64,000 bases of DNA from Strigamia acuminata (Eukaryota > Arthropoda > Chilopoda > Geophilomorpha > Linotaeniidae): contig OX442319.1 in NCBI GenBank assembly GCA_949358305.1, forward strand, positions 682,001-746,000. Reading direction: 5' to 3'. A model generated the notes under the pieces. It worked only from the letters and a program-made list of their open reading frames with translations. It ran no database searches and was not told where the DNA came from. Positions within the stretch are counted from its first letter, which is position 1. Each line of letters begins with the position of its first letter. Positions 1 to 64,000 of the stretch are shown here, one piece after another. Made by a program: the position numbers and the translations under genes.

Positions 1-1020
1 GTAGGGCTATTTCGGGAAGGCTAACTCCGGTAATAGACATGCATTCGCATGAAATGGCCCCGTAACGGTAGCCAGCTGTTCTACGGGACAGTAGGACTTC
101 GTACGGTGGCTTAATATAACGGTCGTATACAGTACGACCTTGCTAAATGAAAGTAGGTCCCTCAGCTAACTGGCCTCAGTCCGCTGCAGGATGGCTGTTG
201 TAAACAGCCCACGCAGGTTCCCGTCTTTCTACGATTGGTCCTTCCGCTCGTTAAAAGTCGGTAAAGGCCTAATGCACAGGTAACACGCCGGGTTGGTAGC
301 CCGTGAGTAATATCTTCAGATGTTGCGATAAATAACTACCTGGATAATGGTAATCCAACGGCAGTGGCCGATTAATATTTTACCCGGTGCTCGATCATTG
401 GATCCCGCCATCGTAAGGCATGCTGGCAGATGGAGGAGTCAAATCCTCCCGCGATGGTTCTCTCAACCGTCATGACGGTCCCCGCCCCATCGTACCCTCC
501 GGGTTAGTAACCCGTGAACAGGAGTTGAACAACACTGTGTTAAACAAATTACTCGGGCATTGGTAATCCTGTATTGGCAATATCTTTTAAACCCGGTAAG
601 TCCATAGAAATGTTTACCTGGTGGTTGGTACCACCGACAGCGAATTAAAGCGTACAATTAAATACTCGGCGCCTGATCACGAGATCTTGTCGTCGTAAGG
701 CATGCTGGCGGATGGAGTCTCAACAACTCCCGCGACGTTCTCTCAATTGTCGTGACGGTCCCCGCCCAATTAATATTTATATAACAATTCATTTGTTATA
801 TTCCATTAATCACTTTACTCTTATTCATTTGAAACAATGGAATATTCTGCCGAATATTCCTATTCCTGCGAAGGACGCTTCGCATATTTAGATAATCGAT
901 GCTGCGGACCAAATACGTCTCCGTAGTGATATTTGTGACGATGCCGCAAGTCAGCCGTATCCCTCTGGCTTCGCCCGGATCCTCAACCAGTTGATGCCGC
1001 CCGTTTACACGCGTCAAGAA
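1..1020. repeat. Structured repeat block of unknown origin
   Basis: This stretch is more GC-rich than what follows. It holds two diverged tandem units, about 287-489 and 490-770. Each runs from a GGGTTNGTANCCCGTGA motif to a shared end with CGTAAGGCATGCTGGC, a short GGAGGA/TCCTCC-type hairpin and GACGGTCCCCGCC. The remainder has several further short inverted repeats. No convincing protein is present on either strand: the minus-strand frame at 796-1017 resembles nothing I know. It could be the inside of a decayed element or a structured satellite. Confidence 0.4.
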
Positions 1021-1199
1021 CCCATCTTTGTTATTGTTATTATTCAGTAATAAATATGTTGTGTCACACTAAAAACTGTAAGTTATTTCTGCTCAGTCAT
1101 GAATTCATATTTTTACACAGACTTCTGTAAGCTTATCTCGGTTAGGTTGTTGCTACTCCTAGCAACGTCTTGTTTAAACCGATTATTTATCTATCTTAA

Positions 1200-1681
1200 A
1201 TGGCTATTAAATCAGCCAAAAGTAGAATCGTCACAAGTTTGAACCTTTTGAGGAAATTTGATTGTAAATTTTGTAGTTTTGGTTTTGGAATGATTTTCTT
1301 TCGATTATTATTATTATTATTTTGTATAATTTTCATTTATTATTGGAGATGTTTTCTTTTGTGTTTATCAAATATGAAACTGAAATATTGTTAAGATTGC
1401 ATATATGTAACAGATAAATGAAAATAGTTTGTTTTGATTTTGAAATTGTATTCATTGAGAGTAATAATTTTCTTTTTTTTTCTCTCCCCAAACATTAAAC
1501 TAAAAGCGAGTGAGTTTAATTATAATGTTCTTGAAATTGAATTAAAAATTGTAAAACACTGAGCAATGGTTTATAGAGACAAAAGTAAAACCGAACATTC
1601 CTTAAGAATGTCCGATTGTAAAAGAGATCTGTCTGGACCGAAATTTGTATTTTGGGGTCCAAAACACAGCAAAAAAGGGAG
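1200..1681 (+). mobile_element. 3' untranslated end of a Ty3/gypsy element, plus-strand copy
   Basis: From about 1230 this AT-rich stretch matches, in inverted orientation, the 3' untranslated region of the minus-strand gypsy at 3424-3790. It ends in a purine-rich run (AAAAAAGGGAG, ending just before 1682) that fits a polypurine tract next to a 3' LTR. Nothing coding is left. The left boundary is uncertain. Confidence 0.6.
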
Positions 1682-2263
1682 TTGTCACGCGTACGGACCG
1701 CCCAGAATGACAGGTGATCCGTAACGCGTAATTAGGAATAAGATTCGATTAATGTTGCTAAATTTCGGCCACAGATGGCGCTGGCGTTCGGAAAAACGTC
1801 ACCGCCATGTGATAGGACCGATCAATTCGACTACGGGGGCGATAGGAGATTTCCTATAAAACTGCCGCCCATTCTCGACAGAGCTCTTCTCTCTCTTGTT
1901 TCAGGTCATGACAACACACACTCTTATAACTCAGTAACTGGATGTCGCCCATTAAAGGGAACGGCTGAAGGTTGCTGGGTTTGAATTTGAATTTGATAAA
2001 CATTGCAAAGTGTTAAGTTTATTATGTGAAATGTCAAGTGAATCCAATGATAACCAAATGCTAATTAGTGTCATGAGTAAATGTGTAAGAAGTTGTATAA
2101 TTTAAAAGGAATTGAACAGACTTTGTCTGTCCAGTTAATAAAGAGACTGAAGTTTGAATTTAAACCATTAAACTGACTCCACTCATTTCCCTCTTCCTCA
2201 CTCTAAAATTCCATAAACAAATGTCACGTGGAAATCCATAAAAGACAAGGAATCCACGTAACA
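1682..2263 (+). repeat. Ty3/gypsy 3' LTR
   Basis: It starts TGTCACGCG and ends CACGTAACA, like the solo LTR at 41102-41594, which starts TGTTACGCG and ends CACGTAACA. An AATAAA signal lies near 2138. The U5 end carries a CACGTGGA/TCCACGT hairpin. It is followed by ATAT, the same 4-bp duplication seen at the solo LTR. A related LTR lies at 37669-39015, and a truncated inverted copy at 3062-3413. Confidence 0.7.
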
Positions 2264-2637
2264 ATATTAAGCATTTCATTCATACGATTTTCTTTTCCTA
2301 TTTTTGGACGTTTATTCCGGTATTGCGAGGCGCAATATGTATTGTCGACGTGTCATTATTTTCGGGCGAAAAACGTGTCGACAACGGTGATAAATTCCCA
2401 TCAACCACACGTGAAGTGTGAACGGGAATCCAGGACGAAAGGAATTTCAAAGACGAATGAAAAGGAGCTGGGAAATTACTGGACAAATTTGACTTTATTT
2501 CCGAACAATATCAGTGTTTATTTTGAGCATATTTCTTAGTTTAGTGTTGTGCTAGGATAAAACTTTTGGGGGAAACTGTGTTCAGTGTTTACATACGAGA
2601 TTAGCGTGTACTGGTTGACAAGTGCTCCTAAAACAGA
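2264..2637 (+). other. Leader of a truncated copia element
   Basis: This is non-coding sequence directly upstream of a copia-type gag start. I see no primer-binding site or LTR of that copia element here; the gypsy LTR that ends at 2263 has probably replaced them. Confidence 0.4.
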
Positions 2638-3058
2638 ATGGATTCGGACAAACCAGAAAGGAAAATCACACTGCTGAACAGAACAAACTATGACAGCTGG
2701 AAACAGCAAATCAAAGTGTTTTTGATGCATCACGGATGCTGGGCGTTCACAGATGGGACAGAAGAAGCGTTGGCACCTGGAGCATCGTGGCGTGATCGTT
2801 CAGATTACAAGCTACGAAAGAGAAGAACTTTCAGCCTAATTTATTACTCGATCGAGGAGCAATATCACGAGTTGCTCAGCGGGATTGAGGACGCCAAGAA
2901 AGCTTGGGACACACTGAAAGCCAACTTCGAACCAGTCTCGAGAGCTCGGATAATACGTTTGTTGGACGAATTCTTTAGTCTAAAATACGACCCGACGACG
3001 GACACAATAGGAGTTTTCGCAGCAAAGATACGCAATGCGGCGAAGAAACTCGCCAATG
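2638..3058 (+). pseudogene. Truncated Ty1/copia gag
   Basis: About 140 residues resemble the N-terminal half of copia gag (UBN2-type capsid region). An opening LLNRTNYDSWKQQI is followed by a KAWDTLKANFEPVSRARIIRL helix region, the standard spacing in this family. The frame begins at an ATG at 2638 and is broken near 3058, where the sequence passes straight into the inverted gypsy LTR and picks up a few unrelated codons before a stop. The CCHC knuckle, protease and everything downstream are missing. The protein is clearly different from the other copia gags in the window, so it stands for a separate copia lineage. Confidence 0.75.
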
Positions 3059-3061
3059 TTA

Positions 3062-3413
3062 TGGCATTTTTACAAATAAGTTAACACTTTGCAATGATTC
3101 AAATAATTCAAGAAAACCCCAGCAACCTTCAGCCGTTCCCTTTAATGGGCGACATTCGGTTACTGAGTTATAAATGTGTGTGTTGTCATGACCTGAAACA
3201 AAAAGAGAGAAGAGCTCTGTCGAGAATGGGCGGCAGTTTTATCGGAAATCTCCTATCGCCCCCGTAGTCGAATTGATCGGTCCTATCACATGGCGGTGAC
3301 GTTTTTCTGAACGCCAGCGCCATCTGTGGCCGAAATTTAGCAACATTAATCGAATCTTATTCCTAATTACGCGTTACGGATCGCCTGTCATTCTGGGCGG
3401 TCCGTACGCATGA
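3062..3413 (-). repeat. Truncated 3' LTR of minus-strand gypsy Gy1
   Basis: Read on the minus strand, it starts at 3413 with TGTCATGCGTACGG, preceded by a polypurine tract (AAAAAAGGGAG). It stops near 3062, having lost roughly the last 230 bp present in the plus-strand copy at 1682-2263. The lost end is joined directly to copia gag. Confidence 0.65.
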
Positions 3414-3429
3414 CAACTCCCTTTTTTGC

Positions 3430-4679
3430 TGTGTTTTGGACCCCAAAATACAAATTTCGGTCCAGACAGATCTCTTTTACAATCGGACATTCTTAAAGAA
3501 TGTTCGGTTTTACTTTTGTCTCTATAAACCATTGCTCAGTGTTTTACAATTTTTAATTCAAATTTCAAAAACATTAGAATCAAACTCACTCCCTTTTAGT
3601 TTAATGTTCGGGGAGAAAAAGGAAAATTATCCTACTCTAAATGAATACAATCTCAATAACATATATTTAGTAAACACAAAAGAAAACATATCCAATAATA
3701 AAGAAAAAGAAAATTACTGAAAATCATTTCTAAACTCAAAACTTCAAAATTTACATTCAGATTTCCTCAAAAGTAAAACAAAAATGAAATTAGACATTTT
3801 CAAAATCATAATATGCATTATTACTAAAATCAATTAACAGAATTATCCATGACCGTTTCCAAATTCTCTATAAATTTTCGCAAACAAATAAAAAAAACAA
3901 ATTACAACTCTTTCCTTTTTCTTCTCTGGAATTAATAACATTTCAAAATTTCTTAAAATTTTTTCTTTTATCATTTTCCTAAATTTTCCTTAAAAACGTA
4001 TAACAATATTAAACATCAACTTATTTCAATTATTTACAATAATCAATTCTTAACAATATCCAATCAAAACTATATCGTGAAATATTTACATTAAATTTGT
4101 CAAAATTCTTTATTTATCAAATTTTCAAATGAAATTCGCGATAGATTTCTTTCGCATTCCTAGTCATTCGTGCTATTAAAATTAACCTTTTTCTTTTAAA
4201 ATTTATTTTTAATTCAAGCTATTGTTTTATTAAATTTGAATATTATTTATTTTAAAATTTCAACCATTTTCCTAAGCCTAATATAATTTAAGTGCAAATG
4301 GACGAAGATCGCGATGGATTCCTTTCACGTATCCCCGACTTTTGCGCCGTCATTCATTCAATTTCTTTTGTTTTCTTTAACTATTTTATTTCATACTAAT
4401 ATTTTATTCTTTTTAACCTCTAATTATTGGAATTTTATCTAAGATTTTGCATCTAATTGGAATTTTCACACGAATGAACCAACATGGCGATTGGTTTCAT
4501 TTGACGAAATTCGTTCACAAAGACGCTAAGAATTCACAAAATTCATCTCTAAAATTCATCTAAATTATTCAATACTTTCACACAAACCTTTAGAAACACA
4601 ATTTCATACAAAGAGTGGCAATATCAATCAGAATTTTGTCTCGGGTCACGCAGTAATTTCGCGTTCACCTTGATCAAAA
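3430..4679 (-). other. Long AT-rich 3' untranslated region of gypsy Gy1
   Basis: About 1.25 kb of AT-rich sequence lies between the pol stop at 4680 and the 3' LTR. It has no credible coding frame. Its LTR-proximal part, to about 3790, is shared with the inverted copy on the left. Confidence 0.55.
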
Positions 4680-6531
4680 TCAATAACAACGGCGATAATC
4701 TTTTCTCTCTTGCGGTCTGAGTCTGCGCGACCGGAAACTGTCAGTTTGTATGTTTGCGCCATCTTGTGGCGGATTTTTGAGTTGATTTTCGTTTGTTTTT
4801 ATCGTAGGCTGTGATTCAAATGGCGATTTCAATGAGATTTGTTCTGTGTCATCTATATAACGTTCTTTTGGCTTAATTTTCGTTGTTTTCACTGGTGTTT
4901 CTGTGTTTTCAACTACAATTTCACCTTTTTTACTGATTTTTTTCACTTTATCAGCAAATTTCACTTTCTTTTCTGGCAAATCTTTCAAAGCTTCATCTAT
5001 TTCTTCTTCAACTCGCTCTTTATATGGTTTTAATCGTTCTACATTCACTATATCACTTTTCTTTCTTGTAGAATTGATGATTTCATAGTCATTAGGTGCA
5101 GTTCTTCGCACAATTTCATACGGGCCGGAAAATTGATGTAAAAGCTTCTCTGACGCTTGATGGTTTTCAAATAAACCAATTCACCTGGTTCAAATTCTTT
5201 GTTGACTCTACCTTCATCAAACCTTTTCTTGCTTTTTGCAGATTGTTTTTCAAGTCTCTCATTTGCAATTTTCCTGGCTGCTCGAATGAATTTTGCTGTC
5301 CTTAATGTAAATTCTTTCTGTGGCAAATCAAGATTTACGCCCGTGTTGTAAGAAAACAGAAGAAATGGAAGAAACTCGTCCCAGTCAGTGTGTTCATCAT
5401 TGACGTAACTTTGCAACATTTTTGCGAATGTCGCGTTAAATCTCTCAGTTAATCCGTTTGTTCTTGGATGGTATCCTGACGTAGTTTTATGCAAACTTTT
5501 AAACATATTTGAGACTTCCTCAACCATTTTATTCCTGTATTCGGTTCCACGGTCGCTTAGGATTTCTCTTGGACTGCCTTCTTTCAGAATAACTTCATAA
5601 AGCAATGTTTTCGCTGCTTCTAATGCTGTAGCTGCTGCTGCTGGTCTAGCTATTGCAGATCTCGAAAGATAATCAGTTACAACAAAAACATGTTTATTTC
5701 CAAGACGTGACAATGGAAAAGGTCCAAGTGTATCTATTCCAATTCGCTCAAAGGGTTTTGAGACTGTCGACCAGGGCTGCATTAATCCTTTTGCTGGCGT
5801 TGTCATTGTTTTCGCTTTTGCGCAGTGTTGGCAGGACAAGACGTAATTTCTAACATCTTTGTAGATTCTTGTCCAGAAGAATCGTGTTCTTATTCGTTTC
5901 CACGTTTTTGCCAATCCCAAATGAGCTCCTAGTAATCCATCGTGCATTTCGTACAATACATCTTTTTGAAGTTGTTTTGGAACTACTAGTAGTAAATCTT
6001 CCATGTTCAGGGAACTATTAAGTTTTTTTCTTCCTGAACAACGTTTTGTTTTGAAGAACGAACTGCTTTAGCGGTCGTCTTCTTTTTCTTGGAAGTTGCT
6101 CTTGGTTTTCTAGCGCTGTTATGAGGTCCAGAAGTTTGGGATCCTTCCTCTGTTCAACAGGGAGGTCCAAATTTTCTAAGAAAAGCAAAGGTAATTTTTC
6201 GATTTCTTCTTCACTTAATTCTTCCTGGCTCCTACTTAAAGCATCGGCATCTGTATGTTTCTTGCCGCTTTTATGAAATATTTCAAAATCATACTCAGCT
6301 AGTTGCAGCGCCCACCTGGCTAGACGTCCATTTGGATTTCGGACTCCTTTCAGCCATTGGAGGGCAGAATGGTCGGTGATAATTTGGAATTTCTGTCCAT
6401 ATAAATACGGTCTAAATTTCTCTATTGCAAAAATGATGGCTAACATTTCCCTTTCAGTTGCAGTGTAGTTCTGTTCAGCTGTGCTCATTAAACGACTTGC
6501 ATAAGCGATGACACGCTCTTGGTTGTTGACT
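4680..6531 (-). pseudogene. Ty3/gypsy pol fragment: RNase H and integrase (Gy1)
   Basis: This is the 3' half of a gypsy polyprotein. RNase H (6531 to about 6020) shows ERVIAYASR, ATEREMLAIIFAIEKFRPYL and ITDHSALQWL. The integrase (about 6004 to 5130) has an HHCC finger (HDGLLGAHLG to CQHC) and a complete D,D,E core (IDTLGPF, LSDRGTEY, NGLTERFNA). A charged C-terminal tail runs to the stop at 4680. A frameshift in an A-run near 6020-6030 and a second near 5130-5145 throw the integrase out of frame and back. Part of the post-core region is also shortened near 5310-5330. RT, protease and gag are absent because copia CoI-1 begins at 6546, inside RNase H. It is not functional. Confidence 0.85.
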
Positions 6532-6545
6532 TTTTGTTTTAGAAT

Positions 6546-7074
6546 TGTTGGTCTGAAGACCGCCAGTTTATTGATATCAAATGTTAGTTCTCTATATATT
6601 CAGTTTTGAAATGTATTATCTCGATATTTCGTTATTTATTTATCACATGCGGTATTTGTCTGCATTTTGAATTGTCCCGTATGTAATTCCATACAACTGT
6701 TCTGTTTTTCAGTATGATTTGTTCTTTTGTTTTGACATCTAATGTCAATTATTGTCACTAGAGTGCTGCGACACTCTTATCTCGATCCAAGATGGCGCAA
6801 CACACGGGCGTGTGTTGCTTGACTGTATTTTCACCATTATATGTAAGATATTTCTTTTTTATTAAAGTGTTTATTATTTTTACACATAGTCAATTGATTT
6901 AAAGCACTTTTGTGCTTAGTTACACGCATATAAGCAACCTTAAGTCGCGCGTTCTGGCCGAATCGATACGCGACGTATCGACGACGTTCGTACATGAAGT
7001 ACGACGCCTATTTGTTCATTTTCACGCTTCCCGATTGGTAATTCACCGATATTTGCGCACTCCTCTGCTACAAT
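6546..7074 (+). repeat. 5' LTR of copia CoI-1
   Basis: A 529-bp LTR beginning TGTTGGTCTGAAGACC and ending CTCTGCTACA. The first bases form a short palindrome (GGTCTGAAGACC) that is conserved in the family. It carries AAGATGGCGC followed by a CAACACAC/GTGTGTTG hairpin near 6790-6820. Related LTRs lie at 16242, 21093, 53299, 54844, 56912 and 63610. The 5-bp flank AGAAT lies in gypsy RNase H; the matching copy at the far end is not in the window. Confidence 0.85.
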
Positions 7075-7076
7075 TG

Positions 7077-7087
7077 GTAGCAGAGAA
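7077..7087 (+). promoter_or_regulatory. Primer-binding site, initiator-Met tRNA type
   Basis: TGGTAGCAGAG lies 2 nt after the LTR. It is complementary to the 3' end, including CCA, of animal initiator-methionine tRNA. Confidence 0.8.
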
Positions 7088-8126
7088 TGGTTGCTGCCTA
7101 ATTCCATCATTTTTTGTTTGCTTTTTCAACGTGAAATCTGCGAAATTTGCGATTTTTGCGCCGAAATTGATTATTTTCAGGTTACGACGATTTCCGGTCC
7201 GAATTTTTCGTTTTTCGAACGTCTACGACGTACCAGCAACGTTCTAGATAGCCAGGACTTTCTATCTCTTCACTATTTGTCTGATTTTGTCCGAAATTGC
7301 GCGGGTTTCGCAAATTTCGAGACAAAATTTGTATTTTTGCAGGTATCATCGATTTTCGGCCCGATTTTCTTCCGCCGTACGTCCACAACGTATCGCCGAC
7401 GTTCCAGACAGCCAGGGCTGTCTATATTTCCACCGATCCGTCTAATTTCCGTCCGAAATTACGCGGGATTCGCGAATTTCGGCGAATTTAAATTTATTTT
7501 CAGGTTTTTCGTCATTTTGGATTCGCTTCTCCGCTTAGCACGTTGCGGCGGATACAACGAGAATCCAATACTAGATTATTGGCCGCTTAGTTCCTCGGTG
7601 AACGGCGGTTATCACCGATGTTTTCAAGCGGACGAAGAGCCTCGAATTTTCGAGAAGAATTCGGACATTAACGTCCGAATTGCGCTTTCTCCAGCTTTTC
7701 GAGAAAGCTGCGCCGTGCCTTCATTTGCACGAGGATTGCACCCGCGATCGATTCATCTATTTCTCCTTGTGTCGACATTACTTGTTAGCATTAAGATATT
7801 TTATAAGGCTTTTGGTGGGACACTTTTAGAATCGGCGCAACCCTTCGGACATTCCGTCCAAGTTGCGTTTGTATTCTGTGACAAGGCTGAGCCCTGCGCC
7901 ACCTAGCATTCCTGTGACCCCAGGTGGTCGTAAAGAACGCTAGGGGGACACTTGTCACAGGTTCTCAGCTGATCTTAGAATCGGCTCCCCTTTTGACGGT
8001 TTCCGCCTCGAAAGTGCTTTGCATCGAGTGTTGTGCTTCGTTTTCGTGCAGTGCTACGGTGTCTCCTGTGTGCCATTTCTCTGAGCCTGTGTTTTCGTCG
8101 CGGAGTGTTGAGTTTTCCACGCCACG
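7088..8126 (+). other. Leader of CoI-1 with an internal tandem duplication
   Basis: An untranslated leader of about 1 kb. Two diverged units of about 150 bp, 7175-7328 and 7339-7490, each start with a pyrimidine-rich TTTTCAGGT or TTTGCAGGT string and end with CGCGGG...CGCAAATTTCG-like sequence. A 271-codon open frame (7091-7906) crosses the leader. The corresponding leader of CoI-2 also has a long frame with similar residues in places, but neither looks like a known protein. Confidence 0.5.
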
Positions 8127-8659
8127 ATGCCCAAATCTGGAGATTCATCGAGCAAAATTCCCGTACTCGGAGTTGGAAACTACGAGCAGTGGCAACGATC
8201 AATGCGGATGCTCTTAAAGTCCGAGGGCCTTTGGAGGCATGTTACCGAAGAGAAGGAAGTCGAACATTTAGCTACCTTAACTGAAAAGGAGAAGGATCGG
8301 TACATGACCAAGAAAGACAAAGCCCTCGGTCACATCTATATCCAAGTCAGCGAGCCCAAAAGATCAGTGTTGGACACATGTAACACGCCGAAAGAAGCGT
8401 GGGACGCGCTGGCTAAGATTTATGCGCCAAGCTCACGGGCTAGAAGAGCAGCCATGCGTTGGGAGTTTTTAAACCTCCAGATCGGACCCAACGAAGACAT
8501 GCCGGATTTCATTGCCCGAGTGGACCACTTTGTCAGGCAATTAAAGGACGTCAAAGAAGAAACTTCGGCCGATCATCACGCATATCAATACCTTAAGGGA
8601 TTACTACCTGAGTATGCCCAGGCAACTTTCGCAATCTACCATTGGCCGGATGACAAATT
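8127..8659 (+). pseudogene. Copia CoI-1 gag, part 1 (split by CoII-1)
   Basis: Gag of the CoI family starts at 8127 (MPKSGDSSSKIPVLGVGNYE). It contains the UBN2-type capsid region with KEAWDALAKIYAPSSRARRAAMRWEFL and FIARVDHFVRQL. Part 1 is intact as far as it goes: about 177 codons up to DDKF. There CoII-1 inserted and duplicated AAATT. The frame continues at 15430. Its closest relatives in the window are the gags of CoI-2 (20208) and CoI-3 (62724). Confidence 0.85.
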
Positions 8660-9125
8660 TGTTAGGAAATGCCCAACTGTTTGATCTTCTCAGTTGCATG
8701 TTTCCGGTTAAATGCAACGTGTGTGTCATTGCAATTCTGTATCCGTGTTACATTGGTTGATATTGACTTTTAAACTCTCATTCCTGTGCTAAGTGCCGCA
8801 ACCAATGTGCTTATTAGCAATGACATGCCCATATGTCGTCTGCTTGAATATGAGCGCTTATCCTTTAGTTTCTCATAGCTTTTGTTTGCATTATCGATTG
8901 TTTATGCCAGTTTACTTTACTTTTGTTATGTAAAGAATGAATCTTTGCCTGTTAACAATGATTCATTCTATTTCAAGCTTTGTAGCCTCGAAACAGGTGC
9001 TTTTCGAGTCCTTCTTCATGTTTAAGAATAAACAAATGGCAGACGCGAAATGCGGTGTCCCGCACCAGTTTTAACTCGGCTTTACAGTTTATTTCGGCAA
9101 TGACAGGTCTTCTAGATAATCAATA
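8660..9125 (+). repeat. 5' LTR of CoII-1
   Basis: It begins TGTTAGGAAATG. With the AAATT duplication assumed, it ends CAATA rather than the usual CA. The R/U5 half carries a 10-bp stem (8934-8943 with 8960-8969), a second stem CTCGAAA/TTTCGAG (8987-8993 with 9002-9008) and an AATAAA signal near 9028. Confidence 0.85.
8934..9008 (+). promoter_or_regulatory. Two R-region RNA hairpins in CoII-1 LTR
   Basis: AGAATGAATC pairs with GATTCATTCT across a 16-nt loop. It is followed by a CTCGAAA/TTTCGAG hairpin just upstream of AATAAA. The same arrangement, with compensating substitutions, occurs in the CoII-2 and CoII-3 LTRs. The position just before the poly(A) signal suggests a role in the RNA terminus or packaging; this is inference. 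Confidence 0.55.
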
Positions 9126-9127
9126 CA

Positions 9128-9138
9128 TGGTAGCAGAG
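9128..9138 (+). promoter_or_regulatory. Primer-binding site of CoII-1
   Basis: TGGTAGCAGAG lies 2 nt after the LTR. It is the same initiator-Met tRNA match as in the other copia elements. Confidence 0.8.
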
Positions 9139-10297
9139 GATGGTTGCGGCGCGGCCATCAAGTTTTTGTTGATTTGAAGACGACAGCGGACATTATCGGC
9201 GAACGAAGTCGCGACGTGCACGATTCGACCCGCAGCAGACGCGAGGCTCGAATTGCCGAGAATTCGTCAAGAAAACGACTTCAAACAACGCTGGATAGTT
9301 TCCACAGGCTGTAAGAACACTTGTCGTTATTATAAACTGATTTTTGGCGGAAATATAAGCCATTTCTTTCGAGAAAAAAGCCACGATAACTTTCGCGATG
9401 ACGTCACCAGCCAAGATGGCGGCGCCCTGTGCGATACGAGTTTGAGGCGGTGTTCGAGCTGTTTCTGAGCCGAGACGTGGATCCCAGCGCTGCAAATTAC
9501 AACGTGGGACCACATAAAGGACCGAGGAATCGTCTGGAATCGGTTTTGGATCGATTCGCAGCATTTTTCGTCAAAAACGAAGCGTTTTTCGGCGACGGCG
9601 ACCGAAATTGGATTTCCACGACGTTTTGGAGACGTTGCTCGTCATTAGCAAGCCGAGATACGAACGTACGACGTTCGTACAGTTGGAAAAGCCGTTGGTT
9701 TGTTCCCCGGTGAACGCCAACGAAGCCACAACCGTGTGGGGAATTTTTGGAGCGATTCTTCGCACACAAAGTGCGAACCGAGTTTCTGCGAACACGGATT
9801 AGCCCGGGACGGGTATCTGTGCTACGGTGGACCGGAATAGTCTTGTGCCACGTGCACAAGTGAATCACAACAGATTTCAACACGGAAAACAGCACGGAAA
9901 TCATCTTAACAACGTTGAAAGTGTATAACGGGGTCGAAATTAGCTTGTTATTATTCATTAAGTTTTTGTTTTGGGTCCATAGTATATTCTGCACCCTTTA
10001 GTCATTCGACTAGTGCAGTCTTATTTCGATCTGGGCTTGTTCGTGGCCAGCTAGCCGTCCCGCGGGCCTCAGTGGTGCCGATCGGAAGCTAGTAGAGCGA
10101 CCAGATACGAGTAGTTGTGCTCTCTTATAGAGCTGTACCAATTGGGAAGTTGTGCATTTATTTCGCCTATTTTTTTGGGGGTTTGCAATTTGCAAAAGTG
10201 CATTTCAAGTGTTATTTGTGCTCCGAATTTTGTGCGGCGAAATATTTTGTGAAAAACAAGTGCATTTAGTGGAAGAGTTTACCCAAATTGGACAATT
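9139..10297 (+). other. CoII-1 leader with structured module
   Basis: A 1.16-kb untranslated leader. It contains AAGATGGCGGC near 9412. At 9991-10016 a hairpin with apical ATTC (TTTAGTC-ATTC-GACTA) is followed by a CTC...GAG hairpin near 10120; both recur in the leaders of CoII-2 and CoII-3. Several 60-165 codon frames occur on both strands, but they are not preserved between the elements, so I do not call them genes. Confidence 0.55.
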
Positions 10298-13200
10298 ATG
10301 GCGTCGGAGGAAAAATACGACGATTATAAGTCGATAAAGAAATTAAATGGGACGAATTATGCCCAATGGGCGATTGGTGTGAAACTACTGTTATCCCAGC
10401 AAGGCGTGTGGGATCACGTGACGGGCGACGAGACTGCGCCGGGTCCCAACGCCACAGCCAAAGAAAAACGGGATTTCAAAGTGCGTGAGAAGCGGGCGTG
10501 GTCCACGATATGCCTGAGTTGCGAAGAAGCGCAACAGCTCGTGGCCGTTGCCAAGGATACTTCTAAGGGGGCGTGGGAAGCGATCCGAGATGCTTATCAG
10601 CCCACCACACGCGCCCGGAAGGACAGATTGAGGCGCGAGTTCCTGCAAATGCATCTGATGGACAATGAGGAGATGATGTGTTTTCTAGCTCGTGTCGACA
10701 GAAAAGTCGCAGAGCTCGCGAATGTCAAAGTCGTACCGACAGACGAGGAAATTGCATTCCAATATATGGATTTCCTCCCCACAACTTATGAAACAATTAA
10801 GCAGATAATGTACCACTGGGATGATTTGGACTTCACCACTGCAAAAGTGAAAGAGCGATTATTAGGAGAGTATAATCGTTTATTTGAAGCTTCAGACTCC
10901 TATGGCATACGTACACAGGATTCCATCGATAATGCAGGCGCATTCTTTGGAAAAGGGCGTTTCCAACGCGGCAAAGGCGGAAATCAGCCATTTACACCTT
11001 GAACTTGTTTTTCCTGTGGCGGCACTGGTCACTTTGCGAGAGAGTGCCCGTCACCGCCCAAACAACAAGCGAATATGCAAAGCCAACGAGGTGGCACCTC
11101 TGCACAGCTCGCAAAAGGCACTGCACGAGGACGTGGCCGTGGTGGAAAGACCAAAAAGGCCAATTTGGGACAAGTTGACATTTTTGATGAACCATTGACA
11201 ATGTTCTCGGCGGCAGTTCATCAAACTGAAGAGGAAATCACCTTGTCACCACCATTGTCTTTAATGTCGCATTGCGACTTTGATCCGCACTGGTACATAG
11301 ATACCGGTGCGACAGATCACTTTTCATTTAACAGAAGTTGGTTCGTGACCTTCAAGCCACTGTCCGGCTATAGTGTCCAGCAAGGGGAAGGGAAATCTAA
11401 AATTGAGGGCATTGGAAACGTGTTGATCACATCTTGTTATTCTGGCAGATGTAGGCATATCACACTGCAAAATGTTTATTTTGCGCCAAATTTTAAGAAG
11501 AATCTCTTATCGCTGGGCCGGACAGATGAAGCTGGTTTCACAACTTTTATCAAAAATGGAAAGTTGACCATGTTTAAAGACCGAATTGATGAGCCTTTTA
11601 TTGTTGCAGAAAGAACAAATGATCGGATGTATAAAGTTAACTGCAAAATAGAGGCCAATATTGTGAACACAACTGCACCTTCTGCGCAACAGAGTGCAGC
11701 GGTGGGTGGAAATTCGGTCAAAAATGTTGTAAAAAGTGAAAGTGTCATTAATCCTTTACTAAAAACAGTAGATTTTAAGGCAGCATTACTAAACACATTG
11801 AGTGGCGCAGTGCAGACTGCAGCGAAGCAGCAAGTGAGCGTAAATGCGCTAGTAAATGCGTCAAATCTTAAGAAAAGCGATTTAAATGATACTAACGGGC
11901 AAAATAATTCGAATGGGGGAAAAATCGAAAAGATCAAAGTGAAACCACAGCCAATGGACATTTGGCACTCCAGAATGGGCCATTTTAACGCAAGTGGGAT
12001 TGCAAAAATGGAAATTTCACCGGATATTTTCGGAGTTAAACTCTCCGACAAAGAACTTTCGCCTTGCGACGCGTGTTCGAAGGCAAAGAGCACTAGGGCA
12101 ACCTTTTCCCCAATCCCTGAAATTTCTACGAAGGGAATATTGGAAGTAATCCACATGGATCTGTGGGGCCCTCAGCCTTTTAAATCTTTGGGTGGGGCCA
12201 GTTATTACCTGATAATTGTGGACGACTATTCACATTTCATGTGGGTGGAAATTATTAAAAACAAGGGGGATGTATTTGAGCGTTTCAAACGATGGCAAAC
12301 ACAAGTTGAGCGCAGCACCGGGAAAAAGGTCAAATGCATCAAGACAGACAACGGCGGGGAGTTTGTGTCGAAAAAGTGGGATGACTATGCGGCTTCTATT
12401 GGGTTGAAGTGCATCACAACAAACCCCTACTCCCCAGAAATGAATTCTGTGGCCGAAAGAGCAAACAGAACAATTGTTGGGGGAATTAGAGCCATGCTCT
12501 TCGAAAACAATTTTCCAAAGGGTTTGTGGGCAGAATTGGCCGTGACAGTTGTCTATCTTAAAAATAGATTCCCACATGCAAGCTTAAGTGGGAAAACCCC
12601 TTATAACTTGTTTTATAACAAGAAAATGTCGTTGAGACATTTAAGATGTATCGGTTCCAAAGTTTTCGTGCACATCCCTTCGCAAACAAGGAGAAGCAAG
12701 TTGGAAGAAAGGGCATGGCCTGGGGCCCTAGTCGGTTACGCGATTAAGACGCGGGGGTATCGAGTTTGGGACCCCAAATCCAACCAAGTGATTGCTTCAA
12801 AGCATGTGAAGATTAATGAAAATGTTTTTTGGCATGAATCGGTGCAATCAAATTCCATTCCACGTGAGCCAGATTTTGTAGCGGCATCATGGGATGAAGA
12901 TTCAGATGATGAGATTCTTCCTGCTGTACAACAGCAACAGGTGCCCCCTGCTATACAGCAGTTATTTCAGTCCCCTAAACGTGCGATTCCGAATCCCCAA
13001 TTAGTTGAACAGGCTGCTGAGCCTGAAGTTGTGGAAGAAAACGCGCAGGCGGCTGGTGGAGTTCAGGAGGAAGAAATGGAAACTTCACCTCCACCGGTTA
13101 GAAGGAACCCACCACGAGGTGCTAAGTTAAAGGGGGACACAGTGAAACAGCGTGCAGCTGCTCCTGAGGAATTAAAAATATTGGATATGACACAATGGCA

Positions 13201-14941
13201 ACGGAGAGAAACCGTTAGGCAAAGTGGTGAAACTGCTGGGCAGGTAGATGTGATCTACATAACACCACTTGGCGATAGAATCCGCAGTCGGATTGATGTT
13301 GTACGATGGTGCAAAGAAGAAGACTATCAGTACGATGGGGGTTGTTTCGATTTCAAAGCAACAAATGAGACCATTGGGTTCGCCGGTCATGCATCCGTTG
13401 AACCGGACACATTTGAAGAGGCTATGTCCAATCCCAACAAATCTGACTGGCAGGATGCCATGGATGATGAAATTAATATCTTTAATGACAGAAAAGTTTA
13501 CGAAGAAGTTGATAAAACCGAAGGGACGAATTTACTGGGAACAAAATGGATTTATAAAATCAAACGTGACCATACTGGGGCAATTAAGCGTTGGAGAGCA
13601 CGTTTGGTTGCGCAAGGTTTTGGGCAGAAAGAAGGAGTTGACTTCACTGAGATATTTTCACCAGTGGTCAACTTTGTTCTCGTACTGATATTCTTTTGTT
13701 CTCTTGTGGTTCTGCAAGGCTGGCGAGATACACATCTCGACATCAAGTCTGCGTACTTATACGGAGACCTTGATGTGCCACAATACATCAATATCCCAAA
13801 AGGCTTCCGGACCAAGGAGAACCAACACAAATGTTGGCGGCTGGTCAAATCCTTGTACGGACTTCACCAGTCCGGAAGGATGTGGTATTTCAAGCTCCAC
13901 GAACGATTATTGGAAATAGGATTCACTCCAGTCTTAGGGTTGAATTGCGTATATAATTACGGCTCAGATGCCGTCCTTTTGTTTTACGTGGACGACATTG
14001 TTTTGTTTAGTCGTGATGCTTTCGTTGAACAATGTATCATCGAGTGGATTCAAGAGAGCTTTGAAATTGTCAACCTTGGACCGGTGACTCGTTTATTAGG
14101 GATTCATTTTGAAAGGAAAAATGGGGACATTTTAGTACATCAAAAGAGTTATATTGCGAAATTAGTCGAGAAATACGACATTGATCCGTGCCATAAAATT
14201 AAAATCCCAGTCACGGTCGGTACCATGATACAGAAGGTACAACCGGGCGAACAAATAAACTCGACGTTCCCATACAGGTCCCTAGTAGGGAGTTTACTAT
14301 TTATCGCGAATAGAACGCGTCCAGATATCCTCTTCAGCGTTATTGTATTGTCTCAATACAACGAGACCCACTCTAACAGGCATGTTAAAATGCTAATACA
14401 AGTGTTAAGATATCTGGCGAATACCCCCGATTATGTTATCAACTTAGCTAATTGTAAAAACAACAATTTAACGGTTTACACCGACGCGTCCTTTGCTTTG
14501 GACCAAGACAGTAGGAGAAGCTTTGGTGGTCACATAGTTTCTTTAGGAGGGGTTCCGATTTCATGGAATTGTCGAAAACAATCCATGACTTCACTGAGTA
14601 TTATGGAAAGCGAGTTTCTCGCAGTTGTCGATGGCGTGAGAGAGGTGATATGGCTAGAACGTTTGTACGATGCCGATATCATCTTGTGTTTTGGAAGAAG
14701 CGTTCCTTGTGTTTACGCCGATAGTATGCCGGCAATCAACTACGCGAAGAACAAAATCGAAAATCGTGCAAATAAACATATAGATGTTAAATTGCACTTT
14801 CTCCGTGATTGGTTTGAAAGAGGGGTGTTTAACATCAAGCATGTACCTGGCGAATTAAACATCGCCGATTTGATGACGAAGTGGTTGCCGCGCCCTAGAT
14901 TGTGTCAGCTCTGTGAGCATATTTTTGTCGTAGTCAAATAG
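10298..14941 (+). pseudogene. Copia gag-pol of CoII-1 with one in-frame TGA
   Basis: A single frame of 1,548 codons is interrupted only by TGA at 11000-11002 (codon 235), just ahead of the CCHC knuckle (CFSCGGTGHFARECP). Domains in order: UBN2-type gag (codons 1-230), CCHC (about 237), protease DTGATDHFS (about 337), GAG-pre-integrase and zinc finger (WHSRMGHFN, CDACSKAKS), integrase core (MDLWGP, IKTDNGGEF, NSVAERANRT), RT (KWIYKIKRDHTG, YVDDIVLF) and RNase H (YTDASFALDQD, SIMESEF), ending in DLMTKWL. CoII-2 has arginine at or next to the stop position, so a CGA-to-TGA change is the simplest reading. Leaky termination that favours gag is an alternative. All catalytic motifs I looked for are present. 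Confidence 0.9.
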
Positions 14942-14947
14942 TTGCGC

Positions 14948-14958
14948 AAAGGGGGATT
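14948..14958 (+). promoter_or_regulatory. Polypurine tract of CoII-1
   Basis: AAAGGGGGATT lies directly before the 3' LTR. CoII-2 has almost the same tract at 30717-30727. Confidence 0.8.
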
Positions 14959-15424
14959 TGTTAGGAAATGCCCAACTGTTTGATCTTCTCAGTTGCATGT
15001 TTCCGGTTAAATGCAACGTGTGTGTCATTGCAATTCTGTATCCGTGTTACATTGGTTGATATTGACTTTTAAACTCTCATTCCTGTGCTAAGTGCCGCAA
15101 CCAATGTGCTTATTAGCAATGACATGCCCATATGTCGTCTGCTTGAATATGAGCGCTTATCCTTTAGTTTCTCATAGCTTTTGTTTGCATTATCGATTGT
15201 TTATGCCAGTTTACTTTACTTTTGTTATGTAAAGAATGAATCTTTGCCTGTTAACAATGATTCATTCTATTTCAAGCTTTGTAGCCTCGAAACAGGTGCT
15301 TTTCGAGTCCTTCTTCATGTTTAAGAATAAACAATTGGCGGACGCGAAATGCGGTGTCCCGCACCAGTTTTAACTCGGCTTTACAGTTTATTTCGGCAAT
15401 GACAGGTCTTCTAGATAATCAATA
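14959..15424 (+). repeat. 3' LTR of CoII-1
   Basis: 466 bp, nearly identical to 8660-9125. It is followed by the AAATT duplication and then by resumption of the CoI-1 gag frame. Confidence 0.88.
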
Positions 15425-15429
15425 AAATT

Positions 15430-15943
15430 TACCCCGATTTTAGTTGCGGAACAGTTAATAGCCGAACAATCTCGTTTAAGATCAGTGGGTCTGCTCCGAA
15501 CAACTCCACCGACGGCTCATACTTCTGCGAAAGGACAGTTTCGTCAACGCAATAAATCTGGTGCCCGTGATTTGTCAACTATTCGGTGTTTCAATTGCGA
15601 CCAGATGGGCCACTACGCGAATAAGTGCCCCCACCCTCGACGTGAGAATCCGAACCCGAATCAGTCGACGGCTTCCGTACAACGCTCCTCGAGAAGTAAG
15701 AGTCGAAGACGGAACAAGAACGCTGTCGCCAAGGTCGAAGACACTCGTCCTCGAGGGAGTTCACGTCCAATTCGGAAAAAGACATTTTTCTGCAGTGCAC
15801 CGCAAGTCGTTGAGCGCCCAGTTGCCCACTTTATGCAATCCAATGAGTGGATTGTTGACTGTGGCGCGACCGACCATGTTACCCATGTGCGAGCTCTTTT
15901 CACCGACTTTACGAACATTCCGCCTTTCGACATCGAGTTGGGG
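15430..15943 (+). pseudogene. Copia CoI-1 gag C-terminus and protease start, part 2
   Basis: This continues the CoI-1 frame after CoII-1. It contains the gag tail (VAEQLIAEQSRLRS), a CCHC knuckle (CFNCDQMGHYANKCP), a serine/arginine-rich basic stretch, and the start of the protease with the active-site string DCGATDH, a C in place of the usual T/S, shared with CoI-2 and CoI-3. The frame is cut at FDIELG by the CoIII LTR at 15944. The rest of CoI-1 pol is not recognisable in the window. Confidence 0.82.
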
Positions 15944-16241
15944 TGTTAATTTGTGGTGCAATATTATACATATTGTGTATATAAGCAGTGGTGTGAAAAA
16001 CACCTTTTGTGAGAAGAAATAAGCGACATCTTTATGTGTCTGAAGCAGGACAACAAGTGAGTTTTATTATCCAGTCATGTGACCAGAAAGAACATAAACA
16101 ACGCCCCCTTTGGGCAAAATACATAAGCTGCATGTAAACAAACACAGCAGCCAGTCGTGCAAATAATACAGCGCACAAATAAACAAGTGTACAAAATACA
16201 AAGCGTATCACCGCTTGATGATACGACACAAGAGTACATTA
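15944..16241 (-). repeat. CoIII copia LTR, left part
   Basis: On the plus strand it reads TGTTAATTTGTGGTGC onward and stops at ACATTA. The CoI-2 composite is inserted there, and the last bases of the LTR (AAAGCCTAACA) resume at 23322. On the minus strand the LTR therefore begins TGTTAGGCTTT at 23332 and follows the RNase H remnant that ends at 23350, making it the 3' LTR of a minus-strand copia. It is related to the solo LTR at 58549-58856. Confidence 0.65.
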
Positions 16242-16721
16242 TGTAGCAGAGTAAGGCGCAGAATATCGGTGAATTATCACCGGGAAGCGTGAAAAAAGGG
16301 GCCGTGCTGCGCGCACGGACGTAGGCGATACGACGCGTATCGTAAGCGAGACGGCGCGTGGCTTAAGGCCACTTATAGCGCACTAAACTAGCACACAATG
16401 TGCTTTAAAGCAAAGGCAATGATAACAAAATATAAAACACTTTACTAAAATAAGAATACATTACATAAATGGTGTGAAAAACAATCAAGCAGCACACAGC
16501 CGTGTGCTGCGCCATCTTGTATTTGGATAACAGTGATGGTGGCACTCTGGTGCCGGAAATTAGCATTAATAAAGGATAAATCATTGGATTGAAGAACAAA
16601 TCATATCAAAACAAGACAAGAGTATGGAATTACATACGAGACATCGCTAAACTAACAATAATATCGAAATCAAAAGTATATAAATAAATACATCGACAAA
16701 AACATGGTCTTTAGACCAACA
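16242..16721 (-). repeat. 3' LTR of CoI-2
   Basis: 480 bp. On the minus strand it begins TGTTGGTCTAAAGACCA at 16721 and ends ...CTCTGCTACA at 16242. It is almost identical to the middle LTR at 21093-21572, which points to recent insertion. Confidence 0.88.
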
Positions 16722-16734
16722 AATCCCCTCTTCG
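16722..16734 (-). promoter_or_regulatory. Polypurine tract of CoI-2
   Basis: On the minus strand, CGAAGAGGGGATT abuts the LTR start at 16721. Confidence 0.7.
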
Positions 16735-16930
16735 ATGGAAATATTTATCAGGGGACGAGATGAACATATACTGGAATTACAGTTGATCATTGGCGAGAAA
16801 AGAAAATAATAAATTCGAATCATCGAGCCGGGTACTGTCGTGGTTATCACTTAACTAAGCTCGGAATTCCCACAGAAACTCGATGATCCTCGAAATCGGG
16901 TGAAACTAAATCAGGAATGTCACGATAAAG

Positions 16931-17700
16931 TTATGCTCGGAAGATCTTCGAAATGAGTGACCGCAAACGTTCGGATGAGAGCCATTTCGTAAAAATGTCT
17001 GCGATATTCACTTCGGATGCAACTTTTCGAAGATCGAAGACTCCTGTCGTATACCACTCCCTGAGCCAATGATACTTCACGCGAATGTGTCGAGTCTTCG
17101 CGTTCTCAATGTCGTTAGACGTGAATTGGATAGCGGCCAGGGCATCGGAGTAAACAACAGGTCGAGCTAATCGATTGAGAATCGGGAAATCGGTGTACAC
17201 GGAGTCCAACCAGAAAAGCTCCTTTACACACTCTACTAGGGCGATAAATTCCGCTTCCATAGTAGAGCATGCAACAGTCGACTGTTTTCGACAGGACCAG
17301 CCGATAGGGACGTTACCGATGTACACGATGTGTCCTCCGAAACTCAAGGAGGTTTCCGGGTCGCTCGCCCACGATGCGTCGGTGAAAGCCGATAACTGGC
17401 TCGATGTGCAGCCAGATAACTCGATGCAAAGGTCTGCAGTATTTGCCACGTACTGCAGAACCTGGAGAAGAGCGCGGATGTGGGTTCGGTTGTAGCACGT
17501 GTTATACTGTGCTAGAGCGATGACGGAGTACAAGATGTCGGGGCGAGTCCTCGATGCCAAAAACAATAGAGAGCCGATTACCGATCGATAGGGAAAATCT
17601 TCTAATTTCTCTGTTGACCCACGAACGAGTGTTGTTCCCGGGGTCACTGGCACCTTAACTCGGTTGTTAGTTGATGTCCCGAACTTCTGAATCCACGGGT
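16931..17700 (-). pseudogene. CoI-2 RNase H and connection region (after internal deletion)
   Basis: It begins within KFGTSTNNRVKVPVTPGTT, the segment just downstream of the RT core, and runs through the RNase H domain. The domain shows FTDASWASDPETSLSFGGHIV, STMEAEFIALVECV, a DALAAIQFTSND segment and a terminal NIADIFTKWL. It stops at 16931. It is joined out of frame to the truncated integrase end near 17700. Compared with CoI-3, roughly 1.6-1.7 kb is absent, including the RT palm with YVDD. The RNase H itself looks intact. Confidence 0.85.
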
Positions 17701-20208
17701 CCCTGTGGCGTAGCCGACTAAATACCCCTCCCAGGCCCGCGGATCCAGCTTCTTCCGGCCTGGCGCGGTGTAGTGCACCCAGCACTTTGAGCCGACTTTG
17801 CGGAGGTGTCGTAACGATAGGGCTCTCTGTCGCCAAAGGATGTATGGGACCTGATTATTAAGTCGAGAATGAGGGCACCGGTTCTTGATGTATCCGAACG
17901 TAACTGCGAGCTCGGCCCAGAGCGCATCCGGAAGTTTGGTTTCCGAAATGATTGCGCGGACGTTGTCGAGCATTGTCCTGTTTATGCGCTCGGCCGTGCC
18001 ATTCATCTGTGGCGATGACGGGTTCGTTCGTTGCCCTTGAATGCCCTTATCCTGAAGATATCGGAGAAATTCGTTTGACATGAACTCTCCGCCTCGATCC
18101 GTCCGAATTGCTTTTAGTCGAGAGTCTTGAATTCTTTCCACTCGAGCGACAAAATCCTTGAAGGTTGCGAAAACTTGTGATTTCTGCGCTAGCGGTATAA
18201 TCCAGCAATAGCGTGTCGCGTCGTCGATGACAGTAAGGACGAAACGCGCTCCTCCAAACGATGGGATAGGGGCGGGCCCCCAAATATCCATGTGGAGAAG
18301 GTCCAAAGGCTTCGTTGTCGAGGGGTTCGGATCGGGCTTGTGAGAAGCTCTAATCGATTTGGCGATCCGACAATCGTTGCAGGCCAATTCCCTGTTGACT
18401 TCTCCTGGTTGCATTCCGTAAACTTGGTCGTTTGCGGCCAACAACTTCATTCCCTTGGTGTGAAGGTGGCCGAGTCGGCTGTGCCATAAGCCGGTGGCGT
18501 CCTTGACGGAAGCTGGATTGGCAATGACCTTCTTTTTCAGTTGAGACGGATTGCCGAGGGGAGGAAAGGAATTTGCGTTCTGAATCGCGGTTGGATTTGC
18601 CGTTGGGATTGACTGCAAGGCACCCGCATAGGATGGAGGAGTGGTCAGGTTATTATGGATTTGCGTGGGAATGAGAGGAGGAATCGGATTGGTTTGAGGA
18701 GCTTGTTGTACAGAAATTTGCTTTACATGTTCAATAGCTGGCATCTCAATCCGGAAATCCGTTATTTCTCGCTGTTTCGACCCTTTTCCCTGTCTATGCT
18801 TCGGAATGTTCGGGAAATCTTCTTCGGTTGTCACGTACATTTGCGCTGGCGACGCGGGAATCGTCGGTTGTGTCGTAGGAGAGACCGTCGTCGCAAATGT
18901 CGGATTCGAACATAAACCGTCCACATAGTAAAGACCACCTCTCTCCTTTGCACGGATGAGAGGGCTGCGAATGTCTGATTGGTAAACATGAATCTCACTG
19001 TTGAAAATGTGGATATGATGTCGAGCTTTATCAATCTTGGACACGGAGATCAAGTTTGCCTCGAAATTCGGCGCATATAAGACATTGGTCAAATTAACGG
19101 TGCATCGCGTCTTGTCAATCGCTAGGAGAAGTCGAACCGTTCCTTTGCCCGTTACTTGGGACTTGCCCTGTCCTAACTCAATGTCAAATGGGATCACATC
19201 GGTGAATTCGGTGAATCCTGCACGCACGTGAGACACATGGTCTGTGGCGCCGCAATCCAGTATCCATTCATTGGATTGCATGAAATGGGCTACTGGACGT
19301 TGGACAACTTGCGGCGCATTGACAAAGAATGTTCCCTCTCGATGTGGAAGAGAGTTTTCACGGGGTCTGGTATTATTGGCCTTCGCGGCAGCGTTTTTGT
19401 TACGCCTGCGACTCTTGCTGCGAGAATTACGTTGCAGCGTGACCGTGGGTTGATTCTGATTTTGTCGAGGTGGACGTGGACATCGGTTCGCATAATGTCC
19501 GAATTGATCACAATTAAAACACTTCACGGTTGATAAATCGCGTGGACCAGATTTATTACGCGGCCGAAATTGTCCTTTAGAAGCATGAGCTGACGATTCA
19601 GATGATCCGAGCAGCCCAGTTGATTTGAGACGCATATGTTCGGATATCAGTTGCTCGGCAACATCCTTCGGCGTAAACTTTGGGTCTGGCCAATGATAGA
19701 TCGCGAAGGTAGCCTGCGCGTATTCAGGCGGCAAACACTTTAAGTATTGATACGCGTGATGAATTGGGCTAATGATTTCATTAACATCCCTTAATTGTCG
19801 CACGTAATTGTCCACGCGGGCAATAAAATCTGGCATGTCCTCGTTGGGTTGAAGCTGCAGATTTAAGAAGTCCCAGCGCATGGCCGCTTGACGGGCCCTG
19901 GAACTTGGCGCGTAGATCTTAGCGAGCGTCTCCCACGCCTCCTTTGGCGTGTTGCAAGTCTCAAGAACTGTGCGCTTGCTGGGGCTCACGTGAATGTAAA
20001 TGTGCCCTAGTGCTTTGTCCTTTTTTATCATGTAACGGTCGAGTTCCTTGGGCGTCAGGGTTGCAATGTGGTCCGCCTCCTTGTCCTCTGTCACGTGTCT
20101 CCAGAGCCCCTCGGATTTTAACAAGAACTGCATCGCCATCCGCCAGTCCTCGTAATTCCCGACACCGAGGACCGGAACTAGAGCACTCAAAGCTGCTGCT
20201 TTTTGCAT
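17644..20208 (-). pseudogene. CoI-2 gag-protease-integrase, RT deleted
   Basis: An open frame of 854 codons from the ATG at 20208 (MQKAAALSALVPVLGVGNYE). I chose this start because it aligns with the gag starts of CoI-1 and CoI-3; an upstream in-frame ATG at 20244 adds 12 residues. Domains: UBN2-type gag, CCHC (CFNCDQFGHYANRCP), basic Arg/Ser tract, protease DCGATDH, GAG-pre-integrase (LWHSRLGHLHTKG), and integrase core with MDIWGP, IRTDRGGEF and NGTAERINRT. At GTRGF the frame jumps across the RT deletion into out-of-frame RNase H and stops. Gag, protease and most of integrase could still be made, but reverse transcription would need another element. Confidence 0.88.
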
Positions 20209-21080
20209 CGTGAATCGCTGGACAAAACACAACGCGGAGAACACAAAGGCTCAGAGAATGGCACTGATGTGGTACACTTGATCGGAGCACTGCACTGAAG
20301 CACGTCACTAGCACTTTCGAAGTGGAAAACCACGAATTGGGAGGCAATGCTACAATTGCCTGATAACCTGTGGTGAGTGTCCCCCTGACGTCCTTTACGA
20401 CCACCTGGGGTCACGGGAATGTCAGGTGGCGCAGGGCTCAGCCTCACCACAGAATACAATGACGCGGTGCTCGGAATCGAGCGTAGGGCGCCAAGGATTC
20501 TAATAAACCCACCAAAATCCCCTCTTAAAATTAACAAAGGTAATTGCGAAAATAGGAGAAATAGGTGAATCAACTGCGGTTGCAGTCCTCGTGCAAATGA
20601 AGGCACGGCGCGGTTTTTCTCGAAAAAACCGGAGAAGAAGCGCAATTTGGATTCGAAAATCCAAATTCTTCTCATAAAATGAGGCTCTTCGCAAGAAAAG
20701 TGCAAAATCGTCGTAAATAAATCAAGATCGGCGATACTGTGCATACTCCGGGGTATGACAAAGCGAGAATCGTCTCGTTTCTCGGTGAAAATAATTATTT
20801 CGACGTTGTCGGATCGGAAATCGTCGAAAAACTGAAAATAAAAAGAAAATTCGACACGAAATTCGCGAACCCGCGGAATTTCGACCGAAATTAATCGTAG
20901 AATCGAATGGGAAGCAGCACGGGCTTCTGCGGAACGTCGATAGGACGTCGGCGACGTTCTCGAGACGAAAATCCGGTCAAAATGGCGGCCGAAAACCTGA
21001 AAATATAAATTTCCGTGCAAAATCGCGATTTTCGCAAAAAATGCGCCGAAAATTGGGCGAAAAATTAGTAAACAACCATC
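20209..21080 (-). other. Leader of CoI-2
   Basis: About 0.87 kb between primer site and gag, related to the CoI-1 leader but without its tandem duplication. A 326-codon frame (21167-20187) crosses it and shares short stretches of residues with the CoI-1 leader frame. I see no known domain. Confidence 0.5.
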
Positions 21081-21091
21081 CTCTGCTACCA
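21081..21091 (-). promoter_or_regulatory. Primer-binding site of CoI-2
   Basis: CTCTGCTACCA on the plus strand, which is TGGTAGCAGAG on the minus strand, next to the LTR at 21093. Confidence 0.8.
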
Positions 21092-21092
21092 A

Positions 21093-21572
21093 TGTAGCAG
21101 AGTAGGGCGCAGAATATCGGTGAATTATCACCGGAAAGCGTGAAAAAAGGGGCCGTGCTGCGCGCACGGACGTAGGCGATACGACGCGTATCGTAAGCGA
21201 GACGGCGCGTGGCTTAAGGCCACTTATAGCGCACTAAACTAGCACACAATGTGCTTTAAAGCAAAGGCAATGATAACAAAATATAAAACACTTTACTAAA
21301 ATAAGAATACATTACATAAATGGTGTGAAAAACAATCAAGCAGCACACAGCCGTGTGCTGCGCCATCTTGTATTTGGATAACAGTGATGGTGGCACTCTG
21401 GTGCCGGAAATTAGCATTAATAAAGGATAAATCATTGGATTGAAGAACAAATCATATCAAAACAAGACAAGAGTATGGAATTACATACGAGACATCGCTA
21501 AACTAACAATAATATCGAAATCAAAAGTATATAAATAAATACATCGACAAAAACATGGTCTTTAGACCAACA
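21093..21572 (-). repeat. Middle LTR of CoI-2
   Basis: 480 bp. It serves as 5' LTR for the gag-pol copy at 20208 and as 3' LTR for the pol fragment at 21573-23080. Only a few positions differ from 16242-16721. Confidence 0.88.
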
Positions 21573-23080
21573 AACTCTTCATACGACAGGTGATGAGATT
21601 GTCGAATGGACGCAGAACCCGGAGGCAACGTCACGCACAAATCCAGCAATTCCCTTTCCGGAGTTGTCGGTGGCGGAATGTGGATGTGCGGATATGCGGG
21701 AGGCGTGTGCATCGAAGCGGATGCCGTTGACACGTGTTGACTATTGCCATTGTCGGTATCATTCGCGGAATGTTCGGACGCCTCAGAGTCGGATCCCTTC
21801 GGCCACTGTTGATAATGGAGGTTATCATCGAATGTAACTGTTTGTTGTCCGGGACCAGTAAACGATTGTTGCGGCTGCTGCGTCGAAATTTTTATGGATT
21901 TCCGATACGACTGCCGCTCATCGATCTTGACGTGAATAGATTCGTAGACCTTATTGTCGGTTGGGTTCCAAATCCTGTATCCACGGGTCCCTGTGGCGTA
22001 GCCGACTAAATACCCCTCCCAGGCCCGCGGATCCAGTTTCTTGCGGCCTGGCGCAGTGTAGTGCACCCAGCACTTTGAACCGACTTTTCGTAGATGACGT
22101 AACGAAAGGGCTCTCTGTCGCCAAAGGATGTACGGGACCTGATTGTTAAGCCGAGAATGAGGGCACCTGTTCTTGATATACGCGAACGTAACCGCGAGCT
22201 CGGCCCAGAGCGCTTCCGGCAACTTGGTTTCGGATAAGACTGCACGAAAGTTGTCAGCCATTGTCCGGTTTATGCGCTCGGCCGTGCCATTCATCTGTGG
22301 CGATGATGGATTCGTTCGCTGACCCTGAATACCTTTGTCTTGAAGGTAGCGGAGAAATTCGTTTGACAAAAATTCGCCACCCCGATCCGTACGGATAGCC
22401 TTGACTTTCGCGTCCTGTATCCGCTCCATCCGTGCAACAAAGTCCTTAAAAGTTGCGAAAACTTGTGATTTCTGCGCTAGCGGTATGATCCAGCAATAGC
22501 GTGTCGCGTCGTCGATGACGGTAAGGACGAAACGCGCTCCTCCAAACGATGGGACAGGGGCGGGCCCCCAAATATCCATGTGGAGAAGGTCCAAAGGCTT
22601 TGTTGTCAAGGGGTTCGGATCGGGCTTGTGAGAAGCTCTAGTCGATTTGGCGATCCGACAATCGTTGCAAGCCAATTCCCTGCTGACTTCCCCTGGTTGC
22701 ATTCCGTAGACTTGGTCGTTTGCGGCCAACAACTTCATTCCATTGGTGTGAAGGTGGCCGAGACGGCTGTGCCACAAACCAGTGGCATCCTTGACCGAAG
22801 CCGGATTGGCAATGACTTTCGTTTTCGGCTGGGACGGATTGCCGAGGAGAGGAAAGGAATTTGCATTTGGAATTGCAGTAGGAGTCGCCGTCGGGATTGA
22901 CTGTAGGGCACTCGCATAGGAAGGAGGGGTGGTCAAATTGTTGTGGATTTGAGTAGGGATAGGAGGAGGAATCGGATTGGTCGGAATGGGAGCTTGTTGG
23001 ACGGGAATGTGCTTCACGGGTTCAACCAGCGGAATGGATACTGGATTGCGGCGCAACAGACCATGTATCTCACGTGCGAT
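21573..23080 (-). pseudogene. Copia pol fragment: integrase region of the second CoI-2 copy
   Basis: An open frame, minus strand, from the linker after protease (VEPVKHIPVQQAP) through GAG-pre-integrase (LWHSRLGHLHTNG), zinc finger (CNDCRIAKSTRAS), integrase core (MDIWGPAP, IRTDRGGEF, NGTAERINRT) and the GKK-type C-terminal region into an acidic linker. It ends SYEEF and reads straight into the LTR. Gag, protease, RT and RNase H are missing. About 80-90 bp at its 3' end are repeated in inverted orientation at 23224-23313. Confidence 0.82.
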
Positions 23081-23082
23081 TA

Positions 23083-23223
23083 TCACCGGGAAGCGTGAAA
23101 AATGGGGCCGTGCTGCGCGCACGGACGTAGGCGATACGACGCATATCGTAAGCGAGACGGCGCGTGGCTTAAGGCCACTTATAGCGCACTAAACTAGCAC
23201 ACAATGTGCTTTAAAGCAAAGGC
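23083..23223 (-). repeat. LTR fragment at the right end of CoI-2
   Basis: About 140 bp matching the interior of the CoI-2 LTR (the part at roughly 16275-16420), cut at both sides: into pol on the left and into the inverted pol-end copy on the right. Confidence 0.75.
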
Positions 23224-23316
23224 TGGATTTGTGCGTGACGTTGCCTCCGGGTTCTGCGTCCATTCGACAATCTCATCACCTTTCGTATGAAGAGTTTGTT
23301 GGTCTAAAGACCAACA
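23224..23316 (+). repeat. Fold-back copy of the pol end and LTR tip
   Basis: Inverted repeat of 21557-21646: the end of pol followed by the LTR start, finishing in the palindrome TGTTGGTCTAAAGACCAACA (23297-23316). It supplies the right terminus of the integrated composite. Confidence 0.8.
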
Positions 23317-23321
23317 CATTA

Positions 23322-23332
23322 AAGCCTAACAT
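23322..23332 (-). repeat. CoIII LTR, right-hand tip
   Basis: AAAGCCTAACA (TGTTAGGCTTT on the minus strand) completes the LTR interrupted at 16241. A purine-rich tract follows on its right side, between the LTR and the stop at 23350. Confidence 0.55.
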
Positions 23333-23349
23333 TCGGCCCCCTCGTATTA

Positions 23350-23590
23350 TCATGCGTTTAGAATATCGAGATTAATCAAAAAACGATTGCAAAATTGGAC
23401 TAAGTCCGTCTTATCAACAGACTTGGTGAAGATATCAGCGTAATTTGACTTTGTCCCCACGTGAATTATCTGAAGATTGTCCCTTTTAACTAGTTCTCGT
23501 ATGAAGTGATACCTAACATCGATATGTTTGGTTTTTCTGTTTTCGATGTTGGATTTCGTGAAGTCGACTGTGGAAATATTATTGTACCAA
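23350..23590 (-). pseudogene. Copia RNase H C-terminal remnant (CoIII)
   Basis: Minus-strand reading from about 23580 gives the end of a copia RNase H: a KTKHIDVRYHFIREL segment, then a VGTKSNYADIF-type segment, then a stop at 23350-23352 close to the polypurine tract and LTR tip. The wording differs from CoI and CoII, where the corresponding segment reads HIRVKYHWLREW or HIDVKLHFLRDW. This is therefore a third copia family, and the only coding part of CoIII I can see. Confidence 0.7.
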
Positions 23591-24239
23591 TTCGTTGTTG
23601 CGGTCGATCAACTCCGAATCGTAAAGAATGGCGAGTTGGCCTCGCCCAAGGTCGTATAGCTATTTTAGTACGAAAACCGTACGGAATCACAACAAAACTG
23701 GAGAGAAAGGCATTGTTGCAGCAGACGATTCGAGTGGTAATTCATTGTATTAGGTGAATTAGGTATTCAGGTAACGGCTGCATCATCTGTCAGCTGTGGA
23801 AATTGGCTTTTCTACTCACTAGCCATAGAAATGTAGGCTTAGAAATAAAAATATCCAAGAGTTAAAACTAAACAACTTCTTTAATGAACGGTTAGATGAT
23901 AACTGTTCTAAATACACGAATGTAATTGGCCCTCAAGGGAGCCGCACATGCGCAATACCGAGAACGGCACGCGCCGAGAAGATTAGCGGCGAAATACAGA
24001 TACAAAATTCTCCGTTGTCATGGCAACGGAGGAAAACGAAATACAGCCAAAGTTGACAAATTGTGAAATTAGCACGGATTACAGTTTGTAATAAATCAAA
24101 AGATGCACAATGAATCAGAGAACAAAAAGTTAAATTGTAACAATGTCTGAAATTACGTTAAACAATGCAAAAAAGGATGAAAACTGTGACCGTTAAGCAG
24201 ACGATCAAGACAGCCAATCACAGGCCAGTATGATGACGT
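23591..24239. other. No recognisable gene; CoII-2 left flank
   Basis: About 650 bp of mixed composition, probably more decayed CoIII or host intron. I see no protein similarity. It ends with GACGT (24235-24239), the left copy of the CoII-2 target duplication. Confidence 0.4.
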
Positions 24240-24707
24240 TGTTGGGTTGATGTTTTGCTGTTTGTCCCCGTGCGCGCGTGTGAAGTTAAATGCACCTTTA
24301 CGGCTTAGTGCATTTGATGTGTTATTGCTTCTAGACCTGTTCATGTGATCGGTCAATCCTGGTTTTTATTCAATGCGTGTTACGGTACCGCGACCGATCA
24401 TTATTTGCGATAACACATCTCACATTGTCATCCGCTCTAAAGAGCACTTATTGTTTGCTTTGTTTTGGATCAAGTTTATTGATTAACTTGGCCTGCTCTT
24501 AATGTAAAGAATGGATCATTGTGTAAAGACAATGATTCGTTCTGTCTTTTGTTTTGTACGAGATCGAGGACAATTAGCCTCGAACTCAAGTGATTTTTAC
24601 TACACCTTTTGTAATAAAAGATGGCGGACGCGTGTCCGATTTATCCGCCAAGCAGAAAACGATGTTTCGAGTTATTTAGGCAGCGCATAGGCCATCACAA
24701 CTCTTCA
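24240..24707 (+). repeat. 5' LTR of CoII-2
   Basis: It starts TGTTGGGTTGATG and ends CTCTTCA. The second half has a 15-bp stem with two G-U pairs (24508-24522 with 24529-24543), a CGAGG/CCTCG stem (24565-24569 with 24578-24582), AATAAA near 24611, and AAAGATGGCGGACG. Confidence 0.93.
24508..24583 (+). promoter_or_regulatory. Two R-region RNA hairpins in CoII-2 LTR
   Basis: Stem 1 begins AGAATGGATC and closes with GATTCGTTCT. Stem 2 is TCGAGG/CCTCGA. They have the same order and distance to AATAAA as in CoII-1 and CoII-3, with different bases but kept pairing. Confidence 0.6.
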
Positions 24708-24710
24708 AAG

Positions 24711-24721
24711 TGGTAGCAGAG
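24711..24721 (+). promoter_or_regulatory. Primer-binding site of CoII-2
   Basis: TGGTAGCAGAG, 3 nt after the LTR; initiator-Met tRNA type. Confidence 0.82.
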
Positions 24722-25826
24722 GATAAAAACGATCTGGCAACGACGTTTTTGGAGAAGAAACGGCCTTTTTGCGACTACGAGAAGTCGCCGAGTGTGCGCT
24801 CGCCCAGCTCGTCGTAAAAGCGAGTGTTTGGTGCGGATTTCAACGCAGAATCGTCGCGACAACGTGTGCGGACGATTCCTTGGCATCGGCGGAACGTCTA
24901 CGGACAATTTCGTCGCGGATTAGTGTTTTTTTCGTCGTCTCGACGTCGTGCAAATAAACGACGGTCGAGATTTGTGTTTCGAGAATTTCTACGTGTGTGT
25001 GCGACGAGAATCGCTTCGTGGGAATTTTCATCAGTGTTGTGTGCACAAATAAGCACACAACAAGGATACCAACGACGGTAGGAACTTTATTTGTCGATTT
25101 TGTGCGAAATAAGCACGTTTGGACGCCATCACGGAAGATTTTCGCGACGGCGGCCATTTTCTTTTTGGATTTATCGTTGCGAACGACGATTTTGACAGCA
25201 TATAGAGAGGTCTGTAGCCAACGAGAAGTCCTGCACACGGTAAGCGTGTGTGCAGGCATTGATTACCGTGTTTCGGACCCCGGAGTTCGTTTCACGAAGG
25301 CGCGACGTGCGCACCGCCGATTTAAATCGTTTTTTTTCCCACATAAGCACGGAAGTGTGCGTGTGGAAGCACGTCAGCCCATGTCCGTGCACCGATAACG
25401 TCAAGCCGACGTTCTACGCATCGTGGGAACCAATTACGGCGCTAGGATCCCGTAATTGGACAGCTTCACAGCAGAAAGTGTATTTTTTTAAATTTTGTCG
25501 TGAAACTCTGTTAGATTTAAGTTTTTGTATTGGGCCTATAGTATATTCCCTGCTCTTCGTCCATTCGGGCACGCAAGGTCTCATTTTCAACTGGGGCTGT
25601 CTCGTGGCAAGCCAGTCGTCCCGCGGGCACTAGGTGACTCGATCGGAAGCTGGTAGAGTACCCAGTTGAAGTATTTTCTCCTTCTTAAAAGGATTGACCC
25701 CCGGGAAGTTTTGTATTGTTCGCCTTCACTTTTGGGGGCTATTTGTGCATCCGTGCGACGAATTTACGTGATTTGTGTGTTTTGTGCTTCAGTTCTTCAC
25801 TGAATTTCGTCGCAAATTTTCCCGAA
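24722..25826 (+). other. CoII-2 leader with structured module
   Basis: A 1.1-kb leader. Near 25551-25575 is a hairpin whose loop is ATTC (CGTCC-ATTC-GGGCACG), aligned with hairpins at 9991 and 42939. About 110 nt later is a TCCTT/AAGGA hairpin matching the GCTC/GAGC hairpins of the relatives. Open frames of 127-139 codons on both strands are not shared with the relatives. Confidence 0.55.
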
Positions 25827-28800
25827 ATGGCGTCATATGAGCGCCACGACGATTATAAGGACGTGAGAAAGTTGGATGGTACCAACTACCCGACTTGGAG
25901 CGTACAAGTCCAGCTCCTCCTCCAATCGTACGGTGTTTGGGGCCACGTAACCGGCAAGACCAAAGAGCCGCCGGCCGGATCACCGTTTCGAGAGACAAGG
26001 GACTTTGAGAAAGGCGAAGAACGGGCTCGCTCCACCATTTGTTTGGCTTGCGGCGAGGCCCAACAGGTCGTGGCTGTTGCCCAAGCCACTGCTAAGGAGG
26101 TGTGGAAGGCACTGAAAGCTGCCTACCAGCCCACGACACGGGCACGTAAAGCCCGTCTTCGCCGGGAATTTTTGGACATGCGGTTGCATGAAAACGAAGA
26201 AATGTTCGTTTTCACCGCACGAGTTGACCGAAAGGTCGTGCAACTTGCCGACGTCAAGATAAACATTACGGACGAGTTTCACGCCTTTCAATACCTCGAC
26301 CTGTTGCCACCCCAATACGAGCCGGTCAAGCAGACGGTTTATCACTGGGGTGACGCAGAGTTCACGGCAGCAGCGGTCAAGGAACGCCTGGTAGGCGAAT
26401 ACAACCGCTTGCATGTAAAGACCGACGAGTTTGGCGTGCCTTCCAAGACGCCATTGGAGAGCACTGGCGCTTTCTTTAACCAAGGCGGAAGACAACGCGG
26501 ACGTGGTGGAAATGCATCCGGCGGCCCACGCATCTGTTTTACTTGCGGTGGGACGGGCCACTTCGCCCGTGAATGCCCTACTCCGCCGAAACAGCAATTC
26601 CAACCAAAAGGGAACCAAACTGGACAATTTAGAGGCAATCCACGGGGCAAGGGACGTGGAAGGGGCCAGCAAAAGGCCGCTGTCACACAGGCTGACATAT
26701 TCAGCGACTCTCCAGTCTCTTATTACTCCGCGGCGATTTGGCTTCAACAACAACCCCCTGTGCCGGCTTCCCACGTGTCTCACGCGAATTATGATTCGCA
26801 ATGGTACGTCGACACAGGGGCGACGGACCATTTCTCCTTCAACAAAGACTGGTTCTCCGACTTCAAGTCATTAACTGGCCACGTGCAACAGGGAGAAGGA
26901 AAGTCGAGAATCGAAGGAATAGGAAATGTGACATTGACATCGATTTACGGAACCCGCACCCGTGCACTTACATTGCAAAATGTATTTTATGCACCCAACT
27001 TTAGGAAGAATTTGATTTCGTTGGGTCGCACGGGTGAAGCTGGGGCAACGACCATGATTAAAAATGGCAAAATGGTTATTTATAACGACAAAATTGATGA
27101 CCCTTCCATCACTGCGGAACGCACGAGTGATCGGATGTATAAGGTCAATTGTCGTATTTCTCCTGTGAACACTGCCGCATTACCTGCGCAACAGGCTGCG
27201 ACTGTGTCTTCTAGTCCGCTTATAAAAGGCGATGAAGTTGTAAATTCGATACTAACATACCCTAGTTTTAAGGACGCATTAACCCAAAATTCGAGTGAGT
27301 CAGGGAAACCTGCACCAGCGATAAAGGGGCAAGCGAGTGTTGCGAACAACGCGCCTGCGAATGTTACGACTAATGCGCAAGCGAATGTTTCGAATAAAAT
27401 CAAGGCAAAGACTGCCAATGCCTCTAAGGAGGCAAGTTCAATTGTGCAGAACAAAGCAGACAAAGCAGAGAATGGGAACAATTCTACTAATGGGGTTAAA
27501 ACTTTTGACAAGAAAGATAAGGCTCAAACGATGGACATTTGGCACTCCCGCTTAGGGCATTTAAATGCAAAGGGAATTGCGGGTTTAGAAAAATCAACTG
27601 ATGTTTTTGGGCTGAAACTCTCGAATAAGGAGTTGTCGACGTGTGACTCTTGCGCCAGGGCGAAGAGCACACGTGCTAGTTTTCCCCCAATAATTGGAAT
27701 TACGACAAAAAGTATTTTGGAAATAGTGCACTTAGACGTGTGGGGCCCCGCTCCAGTTCAAACATTGGGTGGGGCGTACTATTATCTCATTCTCATCGAT
27801 GATTTTTCCCGCTTTATGTGGATAATTATCATGAAACGGAAAAGTGACATTTTAGGACATTTCAAGCGGTGGCTACTTGAAGTTGAGCGAACGACCTCTA
27901 AGAAGGTAAAGGCCATAAAAACTGATAATGGAGGGGAGTTCATATCTAGACAATGGGACAATTATGTGGCGACAATTGGGCTTAAGTGTATGAGGACTAA
28001 TGCATACAGCCCAGAAGTGAATTCGGTCGCCGAACGGGCGAACCGTACCATTCTTAATGGTACTCGGGCACTTCTTTTTGAGAATAAATTTCCCGCCACT
28101 CTATGGGCAGAGCTTGCCGTTTCAGTTGTATATCTGAAAAACCGTTTTCCACATACGGGAATTGGTGGGAAAACACCTTATTCTGTGTTTTATAATAAGA
28201 AATTGTCCCTTCGCCATGTCAAGTGCATTGGCTCATTAACTTATGTCCATATCCCATCTCAGACTCGGGGTGGGAAATTACAAGACAGGGCATGGGCTGG
28301 GGCATTAATTGGATACGCCGCTTCTACACGCGGCTATAGAATTTGGGATCCGAATAAAAATCAGGTGTTTTTGTCTAAACACGTCAAAATTTTTGAAAAC
28401 AATTTCTGGTTTGAATTAGGGACGGTCACGTCGCCTGAATTGGAGAATGACTTTGATACTTCGAGTTCGGACTCGTTCAATGGGTCATTTTCTGACGACG
28501 ACAGTGCTGCTGGCGACCCGATAATTCAGAAGGCTCCGGGGATCCCGGAGGTCCTAGAAGTTCCGGAGATTCCGGAACCCCCTCCTGCGATACAGGAAGT
28601 CCCACAACCTGTTCCGCAGCAAAAAGTGAAACCCGCATTGCCCACGACCCCAAAGCCTACTTTTAGACCTGAATTGAGGCCAGTCGCTAAACAGGCAGCT
28701 CAGCAACCCCCACTCATGCCCGTTGAGGGGAACCCTATTCTTGGGGACGGGGATACAGGGGATGAGCCTGTTGAAGAAATTGGTGGGGCGAAGGGGGATG

Positions 28801-30710
28801 ATGGGAATTACTTCAACATCTATCCTGACAATGATGGGGAACCTGAAATTCCTTTTGGGATTCAAACACGGCGTGGATCACGATCAAAGAAAAAGAAAGG
28901 GAACGTGATGTTACATCCGGAACTACTGCCGTTAAATATGGCGGAATGGGAACGACGCGCATCCGTCCGTAAAGACGGAGCGACGGCGGGACAAATAGAT
29001 GTTGTTTACATCACGCCATTAAAGGACAAGATAAAAAGTCGAGTTGATATCGCACGGTGGTGCGATGAAGAAGGGTACGCATATGATGCGACCTTATTTG
29101 ACTTTAAGACATTAGAGGGGGACGGTGAACCGTTAGGGTTTGCAGGTTTCTGTGCCGTCGAGCCAGAAACCTACGAAGAAGCCATGTACCACATCAAGCG
29201 TCCTGATTGGATAAAAGCCATGAGAGAGGAAATTGATGTGTTCGATGAAAGAACGGTTTACAAGGAAGTTGACAAAACAACTTTAGACGAGGGTACGACT
29301 CTCTTGGGATCGAAATGGATATACAAAATGAAACGCGACCACACGGGTGTTATCCAACGCTACCGAGCCCGACTCGTCGCACAGGGCTTTAAGCAAAAGC
29401 CCGGAGTTGACTTTACGGAGGTGTTCTCCCCCGTCGTCAACTTCGTGCTAGTGATAGTGTTCTTTTGCACTTTGGTAATACTCAAGGGATGGCGGGATTT
29501 ACACCTGGATATCAAGGCCGCGTACCTTTACGGGGACCTCGATACGGTACAGTACATGGAGATCCCCAAGGGATATCGTACCGCCCATAATAAGCATAAA
29601 TGCTGGATGCTTTTAAAAGCACTTTATGGATTACACCAGTCCGGTCGTATGTGGTACCAGGTCCTCCACATACGACTACTTGAATTGGGCTTTCAACCGT
29701 TGTTGGGTTTAAACTGTGTCTATGCCCTAGACAACGACACGATAGTCATCTTCTACGTGGACGATATCGTGCTATTCTCGAAGGATGACTATGTGGAACA
29801 ATGCGTTTTGAAGTGGTTACGGGAATCGTTTGAAGTAGTGAGTCTGGGACCCGTAACTTTACTTTTAGGAATCGAGTTTGATAGGTCCGGGGGCATGATT
29901 AAAATCCACCAACAGAAATATATTGAAAAGCTTTGTAAAGCGTACGGGATTGACTCGTGCCATCGAGTAAAGGTTCCAGTAACCCCGGGAACCATGATTC
30001 AAAGTGTAAGAACCGGAGAAAAAGTCGACACCTCATTCCCGTACAGATCTCTGGTCGGAAGTCTGTTGTTCATCGCCAGCCGAACCAGACCCGACATACT
30101 GTTTTCAGTAATAGTGCTTTCCCAGTATAACGAGACGCATTCGACGCGCCATGTCAATATGTTACTGCAGGTCCTGCGATATTTGGCCACCACGTCGAAT
30201 TATTCGATTAACTTATCGAACTGTAAAAACGAGAATTTGACAGTTTACACCGACGCGTCGTTTGCCCTAGATCAAGACAGACGACGAAGCTTTGGGGGAC
30301 ATATTGTCTATATGGGTGGCATTCCCATCTCGTGGAATTGCCACAAACAATCGATGACCTCCCTGTCGATCATGGAGAGCGAATTTCTCGCCGTGGTCGA
30401 TGGGGTGAAAGAAGTTATTTGGCTCGAGCGCCTTTACGACGCGAAGATAATGTTTTGTCTCAAGCGAAATACGCCCTGTGTTTTTGCGGATAGCCAGCCG
30501 GCTATCCAATACTGTAAGAATAGGATCGAGAACAGGGCAAATAAACATATAGACGTGAAGCTCCATTTCGTTAGAGATTGGTTTGAGAAAGGAACGTTTT
30601 TGATCGAGCATGTTTCCGGCGAATTAAATGTCGCGGATATCCTAACGAAATGGTTAGCAAAGTCCCGGTTGAACGCGCTGTGCGAGTACATTTTTGTGAT
30701 AGACAAATAA
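25827..30710 (+). CDS. Copia gag-pol polyprotein of CoII-2, intact
   Basis: 1,627 codons. I chose the ATG at 25827 (MASYERHDDYKDVRKLDGTNY) because it aligns with the gag starts of CoII-1 and CoII-3; an upstream in-frame ATG at 25716 lies in the leader. Approximate residues: UBN2-type gag 1-230; CCHC knuckle CFTCGGTGHFARECP at 236-251; protease DTGATDHFS at 327; GAG-pre-integrase WHSRLGHLN at 570 and CDSCARAKS at 605; integrase core D-D-E at VHLDVWGP 633, IKTDNGGEF 695 and NSVAERANRT 731; proline/acid-rich linker about 870-1060; RT from SKWIYKMKRDHTG 1161 with YVDDIVLF at 1308; RNase H TVYTDASFALDQD 1471 and SIMESEF 1514; end DILTKWL. The polyprotein would package and reverse-transcribe its RNA and integrate the copy. 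No stop or missing catalytic residue is seen. Confidence 0.95.
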   Translation: MASYERHDDYKDVRKLDGTNYPTWSVQVQLLLQSYGVWGHVTGKTKEPPAGSPFRETRDFEKGEERARSTICLACGEAQQVVAVAQATAKEVWKALKAAYQPTTRARKARLRREFLDMRLHENEEMFVFTARVDRKVVQLADVKINITDEFHAFQYLDLLPPQYEPVKQTVYHWGDAEFTAAAVKERLVGEYNRLHVKTDEFGVPSKTPLESTGAFFNQGGRQRGRGGNASGGPRICFTCGGTGHFARECPTPPKQQFQPKGNQTGQFRGNPRGKGRGRGQQKAAVTQADIFSDSPVSYYSAAIWLQQQPPVPASHVSHANYDSQWYVDTGATDHFSFNKDWFSDFKSLTGHVQQGEGKSRIEGIGNVTLTSIYGTRTRALTLQNVFYAPNFRKNLISLGRTGEAGATTMIKNGKMVIYNDKIDDPSITAERTSDRMYKVNCRISPVNTAALPAQQAATVSSSPLIKGDEVVNSILTYPSFKDALTQNSSESGKPAPAIKGQASVANNAPANVTTNAQANVSNKIKAKTANASKEASSIVQNKADKAENGNNSTNGVKTFDKKDKAQTMDIWHSRLGHLNAKGIAGLEKSTDVFGLKLSNKELSTCDSCARAKSTRASFPPIIGITTKSILEIVHLDVWGPAPVQTLGGAYYYLILIDDFSRFMWIIIMKRKSDILGHFKRWLLEVERTTSKKVKAIKTDNGGEFISRQWDNYVATIGLKCMRTNAYSPEVNSVAERANRTILNGTRALLFENKFPATLWAELAVSVVYLKNRFPHTGIGGKTPYSVFYNKKLSLRHVKCIGSLTYVHIPSQTRGGKLQDRAWAGALIGYAASTRGYRIWDPNKNQVFLSKHVKIFENNFWFELGTVTSPELENDFDTSSSDSFNGSFSDDDSAAGDPIIQKAPGIPEVLEVPEIPEPPPAIQEVPQPVPQQKVKPALPTTPKPTFRPELRPVAKQAAQQPPLMPVEGNPILGDGDTGDEPVEEIGGAKGDDGNYFNIYPDNDGEPEIPFGIQTRRGSRSKKKKGNVMLHPELLPLNMAEWERRASVRKDGATAGQIDVVYITPLKDKIKSRVDIARWCDEEGYAYDATLFDFKTLEGDGEPLGFAGFCAVEPETYEEAMYHIKRPDWIKAMREEIDVFDERTVYKEVDKTTLDEGTTLLGSKWIYKMKRDHTGVIQRYRARLVAQGFKQKPGVDFTEVFSPVVNFVLVIVFFCTLVILKGWRDLHLDIKAAYLYGDLDTVQYMEIPKGYRTAHNKHKCWMLLKALYGLHQSGRMWYQVLHIRLLELGFQPLLGLNCVYALDNDTIVIFYVDDIVLFSKDDYVEQCVLKWLRESFEVVSLGPVTLLLGIEFDRSGGMIKIHQQKYIEKLCKAYGIDSCHRVKVPVTPGTMIQSVRTGEKVDTSFPYRSLVGSLLFIASRTRPDILFSVIVLSQYNETHSTRHVNMLLQVLRYLATTSNYSINLSNCKNENLTVYTDASFALDQDRRRSFGGHIVYMGGIPISWNCHKQSMTSLSIMESEFLAVVDGVKEVIWLERLYDAKIMFCLKRNTPCVFADSQPAIQYCKNRIENRANKHIDVKLHFVRDWFEKGTFLIEHVSGELNVADILTKWLAKSRLNALCEYIFVIDK

Positions 30711-30716
30711 CTAAAC

Positions 30717-30727
30717 AAAGGGGGATT
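30717..30727 (+). promoter_or_regulatory. Polypurine tract of CoII-2
   Basis: AAAGGGGGATT, directly before the 3' LTR. Confidence 0.82.
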
Positions 30728-31195
30728 TGTTGGGTTGATGTTTTGCTGTTTGTCCCCGTGCGCGCGTGTGAAGTTAAATGCACCTTTACGGCTTAGTGCA
30801 TTTGATGTGTTATTGCTTCTAGACCTGTTCATGTGATCGGTCAATCCTGGTTTTTATTCAATGCGTGTTACGGTACCGCGACCGATCATTATTTGCGATA
30901 ACACATCTCACATTGTCATCCGCTCTAAAGAGCACTTATTGTTTGCTTTGTTTTGGATCAAGTTTATTGATTAACTTGGCCTGCTCTTAATGTAAAGAAT
31001 GGATCATTGTGTAAAGACAATGATTCGTTCTGTCTTTTGTTTTGTACGAGATCGAGGACAATTAGCCTCGAACTCAAGTGATTTTTACTACACCTTTTGT
31101 AATAAAAGATGGCGGACGCGTGTCCGATTTATCCGCCAAGCAGAAAACGATGTTTCGAGTTATTTAGGCAGCGCATAGGCCATCACAACTCTTCA
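30728..31195 (+). repeat. 3' LTR of CoII-2
   Basis: 468 bp, same sequence as the 5' LTR as far as I can read, followed by GACGT. Confidence 0.93.
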
Positions 31196-31200
31196 GACGT

Positions 31201-32112
31201 AACCGTAAGATTTGAATTTAAAATGGCTTTAAAACACAAAATAACATAAGAATTCAGGTTAAAAAACATCGTAATGAAATAGTATAATCAATTCAATCAA
31301 TATACATCGCAAACAAATTGAAATAAAAACGAATTACCGATAAATTCCAACACAGCGGCCTTGAACGTCATGTTGGCGGTAAAACCAGTACATTTGAAAT
31401 TTAAGACACAGAATGAGAATAAAAACCACATAGGAATGTTAAATAAAATTAGGAAATGTAATTCCTGCACAAAATAACAATATTTATTCAAGACAACACT
31501 TTGAAATCAATCGATAGCCGCACGAAACGAACATTGCTGGCTGCGCCCTTACGGTTGCCGACAGCGAACGTTCGTAGCGACGAAACTAAAGCATTTTGGC
31601 AAATAAAAAGCAGACCAGTCGAAAGAGCGTACTTTAATTAGTAGAAAACAACATCAAATCGAATTCTTAACCATTCGGAAAGGTAAAAACGAAACGTTAG
31701 AAGTTCTAGCGCAACGAAACTAGTAAATGAAAAGTGACGTCACGCGTGTAGCGTAACTGAACTGCACCTCGACGAATGTACTTAAAATTGCCGTAAATCA
31801 TGAAAATGCATAAGAAATCAATGAAATAAGACACAAAGCTTTGAAAACACTTGAAATAACAGTAAATTAAAATGCAATATCAACACAAAAGACACTAAAA
31901 TTACTGAAAACACTAGAAAATGTTTTAATAAGATAAAACCTGAAAAGCAATAAATGAACATATTAGGCAAAAATTCAACTACACTATGAATATTTATTAT
32001 GACATAAAACACAGTAATAAATGCAATTTCTAAAATATTTCCACGTTGTTTGCAACAACGAATTGCCGGCGAAAGGACAGAGAAGAGAGAACCACACACA
32101 AAGTCTTATTAG
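31201..32112 (-). other. Non-coding flank, probably BEL/Pao 3' end and LTR
   Basis: AT-rich sequence downstream, in the minus sense, of the BEL pol stop. On the minus strand an AATAAA signal near 31483 fits a 3' LTR, but I cannot fix LTR ends because the 5' LTR is missing. No host gene is visible. Confidence 0.35.
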
Positions 32113-35100
32113 TCATTCTAGTTCAAGAGCTCTCACATGTTTCACTGACCTTTTTAACTCTCTTCCATCGGGTAACACTACTTTAATAACACGGATTTGA
32201 TCATCATCACCGGGAAAAATTTCTTTTATCCTAGCAAGGGGCCAAAAATATGGGTTTGTACCCATTTTTTCAAGCAGCACTATTTGGTCCACTTTAGGGT
32301 TTTTGAAGAACTTATCACCTTTGGTCTCGTAAAAATTCCTCAATTGCATAAGGTAACTCTTTTTCCAAATTTTCCAAAATTCCCAGATAAATTGGCGTCG
32401 TTTAATATCCAATTTCCTCAAATCTGATTTTTTAATTACACTCAATTGTTTGTTTATTACGTATTTAGGCATACCTCCGGTTAAAAAGTTTTCAGGTGCC
32501 AAAATTGTACCACCATCAACACTGTCTGGGACGTAAGATAAGGGTCGTGAATTTAGCACTGAACTAATTTCCAAGGTCAAGGTTTGGAGAGTTTCTAAGT
32601 CTACGGTGCTGCACAATAATGTCTTTCAAAGTTTATCTTTTACGGAGCGAACTAGACGTTCCCACGCTCCGCCCATCCATGGAGATAGCGGTGGGATGAA
32701 TGTCCAAAGCACTCTTTTCTCAGATAGGAATGTTTTTACGTCTTTATGACCGATGAGTTTTCCCCACGATTGTAATTCGAGGCTCCCGCGCTCAAACGTC
32801 TTGCTGTTGTCGGAGAAAATCTTCCCGGGGTATCCATAGCGAGCCCCAAATCTTCTCAAAGCTAATAAAAACTTTGGCACAGAAAAGTCCTCTGAAACTT
32901 CTAAATGTAGGGATCGGGTCACCATACACGTGAAAAGCAATATATATACTTTTTTCTTTTCTTTCTTGTTGCTGCTGACATAAATGGGACCCAAGTGGTC
33001 CACTCCGGTGTTTTGGAATGGCGCCGCTGGTGTCACACGTTCAGCAGGAAGATCACCCGTTGAAGGGTTGTTGCGGGCAAGTTTTCCTCGTCTGCAAATT
33101 TCACATTCTCGAATAACTGTCTGTATAGTTCTTCTTCCTCTTATAATCCAAAATTGTTCGCGTAAGTGATACAAGGTTTCGCTTATATCACCGTGAAGCA
33201 ACTCCAAATGCACTTTTTTAATTAACAGTCTTGTTATCCAACTGTCATAATGTAAGATGATTGGATAAACTTCATCAAATGTCAATAAAGACTTTTTCAA
33301 GCGGCTACGAAGTCGAAGTAATCCGTCCTCGTCAATGAAGAGCTCGAAAATGCGTAGGGTGGAGTGTTTACTAAGTTCTCTTTTGTTTTTCACATCCTCG
33401 ACTTCCTCAGAAAAATGTAATTTCTGCGAAAACTGCAGGATCTTCTTTTGGTTGGCCTCTATCTCGAGTGGCGAGAGAGGCTCACCGCGTAAAAGTTTGC
33501 TTTTCCATCTCAAAATGTATGAGAAAACTCTCAAAAGTCTGTTGTAGTTCCGGAAACGTTTGAAGAATTGACCAATAAAGCTTTCTTTAACTTGAATAGT
33601 CATCACAATGATTTTTCGTTCCTCTTCTGGAAGATTTTCTTGTATAACTTCTCTTTTTTCCAGTTTCGAGACATCAACTCCAAACCACCAAAGTTTATTT
33701 TGCATCAATGTTTTTGAGTTGTGTGGTTGAGTTAATAAATCGGCTGGGTTAAATTCCGTTGGTACGTGAGACCATTGTTCGGGTTTGGTTGAAGAAATAA
33801 TTTCTTGCACACGGTTTGAGACGTATGGCTTCCATACGTTCTTGTCCGAATTTATCTAGGCTAGGGTTATGGTGGAGTCCGAGTAGTAACGCACTTCAGT
33901 GACTGGGTAACCTGGAAGAAAGTTTTCCAACAGGTACTTGGTCATTCGCACTCCTACCACTGCTGCAGTTAATTCAAGTCGAGGAAGAGTCACTTTTTTC
34001 GTCGGCGCAATACGGCATTTACTCAATAATAAAGTTCTTTTGCCCTCCAGATTTACGACAAAAATTGAACAGCCAAATGCCTTAGTGCTTGCGTCACAGA
34101 ATACTGGTAAAGTGATGTCTTGACCCGAATAAGTCTGCAACCAACGTTGAACTTTTAATTCCTTCAATTGTTATATGTCTTGACTCCACTCTTCAATTTC
34201 TTTTTTCTCTGAGTCAAGAATCTTTTCATCCCAGTTTTTTGTCCTCATCCAGATTGCTTGAACAAGTAGTTTCATTTGAAGCACAACAGGAGCAATGAGT
34301 CCCATTGGTTCGAATATTGAAGCCATTAATGAGACAACTTCTCGCTTTGTATTCGGAATTTTTTCAATTGTCGGAATTTTAAACATCATGACATCTTCTG
34401 CAGTGTCCCATAAAATACCAAGCATTTTTATGATTCCCAAGTCCGAAAACTCCTCTCCTCGCATATGAAATCCTTCTTTTTTCAAATTGTTGAAGACGTC
34501 CTTGCTTGAGGTCGCCCATTTTACGAGGGGAAGTTTACCGTCGTCTAGAATCATTTTCAGTTTCTCGCAATGTGAAGTGGTATCGGCTGTAAAATCACCT
34601 CCTGACGTCAAATCGTCCATGAAAATTCCATCATCGAGTGCATCAACTTCCTTTGCATGAGTTTTTTCGAATTGTTTCGCTTGTTTTCTAATTGTCGCAC
34701 ACAAGAGGAATGGAGAAGAAATGACGCCAAATGGCACGACAATCATTCGCAGAACCATTAGATTATTCCACAAATTTTGCCACGAATATGGTTCTTTGAA
34801 ATAGTCACGAGCCACCCACAAAAAGCGTAAAAAGTTTCTTTGGGTTGGGTTGATCATAATTTGGAGGAATGCCTGTTTTATGTCCGCTATTATGGGAATA
34901 CAATATAGACGGAATCTCACAATAACAAGAATCAAGTCAGGGTTTAGGGAAGGTCCCGGAAATAGACAGTCATTGAGGGAACGTTTTCCCTTCTTAGAAG
35001 AAGACGCGTTGAACACTACTCTAAATTTCGTCGTGTCTCGATCCTCCTTGATTACAGGATGGTGAGGGATATTGTAGGTTCCTTTCTTCAGAAAACGCTC

Positions 35101-35880
35101 TTCTTTTGGGACTTCCTCCGCGTGATTTTCGTGAATATACTGCCACATGGACTCGTCGTAACGTTTCTTGTAGTCCTCGTTGGCATCTATTCTTTTGAGC
35201 GTGTTAGCCAGTTGGTTCATGGCCAACTCCCAATTGGATTCCAAGTCGACTTCCTGTCCGTTGAATGGCAGCATGACTTCATAACGTCCATCGTCTAGAT
35301 GCTTCGTAGTGGATTCGAATCGATCGCGAATAAAGTCGAATTTTTTTTCTCCCGCGTTTATTCCGATTGCTTCCAAGTTCCATAGCTTGTCCAATTTTTC
35401 TTGGATGTCTAAATCGCATGTATTGCAACATGTTGTCATTCCTTCCTCATCTTCAAACAAATTGGTGTTCCCCGCCGCTCCGGACAAAACCCATCCAAAA
35501 ATTGTGTTGATTAGTCCAAGATCAGCGTTTACTTTTTTCTTGCCATCCTTAACGACCTTCCACCACACGTCGACTCCTAAAAGTACATCAATTTGAGCAG
35601 TCTTAGCTGGTAAGTCTTCAGCAAGTTCAAGATTTAATTTCTTCACTTTGTCAATTATTGATGAGTTCAGAATGCCCTGCACTCGTGGCAAATTTTCCAC
35701 AGAAAGCATTGAAAGTTTCAAATCTTGAGTGTCATTTTTGCTCTGCAGAGTGACATTAAATACGTCATAGTCCGTGGCAGCAGGCGACGAATCGTTAAAA
35801 CGTTGCGTTGTTGCCGAAACACTGCCGCATTTTTTAAGTTTCAGTCTTTCTACAAATTCTTTGGTGATGAACTGGTTTTT
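32113..35880 (-). pseudogene. BEL/Pao pol, one frame with three stops
   Basis: The frame stays open from 35892 to 32113 apart from stops at 34171-34173, 33856-33858 and 32626-32628. There is no frameshift. Order: C-terminal part of the aspartic protease domain (DVLLGVDVWWKVV, IFGWVLSG), RT (FRVVFNASSSKKGKRSLND, IADIKQAFLQI, MDD in DGIFMDDLTSGG), RNase H region (VFCDASTKAFGCSIF, LPRLELTAAVV, YYSDSTITLA), integrase finger (HGDISETLYHLREQF, CEICRRGK), integrase core (GVDHLGPI, FSDNSKTF, GGAWERLV) and the BEL-specific C-terminal domain (DQVLLEK-like segment, VVLPDGRELKRSVK). Gag and the protease active site are gone. The N-terminal end fuses to gypsy sequence at about 35880. Confidence 0.88.
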
Positions 35881-35960
35881 CTGTGTTTTCAACTACAATT
35901 TCACCTTTTTTACTGATTTTTTCTACTTTTTCAGCAAATTTCACTTTCTTTTTTCATCAA
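35880..35960 (-). pseudogene. Fragment of gypsy pol tail at the BEL junction
   Basis: About 80 bp nearly identical to 4897-4975, the charged tail of Gy1 pol (ISKKGEIVVENTE). It sits between the BEL 5' break and the gypsy protease. The string TTTCTGTGTTTTCAACTAC spans the junction with BEL. Confidence 0.7.
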
Positions 35961-36011
35961 GCACGCCAGACTCAATTACATAAAAGGCTTTTGCAATTGC
36001 TGAGTTGTTCC

Positions 36012-37668
36012 CTAAATAGATTGTCTTTTTAGTTGGATTCGCAACACGCAGAATCCTTCACCTTTTCTGAATTTAGTCAATGTTTTGCAACAAATCACTC
36101 CAAATCCATCGATTACTCCACTAAGTGGTTCTATGAAAAGTTCATCATCTATTTTCTTTGCAATCTTTATTGGTACTACACATTCATGTAAAGCTGGAAT
36201 TGTTATTGGTTTTAAAACACGAGCTATGTAATTTAAATCAGTATAATTCTTAGACATTGGGAAAACTTCTTGTTGTTCATTTTTTGGGCCTACAAAGATC
36301 TTCTGTTGGTCATAGTCGAGTTTACACCTTGCAAATCTCAAGAAATTATCTCCTAGCAGTAAATGGCGTCCAAATCCATTAACGATCAATACGTCAATGG
36401 TATGTTGCTGTTGTCCAACGTCAATGGTAATCTTGGTTCTTCCTTCTGGAAGTATTATCGATCCATCCACAACTCTAAGTCGAATATGTGGACATGGCTG
36501 GTATTTGAGCTGTAAAGTTCTTACCAAATCTTCATTAATGATATTACGATAACCTCCAGAATCCAAGACTCCAGTAATTTCCATGCCATTCACCACTACT
36601 GGAATTGGCAAAAGTTCATCTGTGGCATTCAGCTCGATGATTTCTAATTTCCTCTTTTTGAATTTCTTCTTGTCTTTGTGGCCATTCTAGTTTCCCTAAG
36701 GATTAGGTGGATTGGGTGGTCCTCCACGTGGGTTACCTCGTTGTCCTCGGCCTTGGTAATTTAAATCGTATCTTTTACCTTTATAATTTGGATTTAATGG
36801 GTGGCCTTGGTTGTTTGGGTTCCCCTGTTGCCTTTGACCTTGTGGTGGATTCCATTGCTGTTGTGGATATTGTTGTTGGAATCCTTGACCTGGGTAATTC
36901 CACTGATTATTCCAATTACCCCTGTTTTGACCTCTGTTGTTATTCCATCCTCTACCTTGGTTCTAGTTGTTGTTATTCCACCATCCACGTTGTTGTCTAG
37001 GTCGTCCTCTAAAGTTACCTCTATTGTAGAACTGGGCCTGGTTTGGATGTGGTGTGTACCATTGATTTTGGAAGAAGACAGGAGTAACCTCTGCATATTG
37101 AACTTTCCCAAACTGCTGCTGTTGTCTTAGCACTTTGACCTCTGCTAACAACTCGTCTTTTGTTTTATTGACATCGCTCGGTTCAACTAACAAGCTTGGT
37201 TTCACTTCGCCTGTTGTATCAACAGCTTTTTGCAGTAGGGTTAGTAAAACTTCTGCAGGGTCCTCGTTGAATGCGTGAGCTTCCAGTAATCCAAGTTGAG
37301 ATGTCAATTGATCCAATGTCTTTGGATAATTAGCTACTAATTTGTCTCTGATCACCTTTTTAAGTCCTTGAAACACATGAAATATCTTTTGGTCCTCAGT
37401 AAACGATGGCCTCGCAAAAGAGCATTCTTTTAATATCTTCTGCATGTGCTCCAAAGCTGTTCCATCCTTGTGCTGCATTGTTTATAATTTCGACAAAATT
37501 GTTGTTATCTGTCGTCTAAATTTCGCTTTCAACGCATCTTTCCATTGACTCCAAGTTCTAGTCGGGTGTAGTGGAAGTTGATCTAAATACCACGATGATG
37601 CAGAATGTTTCAGCACAATAAACAAATGTTTAATCCTTTCGGTGTCATCAGCAATCGTATCTTCATAT
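36012..37668 (-). pseudogene. Ty3/gypsy gag and protease remnant
   Basis: One frame read from 37668 to 36012 with four stops: near 37484, 36963-36965, and two near 36690-36700. The gag part has a capsid-like helical region (WYLDQLPLHPTRTWSQWKDALKAKF; the LTQLRQ-like part is replaced by KTLDQLTSQLGLLEAHAF). An asparagine/glutamine/glycine-rich tail (GWWNNNN, QQQYPQQQWNPPQG) replaces a zinc knuckle. A retropepsin-like domain follows with ITGVLDSGGYRNIINEDLV, DSG in place of DTG, and a flap/LLLGDNFL segment. RT, RNase H and integrase are missing: the next piece leftward is the pol tail at 35880-35960. It is probably the same family as Gy1, on the evidence of that tail. Confidence 0.72.
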
Positions 37669-39015
37669 TGCTACGCGTACGGGCCGTCCCGATCAACGGG
37701 CGACCCGTAGCGCGTAATTCGGCTATAATTCGGTTTAAAGTTGCTAAATTTCGTCTATAGATGGCGTTGGCAACGATTAGATCATTGCCTCGTCACTGGA
37801 CTTATCAATTAGTTTAAGGGGGTGACAGGAGCTTTCCTGTTAAGTGAATCCGCCCAAGTTCGACAGTTCTCTTCCGGCTCTGACTGGAGAATAAACTCAA
37901 ATTTATAAGATCTGATGCCGACCTAGTCTTGGTGCGGCTGAGGAGAAACAAACCATTTAACCACCTTTAATGATTTCAGATTACATCTCAATTCAAAGTG
38001 TTTCTTTGTAATTAATAATTAGAGTTTATACAGGGTGGTGCAAAAAGTCTGGTTCACAGTAAATAATTTCCAAACCGTTTTAGATGTTGATTCAGCAAAA
38101 TGATTGTTAAGGTAGTATGTCGGGGAAAATCCAATTATGACATCCAATTTGACCTCTGAGGTCATCTTCAAGGTCATCCATATTGTAACTCGAGAACCGT
38201 GACAGTTAGAACAAAAAAGTGAATTAGAAAGTTGTAGAGCATCATCCAATTAGTCTAGAACTGTTCTTAAAAAAATTATTTCTTAGAGAAAAGTTTTGAG
38301 AAAAAAAGGTTTGAAATGTTGATCTACTCAGCTTTGTAACCTAAAACTATCATGTGGAATGCATTTCCAAAATAAATTATTTCCTTTCTTTTGTATTTCC
38401 TCTCTTCCACTTACAAGTATGATTCAATAAAGTGTCCTAATTGAGGATTAGCTTGGTTGCCTCAATATATTTAGGTTACAAAGCTGAGTTATAATGCTAA
38501 GTAGGCCAATGTTTCAGACCTTTTTTCTCAAAACTTTTCCCTAAGAAATAATTTTTTTAAGAACAGTTCTAGACTAATTGGATGATGCTCTACAACTTTC
38601 TAGTTCACTTTTTTGCTCTAACTGTCACGGTTCTCGAGTTACAATATGGATGACCTTGAAGATGACCTCAGAGGTCAATTTGGATGTCATAATTGGATTT
38701 CCCCCAACATACTACCTTAACAATCATTTTGCTGAATCAACATCTAAAATAGTTTGGGAATTATTTACTGTGAGCCAGACTTTCTGCACCACCCTGTATA
38801 ATTTATATAATTTATGTAATTTATTATTTGAGTTTAAGAATTGTATCAGTGTAACCAAATGTAACATTATTCATTACTAAGAGGAATCGAACAGCTTTGC
38901 TGTCCGGCTCCAATAAAGAGAAATTGACATTTAAACCTAATCAAAATGACTTTTCATTTCCTATCACATCACATGTTGTGTGGGTAGCCTCAAGTGGGCC
39001 TAAATCCCACATAAC
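37669..39015 (+). repeat. Ty3/gypsy LTR split by a foldback element
   Basis: Two parts, 37669-38030 and 38797 to about 39015, together about 580 bp, follow the plan of the LTRs at 1682 and 41102: TGCTACGCGTACGG start, a GGGGG...AGGAG...TTTCCT block, an AATAAAGAGA signal near 38913, and a terminal GTGTGGG/CCCACATAAC hairpin. It interrupts the gypsy gag at 37668. I find no clear target duplication, so one end may be lost. Confidence 0.6.
38031..38796. mobile_element. Foldback MITE with 0.3-kb inverted repeats
   Basis: Starts CAGGGTGGTGCA and ends TGCACCACCCTG, flanked by TA (38029-38030 and 38797-38798). The arms are about 38031-38345 and 38470-38796, with a spacer of about 125 bp. There is no coding capacity. 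It lies inside the gypsy LTR. The element spanning 41046-53114 is a relative: it shares the CAGGGTG tips, the GACCTTGAAGATGACCT string and an AAGTTGTAGAGCA string. Confidence 0.85.
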
Positions 39016-40420
39016 TAAGTGGTGGAGATTGCGGTTTCCCCAAATACCGCCCCAAAATTAAAATAGAAAAATCCAAAATTGGAAAATTTAATAAAAATAG
39101 CTAAATTTGTGAAATTTATTAAAAAAAATTGCAAAATTAGCATTAAAAAATCAAAATTTAGAGTTGGAAAACTCGAAAATTGGTAAAAATTAGCTTTAAA
39201 AATTGCTTAAAATATCTGATAAAATTTTGAAAAATCCCAAACTAATTTGAATATGCATGATTCACTGCAAGAAATGATAAGGAAAATGAGAGTGACTCAT
39301 TGTTAATAGAGTCAATTAGAGTTAATGAACTTAAAATTAGTAAAGTTAAATAAAGCGATTGAATATTTAACTGGATGACTTTATAATTGGTGTTGTTTGA
39401 TTTGATGATTGAATGAAATTTGAGTTTGTGACAAGGCAATTGTGTGTTGCGATGCCTAACCCTAATATTTTTGACAGTGATATAAAAAAACTCAATTGTT
39501 TAACTTGAAGACAAGTTAACAACTCAAATAAGTCACGAGACTTGTTGGTTTTAAACGAAAAAATTCGTAACAATAAATTGAATACAATTTATTAAGTTAA
39601 AACATTTAAAACTCACAACGTCACGAATTAAATATAATTCGAAAGCAGGAACCTTGGTGAATAAATGACTTCATTTATTCAAACTAATGTCCAACCCTAG
39701 TTGTGGCGGTGCAGTTAAAAGTCAACCGCACCTCTCGGATCAACCCAAGCAGCATTACACGGACCAGTTACACAATACGAACCAGGAACGCAAAGGAACC
39801 AGTCCCACGATTACGAAGCGCCGACGGAAGCCACGAGGACACAGCCAGCCCGGCTATCGCTGACGACATCTATACCACGGTCGAGCGGGCGTTTGGCCGT
39901 TCCCGGACCCAGGACGTGTCCACGTGTCCACGTGTCCACGTAATCATATTATTTTAGGGCCATTTGGCCACTTAATTGTATAGTTTAACTTGTATTTAAC
40001 TTGCCAAATGTCGACATTAGTTTATGTATAACTTTTAGGATTGATTATATTGTTTAACGACAATAAATGTTATGATTTGAGAAACTATTCTTGTCTTTAT
40101 TTTATCACTATTCACGCGACTTATACCCGGTACTATCAGGCGATAGGAGTTGTGGTTGTCACCATCACAAGTTATGCATCTGCTTTGCACTACACTTTTA
40201 CTTTACTTTGTGTTCAATTTAGTCCAGTGTGAACCAGGCTGAATTGGTTGTCTTAACCTCAGATAACCTGTTAGAATGCTTTCAAACTCTTAAGACATCC
40301 ATCAACCACCCAGACAAAATGACAATTTTTTTCAACAAACCACCTAATCACTGTTCTAACTAACAGTCACAGAGAACAACAAAAGTAATAAGTTTTGAGC
40401 AACAAATTGAATAATCATAC
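39016..40420 (-). other. Presumed netrin intron with TE debris
   Basis: AT-rich and non-coding as far as I can tell. Contents: a run of A/T-rich degenerate repeats (39060-39240), an LTR-like block of moderate GC (39700-40130, with AATAAA near 40060), and three tandem copies of CGTGTCCAC near 39915-39941. The donor of the netrin exon is GT at 40420-40419 on the minus strand. Confidence 0.45.
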
Positions 40421-40609
40421 CTCTACAAGCTTTCCTGTGTGTTATGGGTTTTGTAGTGTCTCTGTAGTATCCTTCTTTGCAGTAGTGGCAGTGACGGCCT
40501 GCTGTATTGTGACGGCAATTAAGGCAAATGCCACCACTAGTTCTTCCAGATAATTTGTATAGTTCCATGTTAAAGCGACACCTACGAGCATGAAGATTGC
40601 AGTTACAAG
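40421..40609 (-). CDS. Net: Netrin exon (laminin-type EGF module)
   Basis: A 189-bp exon on the minus strand. It begins after a TTTCGTTATAG acceptor and ends before a GTATGATT donor. It encodes [19 protein letters not shown], then a [19 protein letters not shown] segment, then KEGYYRD and [10 protein letters not shown]. The eight-cysteine spacing and wording are those of the first laminin-EGF (LE) module of netrins, secreted axon-guidance ligands that bind DCC/Frazzled and UNC-5 receptors. The exon starts in phase 2 and ends one base into a codon, as needed to continue into the next LE module. No stop or frameshift is present, so it is probably a live exon. Neighbouring exons are not in the window. 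Whether this is a NetA/NetB or netrin-1/3-like copy cannot be decided from one module. Confidence 0.93.
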
Positions 40610-41043
40610 CTATAACGAAACAAAAAGAAACATCAGATGATTGTCCTTCATTTGTGGGTTAAAACAAGAGTACTGTATATAGTCACGCATGCGGATCGTA
40701 CCGTGTGACGGCCGATCCATCGCGCGCTTTTTTGGAACTCAATGTGTTAAATCAAAGAGCGGTAACGAAGAGCGGTGTAAAAATATGGCCGCAGCAATTG
40801 AAAAATCAAAATTACGCGCAATTTGAAGTCGGTGGAATCGATGTTTGAGGTGGATACCAACAACGGGGCTAATCACTTTTAAAAGTGGCGCAAAACTTTG
40901 ACCGGCTGTCACACTAACTTCCTATTCGGATTTAGTCATTTTATTGTTATCGTTCATGCTGTTGAAATTAAGTGACCAATTATACTATACTGTTTATCCA
41001 CTGTGTTTTATTGGTCTTCAGACCAAATATGTACTCGATGTAA
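40610..41043 (-). other. Presumed netrin intron
   Basis: Non-coding. A block near 40682-40730 with CACGCATGCGGATCG resembles the start of the gypsy LTRs only loosely. Near 41010 the palindrome TTGGTCTTCAGACCAA followed by ATATG resembles the first bases of a CoI LTR. Nothing else is recognised. Confidence 0.4.
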
Positions 41044-41101
41044 TACAGGGTGAGTCAAAAGTCCGGAAACACCTTTTTTTCTTGAAAATGATCGAAGATA
41101 T

Positions 41102-41594
41102 TGTTACGCGGTAGAGCCGTACCGTGTATCGGCTGGCTCTGCTCGCTCTGTTTAGGCATTTAATGCAATGAATTCTCACTAGACGGCGCTGTGCACCTAA
41201 TTAGATGCACAGACCGTTCAACTTAGTTGATAGGGGGAATAGGAGTTTACTTAGTGAGCTGATTAAGCCAGAGAGCTCAGATCTCTTTTGATTCTCAAAC
41301 TTTTACCTTCACCTACTACTGCCAGCCGGTTGACGGTCAGGCAGGACTAGGTTTCCTGAATTGAATTGAAATAACAACAGCATCATCCTTATTTGATTTG
41401 AATGAACCATTTATGTGTTTTAGGTTTAATAAATGAACAAATGTAATAAGAGCTGATGACCGAACATTTACATTAGTAAATTTCCGACTTTGAATAATAA
41501 AGCCAATAGGCATTTTACATATAAAACCCTGTGTCATTCTTGATTAACTTCATGTCACGTAGGACTAAACCAATCCCCATTTAGTCACGTAACA
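41102..41594 (+). repeat. Solo gypsy LTR with ATAT duplication
   Basis: 493 bp, starts TGTTACGCGG, ends CACGTAACA, flanked by ATAT (41098-41101 and 41595-41598). It has AATAAA signals in plus orientation. Same family group as 1682-2263 and 37669-39015. It probably formed by LTR-LTR recombination. Confidence 0.85.
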
Positions 41595-41618
41595 ATATAT
41601 TAATTCTGTTGATGTAGA

Positions 41619-42102
41619 TGTTGGGTCAAAGCAGTTTTTCATTTCACGTATTAACGGCGCACCTTTTCTGGCTAAGTGCGTTAAAGGCGAAATTCGGGTC
41701 GCATTGTTTACTGTACTGGAATCGAGAGCCAACTGCATCTGACTGTCGCAATGCGTGTTAAATACTACAGTTGGCTCATGTTTATCAATGGATTTCGAGT
41801 TGTCGTCTGCTATGATTTAGTTTATCTATTATTTCCCCCAGTGCATTATCCAGTGTTAATGCTGGCTTTGAGTTATCTTTACTTTGGTTATGTAAAGAAC
41901 AAATCAACCTTTCCATCAGGATGATTTGTTCTACTTTTAGATCGAGGGCAAATAGCCTCGACACCTGTACATATTCACTTGCTCACCTGTTCTTGCCTGA
42001 ATAAAGATGGCCGACGCGTTTGTGCGGTTTTCAGGCACAAAATGACTTTCGTTTCGTCTCCAGTTTATTTCCCGGCGTTGACAACTTCACTTATCATCGT
42101 CA
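41619..42102 (+). repeat. 5' LTR of CoII-3
   Basis: Starts TGTTGGGTCAAAG, ends CATCGTCA. It carries an 11-bp stem (41896-41906 with 41922-41932), a TCGAGG/CCTCGA stem (41942-41947 with 41956-41961), AATAAA near 42000, and AAAGATGGCCGACG. Confidence 0.92.
41896..41961 (+). promoter_or_regulatory. Two R-region RNA hairpins in CoII-3 LTR
   Basis: AGAACAAATCA pairs with TGATTTGTTCT, followed by TCGAGG/CCTCGA. Compared with CoII-1, one T-A pair has become C-G and one G-C pair has become A-T, so pairing is kept while sequence changes. Confidence 0.6.
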
Positions 42103-42103
42103 G

Positions 42104-42114
42104 TGGTAGCAGAG
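42104..42114 (+). promoter_or_regulatory. Primer-binding site of CoII-3
   Basis: TGGTAGCAGAG, 1 nt after the LTR. Confidence 0.82.
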
Positions 42115-43207
42115 GGTGGTTGATGGCCGAATCGTGAAGTTTTCCAGCGGATTTCATAACGAAATCGACGCCGGACACGTCAATTTGGGCGGAACCGTAT
42201 CCGCGCTTTGACGCGACGAGCGAACGTCGTGTTTACGTTCACATCGCCGATTCTGTGTTCCAACGAGTGTTTGGGCGTTGGAAAGGACATTTACGAACAG
42301 TAAGGAATTTATTTCGAATATTAATCGTGTATTTTTGGCTCATTTCAAGCGAAAATGGCCATTCGTCGAGCTTCGCTGCCGACCATTTCCAAGATGGCGG
42401 CCCCCAGTGCGATGCGAGTTTAAGCAGAGTTTGGGCCGTTTCTTCACGTCGTGGAGTTTTCCAGCGAAAGAAAACACAACGTGGCGACTAATTATCGTCG
42501 TGGGAATTGTCTGGACCAAGCAGGCGTTTATTTCGAGGCGGAATTTTGGCGAAACAAACGGGACGGACATTTTTCGAAGCGAGTTACGTGTGCGCTGCAT
42601 CGTACGAGACGAGCACGCGCAAACGACGTTTACTGTCGGGATCAAGAGCCACTATTGACACGCACGAGTGCAATAGTGAAGACCAGGAAGTTGGTGGAAC
42701 CAGAATACACGCTGAAATTCGTATTCTGGGCGGGTTAGTGCATACGCGCACGCCCGTTTGCTACGTTGGAGCACCGTACGTCGTCGGTGGATCGCCGTTG
42801 GAATTTTGGCGACGAGTTTGTCCCGCCAACAACGGAAAACAACGTGCCACCTTCACAGCGTATTATTTATTGCATTTTCGGGGTCGAAATTACTTTGTAT
42901 AAATTTAAGTTTTTGCTTTTGGGACCTTTTGTTTGTTTGGCACCCTTTAGGCATTCGCCTAGTGTCATCCTATTCTTGGCCAGGCTTGCTCGAAGCAAGG
43001 GGGCGATCCCGCGACCCCAGGTGTGTCGGACGGAAGCCCTTGTAGCGACTGGTCAAGTTAGTTGTGCTCACTTATTGAGCTGTACCCCGGGAAGTAGTGT
43101 ATTGTATTCGCCTTCATTTTGGTGGGAAAGTGTGTTTGTTTGTGTGCAAAGTGCTACGAATTGTGTGAATTTTGTGTTTTGTGCTGCATTTTCTCCAAAA
43201 ATCCGAA
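42115..43207 (+). other. CoII-3 leader with structured module
   Basis: A 1.1-kb leader. AAGATGGCGGCCC lies near 42392. A hairpin TTTAGGC-ATTC-GCCTA lies at 42939-42966. A GCTCA...TGAGC hairpin lies near 43068. Overlapping frames of 95-157 codons exist in all forward phases, but they are not shared with CoII-1 or CoII-2. Confidence 0.55.
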
Positions 43208-43578
43208 ATGGCAGACGATTCGGATGGCGATGTTTATAAATCGTTTGGACAATCGATTAAGAAACTGAATGGATTGAACTATGAAACGTGGAGTGTACAA
43301 ATTGCCCTCATTCTAAAGCAGCAAGGAGTTTGGGCTCACGTGATGGGCACTGAGCCGTGCCTGCCTTCAAGCGCAACGGCGCGTGAAAAACGTGAATACG
43401 AGACGAGAGAGGCAAAAGCACATTCTACGCTTTGCCTGAGCTGCAATGAAGCCCAGCAGTCAGTCGCTGTCGCTAAAGACACCGCGAGCGAGGTGTGGGA
43501 AGCGCTAAAAGAGGCTTATCGACCCACGACCCGGGCTAGGAAAGCCAGACTGCGTCGGGAGTTTCTCCAGCTCAAACT
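43208..43578 (+). pseudogene. CoII-3 gag, part 1 (split by GyB)
   Basis: The ATG at 43208 opens MADDSDGDVYKSFGQSIKKL, followed by LNGLNYETWSVQIALILKQQ and KEAYRPTTRARKARLRREFLQ. The last is the same UBN2-type gag segment as in CoII-1 and CoII-2. It is interrupted at LQLK by the GyB insertion, with AAACT duplicated, and continues at 49012. Confidence 0.88.
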
Positions 43579-43880
43579 TGTCGTGTTCGTGAAGTGATTA
43601 CAACTGATTTTGACATTCGAAATAAACACAATTTATTTGCATTTGAATCGCCTTTCACTAGTATCTTTTCAGACACAATTTAATACATGTTTCGTTCGTT
43701 TTAATTTCGTTCGTTGTGTCGATTCTTTTTCTTATAATGGTATATTTTCATCGTGCTAGTGATCATTGTTTTTTGAACAGACCGCAACGTTACATTGTTA
43801 TTCGCGCATACATTTTGCCAATTAGCTTAATTAGATTTTACAGAAAATACACGGTGTTGTTATGGATGCGAGATGCGACA
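43579..43880 (-). repeat. 3' LTR of GyB
   Basis: On the minus strand it begins TGTCGCATCTCGCATCC and ends CACGACA. A purine-rich CCGGGGAGC precedes it, between the pol stop at 43899 and the LTR. Confidence 0.9.
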
Positions 43881-43898
43881 GCTCCCCGGAAATCGACG

Positions 43899-46800
43899 TC
43901 AATCTCGATTTCCCTTCTTTGTCTTGCGGCGCCAGGATGCTGTGGTGGACGCCGGGTATGGTCGGTAAGGTTTAACGCCCAAATGCCTCTTGGATCGACG
44001 TACACCATCCTGCCACGTTGTCCCGTACTGGTCCTGCGCTTCTGGTTGCGCCGCACTCGCGCCAGGCATCGCATCCACCGGCTGCGTTATCCTTGCTGCC
44101 AGTCGATCCAACCGCTCAAGTGTCTGTTTTGTGTTCAAAGGCGGTGCCTCGGCCATCACCGACGGTGAATGAGGCAAACTTGCTTTAGGTAAAATGGTCC
44201 GGGTCACGACGATCAGGAAGTTGTCTGGCCGTTGGCGGATAAAACGTCGTCTCAAATGATTGACGTGTTTAATGTTTTCGACATCGGTCGCCATTATTTT
44301 GATCAAATATCTGACGTCACCCAATTTCTCAACCACGACTCCCTCCTCCCACTTCCCAAGTGGCGAAAAGGACCATACTAAATCATCTGGTTCAAATTCC
44401 CTCACAGGTTTGGTCGCTTGCATTACATATGCATGATCTGGTCGCTGCGTGGTCAAGTGAGTCTTGACTTCCCAGCTAAACATTCGCTGGGCTGGAGTTA
44501 ATCCGGTATTTGCCGATGGCGTGGTATGTTGATGAAAAAGAAAACGCATCATGCGCGCCAAAGATGTCCCCGACTCATACTTGCGCATGCCATTTTTAAA
44601 GGTTTGCACAGCTCGTTCAACTGGCCCGTTTGATTGGGCATGATACGGTGGTGAGAACTTCTGGCGGATGCCGTTGGCTTCATAGAATCGCCGGAGTTCA
44701 TCTGACCGGAAAGGCGGGCCGTTGTCGGTGACCACCAAGTCTGGCAGCCCAAAAGTGGCAAACCAGCGCATTGCCTGCAATGTTACTGCCGTTGCAGTGG
44801 TTGTGGTCATTCTTGCGGCCTCGATCCAGTTTGTGCCGGCATCCACAAGTATCAAAAACTTTTCTTGGTCAAGATCTGCAAAGTCCAGGTGGAGTCGGCT
44901 CCAAGGGCGGACAGGCGTCGGCCACGGGACCGGCCTTTCTTTGGGTGGCAAGGCCCTGACGCGCTGGCAGTTGTCACAACTCGCCACGTGATGCTCAATG
45001 CTAAAGTCGATCTTGGGCCACCAATAGGTGACTCTCGCAAGGCGTTTCATTGCCACGACGCCTGGATGTCCCAAATGGAGCTGCTGAAGGGCCCGTTGAC
45101 GAAGGGAAGAGGGAACTACTATTCGATGTCCCCTCAGCAGTACGCAATCCTGCACAGTCAGTTGATCGGAAATGGCTAGCAGTTTCACCACCTCGCCATT
45201 TTCCATTTCTGTTGCGGCTCCACTTCTCAACAAGCCAATGGCCCTAGAAATTGCGATGTCGCGACACGATTCGTCGTTTAGTTCTGTCCATGTGATTGGT
45301 GACTCTGTCAAATTCATAAATAATAATTCTTGTCTCTCGAAAACCTCTGATGAAGCACTGGTCACCGGTTGCAACGGCAACCTACTCAACGCGTCTGCAT
45401 TAAGGTGCTCAACCCCTTTACGATATTCGATTTGATAGTCGAATGAACTCAGGAACAGCATCCATTGTAGCATCCTGAGTGGGACCACCTCTGGAATGGG
45501 CTTTTTGCGACCAAAAAGTCCCAACAGCGGCTTGTGGTCCGTTATAATCACGAACGAGAAACCCATCAGGTACATGATGAATCTTTTTACGCCAAAGATC
45601 ACCGATAAAGCTTCTCTGTCCAACTGGGAGTAGTTCCGCTCCGTTTGCGTCATGGTCCGAGAGGCGTAGGCCACTGGTCGTTCTTGGCCGTCAACTCGAT
45701 GCGCCAGGACCGCCCCAACTCTCACTGGTGACGCATCCGCTGCCAACGTGATTTGGTGCTTAGGGTTGAAAAGCATCAATAACTTGGGTGAAACAAGTTC
45801 ACTCTTGACCAAGGCAAACGCCTTGTCATGGGCGCTACTCCATGTCCATGTCGCGCCCTTTTGTAGCAAGTTATACAACGGCGTCAGAGTGGTCGCCATG
45901 TTAGGCAGGAACATCGCGTAAAATGTGATAAGGCCCAAGAATGCCCTTAACTCATGCACGTTTGTTGGGCTTGGTGCTGCCGTTATGGCCAACACCTTGG
46001 TTGGCAACGGGGCAATGCCCACACCAGATATGCGGAACCCCAAGAAGTCCAAAATTCCGACCATGAGTATGCACTTTGGCTTATTCAAGCGCAACCCTAT
46101 GTCGCGAAAACGCTGAAACACCCGCTTCAGTAATACAAGATGATCACGCTGGTTCAATGATGGCACCAACATATCATCTTGGTATGGGCGTACCTCTTCT
46201 ACTTCTCTAAACTCTTCCTCGATGGTTCTTTGGAATTCTCCTGCGGCAGTGATGATCCCGAAAGGCATGCGTGTAACGCGAAATAGGCCCATGTGTGTAT
46301 TGATGGCCACCAAGTAGGACGACTCCTCGTCCAGCTCGCGCTGCTGATACGCTTGCTGGAGGTCCAGCTTGGAGAACACTACAGCATCGCCAATCGACGC
46401 CAAGATGTCAGGTATCTTTGGCAGCGGGTACGGGTGCGGATACAATGCCAAGTTGATTGTTGACCTGTAGTCCCCGCACAACCGTACTCCGCCGTCCTTC
46501 TTGGGAACGATCACGAGGGGAGTTGCCCATCGACTGTATTTAATGGGCACTAAAATGCCCTGACGTTGCAATTCTAAGATTGCCTCTTCAACTTTGCCTC
46601 GCAATGCCATTGGCACTACTCTTGGCCTAAAAAATCTAGGTGGCACCGTAGTGTCAACTTCCAAATGGAGTGGAGGTCCGCGATAATGGCCCAAACCAGG
46701 CAGAAAAATGTCGTTGTACTCCAATAATAATTCCTCCAAATGTTTCTGTGTGGGGGGTTTATCCTCCGTCATGTGTACATTTGACTCCAATTGTGACGTT

Positions 46801-48554
46801 TGCTCACATGTTCGGCCTAATTTGTCCAACACATTCCTGCCAATCAGATTTGGCCCACCGTTTCCCACAACCAAAATCTTGGCTGGTATCACCATCTTAT
46901 TGTCCGTTAAAACTACGTTAATTCGACCAAAAACATGCACCTTCTGTCCAGTGTAGGTCCTCAAGGTATCGTTGGTAGGCAATAACAACGGTGCCACGTC
47001 GCGGTCAGGCCAAATTTGGCCATATGACTCCAGTGTGATGAGAGTCTGCTCACTTCCGGTATCTACCAGCATTTTAACTGGTTGACCGTCAAGGCGAACT
47101 TCAATCTCGATCGGTGGGACTTTATTGTCCCCGCTGGCGACCATAAACACGTAATAGTCGTCTTCAGGCTGTTGGTATCGTCTGCTTTGATTAACGTGTT
47201 GTGTTTGTTGCTGCTGTTGTTGATGGTTTCCGTATTGCTGCTGTGCAAACTGTTGTCGTTCGAACTGTTGCTGGCGATGGTCCCAGGCCTGGTCAACGTT
47301 CTGGTAAGGTTGACCACTGTATCCACCTGGGGCTTGGCTCAGCGGTTGTTGCTGTTGTTGTTGTGCTTGTTGTTGTTGCTGTTGAAATCGTTGTTGTTGT
47401 TGATATTGTTGTTGTTGTTGTTGATATTGCTGATATTGGGGCTGCTGTTGTGGAAAAAATTCCGAACTAGCCTCAGCTATCCAGTTCACCGGTACACGTC
47501 GTTGACTGAATGGGGTGAACTCTTCGCGAGGGCGTTGTCCTCTCTCTTGTTGCTGGGCAGGGTCCGTCCTCATGCAGACCCTCGCCAGGTGTCCCACACC
47601 TCCGCATCGGTAGCATCTTGCCTCGATGAAAGGGCACGCGAGGCCCTTGTGATCGCCGCCACATCTCTTGCATTTTCCCGCAAGTTGAGCGATGGTCATC
47701 GCCGGGCGGCTCGCTGCGTTTCGCGCGCCCTGTGCAAACGGTTGTGCACGCGATCTTCCGCGTCCAAAATTTGTGGATTGTCGATTTGCAGCACCTGCGG
47801 GTTTAAACGGTTGATCAGGGGTCTCCACCCTGTAGACATCTGACAACCCTATAGGCTGCACTTTGTCCGACTCAAGTGGGGTCACGTTGAGCGCTGTCTC
47901 TTTCTGCTTTTTGTACACGAGCTGCCCCTGCACCGCCGCTTCGGCGGCCAACGCCAGCTTGATGGCTTTAGCCAAGTCCAATGTCTCCTCTTCTAGAAGG
48001 CGCAACCGTAATTTGTCGTTGTTTACACCAGTTATAAACTGGGTTAATATGGCCTCGTCGTTTATCTCTTTCGACACGAATTTACACAATCGTGCTTGGG
48101 CTCGCAGGTCAGCCACGAACTTTGCTATCGTCTCGCCCGGTTGACGCTTAATTGCTGCCAGTTTGAATTTTTGCACGTGCGGCCTGGTGATCGCCTGGTA
48201 GTGCTCGGTTAGTTTTGCAATTATATCGTCCAGAGTTGCTTTCTCTATAGTCTCCGGGTAGACGAGATCTTTTATCAAACCGTACATTTCTGTCCCTGCC
48301 ACGGATGTGAGTAGCTGTTTCTGCTCTTTGTCCTTCACATGATTAAGCACACAGAAGTCTCTGAACTGGTGGATGTACTGCGCCCAAGCTTCCTCGGATT
48401 TTCCAGTAAAGGGAAGAATCGTGCCGAGTTGGTGCGGTGGTCGGTCCGTTTGAGCTTTTACCAATGACGAGATCGCTGCTATCAAATCGGCCGTAGATAC
48501 AGACGACGACTGCGTTATCGCCGTCGTCGACGTCATTTTTGTCGGATCCGTCAT
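43899..48554 (-). CDS. Ty3/gypsy gag-pol polyprotein of GyB, intact
   Basis: An uninterrupted frame. I prefer the ATG at 48554 (MTDPTKMTSTTAITQ), giving 1,551 codons; an upstream ATG at 48659 adds 35 residues including a hydrophobic stretch. Positions counted from 48554: gag capsid region about 60-230 (FTGKSEEAWAQYIHQFRDFC); two zinc knuckles about 290-325 (CKRCGGDHKGLACP, CYRCGGVGHLARVC); a glutamine-rich region about 365-455; protease MLVDTGSEQTLI about 497; RT with CGDYRSTIN and YQDD about 790; RNase H ADASPVRVGAVLAHR about 940; integrase HHCC finger (HLGHPGVVAMKR to CDNC) about 1155-1185; D,D,E core (HLDFADLD, VTDNGPPF, NGPVERAV) about 1225-1315; then a basic C-terminus (RRSKRHLGVKPYRPYP). 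It would supply every enzyme for its own mobility. The gag resembles that of GyC. Confidence 0.93.
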   Translation of the reverse strand: MTDPTKMTSTTAITQSSSVSTADLIAAISSLVKAQTDRPPHQLGTILPFTGKSEEAWAQYIHQFRDFCVLNHVKDKEQKQLLTSVAGTEMYGLIKDLVYPETIEKATLDDIIAKLTEHYQAITRPHVQKFKLAAIKRQPGETIAKFVADLRAQARLCKFVSKEINDEAILTQFITGVNNDKLRLRLLEEETLDLAKAIKLALAAEAAVQGQLVYKKQKETALNVTPLESDKVQPIGLSDVYRVETPDQPFKPAGAANRQSTNFGRGRSRAQPFAQGARNAASRPAMTIAQLAGKCKRCGGDHKGLACPFIEARCYRCGGVGHLARVCMRTDPAQQQERGQRPREEFTPFSQRRVPVNWIAEASSEFFPQQQPQYQQYQQQQQQYQQQQRFQQQQQQAQQQQQQPLSQAPGGYSGQPYQNVDQAWDHRQQQFERQQFAQQQYGNHQQQQQQTQHVNQSRRYQQPEDDYYVFMVASGDNKVPPIEIEVRLDGQPVKMLVDTGSEQTLITLESYGQIWPDRDVAPLLLPTNDTLRTYTGQKVHVFGRINVVLTDNKMVIPAKILVVGNGGPNLIGRNVLDKLGRTCEQTSQLESNVHMTEDKPPTQKHLEELLLEYNDIFLPGLGHYRGPPLHLEVDTTVPPRFFRPRVVPMALRGKVEEAILELQRQGILVPIKYSRWATPLVIVPKKDGGVRLCGDYRSTINLALYPHPYPLPKIPDILASIGDAVVFSKLDLQQAYQQRELDEESSYLVAINTHMGLFRVTRMPFGIITAAGEFQRTIEEEFREVEEVRPYQDDMLVPSLNQRDHLVLLKRVFQRFRDIGLRLNKPKCILMVGILDFLGFRISGVGIAPLPTKVLAITAAPSPTNVHELRAFLGLITFYAMFLPNMATTLTPLYNLLQKGATWTWSSAHDKAFALVKSELVSPKLLMLFNPKHQITLAADASPVRVGAVLAHRVDGQERPVAYASRTMTQTERNYSQLDREALSVIFGVKRFIMYLMGFSFVIITDHKPLLGLFGRKKPIPEVVPLRMLQWMLFLSSFDYQIEYRKGVEHLNADALSRLPLQPVTSASSEVFERQELLFMNLTESPITWTELNDESCRDIAISRAIGLLRSGAATEMENGEVVKLLAISDQLTVQDCVLLRGHRIVVPSSLRQRALQQLHLGHPGVVAMKRLARVTYWWPKIDFSIEHHVASCDNCQRVRALPPKERPVPWPTPVRPWSRLHLDFADLDQEKFLILVDAGTNWIEAARMTTTTATAVTLQAMRWFATFGLPDLVVTDNGPPFRSDELRRFYEANGIRQKFSPPYHAQSNGPVERAVQTFKNGMRKYESGTSLARMMRFLFHQHTTPSANTGLTPAQRMFSWEVKTHLTTQRPDHAYVMQATKPVREFEPDDLVWSFSPLGKWEEGVVVEKLGDVRYLIKIMATDVENIKHVNHLRRRFIRQRPDNFLIVVTRTILPKASLPHSPSVMAEAPPLNTKQTLERLDRLAARITQPVDAMPGASAAQPEAQDQYGTTWQDGVRRSKRHLGVKPYRPYPASTTASWRRKTKKGNRD

Positions 48555-48697
48555 TCCGATCGCTAAAAACCAAAACACAGTGTCAGTTCCGAATATTAAA
48601 CCACAAATCAACGCCAATGATACATATCTTAACCAGCGTAGCTCATTTTGATGGCCCATGAGTTCGAATCCTCAATCCAATTCGTGTTGCCGTTTAC

Positions 48698-48707
48698 TCG
48701 TCGCCAA
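48698..48707 (-). promoter_or_regulatory. Primer-binding site of GyB
   Basis: TGGCGACGAG on the minus strand, 3 nt inside the 5' LTR. The same string follows the GyC LTR at 55554. I have not assigned the tRNA with certainty; it differs from the copia primer site. Confidence 0.6.
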
Positions 48708-48709
48708 CT

Positions 48710-49011
48710 TGTCGTGTTCGTGAAGTGATTACAACTGATTTTGACATTCGAAATAAACACAATTTATTTGCATTTGAATCGCCTTTCACTAGTATCTTTT
48801 CAGACACAATTTAATACATGTTTTGTTCGTTTTAATTTCGTTCGTTGTGTCGATTCTTTTTCTTATAATGGTATATTTTCATCGTGCTAGTGATCATTGT
48901 TTTTTGAACAGACCGCAACGTTACATTGTTATTCGCGCATACATTTTGCCAATTAGCTTAATTAGATTTTACAGAAAATACACGGTGTTTTTATGGATGC
49001 GAGATGCGACA
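48710..49011 (-). repeat. 5' LTR of GyB
   Basis: 302 bp, matching 43579-43880, flanked on its outer side by AAACT. Confidence 0.92.
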
Positions 49012-49602
49012 AAACTGAATGCTAACGAAGAGATGGTCGTATTTACATCTCGCGTCGATCGAAAGGCGCTCGAGTTGAAAGAAGTGCAGATTACACTCAC
49101 TGATGAGGAGATAGCATTTCAATATCTCGATTTTTTGGATCCCCAATATGAGAACTTAAAACAGGGACTGTATCATTGGGATGATACGGATTTCACCGTG
49201 GTCAAAGTGCGTGAACGTTTACTCGCGGAGTATAACCGCATGCACGCGTATGATTCAACGTTTGGGGCCAGCGGACAACCGGATACCAGTGCTTTTACGG
49301 CAAAAGAACCCTGGAAATTTAACAAACCGGGTTCTACAACAGCACAACAAGGTGTGTGTTATAATTGCGGCGGTTCGGGTCACTTCTCAAGAGAATGTCC
49401 CTCGCAACGCAAAACTGGACAGAATCCTCAGTCGTCCAACGCTGGACCAACGTCCCAATTTAGAGGACAGCCACGTGGGAAAAATCGTGGAAAAGGAGGA
49501 CGTGGTGGGCGCAAAGCCAACTTAGTCGACAATTGGATTGACAACCCGGACTCACTCTACATGGAAGTGGAGGAGCCGCCGAGAGTGGTTTGCAAATTTT
49601 AA
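49012..49602 (+). pseudogene. CoII-3 gag, part 2
   Basis: The gag frame resumes after GyB (LNANEEMVVFTSRVDRKALE). It continues through YQYENLKQGLYHWDDTDFT-like residues, a CCHC knuckle (CYNCGGSGHFSRECP) and a Gly/Arg/Lys-rich tail (GQPRGKNRGKGGRGG) to an acidic segment. At about 49575 the expected protease (WYVDTGATDHFS in CoII-2) is missing. Sequence from just after it follows in another phase, so this frame stops at 49602. Confidence 0.85.
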
Positions 49603-51895
49603 GCCTCTCAATTACACAGTGCAGTTAGGGGAAGGGACCTCTAAAATAGAAGGGATTGGATCTGTGGTATTAATTTCCACATATGGCAACAGAAGTAGAG
49701 TTGTTACTTTGAACAACGTCTATTATGCTCCGAATTTTCGGAAGAATCTTATCTCTCTGGGGCGCACTGATGAGGCTGGCTTACGCACATACGTTGCAGA
49801 CGGCAAAATGACTTTATTTCGGAAAAAAATTGAAGACCCATCGATAACAGCGGTACGACTTAGTAATCGTCTATATAAAGTTAACGGACATGTGTCTGTC
49901 ACCTCTGTAAATGCAACTGCCATCCCTGCGCAGAAGGAGGCAGTTGGCATAAATAATTGTGTAAAACAAACTGTATTAACCATGCCTAAAGTTAAGTGTG
50001 AACTAACCACTTCTAATGTGCAATCGAATGGGAAAACGATTGTTGCAACAAATGGCGCAGTGAATAATGCGAGCAATGCGAACAATGCGCGCACGTTTAG
50101 TAATGTGGTACAGGGGGTTAATCAGATTGGGGTGAAACAGACTAAACCTACAGTAATGGGACCGATTAAAACGGCTTTAACGGCTAATAATGATAATAAT
50201 GAGAAGAAATTAGACAACGATAAAACGATACCGATGGATTTTTGGCATGGCAGAATGGGCCACCTAAACTCAAAGGGCATTGTTATGATGCAAAAATCCA
50301 CAGAAATTTTTGGCGTTAAATTAAGCAATGAGTTGGCTTCTCCTTGTGATGCGTGCAATAGAGCCAAGCGGGTTAGAGCAACCTTTTCTCCAATAGCTGA
50401 GGTCAAATCCAAGGGAATCTTAGACTTAATTCATATGGATCTTTGGGGGCCCGCATCATGCAAATCCTTAGGGGGGGCTGAGTATTATCTCATTATTGTG
50501 GACGACCACTCCAGATATATGTGGATCAGTTTTCTAAAGCATAAAAATGAAGCTTTTGCCCATTTTAAAGTATGGCAAGCAGAAGTCGAGCGTGCGACTT
50601 CTAGAAAGGTTAAAACGATCCGCACAGATAGGGGGGGTGAGTTTGTGTCCAAAGAATGGGATAATTATACTAAATCTTGCGGAATCAAGTGTGAACGGAC
50701 CAACGCCTACAGCCCCGAGATGAATTCGGTCGCGGAGCGATCGAATCGCACCATCATAGAGGGGGTGCGAGCTATGGAATTGGAAAATGGATTTCCACAC
50801 TTTTTATGGGCTGAGTTGGCAAATACCATTGTGTATTTGAAAAATAGATACCCTCACTCAAATTTACAAGGACGGACTCCCTATAATGTATTTTTCGGAC
50901 GTCGTATGTCGGTGCGACATTTGCGCTGTATTGGGTCGAAAGTGTATGTGCACATCCCAGCGCAAACTCGGAAAAGCAAATTAGACAGCAGAGCTTGGTC
51001 AGGGGCCCTAATTGGTTATGCAATAACCACAGCTGGATACAGGATTTGGGACCCACACAAGAACAAAGTCTTTGCATCGAAACATGTAAAAATCGATGAG
51101 AATCAATATTGGTACGAGGGAACACAATCAGTTTCAAAAGGATTGGGAAGTGTTAAGGCTAAGAGGGGGTTTGGATCTGATGAGTACATTCATCTAATTA
51201 GCGAATCCGAAGCAGAAGAGGAGGAAGTTCCTCAAAGTCCCCCTGTGTCGACAACGCAACAAACTGTTAGACTTCCCACGCCGCAGATTATTCCTGCAAC
51301 GACGACGGAGCCAGAGGATGAGGCATCTACGTCTCAACCTGCTCCATTACCCCAATTAGACCCTAATTTACCAGAGGATGTCGCTCACACTGCAGGAGAT
51401 GCTACTCCAAGTGAAGGCAGTGACGATGATGCCAGATATGAAGAGGCAGTGGCACAGTCTCCTAATGTAAGGGGCAGGCATACTGGGGCGGTTGGGGGAG
51501 TTGAATTACAACAAATTGATATCACGAAATGGAAAAGAGTGGAATACATTAGGAAATCCGGAGCACAAGCCGGACATGTTTTTATTCACTACATTGCACC
51601 GACGGGCACTCGATTTAGAAGTCGTATCGATGTAGTGAGATGGTGTGAGGAGGAAGACTACGAATATGATGCAGGGTTATTCGACTTTAAAGCGAAACCG
51701 CGAGCACAAGCTCCTCTACCATTTGCGAGTTTTTGTTACTTAAGACAAGGTACCTTAGGAGATACCATGACTGGTCTCAGCAATGAGGATTGGGGCAAGG
51801 AAATGGTTAAGGGGATTTACATCTTCGATCGGACTAAAGTCCGCGCTGAACATCGCAGACATTTTGACCAAGTGGGTTTCCCGCCCACGTCTTGA
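49575..51895 (+). pseudogene. CoII-3 integrase region; protease core and RT/RNase H deleted
   Basis: In the +1 phase relative to gag, it starts just after the lost protease active site (EWFANFKPL) and runs through GAG-pre-integrase (FWHGRMGHLNSKG), CDACNRAKR, and integrase core (MDLWGP, IRTDRGGEF, NSVAERSNRT). It continues through the proline/acid-rich linker to the first part of the pre-RT region (IYIFDRTK). There, near 51842, about 1.3-1.4 kb is missing compared with CoII-2. Only the last codons of RNase H (IADILTKWVSRPRL in the original phase) remain, read out of frame up to the stop at 51895. Integrase itself looks intact, but no RT, RNase H or active protease can be produced. Confidence 0.88.
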
Positions 51896-51949
51896 CGCAT
51901 TATGCGATCACATTTTTGATTGAAATGGATAACTGTTTAGAGGGGGTTC

Positions 51950-52433
51950 TGTTGGGTCAAAGCAGTTTTTCATTTCACGTATTAACGGCGCACCTTTTCT
52001 GGCTAAGTGCGTTAAAGGCGAAATTCGGGTCGCATTGTTTACTGTACTGGAATCGAGAGCCAACTGCATCTGACTGTCGCAATGCGTGTTAAATACTACA
52101 GTTGGCTCATGTTTATCAATGGATTTCGAGTTGTCGTCTGCTATGATTTAGTTTATCTATTATTTCCCCCAGTGCATTATCCAGTGTTAATGCTGGCTTT
52201 GAGTTATCTTTACTTTGGTTATGTAAAGAACAAATCAACCTTTCCATCAGGATGATTTGTTCTACTTTTAGATCGAGGGCAAATAGCCTCGACACCTGTA
52301 CATATTCACTTGCTCACCTGTTCTTGCCTGAATAAAGATGGCCGACGCATTTGTGCGGTTTTCAGGCACAAAATGACTTTCGTTTCGTCTCCAGTTTATT
52401 TCCCGGCGTTGACAACTTCACTTATCATCGTCA
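51950..52433 (+). repeat. 3' LTR of CoII-3
   Basis: 484 bp, preceded by the purine tract AGAGGGGGTTC and followed by GTAGA. Confidence 0.92.
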
Positions 52434-53126
52434 GTAGACATATAGGAAGTCGATGCTGGGCTATCCCATGGTCATTTTAAATTTGATCCAGAAGGTCATC
52501 TTCAAGGTCATTCACTTTCTAACTTTTAAACCGTTTAAGATACAGCAAAATTTCCAATTACAAAGTTGTAGAGCACCATCAAATTAATATTATCCAACTT
52601 ATCTTAGTCACTTTAAGTAAAATGGTTTCTTTTAAAAAAATGAAAACAAATCAGCAAATTGAAATTTTTTATTCCTATAAAAGTAAAATAATTTGGACAT
52701 TAAAAAAAGACAGTGGTTTTACTTGTTTACTTATATAATAATGCAAATTTGAATACATTTATTGAAGAAATTCAGTACTTTTGCAGTAGAAATTTAATTT
52801 TTGTCACAATGGCTGGCTTTACTTCAGCTGATTTGTTTTCATTTTAAAATGAAAACATTTAAATTAAGATGTCAAAAATAAGTTGGATAGTACTAATTCA
52901 ATCGTGTTCTACAACTTTGTAATTGGAAATTTTGCTGTATCTTAAACGGTTTAAAAGTTAGAAAGTGAATGACCTTGAAGATGACCTCCTGGATCAAATT
53001 TAAAATGACCATTGGATAGCCCAGCATCGACTTCCTATATGTCTACATCAACAGAATTGATATAACTGGTCATTTTCAAGAAAAAAAGTGTTTCTGGACT
53101 TTTGACTCACCCTGTATAGATCCATT

Positions 53127-53298
53127 TACCGTACTGCCTCATTTAAACGCCCGGGTTCATTTAGACGCCGGGCCAGAATAAACGCCGGGGGTTGGGCGGC
53201 GTTTATTGCACCGTGTGCCGCCCCGAACCGACTTTACCGGGAGGGAGTCAACCAAAAAAAATTTAAACGCCCAGGCGTTTAAATGAGGCAGTACGGTA
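53127..53298. mobile_element. 172-bp MITE with nested GGCGTTTA repeats
   Basis: Perfect 25-bp inverted ends (TACCGTACTGCCTCATTTAA... and its complement). Inside are a second hairpin AATAAACGCC/GGCGTTTATT and further copies of the AAACGCC/GACGCC motif. TA may be the target duplication. No coding capacity. Confidence 0.75.
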
Positions 53299-54818
53299 TT
53301 ATATCATATGATAATGATATTTCGATGTTTTTCCTAATCTAATCTTATGTTTATCGCATGATCATATATTATTTGATGTTTATCACTTTTTCATGTATTT
53401 TAGCATGAAGCATCATGCTTTGTTTAATTTGACTGTTTATTTCGATATGTCTTTATTTTGTAATACTAATATGTGACACTAGAGTGTCTCACATGTATGT
53501 TATCCATGATTCCAACATGGTGCCGAACACAGGTGTGTGCTTTCTACTATGAAATGGGACCATATGTAAGATTTTCCTGTATTATTAAATCATTTTATTA
53601 TTTTAAGTTTTAGTTATTCACTTTAGAACACCTTAAGTGTTGTATTATCTTTAGTTCCGCGCATATAAGCAACCATACGTCGCGCGCTTGTTATTTATCG
53701 ATTTCGAGACGTCGCCATTACATTCGTCTCGTGTAGAGACGAACCCGTTTTATCTCACACGCTTTCACGCGGCTTTTCACGCCGTATCACTTAATGGTTG
53801 TGGATGAAATAACTGGTGAGTCCATCTTGAAAGTGTGGCAGAAACTTTGCTCAACTTGAGCAGCCATGTTTATTGGCAAAAATCAAAGCCAAGTGTGGCT
53901 AAAATTAATACATGCAGAACAAATCATTCAATATATGACATGTGTCATTCAAAAATACATGTGATATTAAAATATCAATACATGGTTACGGAAAAGACAA
54001 ATCTATATAGTAACTCGAAAATATAGCAATAACCATTGATAAATCACTGAAACAACTCATAAACAATTGCAATACGTATGTGATGTTATATTACACTTTT
54101 ATAACATGAGATCTTACAACTTGAGAACTTAATAAACTATTACAATGCAAACATTTGTTAACATTGTTAACATTTGTAGACATTTGTTAACATTGTTAAC
54201 ATTTGTAGACATTTGTTAACATTGTTAACATTTGTAGACATTTGTTAACATTGTTAACATTTGTAGACATTTGTTAACATTGTTAACATTTGTAGACATT
54301 TGTTAACATTGTTCACATTTGTAGACATTTGTTAACATTGTTAACATTTGTAGACATTTGTTAACATTGTTAACATTTGTAGACATTTGTTAACATTGTT
54401 AACATTTGTAGACATTTGTAGACATTTGTTAACATTGTTAACATTTGTAGACATTTGTTAACATTGTTAACATTTGTAGACATTTGTTAACATTGTTCAC
54501 ATTTGTAGACATTTGTTAACATTGTTAACATTTGTAGACATTTGTTAACATTGTTCACATTTGTAGACATTTGTTAACATTGTTAACATTTGTAGACATT
54601 TGTTAACACTGTTAACATTTGTAGACATTTGTTAACATGAATATGGACAATGCATCTCCTTGCATCAGCGCACTTATATAACAGTATCGGAATGATAATA
54701 TCACTCAACATACACATGTAACAATGTCTGTAATACGCTAAGTCATAAACGCGTATCATTACATAAACGGTAAATCATTTATCCAATTTCCTACATCACT
54801 GCATTTTCCTCTGCTACA
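53299..54818 (+). repeat. Diverged CoI-type LTR with a 1-kb insertion
   Basis: 53299-53790 follows the CoI LTR plan: an ACTAGAGTGTCTCAC hairpin, CCAACATGGTGCC, AACACAGGTGTGTGCT, and GCGCATATAAGCAACC before CGTCGCGCG. The terminal CCTCTGCTACA appears at 54808-54818, followed by a primer site. Between them, 53791-54794 is foreign and bordered by ATCAC on both sides (53786-53790 and 54795-54799). The LTR start is missing. Confidence 0.6.
54151..54638. repeat. 29-bp minisatellite, about 17 copies
   Basis: Unit ACATTTGTTAACATTG followed by TTAACATTTGTAG. A few copies carry GTTCAC for GTTAAC, one has an extra 10-bp ACATTTGTAG, and one has ACACTG. Within each unit GTTAACATTGTTAAC is partly palindromic. 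It lies inside the ATCAC-bordered insertion. Confidence 0.92.
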
Positions 54819-54820
54819 AT

Positions 54821-54831
54821 TGGTAGCAGAG
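54821..54831 (+). promoter_or_regulatory. Primer-binding site after the CoI-type LTR
   Basis: TGGTAGCAGAG, 2 nt after the LTR end. The interior of this element is otherwise gone: a second LTR starts 13 bp later. Confidence 0.75.
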
Positions 54832-54843
54832 GATGGTTGTTTT

Positions 54844-55377
54844 TGTTGGTCTTTGGAACCGTTTCTTGTTTAATTAAACTGTTTTTCGATGTAGAATGAC
54901 GTTGGAACTTTGACTTTATCGATATCTTTCGTCTGATAATTTTTCCTGGGTTTCTAGTGTTTTATTTCTTATGTTTTCATGCATTTGTAAAGGATATGCA
55001 TGATGCTTTCATGTTTTATTTTGTTTTAGCATTTAGCATCATGCATCTTCTATCTGTTTTATGTATTGGTGTTGTGCACATCTGCCACCAGAGTGCACAC
55101 ACATCGTTTTCCCAAGCCAAGATGGTGACGCACACGGCAATGTGTGCTATGATGTTTTTATCCAAGAAGTATTGGATTCCAGTGTAAGTTAAAGTAGAAT
55201 AAACTATATTTTTGTTACATTTGTTCCCTTTCCTGTGTTTGCACGTTGCTATAAGTGCAAACACCAGTTTTGTTGACCTGAACTCAGTCTCTGTTCACGT
55301 CAGTGCGCTTATGCACATTCACGCACGGAAATCAACCTGCGCCGTGTCATTCACACGTTTCTGTTGGTCTAGAGAAC
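54844..55377 (+). repeat. Second CoI-type LTR
   Basis: Starts TGTTGGTCTTTGGAACC. It has the family landmarks CCAAGATGGTGACG and the GCACAC/GTGTGC hairpin near 55120-55145. The expected CTGCTACA end is not found; the sequence runs up to the GyC LTR at 55378. A further TGTTGGTCTAGAG at 55362 may be another LTR tip. Confidence 0.55.
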
Positions 55378-55551
55378 TGTGGTGTAGTGCACCTAGTAGC
55401 AGTATTAGATAACATATGGTATCATGCTGGTTGTAACCGATGAACGCCCTCTGTGGGAAATATAGTAATTAACAAGTAGTTGGAATAAAGTTATAACATG
55501 TTTAGATATAGCCATGAGTGCAACCAGTGCTTTAATGATGAAGATAGTACA
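55378..55551 (+). repeat. Short 5' LTR of gypsy GyC
   Basis: 174 bp, starts TGTGGTGTAG and ends AGTACA, with AATAAA near 55488. It is followed by the primer string TGGCGACGAGG at 55554. The start is placed by TG and by length, not by a second LTR. Confidence 0.55.
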
Positions 55552-55698
55552 ATTGGCGACGAGGATCAATGAATAAACTTGTTCGTGAGTGAGTTTTGTG
55601 CAATTTGGATGAATAATTGTAGTGAGAAACTGTGCGAGTACGAGGATTAAGCTGGATTCGTGCGGTGTTATTGTTGAGATAGTTCAAGGTCATTCAAG

Positions 55699-56911
55699 AT
55701 GGCGACTACATATTTGGGAACAATTGGTGATTTTAGGCCTGACGAGGAAAATTGGACTAGATATGTGCAAAGACTGCAAGTATTTCTCAAGTTTAATAAC
55801 ATTAAGGATGATAAAAATGTGCAAGCTTTGTTAACCTTGGTAGGAAGAAATGTATACTCTTTATTGTGTGATTTAGTTTCACCAGAGACACCTGAGAAAA
55901 CAGACTTTGAGACTTTGGTAAAATTAATCAATAACCATTATAACCCGGTGCCAAATATCACTGCAGAGCGCCATCGTTTTGCGAGACGACGACAAAAAGA
56001 AGGAGAGTCAGTTGCAGATTATGTAGCAGTGTTGAGGAATTTGAGTAAGGACTGTGAGTTTAAGACAAATTTGGATGAGCGGTTGAGGGATCAATTTGTA
56101 GAAGTAGTCCGAGACGAATCAACATTAAAGAAGCTATTATCTGTAAAAAGTTGACTTTTGCAGAGGCGGTCGAGACAGCAGCATCACGTGAGTGATTTCA
56201 GATCAAACAAGAATTCCCCTGTGGATCCAATCGTGAATCAAATGAAGATGCGAAAGGATTTTAAGAAGGAAAAAGGAGGAAAATCGAATAAGACATCGAA
56301 GGAATCCTCCGGGAAAACATTTGGCCGTTGTTTTCGGTGTGGTAGAGATAATCACATGCCTGAAAAATGTTTTGCGAAGGACAAACAATGTAACAAATGT
56401 GGTAAGACGGGACATTTTTCAACAATGTGTTGTGGCAAAGCTGCGCAGGGAAGAGAGAAGGTGGATTATGTTGAATTGGATGACGATTATGAACAATTCT
56501 TGCCATTATTCAATTTGAATGCCCAGAATACTGCACCAATTAAGATTGATGTTAAAATATTTGACAGAGACATGAAAATGGAATTGGATACGGGAGCTGC
56601 AGTGTCGGTTAAGTCACGACGTTTGTACGAGAAGGAGTTGTCAAAAGCCAAACTGGAGAGGACCGCAGTCGTGTTGCGTTCGTATGGCGGAGGAATGATT
56701 CGTCCACTTGGAAAGGTCGTGGTCGGATTTTCATATAACGGGACATCAAAGGATCATGAATTTTACGTGGTGGAGGAGGAAGGACCGTCATTGTTGGGAC
56801 AAACCTGGCTGCGAAATTTTGGTGCGGATTGGCGACAAATGCATAAGGTGACAAAAGAAAAGAGGACTTTGGAAACAGTTTTGCAAGTTTAAGGACGAAT
56901 TAGGATGTATT
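55699..56911 (+). pseudogene. Ty3/gypsy gag and protease of GyC, truncated
   Basis: Starts MATTYLGTIGDFRPDEENWT at 55699. A capsid region (RYVQRLQVFLKFNNI, LCDLVSPETPEKTDFETLV, ESVADYVAVLRNLSKDCEF) leads to two zinc knuckles (CFRCGRDNHMPEKC, CNKCGKTGHFSTMC) and a protease (MELDTGAAVSVKS, SLLGQTWL). Near 56148-56195 two opposing 1-nt shifts break and then restore the frame, leaving a stop at 56152-56154. A further shift near 56888 ends the frame at 56892. CoI-3 begins at 56912, so RT onward is lost. Gag spacing and knuckles match GyB, and both use the same primer string. Confidence 0.85.
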
Positions 56912-57439
56912 TGTAGCAGAGGAGTGCGCAATTATCGGCGTATTTGCCGACTGGAAGCGTGAATTGACGCCAAAATGGCGTTAAAAATAATCGGCGGTTA
57001 ATTCCGATAACGGAATGACGTTTCGGAAATGGCGCGCGGTTTAAGACCGCTTATAATCGCCAGACTAGCACACAAAGTGCTTTAAATCAAAGACAAATAT
57101 TTAAAAATATAAAAACGATTTAATAAAGGCAAAAATCTTACATAATCTGCTTTGGAAAGCTGAGAGCTGCACAAACCCATGTGCAGCGCCATGTTGGAAA
57201 AGAGATGAGAGTGACGCAGCACTCTGGTGACAATTATTGGCATTTAACATTAAATTAAAGAACAAATCATATTGAAAAACATTATGCAGGTATGGAATTA
57301 CATACGGGACAGCACACAATGTGTGCAAAAGCGAAATATAACGAATAAGACATCAAACATCGAAAAAACTGATTTGAAATTGAATTATATAAAGTATAAA
57401 CATTTGATATCGATAATAAATTTGGTCTTAAGACCAACA
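56912..57439 (-). repeat. 3' LTR of CoI-3
   Basis: 528 bp. On the minus strand it starts TGTTGGTCTTAAGACCAAA and ends CTCTGCTACA. It is preceded by a strong purine tract (CGAAGGGGGGATT). Confidence 0.9.
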
Positions 57440-57646
57440 AATCCCCCCTTCGATCTTAAATGTTCCAGGGAAATATAAACACATACTGGAATTACAGTGT
57501 AAATATTAATCAAAAGGGAAATAATAGAGTCGAATCACCGAGCCGGGTACTGTAATTGTAAAACTCTACGGAAGCCCGAATATTTCCACTGAAACTCGAT
57601 GACTCTCACAATCGGGAAAAACTAAAACAGGAATGTCACAATAAAG

Positions 57647-58543
57647 TTACAATCGGAAAATTCGAGAAATTAACGATTGTAAACGTTCCGATCCGAGCCA
57701 CTTCATGAAGATGTCGGCGACGTTAAGATCGCCGGGCACTTTGCGGAGTTCGAAACGTCCCGCCGTATACCACTCCCTGAGCCAGTGATATCGTACACGA
57801 ATATGTCGAGTTTTCGAAGTTTCGACATCGTTGGAAGTAAACTGTATGGCCGAGAGAGCGTCGGAATAGATGACGGGTCGCGATAATCGGTTGAGGACCG
57901 GAAACTGAAGATAAACGTGGTCCAACCAGTAAAGCTCCTTGACACACTCAACAAGGGCGATAAATTCTGCTTCCATTGTTGAGCATGCCACGGTCGACTG
58001 TTTACGACAGGACCAGCCGATTGGAATGTTGCCGATAAAAGTAATATAACCGCCGAAACTTAATGATGTCTCCGGATCGCATGCCCACGAAGCGTCGGTG
58101 TAAGCCCACAATTGTGAAGACGTACAGCCGGATAATTCGATGCAAAAATGCGCGGTGTTAGCGACGTACTGTAGAACTTGAAGTAATGCTCGAATGTGGG
58201 TCTTATTATAGCAGGTGTTGTATTGCGATAAATGGATAACTGAGTAAAGTATATCGGGGCGTGTCCTCGAAGCCAAGAATAACAGTGATCCTATCAGCGA
58301 GCGGTATGGGAAATCTTCCAAATTCTCGGTCGATCCTCTGACGAGTGTCGTCCCGGGTGTCACGGGAACTTTCACGAGCTTGTTGGTCGAGGTACCAAAC
58401 TTTTTGATGATCTTCGCAATATAAGCACGTTGGGAAATGAATGTGCGTCCCATATCACGGATGAAGTCAACGCCTAACAATTTCGTAATCGGACCGAGGT
58501 TAACGATTTGGAATTTCGAACTGATAAGTTGGATCAATTGGTC
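57647..58543 (-). pseudogene. CoI-3 RT end and RNase H
   Basis: It continues directly from the YVDD region on the other side of the solo LTR (LIQLISSKFQIVNLGP). It includes RAYIAKIIKKFGTSTN, SLIGSLLFLASRTRPDILYS and the RNase H core (AYTDASWACDPETSLSFGGYI, STMEAEFIALVECV, YSDALSAIQFTSND), ending DIFMKWL and a stop at 57647. Apart from the interruption at its start, this part has no stop. Confidence 0.88.
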
Positions 58544-58548
58544 GAAAA

Positions 58549-58856
58549 TGTTAAATCCCGGTAAATAATAGTGTGGATTTATTCATAACACAGTGGTGTG
58601 GAAAAACTCTTATTTGGAAAGAAACACACAAGACCTTTTGTGGTTCAAAGCATAACATAGAGTGAGAACTTTATTCATATGTCACGTGACTCCTTGGGTA
58701 TACAGTGCCACCTGTTGGCATGACATAGTAATAATATACATTAAAGATCGCACCTATTGGTGCGAACGTAAACAAATACTCATATAATGAAAAGAACACT
58801 GTCGATTGATAATACGACATATACAAGGTAAAGTTAACAGACACAATAAGTTAACA
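58549..58856 (-). repeat. Solo LTR of the CoIII family in CoI-3 RT
   Basis: 308 bp, starts TGTTAAATCC and ends AGTTAACA, flanked by GAAAA (58544-58548 and 58857-58861). On the minus strand it has AATAAAG and AATAAAT signals, so I orient it minus. It resembles the LTR at 15944-16241. Removing it reconnects the RT frame two to three codons after DSVF. Confidence 0.85.
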
Positions 58857-58861
58857 GAAAA

Positions 58862-61800
58862 CACTGTCGGACGCGTAGAATAAAATAATATCGTCCACGT
58901 AGACTAGCATGATAGCGGAATTTCCGAAGACGTAAACACAATTGCACGCGGGCATTCTTCGGAATCCGAGGTCTCGAAGCGTCTCGTCTAACTTTTTGAA
59001 CCATTGTCTTCCCGACTGGTGGAGGCCGTAAAAGGATTTAACGAGTAGCCACACATTGTTGAGGTTGGAACATGTGGCACCTGCAGGTATCCGCATGTAA
59101 ACTTTATGCTTAAGCTCTCCACATCTAAGTGTGCATCCTTCCAACCACGCAACACGACGAGAAGACAGAAGAATAAACGGATTAAGACGAAATTCACCAC
59201 CGGACTAAAAACTTCATCGTAGTCGACTCCGAGAGTTTGACGAAAACCCTGAGCGACTAAACGAGCTCGGTATCTTGTGATCGTTCCTGCTGCATCGGTC
59301 TTCAACTTAAAAAGCCATTTGCAGCCCAAAATCGTGGTATCCGGTGGTCTTGGAACTTCGAGATAAACCTCTCTTTCGGTGAATGTGTCGAGCTCTTCCT
59401 TAATGGCTTCCCGCCATTTCGGAGCATCGGAAAATTTCGGGATTTCAGCATAGGAAGCTGGTTCCGTTCTGCAAAGATGAGCGGCATGACGAACACCCGG
59501 AACTGTAGGTAATGTATACTCGATGTTACTCCAAATAAACAAACTGGGGTCATAATCGATGTTGTTGAGCATACAGTATTCATCAACATCTCTCTGAGAT
59601 CTAAGTCGAATGCCGGGCATCGGAAAGTAGTAAACGTCTGTTTTAATCGATCCCGGAACTTGATCCTTCCGAAGGTGTTCCTCGCGTCTCCAATCACTGC
59701 ACTCGGAATCTCCCCCAATGGGTCGCCAAATATATGCAGTATGGCGATCCGTAGCAGGCAAGACTTCTGTCCCGACTATGTGCTGAATTGGAGCAGGAGA
59801 CATTGGAGTATCGTCAAATACCGACACTGTATGAGAAAGATCTGCTCCACGGGTTTTCCGGCGATATGTGATGAATCTAGCTGGAGAACCAGGCGGTGAT
59901 TGGCGAGGAGACTGTTCTGGAGATGTCCCTGTGAAATCAGATGTTCTTGGAAGAATGGCTTGGTCATCAAAGTCAGCAATATCGTCATCTGTGTCTCCTT
60001 CCTGATAGAGGACGGGATACGATTGTGAATGTCCTAGGCTTGCCGAACTTGGTAATTGCAGTGCACATGCATCCAACAATAACTGCTCTGGCGTTGTCGG
60101 AGGCGGCAATTGGATGACCGGTGTATGAACAGAGTGAGATGTCGATACGCCGCTGGCATGGCTAGCTCCACCATTATCGGAATCGTCGTCGGAATGATCA
60201 GAATGTTCGGAATCGGATCCTCTTGGCCAGTCATGAAACTGAATGTTGTCATTAAACGAGACCGATTGCTGTCCGACGTCGGAAAGGGTTTCTTCGGGCC
60301 GTTGAGATTTCCGATATGATTGGCGTTCATCGATCTTGACGTGAACCGTTTCGTCAACTCGATCTTCTACCGGATTCCAAACTCTATATCCGCGGGTACC
60401 AGTCGCGTAACCAACGAGATATCCCTCCCATGCACGCGGATCTAGTTTCTTGCGACCTGGTGCGGTGTAATGCACCCAGCATTTGGACCCCATTTTGCGT
60501 AGGTGTCGTAAAGACAATGCTCGTTGTCGCCATAGGATAAACGGAATTTGGTTATTCAATCTCGAATGCAGACTTCGGTTCTTCACATACGCGAAAGTAA
60601 CTGCGAGTTCCGCCCAAAGGTCGTCCGAGAGTTGAGTTTCGGAGATAAGAGATCGGACACTGTCGGCCATTGTTCGATTTATGCGCTCAGCTGTGCCGTT
60701 CATTTGAGGTGACGCAGGATTGGTCCGCTGTTCTTGGATGCCCTTTTCTTTGAGAAAGTTCAAGAATTCATTCGACATAAATTCGCCACCGCAGTCGGAT
60801 CTAATCGCCTTCACGCGGGTGTTCTGAATTCGCTCGACGCAGGCGACGAAGTCTTTGAACGCTCCAAAGGTCTGCGACTTCTGTGCCAACGGAATGATCA
60901 ATGTGTAACATGTGGCATCGTCGATAATGGTGAAAACATAATCCGAACCGCCCAATGATGTGAGCGGGGCTGGCCTCCACAAATCCATGTGTAGAAGATC
61001 CAATGGTTTCGATGTACAGGGATTCGGGTCCGGTTTATGCGAAGCTCTGGTCGATTTAGCAATTCTGCATTTGTTACACGACAATTCTTGTCGGACTTCA
61101 GCTGGTTGCAGCCCATAAACCTGGTCGTTAGCTGCCAGAAGTTTCATTGCATTAGTATGCAGGTGACCGAGTCGACTATGCCATAGACCGGTGGCGTCTT
61201 TAACCGAAGCAGGATTAGCAATTACCTTTTTCTGTGACGGAAGTAAATTGCCAGGAGGAAGGGAAATCGGTAGAAATTGCAGAGCATTGGAATAGGACTG
61301 TGTGGTCGGATTGACAATGACCGGTGGAGGAACGGGAGTAAGGACGGGAAAATGTGTAGGATCGGTCAGGTTTGGAATTGGTTGGGTGGGAATTGCTTTC
61401 ACACTCTCAACCGCTGGCGGATCAAAACAATAGTCTGTAATTTCCTGTTGCTTTTGTTTCCCTTTAACCGGTTTCGGAACATTGTCGAAATCCACTTCTG
61501 TCGTGACCAGTGTTTTGACAGGTTGAATTGTCGGTGGAGTGGCCGTCGAAACCGTTGTCAAACTGATAGGGGCCGAACACAAACCGTCCAAATAATACAA
61601 GCCACCACGTTCCTTTGCACGAATGATTGGCAAACGATAGTCCGATTCATAAACATTAACCTCTCCGTTGAAAATGTGGATATGATGTCGCGTTTTGTCA
61701 ATCTTCGACACCGAAATCAAATTTGCTTCGAAATTCGGTGCGTACAGAACATTCGTTAAATCGAGAACGCAATCCGCATCATCAACTGAAGTGACAAGTT

Positions 61801-62239
61801 GAACCGTTCCTCGTCCAGTGACCTGCGATTTCCCTTGCCCCAACTCGATGTCGAAAGGCGGAATGTTCGTGAAATCGGTGAACAAAGCTCGCACATGGGT
61901 CACGTGGTCGGTAGCGCCGCAGTCAACAATCCACTCATTGGATTGCATAAAGTGGGCAACTGGGCGCTCAACGACTTGCGGTGCACTGCAGAAAAATGTC
62001 CCCTTCCGAATTGGACGCGAGCTTCCTCGAGGGCGAGTATCTTCGACCTTGGCGACAGCGTTCTTATTCCGTCTTCAACTCTTGCTTCTCGAGGAGCATT
62101 GTACGGAAGCCGTCGGCTGATTTGGATTTTCACGTCGAGGGTGGGGGCACTTGTTCGCATAGTGACCCATCTGGTCGCAATTGAAACACCGAATAGTTGA
62201 TAAATCACGGGCTCCGGATTTATTACGTTGACGAAACTG
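58862..62239 (-). pseudogene. CoI-3 gag C-terminus through RT
   Basis: From the gag tail with CCHC (CFNCDQMGHYANKCP) through one TGA in the Arg/Ser tract near 62077-62083, protease DCGATDH, GAG-pre-integrase (LWHSRLGHLHTNA), CNKCRIAKS, integrase core (MDLWRP, where the usual G is R; IRSDCGGEF; NGTAERINRT), a long proline/acid-rich linker and the RT start (CKWLFKLKTDAAG). Near 59125 about 19 nt are missing (after DAHLDV), shifting the frame; the shifted phase continues through ELKHKVYMRIPAG, YGLHQSGRQW and YVDDIILF to the solo LTR. It is non-functional because of the stop and shifts. Confidence 0.87.
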
Positions 62240-62724
62240 CCCTTTCACAGAAGTATGAGATACTGATATGCGTGGTGGTCGGGCAAAGTTTCCTCCTTAA
62301 CGTCCTTTAATTGCCTAACATAGTGATCGACTCTGGCAATAAAATCTGGCATATCCTCGTTGGGTCCGATCTGGAGATTTAAAAACTCCCAACGCATGGC
62401 TGCTCTTCTGGCCCGTGAGCTTGGCGCGTAAATCTTAGCCAGCGCGTCCCACGCTTCCTTCGGCGTATTACATGTGTCCAACACTGATCTTTTGGGCTCG
62501 CTGACTTAGATATAGATGTGACCGAGGGCTTTATCTTTCTTGGTTATGTACCGGTCTTTCTCCTTTTCCGTCAAGGTAGCTAAATGTTCGACTTCCTTCT
62601 CCTCGGTAACATGCCTCCAAAGGCCCTCGGACTTTAGCAGCATTCGCATTGACCGCTGCCACTGCTCGTAGTTTCCAACTCCGAGTACGGGAATTTTGCT
62701 CGATGAATCTCCAGATTTGGGCAT
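62240..62724 (-). pseudogene. CoI-3 gag, N-terminal part
   Basis: Starts at the same MPKSGDSSSKIPVLGVGNYE as CoI-1. A TAA at 62506-62508 replaces the CAA found in CoI-1, splitting the frame. The second half (LDTCNTPKEAWDALAKIYAP...) runs to YQYL, where about 150 nt present in CoI-1 are missing, and the frame stops at 62245. Close similarity to CoI-1 gag shows that both come from the same subfamily. Confidence 0.88.
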
Positions 62725-63596
62725 CGTGGCGTGGAAAACTCGACACTCCGCGACGAAAACACAGGCTCAGAGAAATGGCACACAGGAGACACCGTAGCAC
62801 TGCACGAAAACGAAGCACAACACTCGATGCAAAGCACTTTCGAGGCGGAAACCGTCAAAAGGGGAGCCGATTCTAAGATCAGCTGAGAACCTGTGACAAG
62901 TGTCCCCCTAGCGTCCTTTACGACCACCTGGGGTCACGGGAATGCTAGGTGGCGCAGGGCTCAGCCTTGTCACAGAATACAAACGCAACTTGGACGGAAT
63001 GTCCGAAGGGTTGCGCCGATTCTAAAAGTGTCCCACCAAAATCCCCACTTAAGGCTAACAATAATAATTCGAAAAAGGCGAAATAGATGAATCGATTGCG
63101 GATGCAATCCTCGTGCAAATGAAGGCACGGCGCAGCTTTCTCGAAAAGCTGGAGAAAGCGCAATTCGGACGTCAATGTCCGAATTCTTCTCGAATAATCA
63201 AGGCTCTTCGTCCGCTTGAAAAGATCGGTGATCACGACCGTTCACCGGGGAACTAAGCCGCCAATAATCGAGTATTGGATTCTCGTTGTATCCGCCGCAA
63301 CGTGCTAAGCGGAGAAGCGAATCGAAAATGACGAAAAACCTGAAAATAAATTTAAATTCGCCGAAATTCGCGAATCCCGCGTAATTTCGGACGAAAATTA
63401 GATGAATCGATGGAAATGTGGACAGCCCTGGCTGTCTGGAACGTCGGTGATACGTCGTGGACGTACGGCAGACAAAAATCGGGTTGAAAATCGTCGAGAG
63501 CCTGAAAATACATCAATTTCGGCGCAAAAATCGCGAATTTCGCGAAAATGGCGTCGCAAATTAGCAAAAGAATGGTCGAATCAATTGGCAACCATC
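62725..63596 (-). other. Leader of CoI-3
   Basis: About 0.87 kb, similar to the leaders of CoI-1 and CoI-2. Only one copy of the unit that is duplicated in CoI-1 is seen. No credible coding frame. Confidence 0.55.
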
Positions 63597-63607
63597 CTCT
63601 GCTACCA
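63597..63607 (-). promoter_or_regulatory. Primer-binding site of CoI-3
   Basis: CTCTGCTACCA on the plus strand, which is TGGTAGCAGAG on the minus strand. Confidence 0.8.
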
Positions 63608-63609
63608 AT

Positions 63610-64000
63610 TGTAGCAGAGGAGTGCGCAATTATCGGCGTAATTGCCGACTGGAAGCGTGAATTGACGCCAAAATGGCGTTGAAAATACTCGCCGGTTAAT
63701 TCCGATAACGGAATGAAGTTTGGGAAATGGCGCGTGGTTTAAGACCGCTTATAATCGCCAGACTAGCACACAAAGTGCTTTAAATCAAAGACAAATATTT
63801 AAAAATATAAAAACGATTTAATAAAGGCAAAAATCTTACATAATCTGCTTTGGAAAGCTGAGAGCTGCACAAACCCATGTGCAGCGCCATGTTGGAAAAG
63901 AGATGAGAGTGACGCAGCACTCTGGTGACAATTATTGGCATTTAACATTAAATTAAAGAACAAATCATATTGAAAAACATTATGCAGGTATGGAATTACA
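63610..64000 (-). repeat. 5' LTR of CoI-3, incomplete at window end
   Basis: The first 391 bp, counted from its U5 end, match 56912-57302. The remaining roughly 135 bp lie beyond the window. Confidence 0.88.

What the first reader, a model, noticed from the sequence alone, without database searches (positions are those of the whole stretch)
8934..41961. Covarying stem-loops in the R region of three copia LTR families
CoII-1, CoII-2 and CoII-3 LTRs differ strongly in sequence. Just upstream of AATAAA, however, each has a stem opening AGAA followed by a variable part (8934-8969, 24508-24543, 41896-41932). At stem position 5 the pair is T-A, T-G or C-G; at position 6 it is G-C, G-C or A-T; at position 7 it is A-T, G-T or A-T. 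Compensatory change is what selection on RNA pairing predicts. A second CGAGG/CCTCG-type hairpin follows in each. A role in strand transfer, RNA end formation or packaging is inference.
Basis: seen in the sequence. Interest (0 to 1): 0.75.

Follow-up and report, generated by a model that had tools for sequence, protein, structure and literature searches.

The report
Paired RNA stems in centipede LTRs
A family of centipede jumping genes keeps a small RNA hairpin near the end of its transcript: its letters change, but the two sides change together so that they still pair, which suggests that the RNA shape itself matters, perhaps for finishing the transcript.

Summary
Each of the three copia LTRs (E1-E3) has its best hairpin at the stated place, with the stated pairs. 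On a tree built from the flanks, the outer 10 pairs show about 22 changes that keep pairing and 0.7 that break it on internal branches, against 17 and 9.5 on terminal ones. New mismatches are mostly sense-strand G.U (22) rather than A.C (5), pointing to the sense RNA, not a DNA palindrome. All three elements carry the MBD domain of the known arthropod 'CopiaMBD' group. The second hairpin is as described in E2 and E3, but pairs differently in E1; 'R region' is unproven. UGUA stands directly before the stem in 174 of 179 loci, and 27 of 29 representatives have another before the poly(A) signal. My best mechanism is a structured upstream element for 3'-end formation. The pairing is well supported; the function is inference.

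The parts
8657..9125 (+). 5' LTR of copia element E1 (3' LTR 14956-15424)
   Evidence: self-BLAST 99.6%
8929..8932 (+). UGUA directly before the stem (E1)
   Evidence: sequence; TGTAA in 174 of 179 loci
8934..8969 (+). covarying stem-loop 1 of E1 (10 bp, mismatch, 3 bp); second copy 15233-15268
8981..8984 (+). second UGUA, between stem 1 and hairpin 2 (E1)
   Evidence: sequence
8987..9008 (+). second hairpin of E1, CTCGAAA/TTTCGAG; CCTCGA supplies the 5' arm
9027..9032 (+). AATAAA, presumed poly(A) signal (E1)
24239..24707 (+). 5' LTR of copia element E2 (3' LTR 30727-31195)
   Evidence: self-BLAST 100%
24503..24506 (+). UGUA directly before the stem (E2)
   Evidence: sequence
24508..24543 (+). 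covarying stem-loop 1 of E2 (14 bp counted; a further U-A pair closes the loop in the fold); second copy 30996-31031
24555..24558 (+). second UGUA, between stem 1 and hairpin 2 (E2)
   Evidence: sequence
24564..24583 (+). second hairpin of E2, TCGAGG/CCTCGA
24613..24618 (+). AATAAA, presumed poly(A) signal (E2), overlapped by UGUA at 24610-24613
41619..42104 (+). 5' LTR of copia element E3 (3' LTR 51950-52435)
   Evidence: self-BLAST 99.8%
41891..41894 (+). UGUA directly before the stem (E3)
   Evidence: sequence
41896..41932 (+). covarying stem-loop 1 of E3 (11 bp, mismatch, 2 bp in the 14-bp scheme); second copy 52227-52263
41942..41961 (+). second hairpin of E3, TCGAGG/CCTCGA
41966..41969 (+). 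second UGUA, after hairpin 2 (E3)
   Evidence: sequence
42000..42005 (+). AATAAA, presumed poly(A) signal (E3)

Best explanation
The stem is a real RNA hairpin of the sense transcript of CopiaMBD-type copia elements, kept by selection on base pairing (supported by comparison). Most likely it belongs to a structured upstream element for making the RNA 3' end (inferred): UGUA, then the 14-bp hairpin, then further UGUA and a second hairpin, then AAUAAA. The hairpin would loop out about 36 nt, so that spaced UGUA motifs can be bound together by cleavage factor CFIm near the poly(A) signal. If transcription starts upstream of the stem (not known), the same hairpin also sits at the RNA 5' end. My estimates: selection on RNA pairing 0.95; 3'-end formation as the main role 0.45.
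For: Pairing: in 34 distinct forms 95.2% of cells pair (shuffles 90.6%, 0 of 500 as high; slid partners 28-54%) with 5 pairs changed on both sides, and RNAalifold finds 13 of the 14 pairs unprompted. In 50 forms 96.2% pair and 25 cells have changes on both sides against 3.4 in shuffles; RNAalifold finds the outer 10 pairs. Tree events, outer 10 pairs: internal 21.7 kept and 0.7 broken; terminal 16.6 kept and 9.5 broken. Strand: G.U gains 22.1 against A.C 5.2, for C>T and for A>G alike; 22 against 5 has a binomial P of about 0.0008 if events are independent. In the 16 forms seen at two or more loci, G.U 14 and A.C 0 of 160 cells. Constraint: stem sites change at about half the rate of loop and flank. 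3' end: UGUA precedes the stem in 174 of 179 loci; 27 of 29 representatives have another UGUA before the poly(A) signal (mononucleotide-shuffle mean 11.9), while the 60 nt upstream are poor in it (3 of 29, mean 11.5). In print, UGUA is the CFIm site, enriched 40-100 bp upstream in human and mouse poly(A) sites, and the NUDT21 dimer can bind two UGUA if at least 7 nt apart (PMC10476966, passages).
Against: No transcript end, start or probing data. The first UGUA lies 98-110 nt before AATAAA in E1-E3, outside 40-100 unless the hairpin is looped out. The 29 representatives are hand-picked and related, so the UGUA count is not 29 independent facts; L100 and L173 have no further UGUA. The number of pairs changed on both sides is not unusual in the 50-form set (3 against 1.5; 52 of 500 shuffles as high), nor the number of pair types. 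Loci were found by similarity to stem-bearing queries, which favours copies with the stem. Five of 184 loci lack the stem or part of it.
Confidence: 0.5

Rival explanations
1. TAR-like or leader element: transcription starts just upstream, so the hairpin is in R at both RNA ends and serves strand transfer, packaging or dimer formation.
For: Same place in all families sampled. A small hairpin upstream of the stem has weak support, and further ones in U3 and U5 are seen by eye. Ty1, a copia-type element, has a structured 5' end with palindromes, a pseudoknot and a proposed packaging region (PMC8396678, passages).
Against: No start site identified. The loop varies in sequence and length and changes about as fast as the flanks, so no loop-loop contact is visible. 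RNAalifold found no common U5 structure.
Confidence: 0.3
2. DNA-level palindrome: a dimeric DNA-binding protein or a DNA cruciform, not RNA, keeps the inverted repeat.
For: Positions 1, 2, 4 and 9 are nearly invariant in sequence.
Against: Variable positions change in step instead of keeping one site sequence. Mismatches prefer sense G.U over A.C by about 4 to 1; double-stranded DNA has no reason for that. A hairpin in plus-strand single-stranded DNA is not excluded.
Confidence: 0.04
3. Shared ancestry, recombination between LTR families or ascertainment produced the pattern without selection on pairing.
For: Families are related, and copies were found by similarity. Shuffles that ignore relatedness can overstate covariation (stated in the description of the count of structure pairs).
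Against: The tree-based count uses only flanking columns for the tree and still gives 21.7 kept and 0.7 broken; over all 14 pairs 20 resampled trees agree. Pair 3 changed from A-T to G-C in L094 and in L157, L169, L171, L172 and L174.
Confidence: 0.05

Closest known systems
CopiaMBD elements of arthropods (de Mendoza, Pflueger and Lister 2019, Genome Research; seen only as a cited title; paper not held; the name CopiaMBD is recalled)
   Same: copia-type gag, integrase and reverse transcriptase with a methyl-CpG-binding domain after the integrase (MBD in E1, E2 and E3); arthropod host
   Different: I could not read whether that paper describes LTR RNA structure; no phylogeny against its elements was made
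TAR and poly(A) hairpins of HIV-1 (PMC2645353, abstract read)
   Same: hairpins of the LTR transcript beside the poly(A) signal whose folding affects 3'-end formation
   Different: here AATAAA lies outside the stem, 57-69 nt downstream; no transactivator is known; the retroelement family is different
CFIm-dependent UGUA upstream elements of poly(A) sites (PMC10476966, passages read)
   Same: two or more UGUA upstream of AAUAAA at spacings a CFIm dimer could bind
   Different: here a conserved hairpin stands between the motifs; CFIm dependence untested
LTR stem-loop conservation noted in R of retroviruses (PMC3601003, passages read)
   Different: that work built copia models for plants only (few, divergent animal copia elements prevented models) and reports no conserved poly(A) signal there; here animal copia LTRs have AATAAA and a covarying stem

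Membership tests
CopiaMBD (arthropod Ty1/copia with MBD) | copia-type proteins, integrase before reverse transcriptase | tested here: met
   Retrotran_gag_2, zf-CCHC, rve, SH3_retrovirus, then RVT_2 in E2; SH3_retrovirus (rve below its cut-off) before RVT_2 in E1; E3 has rve and SH3 but no RVT_2 in the frame scanned
CopiaMBD (arthropod Ty1/copia with MBD) | methyl-CpG-binding domain in Pol | tested here: met
   PF01429 above its cut-off in all three elements
CopiaMBD (arthropod Ty1/copia with MBD) | groups with published CopiaMBD elements in a tree | not tested
   no published sequences at hand
TAR / poly(A) hairpin type | hairpin lies in R, at both RNA ends | not testable with these tools
   no transcript start or end data
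TAR / poly(A) hairpin type | AAUAAA inside a hairpin (poly(A) hairpin) | tested here: not met
   AATAAA lies outside stem 1 and hairpin 2 in E1-E3; a local fold around AATAAA itself was not made
CFIm upstream element | UGUA upstream of the poly(A) signal, at least two, 7 nt or more apart | tested here: met
   27 of 29 representatives have a further UGUA downstream of the stem; 174 of 179 loci have one before it
CFIm upstream element | usage depends on CFIm | not testable with these tools
   needs cells
palindromic DNA binding site | conserved half-site sequence, no strand preference | tested here: not met
   both-sided changes and G.U over A.C

The most novel reading that the evidence does not exclude
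A hairpin-spaced UGUA clamp: copia LTRs use a covarying RNA stem to bring separate UGUA motifs together as a CFIm-bound upstream poly(A) element. The same genome's second copia clade carries its own covarying 9-bp hairpin followed by UGUA and ATTAAA/AGTAAA, so the arrangement would be a recurrent solution in copia LTRs.
Probability: 0.3. Interest if true: 0.65.

Novelty: new variant of a known kind. Interest (0 to 1): 0.52.

Why it matters
Structured LTR RNA is well studied in retroviruses and yeast Ty1 but, as far as I know, hardly in animal copia elements. A hairpin with this much natural covariation, in 50 sequence forms inside one genome, gives ready-made compensatory variants for testing how LTR retrotransposons make RNA ends, load their RNA or transfer strands. 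The strand-asymmetry test used here (G.U against A.C) is simple and could be applied to other LTR families.

Tried and rejected
DNA palindrome: rejected on strand asymmetry and both-sided changes. Rfam: no match in the window at gathering scores. Loop-loop contact: loops vary in sequence and length. U5 hairpin: RNAalifold on the U5 alignment gave no common structure (energy 0), so I report it only as seen by eye. Transcription start: an initiator-like TCAGTT upstream of the stem in some families was only looked at, not tested. Differences between the two LTRs of one element as a neutral control: about three stem changes by eye, too few to use. First regex extraction picked wrong registers and was replaced.

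Full report
What was given and what is there. The LTRs are 8657-9125 and 14956-15424 (E1), 24239-24707 and 30727-31195 (E2), and 41619-42104 and 51950-52435 (E3). Each stem is the best perfect hairpin of its LTR; as good a stem arises in a dinucleotide shuffle of that LTR with probability about 0.08 (E1), below 0.01 (E2) and 0.02 (E3). Folding z-scores are -2.8, -4.8 and -4.7. The stem is best described as 14 bp with an 8-10 nt loop and, in many forms, a mismatch at pair 11 or 12.

Host and element type. The genome has 237,517,015 bases in 157 contigs. Contig lengths of 66.99, 37.79, 16.99, 16.15, 12.25, 10.36, 10.34 and 9.63 Mb equal, and 19.34 and 14.71 Mb are within 0.01 of, entries in the chromosome table of the centipede Strigamia acuminata (237.5 Mb, 158 scaffolds; PMC10556566, passages). 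The identification rests on lengths, not on a sequence comparison. E1, E2 and E3 code for copia-type proteins with a methyl-CpG-binding domain after the integrase part. This fits the arthropod 'CopiaMBD' group of de Mendoza et al. 2019, which I know only as a cited title plus recall (paper not held).

Copies. With DNA queries I found and fetched 184 LTR stretches of this type (L001-L184, from hits); six of them are the window's own copies. Most hit lists were capped at 40 and I fetched a part of most of them, so this is a sample. A sequence-motif rule that does not use pairing extracted 182 of 184. L145 and L160 have no stem. L146 and L163 have lost part of an arm, and L182 has unrelated sequence in its place. 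Leaving out these five gives 179 loci with 50 distinct stem-loop forms. They were found by similarity to mostly stem-bearing queries, so absence of the stem is under-sampled. They include both LTRs of many elements, so 179 loci are fewer insertions. The covariance model R1, built from the first 34 forms, found 33 of 37 later loci at 47 bits or more; L163, L145, L160 and L182 score 28.5, 25.9, 18.2 and 17.4 bits.

Covariation. First set, 34 distinct rows (L146 left out): 95.2% of 476 cells pair, shuffles 90.6% (0 of 500 as high), slid partners 28.3-53.8%; 5 of 14 pairs have a change on both sides (shuffles 1.8, 0 of 500; 22 cells against 6.3). RNAalifold on the same rows finds 13 of these pairs by itself. 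Full set, 50 rows, outer 11 pairs: 96.2% of 550 cells pair, shuffles 92.4% (0 of 500), slid 31.1-49.1%; 25 cells have both sides changed, shuffles 3.4 (0 of 500); RNAalifold finds the outer 10 pairs. Against my reading: the number of pairs changed on both sides (3) and of further pair types (12) is not unusual in that set (52 and 208 of 500 shuffles as high); in the first set the number of pair types is not unusual either (117 of 500). The inner three pairs are misaligned in the full set for families with longer loops and were not counted there.

Events on a tree. To deal with relatedness I built a tree from flanking columns only and counted changes by parsimony over sampled reconstructions. 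In the outer 10 pairs, internal branches have 21.7 changes that keep pairing and 0.7 that break it; terminal branches, which include decay after insertion, have 16.6 and 9.5. Over all 14 pairs, 20 resampled trees give on average 28.5 kept and 10.0 broken (internal), and 22.5 and 12.2 (terminal); the breaks on internal branches are thus mostly in the four inner pairs. Stem sites took 96 steps over 28 sites (3.4 each), sites of 8-nt loops 54 over 8 (6.8), and 154 flanking columns 7.0 each (from the lists).

Which strand. From a Watson-Crick pair, one transition gives either G.U (still paired in the sense RNA) or A.C (broken in the sense RNA, wobble only in the antisense). Strand-symmetric mutation gives both equally. 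In the outer 10 pairs I find 22.1 to G.U and 5.2 to A.C; C>T gives 9.0 against 3.5 for G>A, and A>G 13.1 against 1.7 for T>C. For all 14 pairs the counts are 10.7 and 2.4 on internal, 14.3 and 4.3 on terminal branches, so terminal branches show nearly the same ratio. In the 16 forms seen at two or more loci (sometimes the two LTRs of one element) there are 146 Watson-Crick, 14 G.U, 0 A.C and 0 other cells; in the 34 single-locus forms 293, 37, 5 and 5. The sense strand folds more stably in 36 of 50 forms and the antisense in 14 of 50. This favours RNA of the sense strand. RNA editing of adenosines could add A>G but not C>T.

Second hairpin. TCGAGG/CCTCGA is paired in 87.5% of 240 cells of the 40 rows that have both arms (shuffles 84.1%, 0 of 500), with 11 cells changed on both sides: 10 C-G to T-A and one G-C to C-G (L174). 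The innermost pair is unpaired in 17 of 40 rows, and the number of pairs with both-sided change (2) is not unusual (111 of 500). In the E1 group the upstream arm is absent and CCTCGA pairs downstream in other ways (CTCGAAA/TTTCGAG in E1; CCTC-GAAA-GAGG in the L018 group, by eye). The conserved CCTCGA may therefore matter as sequence too.

Function. TGTAA stands directly 5' of the stem in 174 of 179 loci (TGTGA 3, TATAA 2). Of 29 hand-picked representatives (39 looked at, 10 dropped as close to a kept one), 27 have a further TGTA between the stem and the poly(A) signal (mononucleotide-shuffle mean 11.9; best other arrangement of the same letters 16), and only 3 of 29 have one in the 60 nt upstream (mean 11.5). 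UGUA is the CFIm binding motif, enriched 40-100 bp upstream in human and mouse poly(A) sites; the dimer can bind two of them if at least 7 nt apart (PMC10476966, passages). I therefore propose a 3'-end module in which the stem loops out the RNA between UGUA motifs. The first UGUA is 98-110 nt before AATAAA in E1-E3, so it falls in the known range only if the stem is looped out. TAR-like, strand-transfer and packaging roles remain open because no transcript ends are known.

A second clade. Three other copia sequences in the window (E4, E6, F7) carry a different hairpin. I fetched 20 relatives of the 40 listed and aligned 11 rows (8 of the 20, plus E4, E6 and F7; 10 distinct): 97.8% of 90 cells of 9 pairs are paired (shuffles 93.1%, 0 of 500) and two pairs are changed on both sides (5 cells against 1.7). 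The number of such pairs is reached by 49 of 500 shuffles, and further pair types (3 against 3.9) do not exceed them. In all 24 sequences looked at, TGTA stands between the hairpin and an ATTAAA or AGTAAA.

In print. Searches for covarying or structured copia LTR RNA and for MBD-bearing copia elements listed no paper that by its title or the start of its abstract describes this stem. Some of these lists were capped (12 of 1,634, 15 of 115, 8 of 19, 8 of 140), I read passages only of those cited, and most subscription papers are not held, so this does not show that it is unpublished.

Verdict. Observation confirmed, with the second hairpin right in two of three families; selection on RNA pairing well supported; mechanism inferred. 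It is a new variant of a known kind, structured LTR RNA, in a known element group.

Noticed in passing
window 21340-21361 (-) and 16489-16510 (-), 63864-63885 (-) and 57166-57187 (-), 6797-6818 (+): A second copia clade has its own covarying 9-bp LTR hairpin (GCAGCACAC/GTGTGCTGC; A-T for G-C at pair 4, T-A for A-T at pair 3 in E6) just after AAGATGGC or AACATGGC, with TGTA and ATTAAA/AGTAAA downstream.
   Followed up: partly
window 7063-7085 (+), 54809-54831 (+), 63597-63619 (-): CTCTGCTACAATTGGTAGCAGAG: an LTR end that is complementary to the adjoining primer binding site, which could fold it into a hairpin. A self-priming or sequestered primer site is possible.
   Followed up: no
window 42006-42018, 24620-24632 and relatives: AATAAA is followed at once by a strongly conserved GATGGCGG(A/T)CGC-like stretch; recalled likeness to a YY1/Pho site, which in other elements positions transcription starts. 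Untested.
   Followed up: no
U5 of L150, L170, L100, L018: Possible nested U5 hairpin GCGG-TCGC..GCGA-CCGC with variants CTGC/GCAG and ACGC/GCGT, seen by eye; RNAalifold on a MAFFT alignment found no common structure.
   Followed up: partly
upstream of the stem, e.g. window 24434-24445 (+): Small conserved hairpin GCTC..GAGC: at one pair C-G 22, T-G 4, T-A 3 and unpaired 3 of 32 rows; RNAalifold energy only -0.27.
   Followed up: partly
window 8750-8808, 24346-24400, 41726-41777: U3 of E1, E2 and E3 each has a 9-10 bp long-range inverted repeat of quite different sequence (ACATTGGTTG/CAACCAATGT, TGATCGGTC/GACCGATCA, GAGCCAACTG/CAGTTGGCTC), seen by eye and in the LTR folds.
   Followed up: no
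window 49538-51892 (+): E3 has no RVT_2 match between its MBD domain and the 3' LTR, and another LTR element (43575-49011, -) lies inside it.
   Followed up: no
window 12275-13474, 28116-29315, 50738-51892: MBD domain (PF01429) after the integrase part in all three copia elements.
   Followed up: partly
window about 54034-54614: Tandem array with a repeat unit of about 29 bases.
   Followed up: no
window 34174-35892 (-): Reading frame with Pao peptidase (PF05380) and an RVT_1 match below its cut-off: probably a Bel/Pao element.
   Followed up: no
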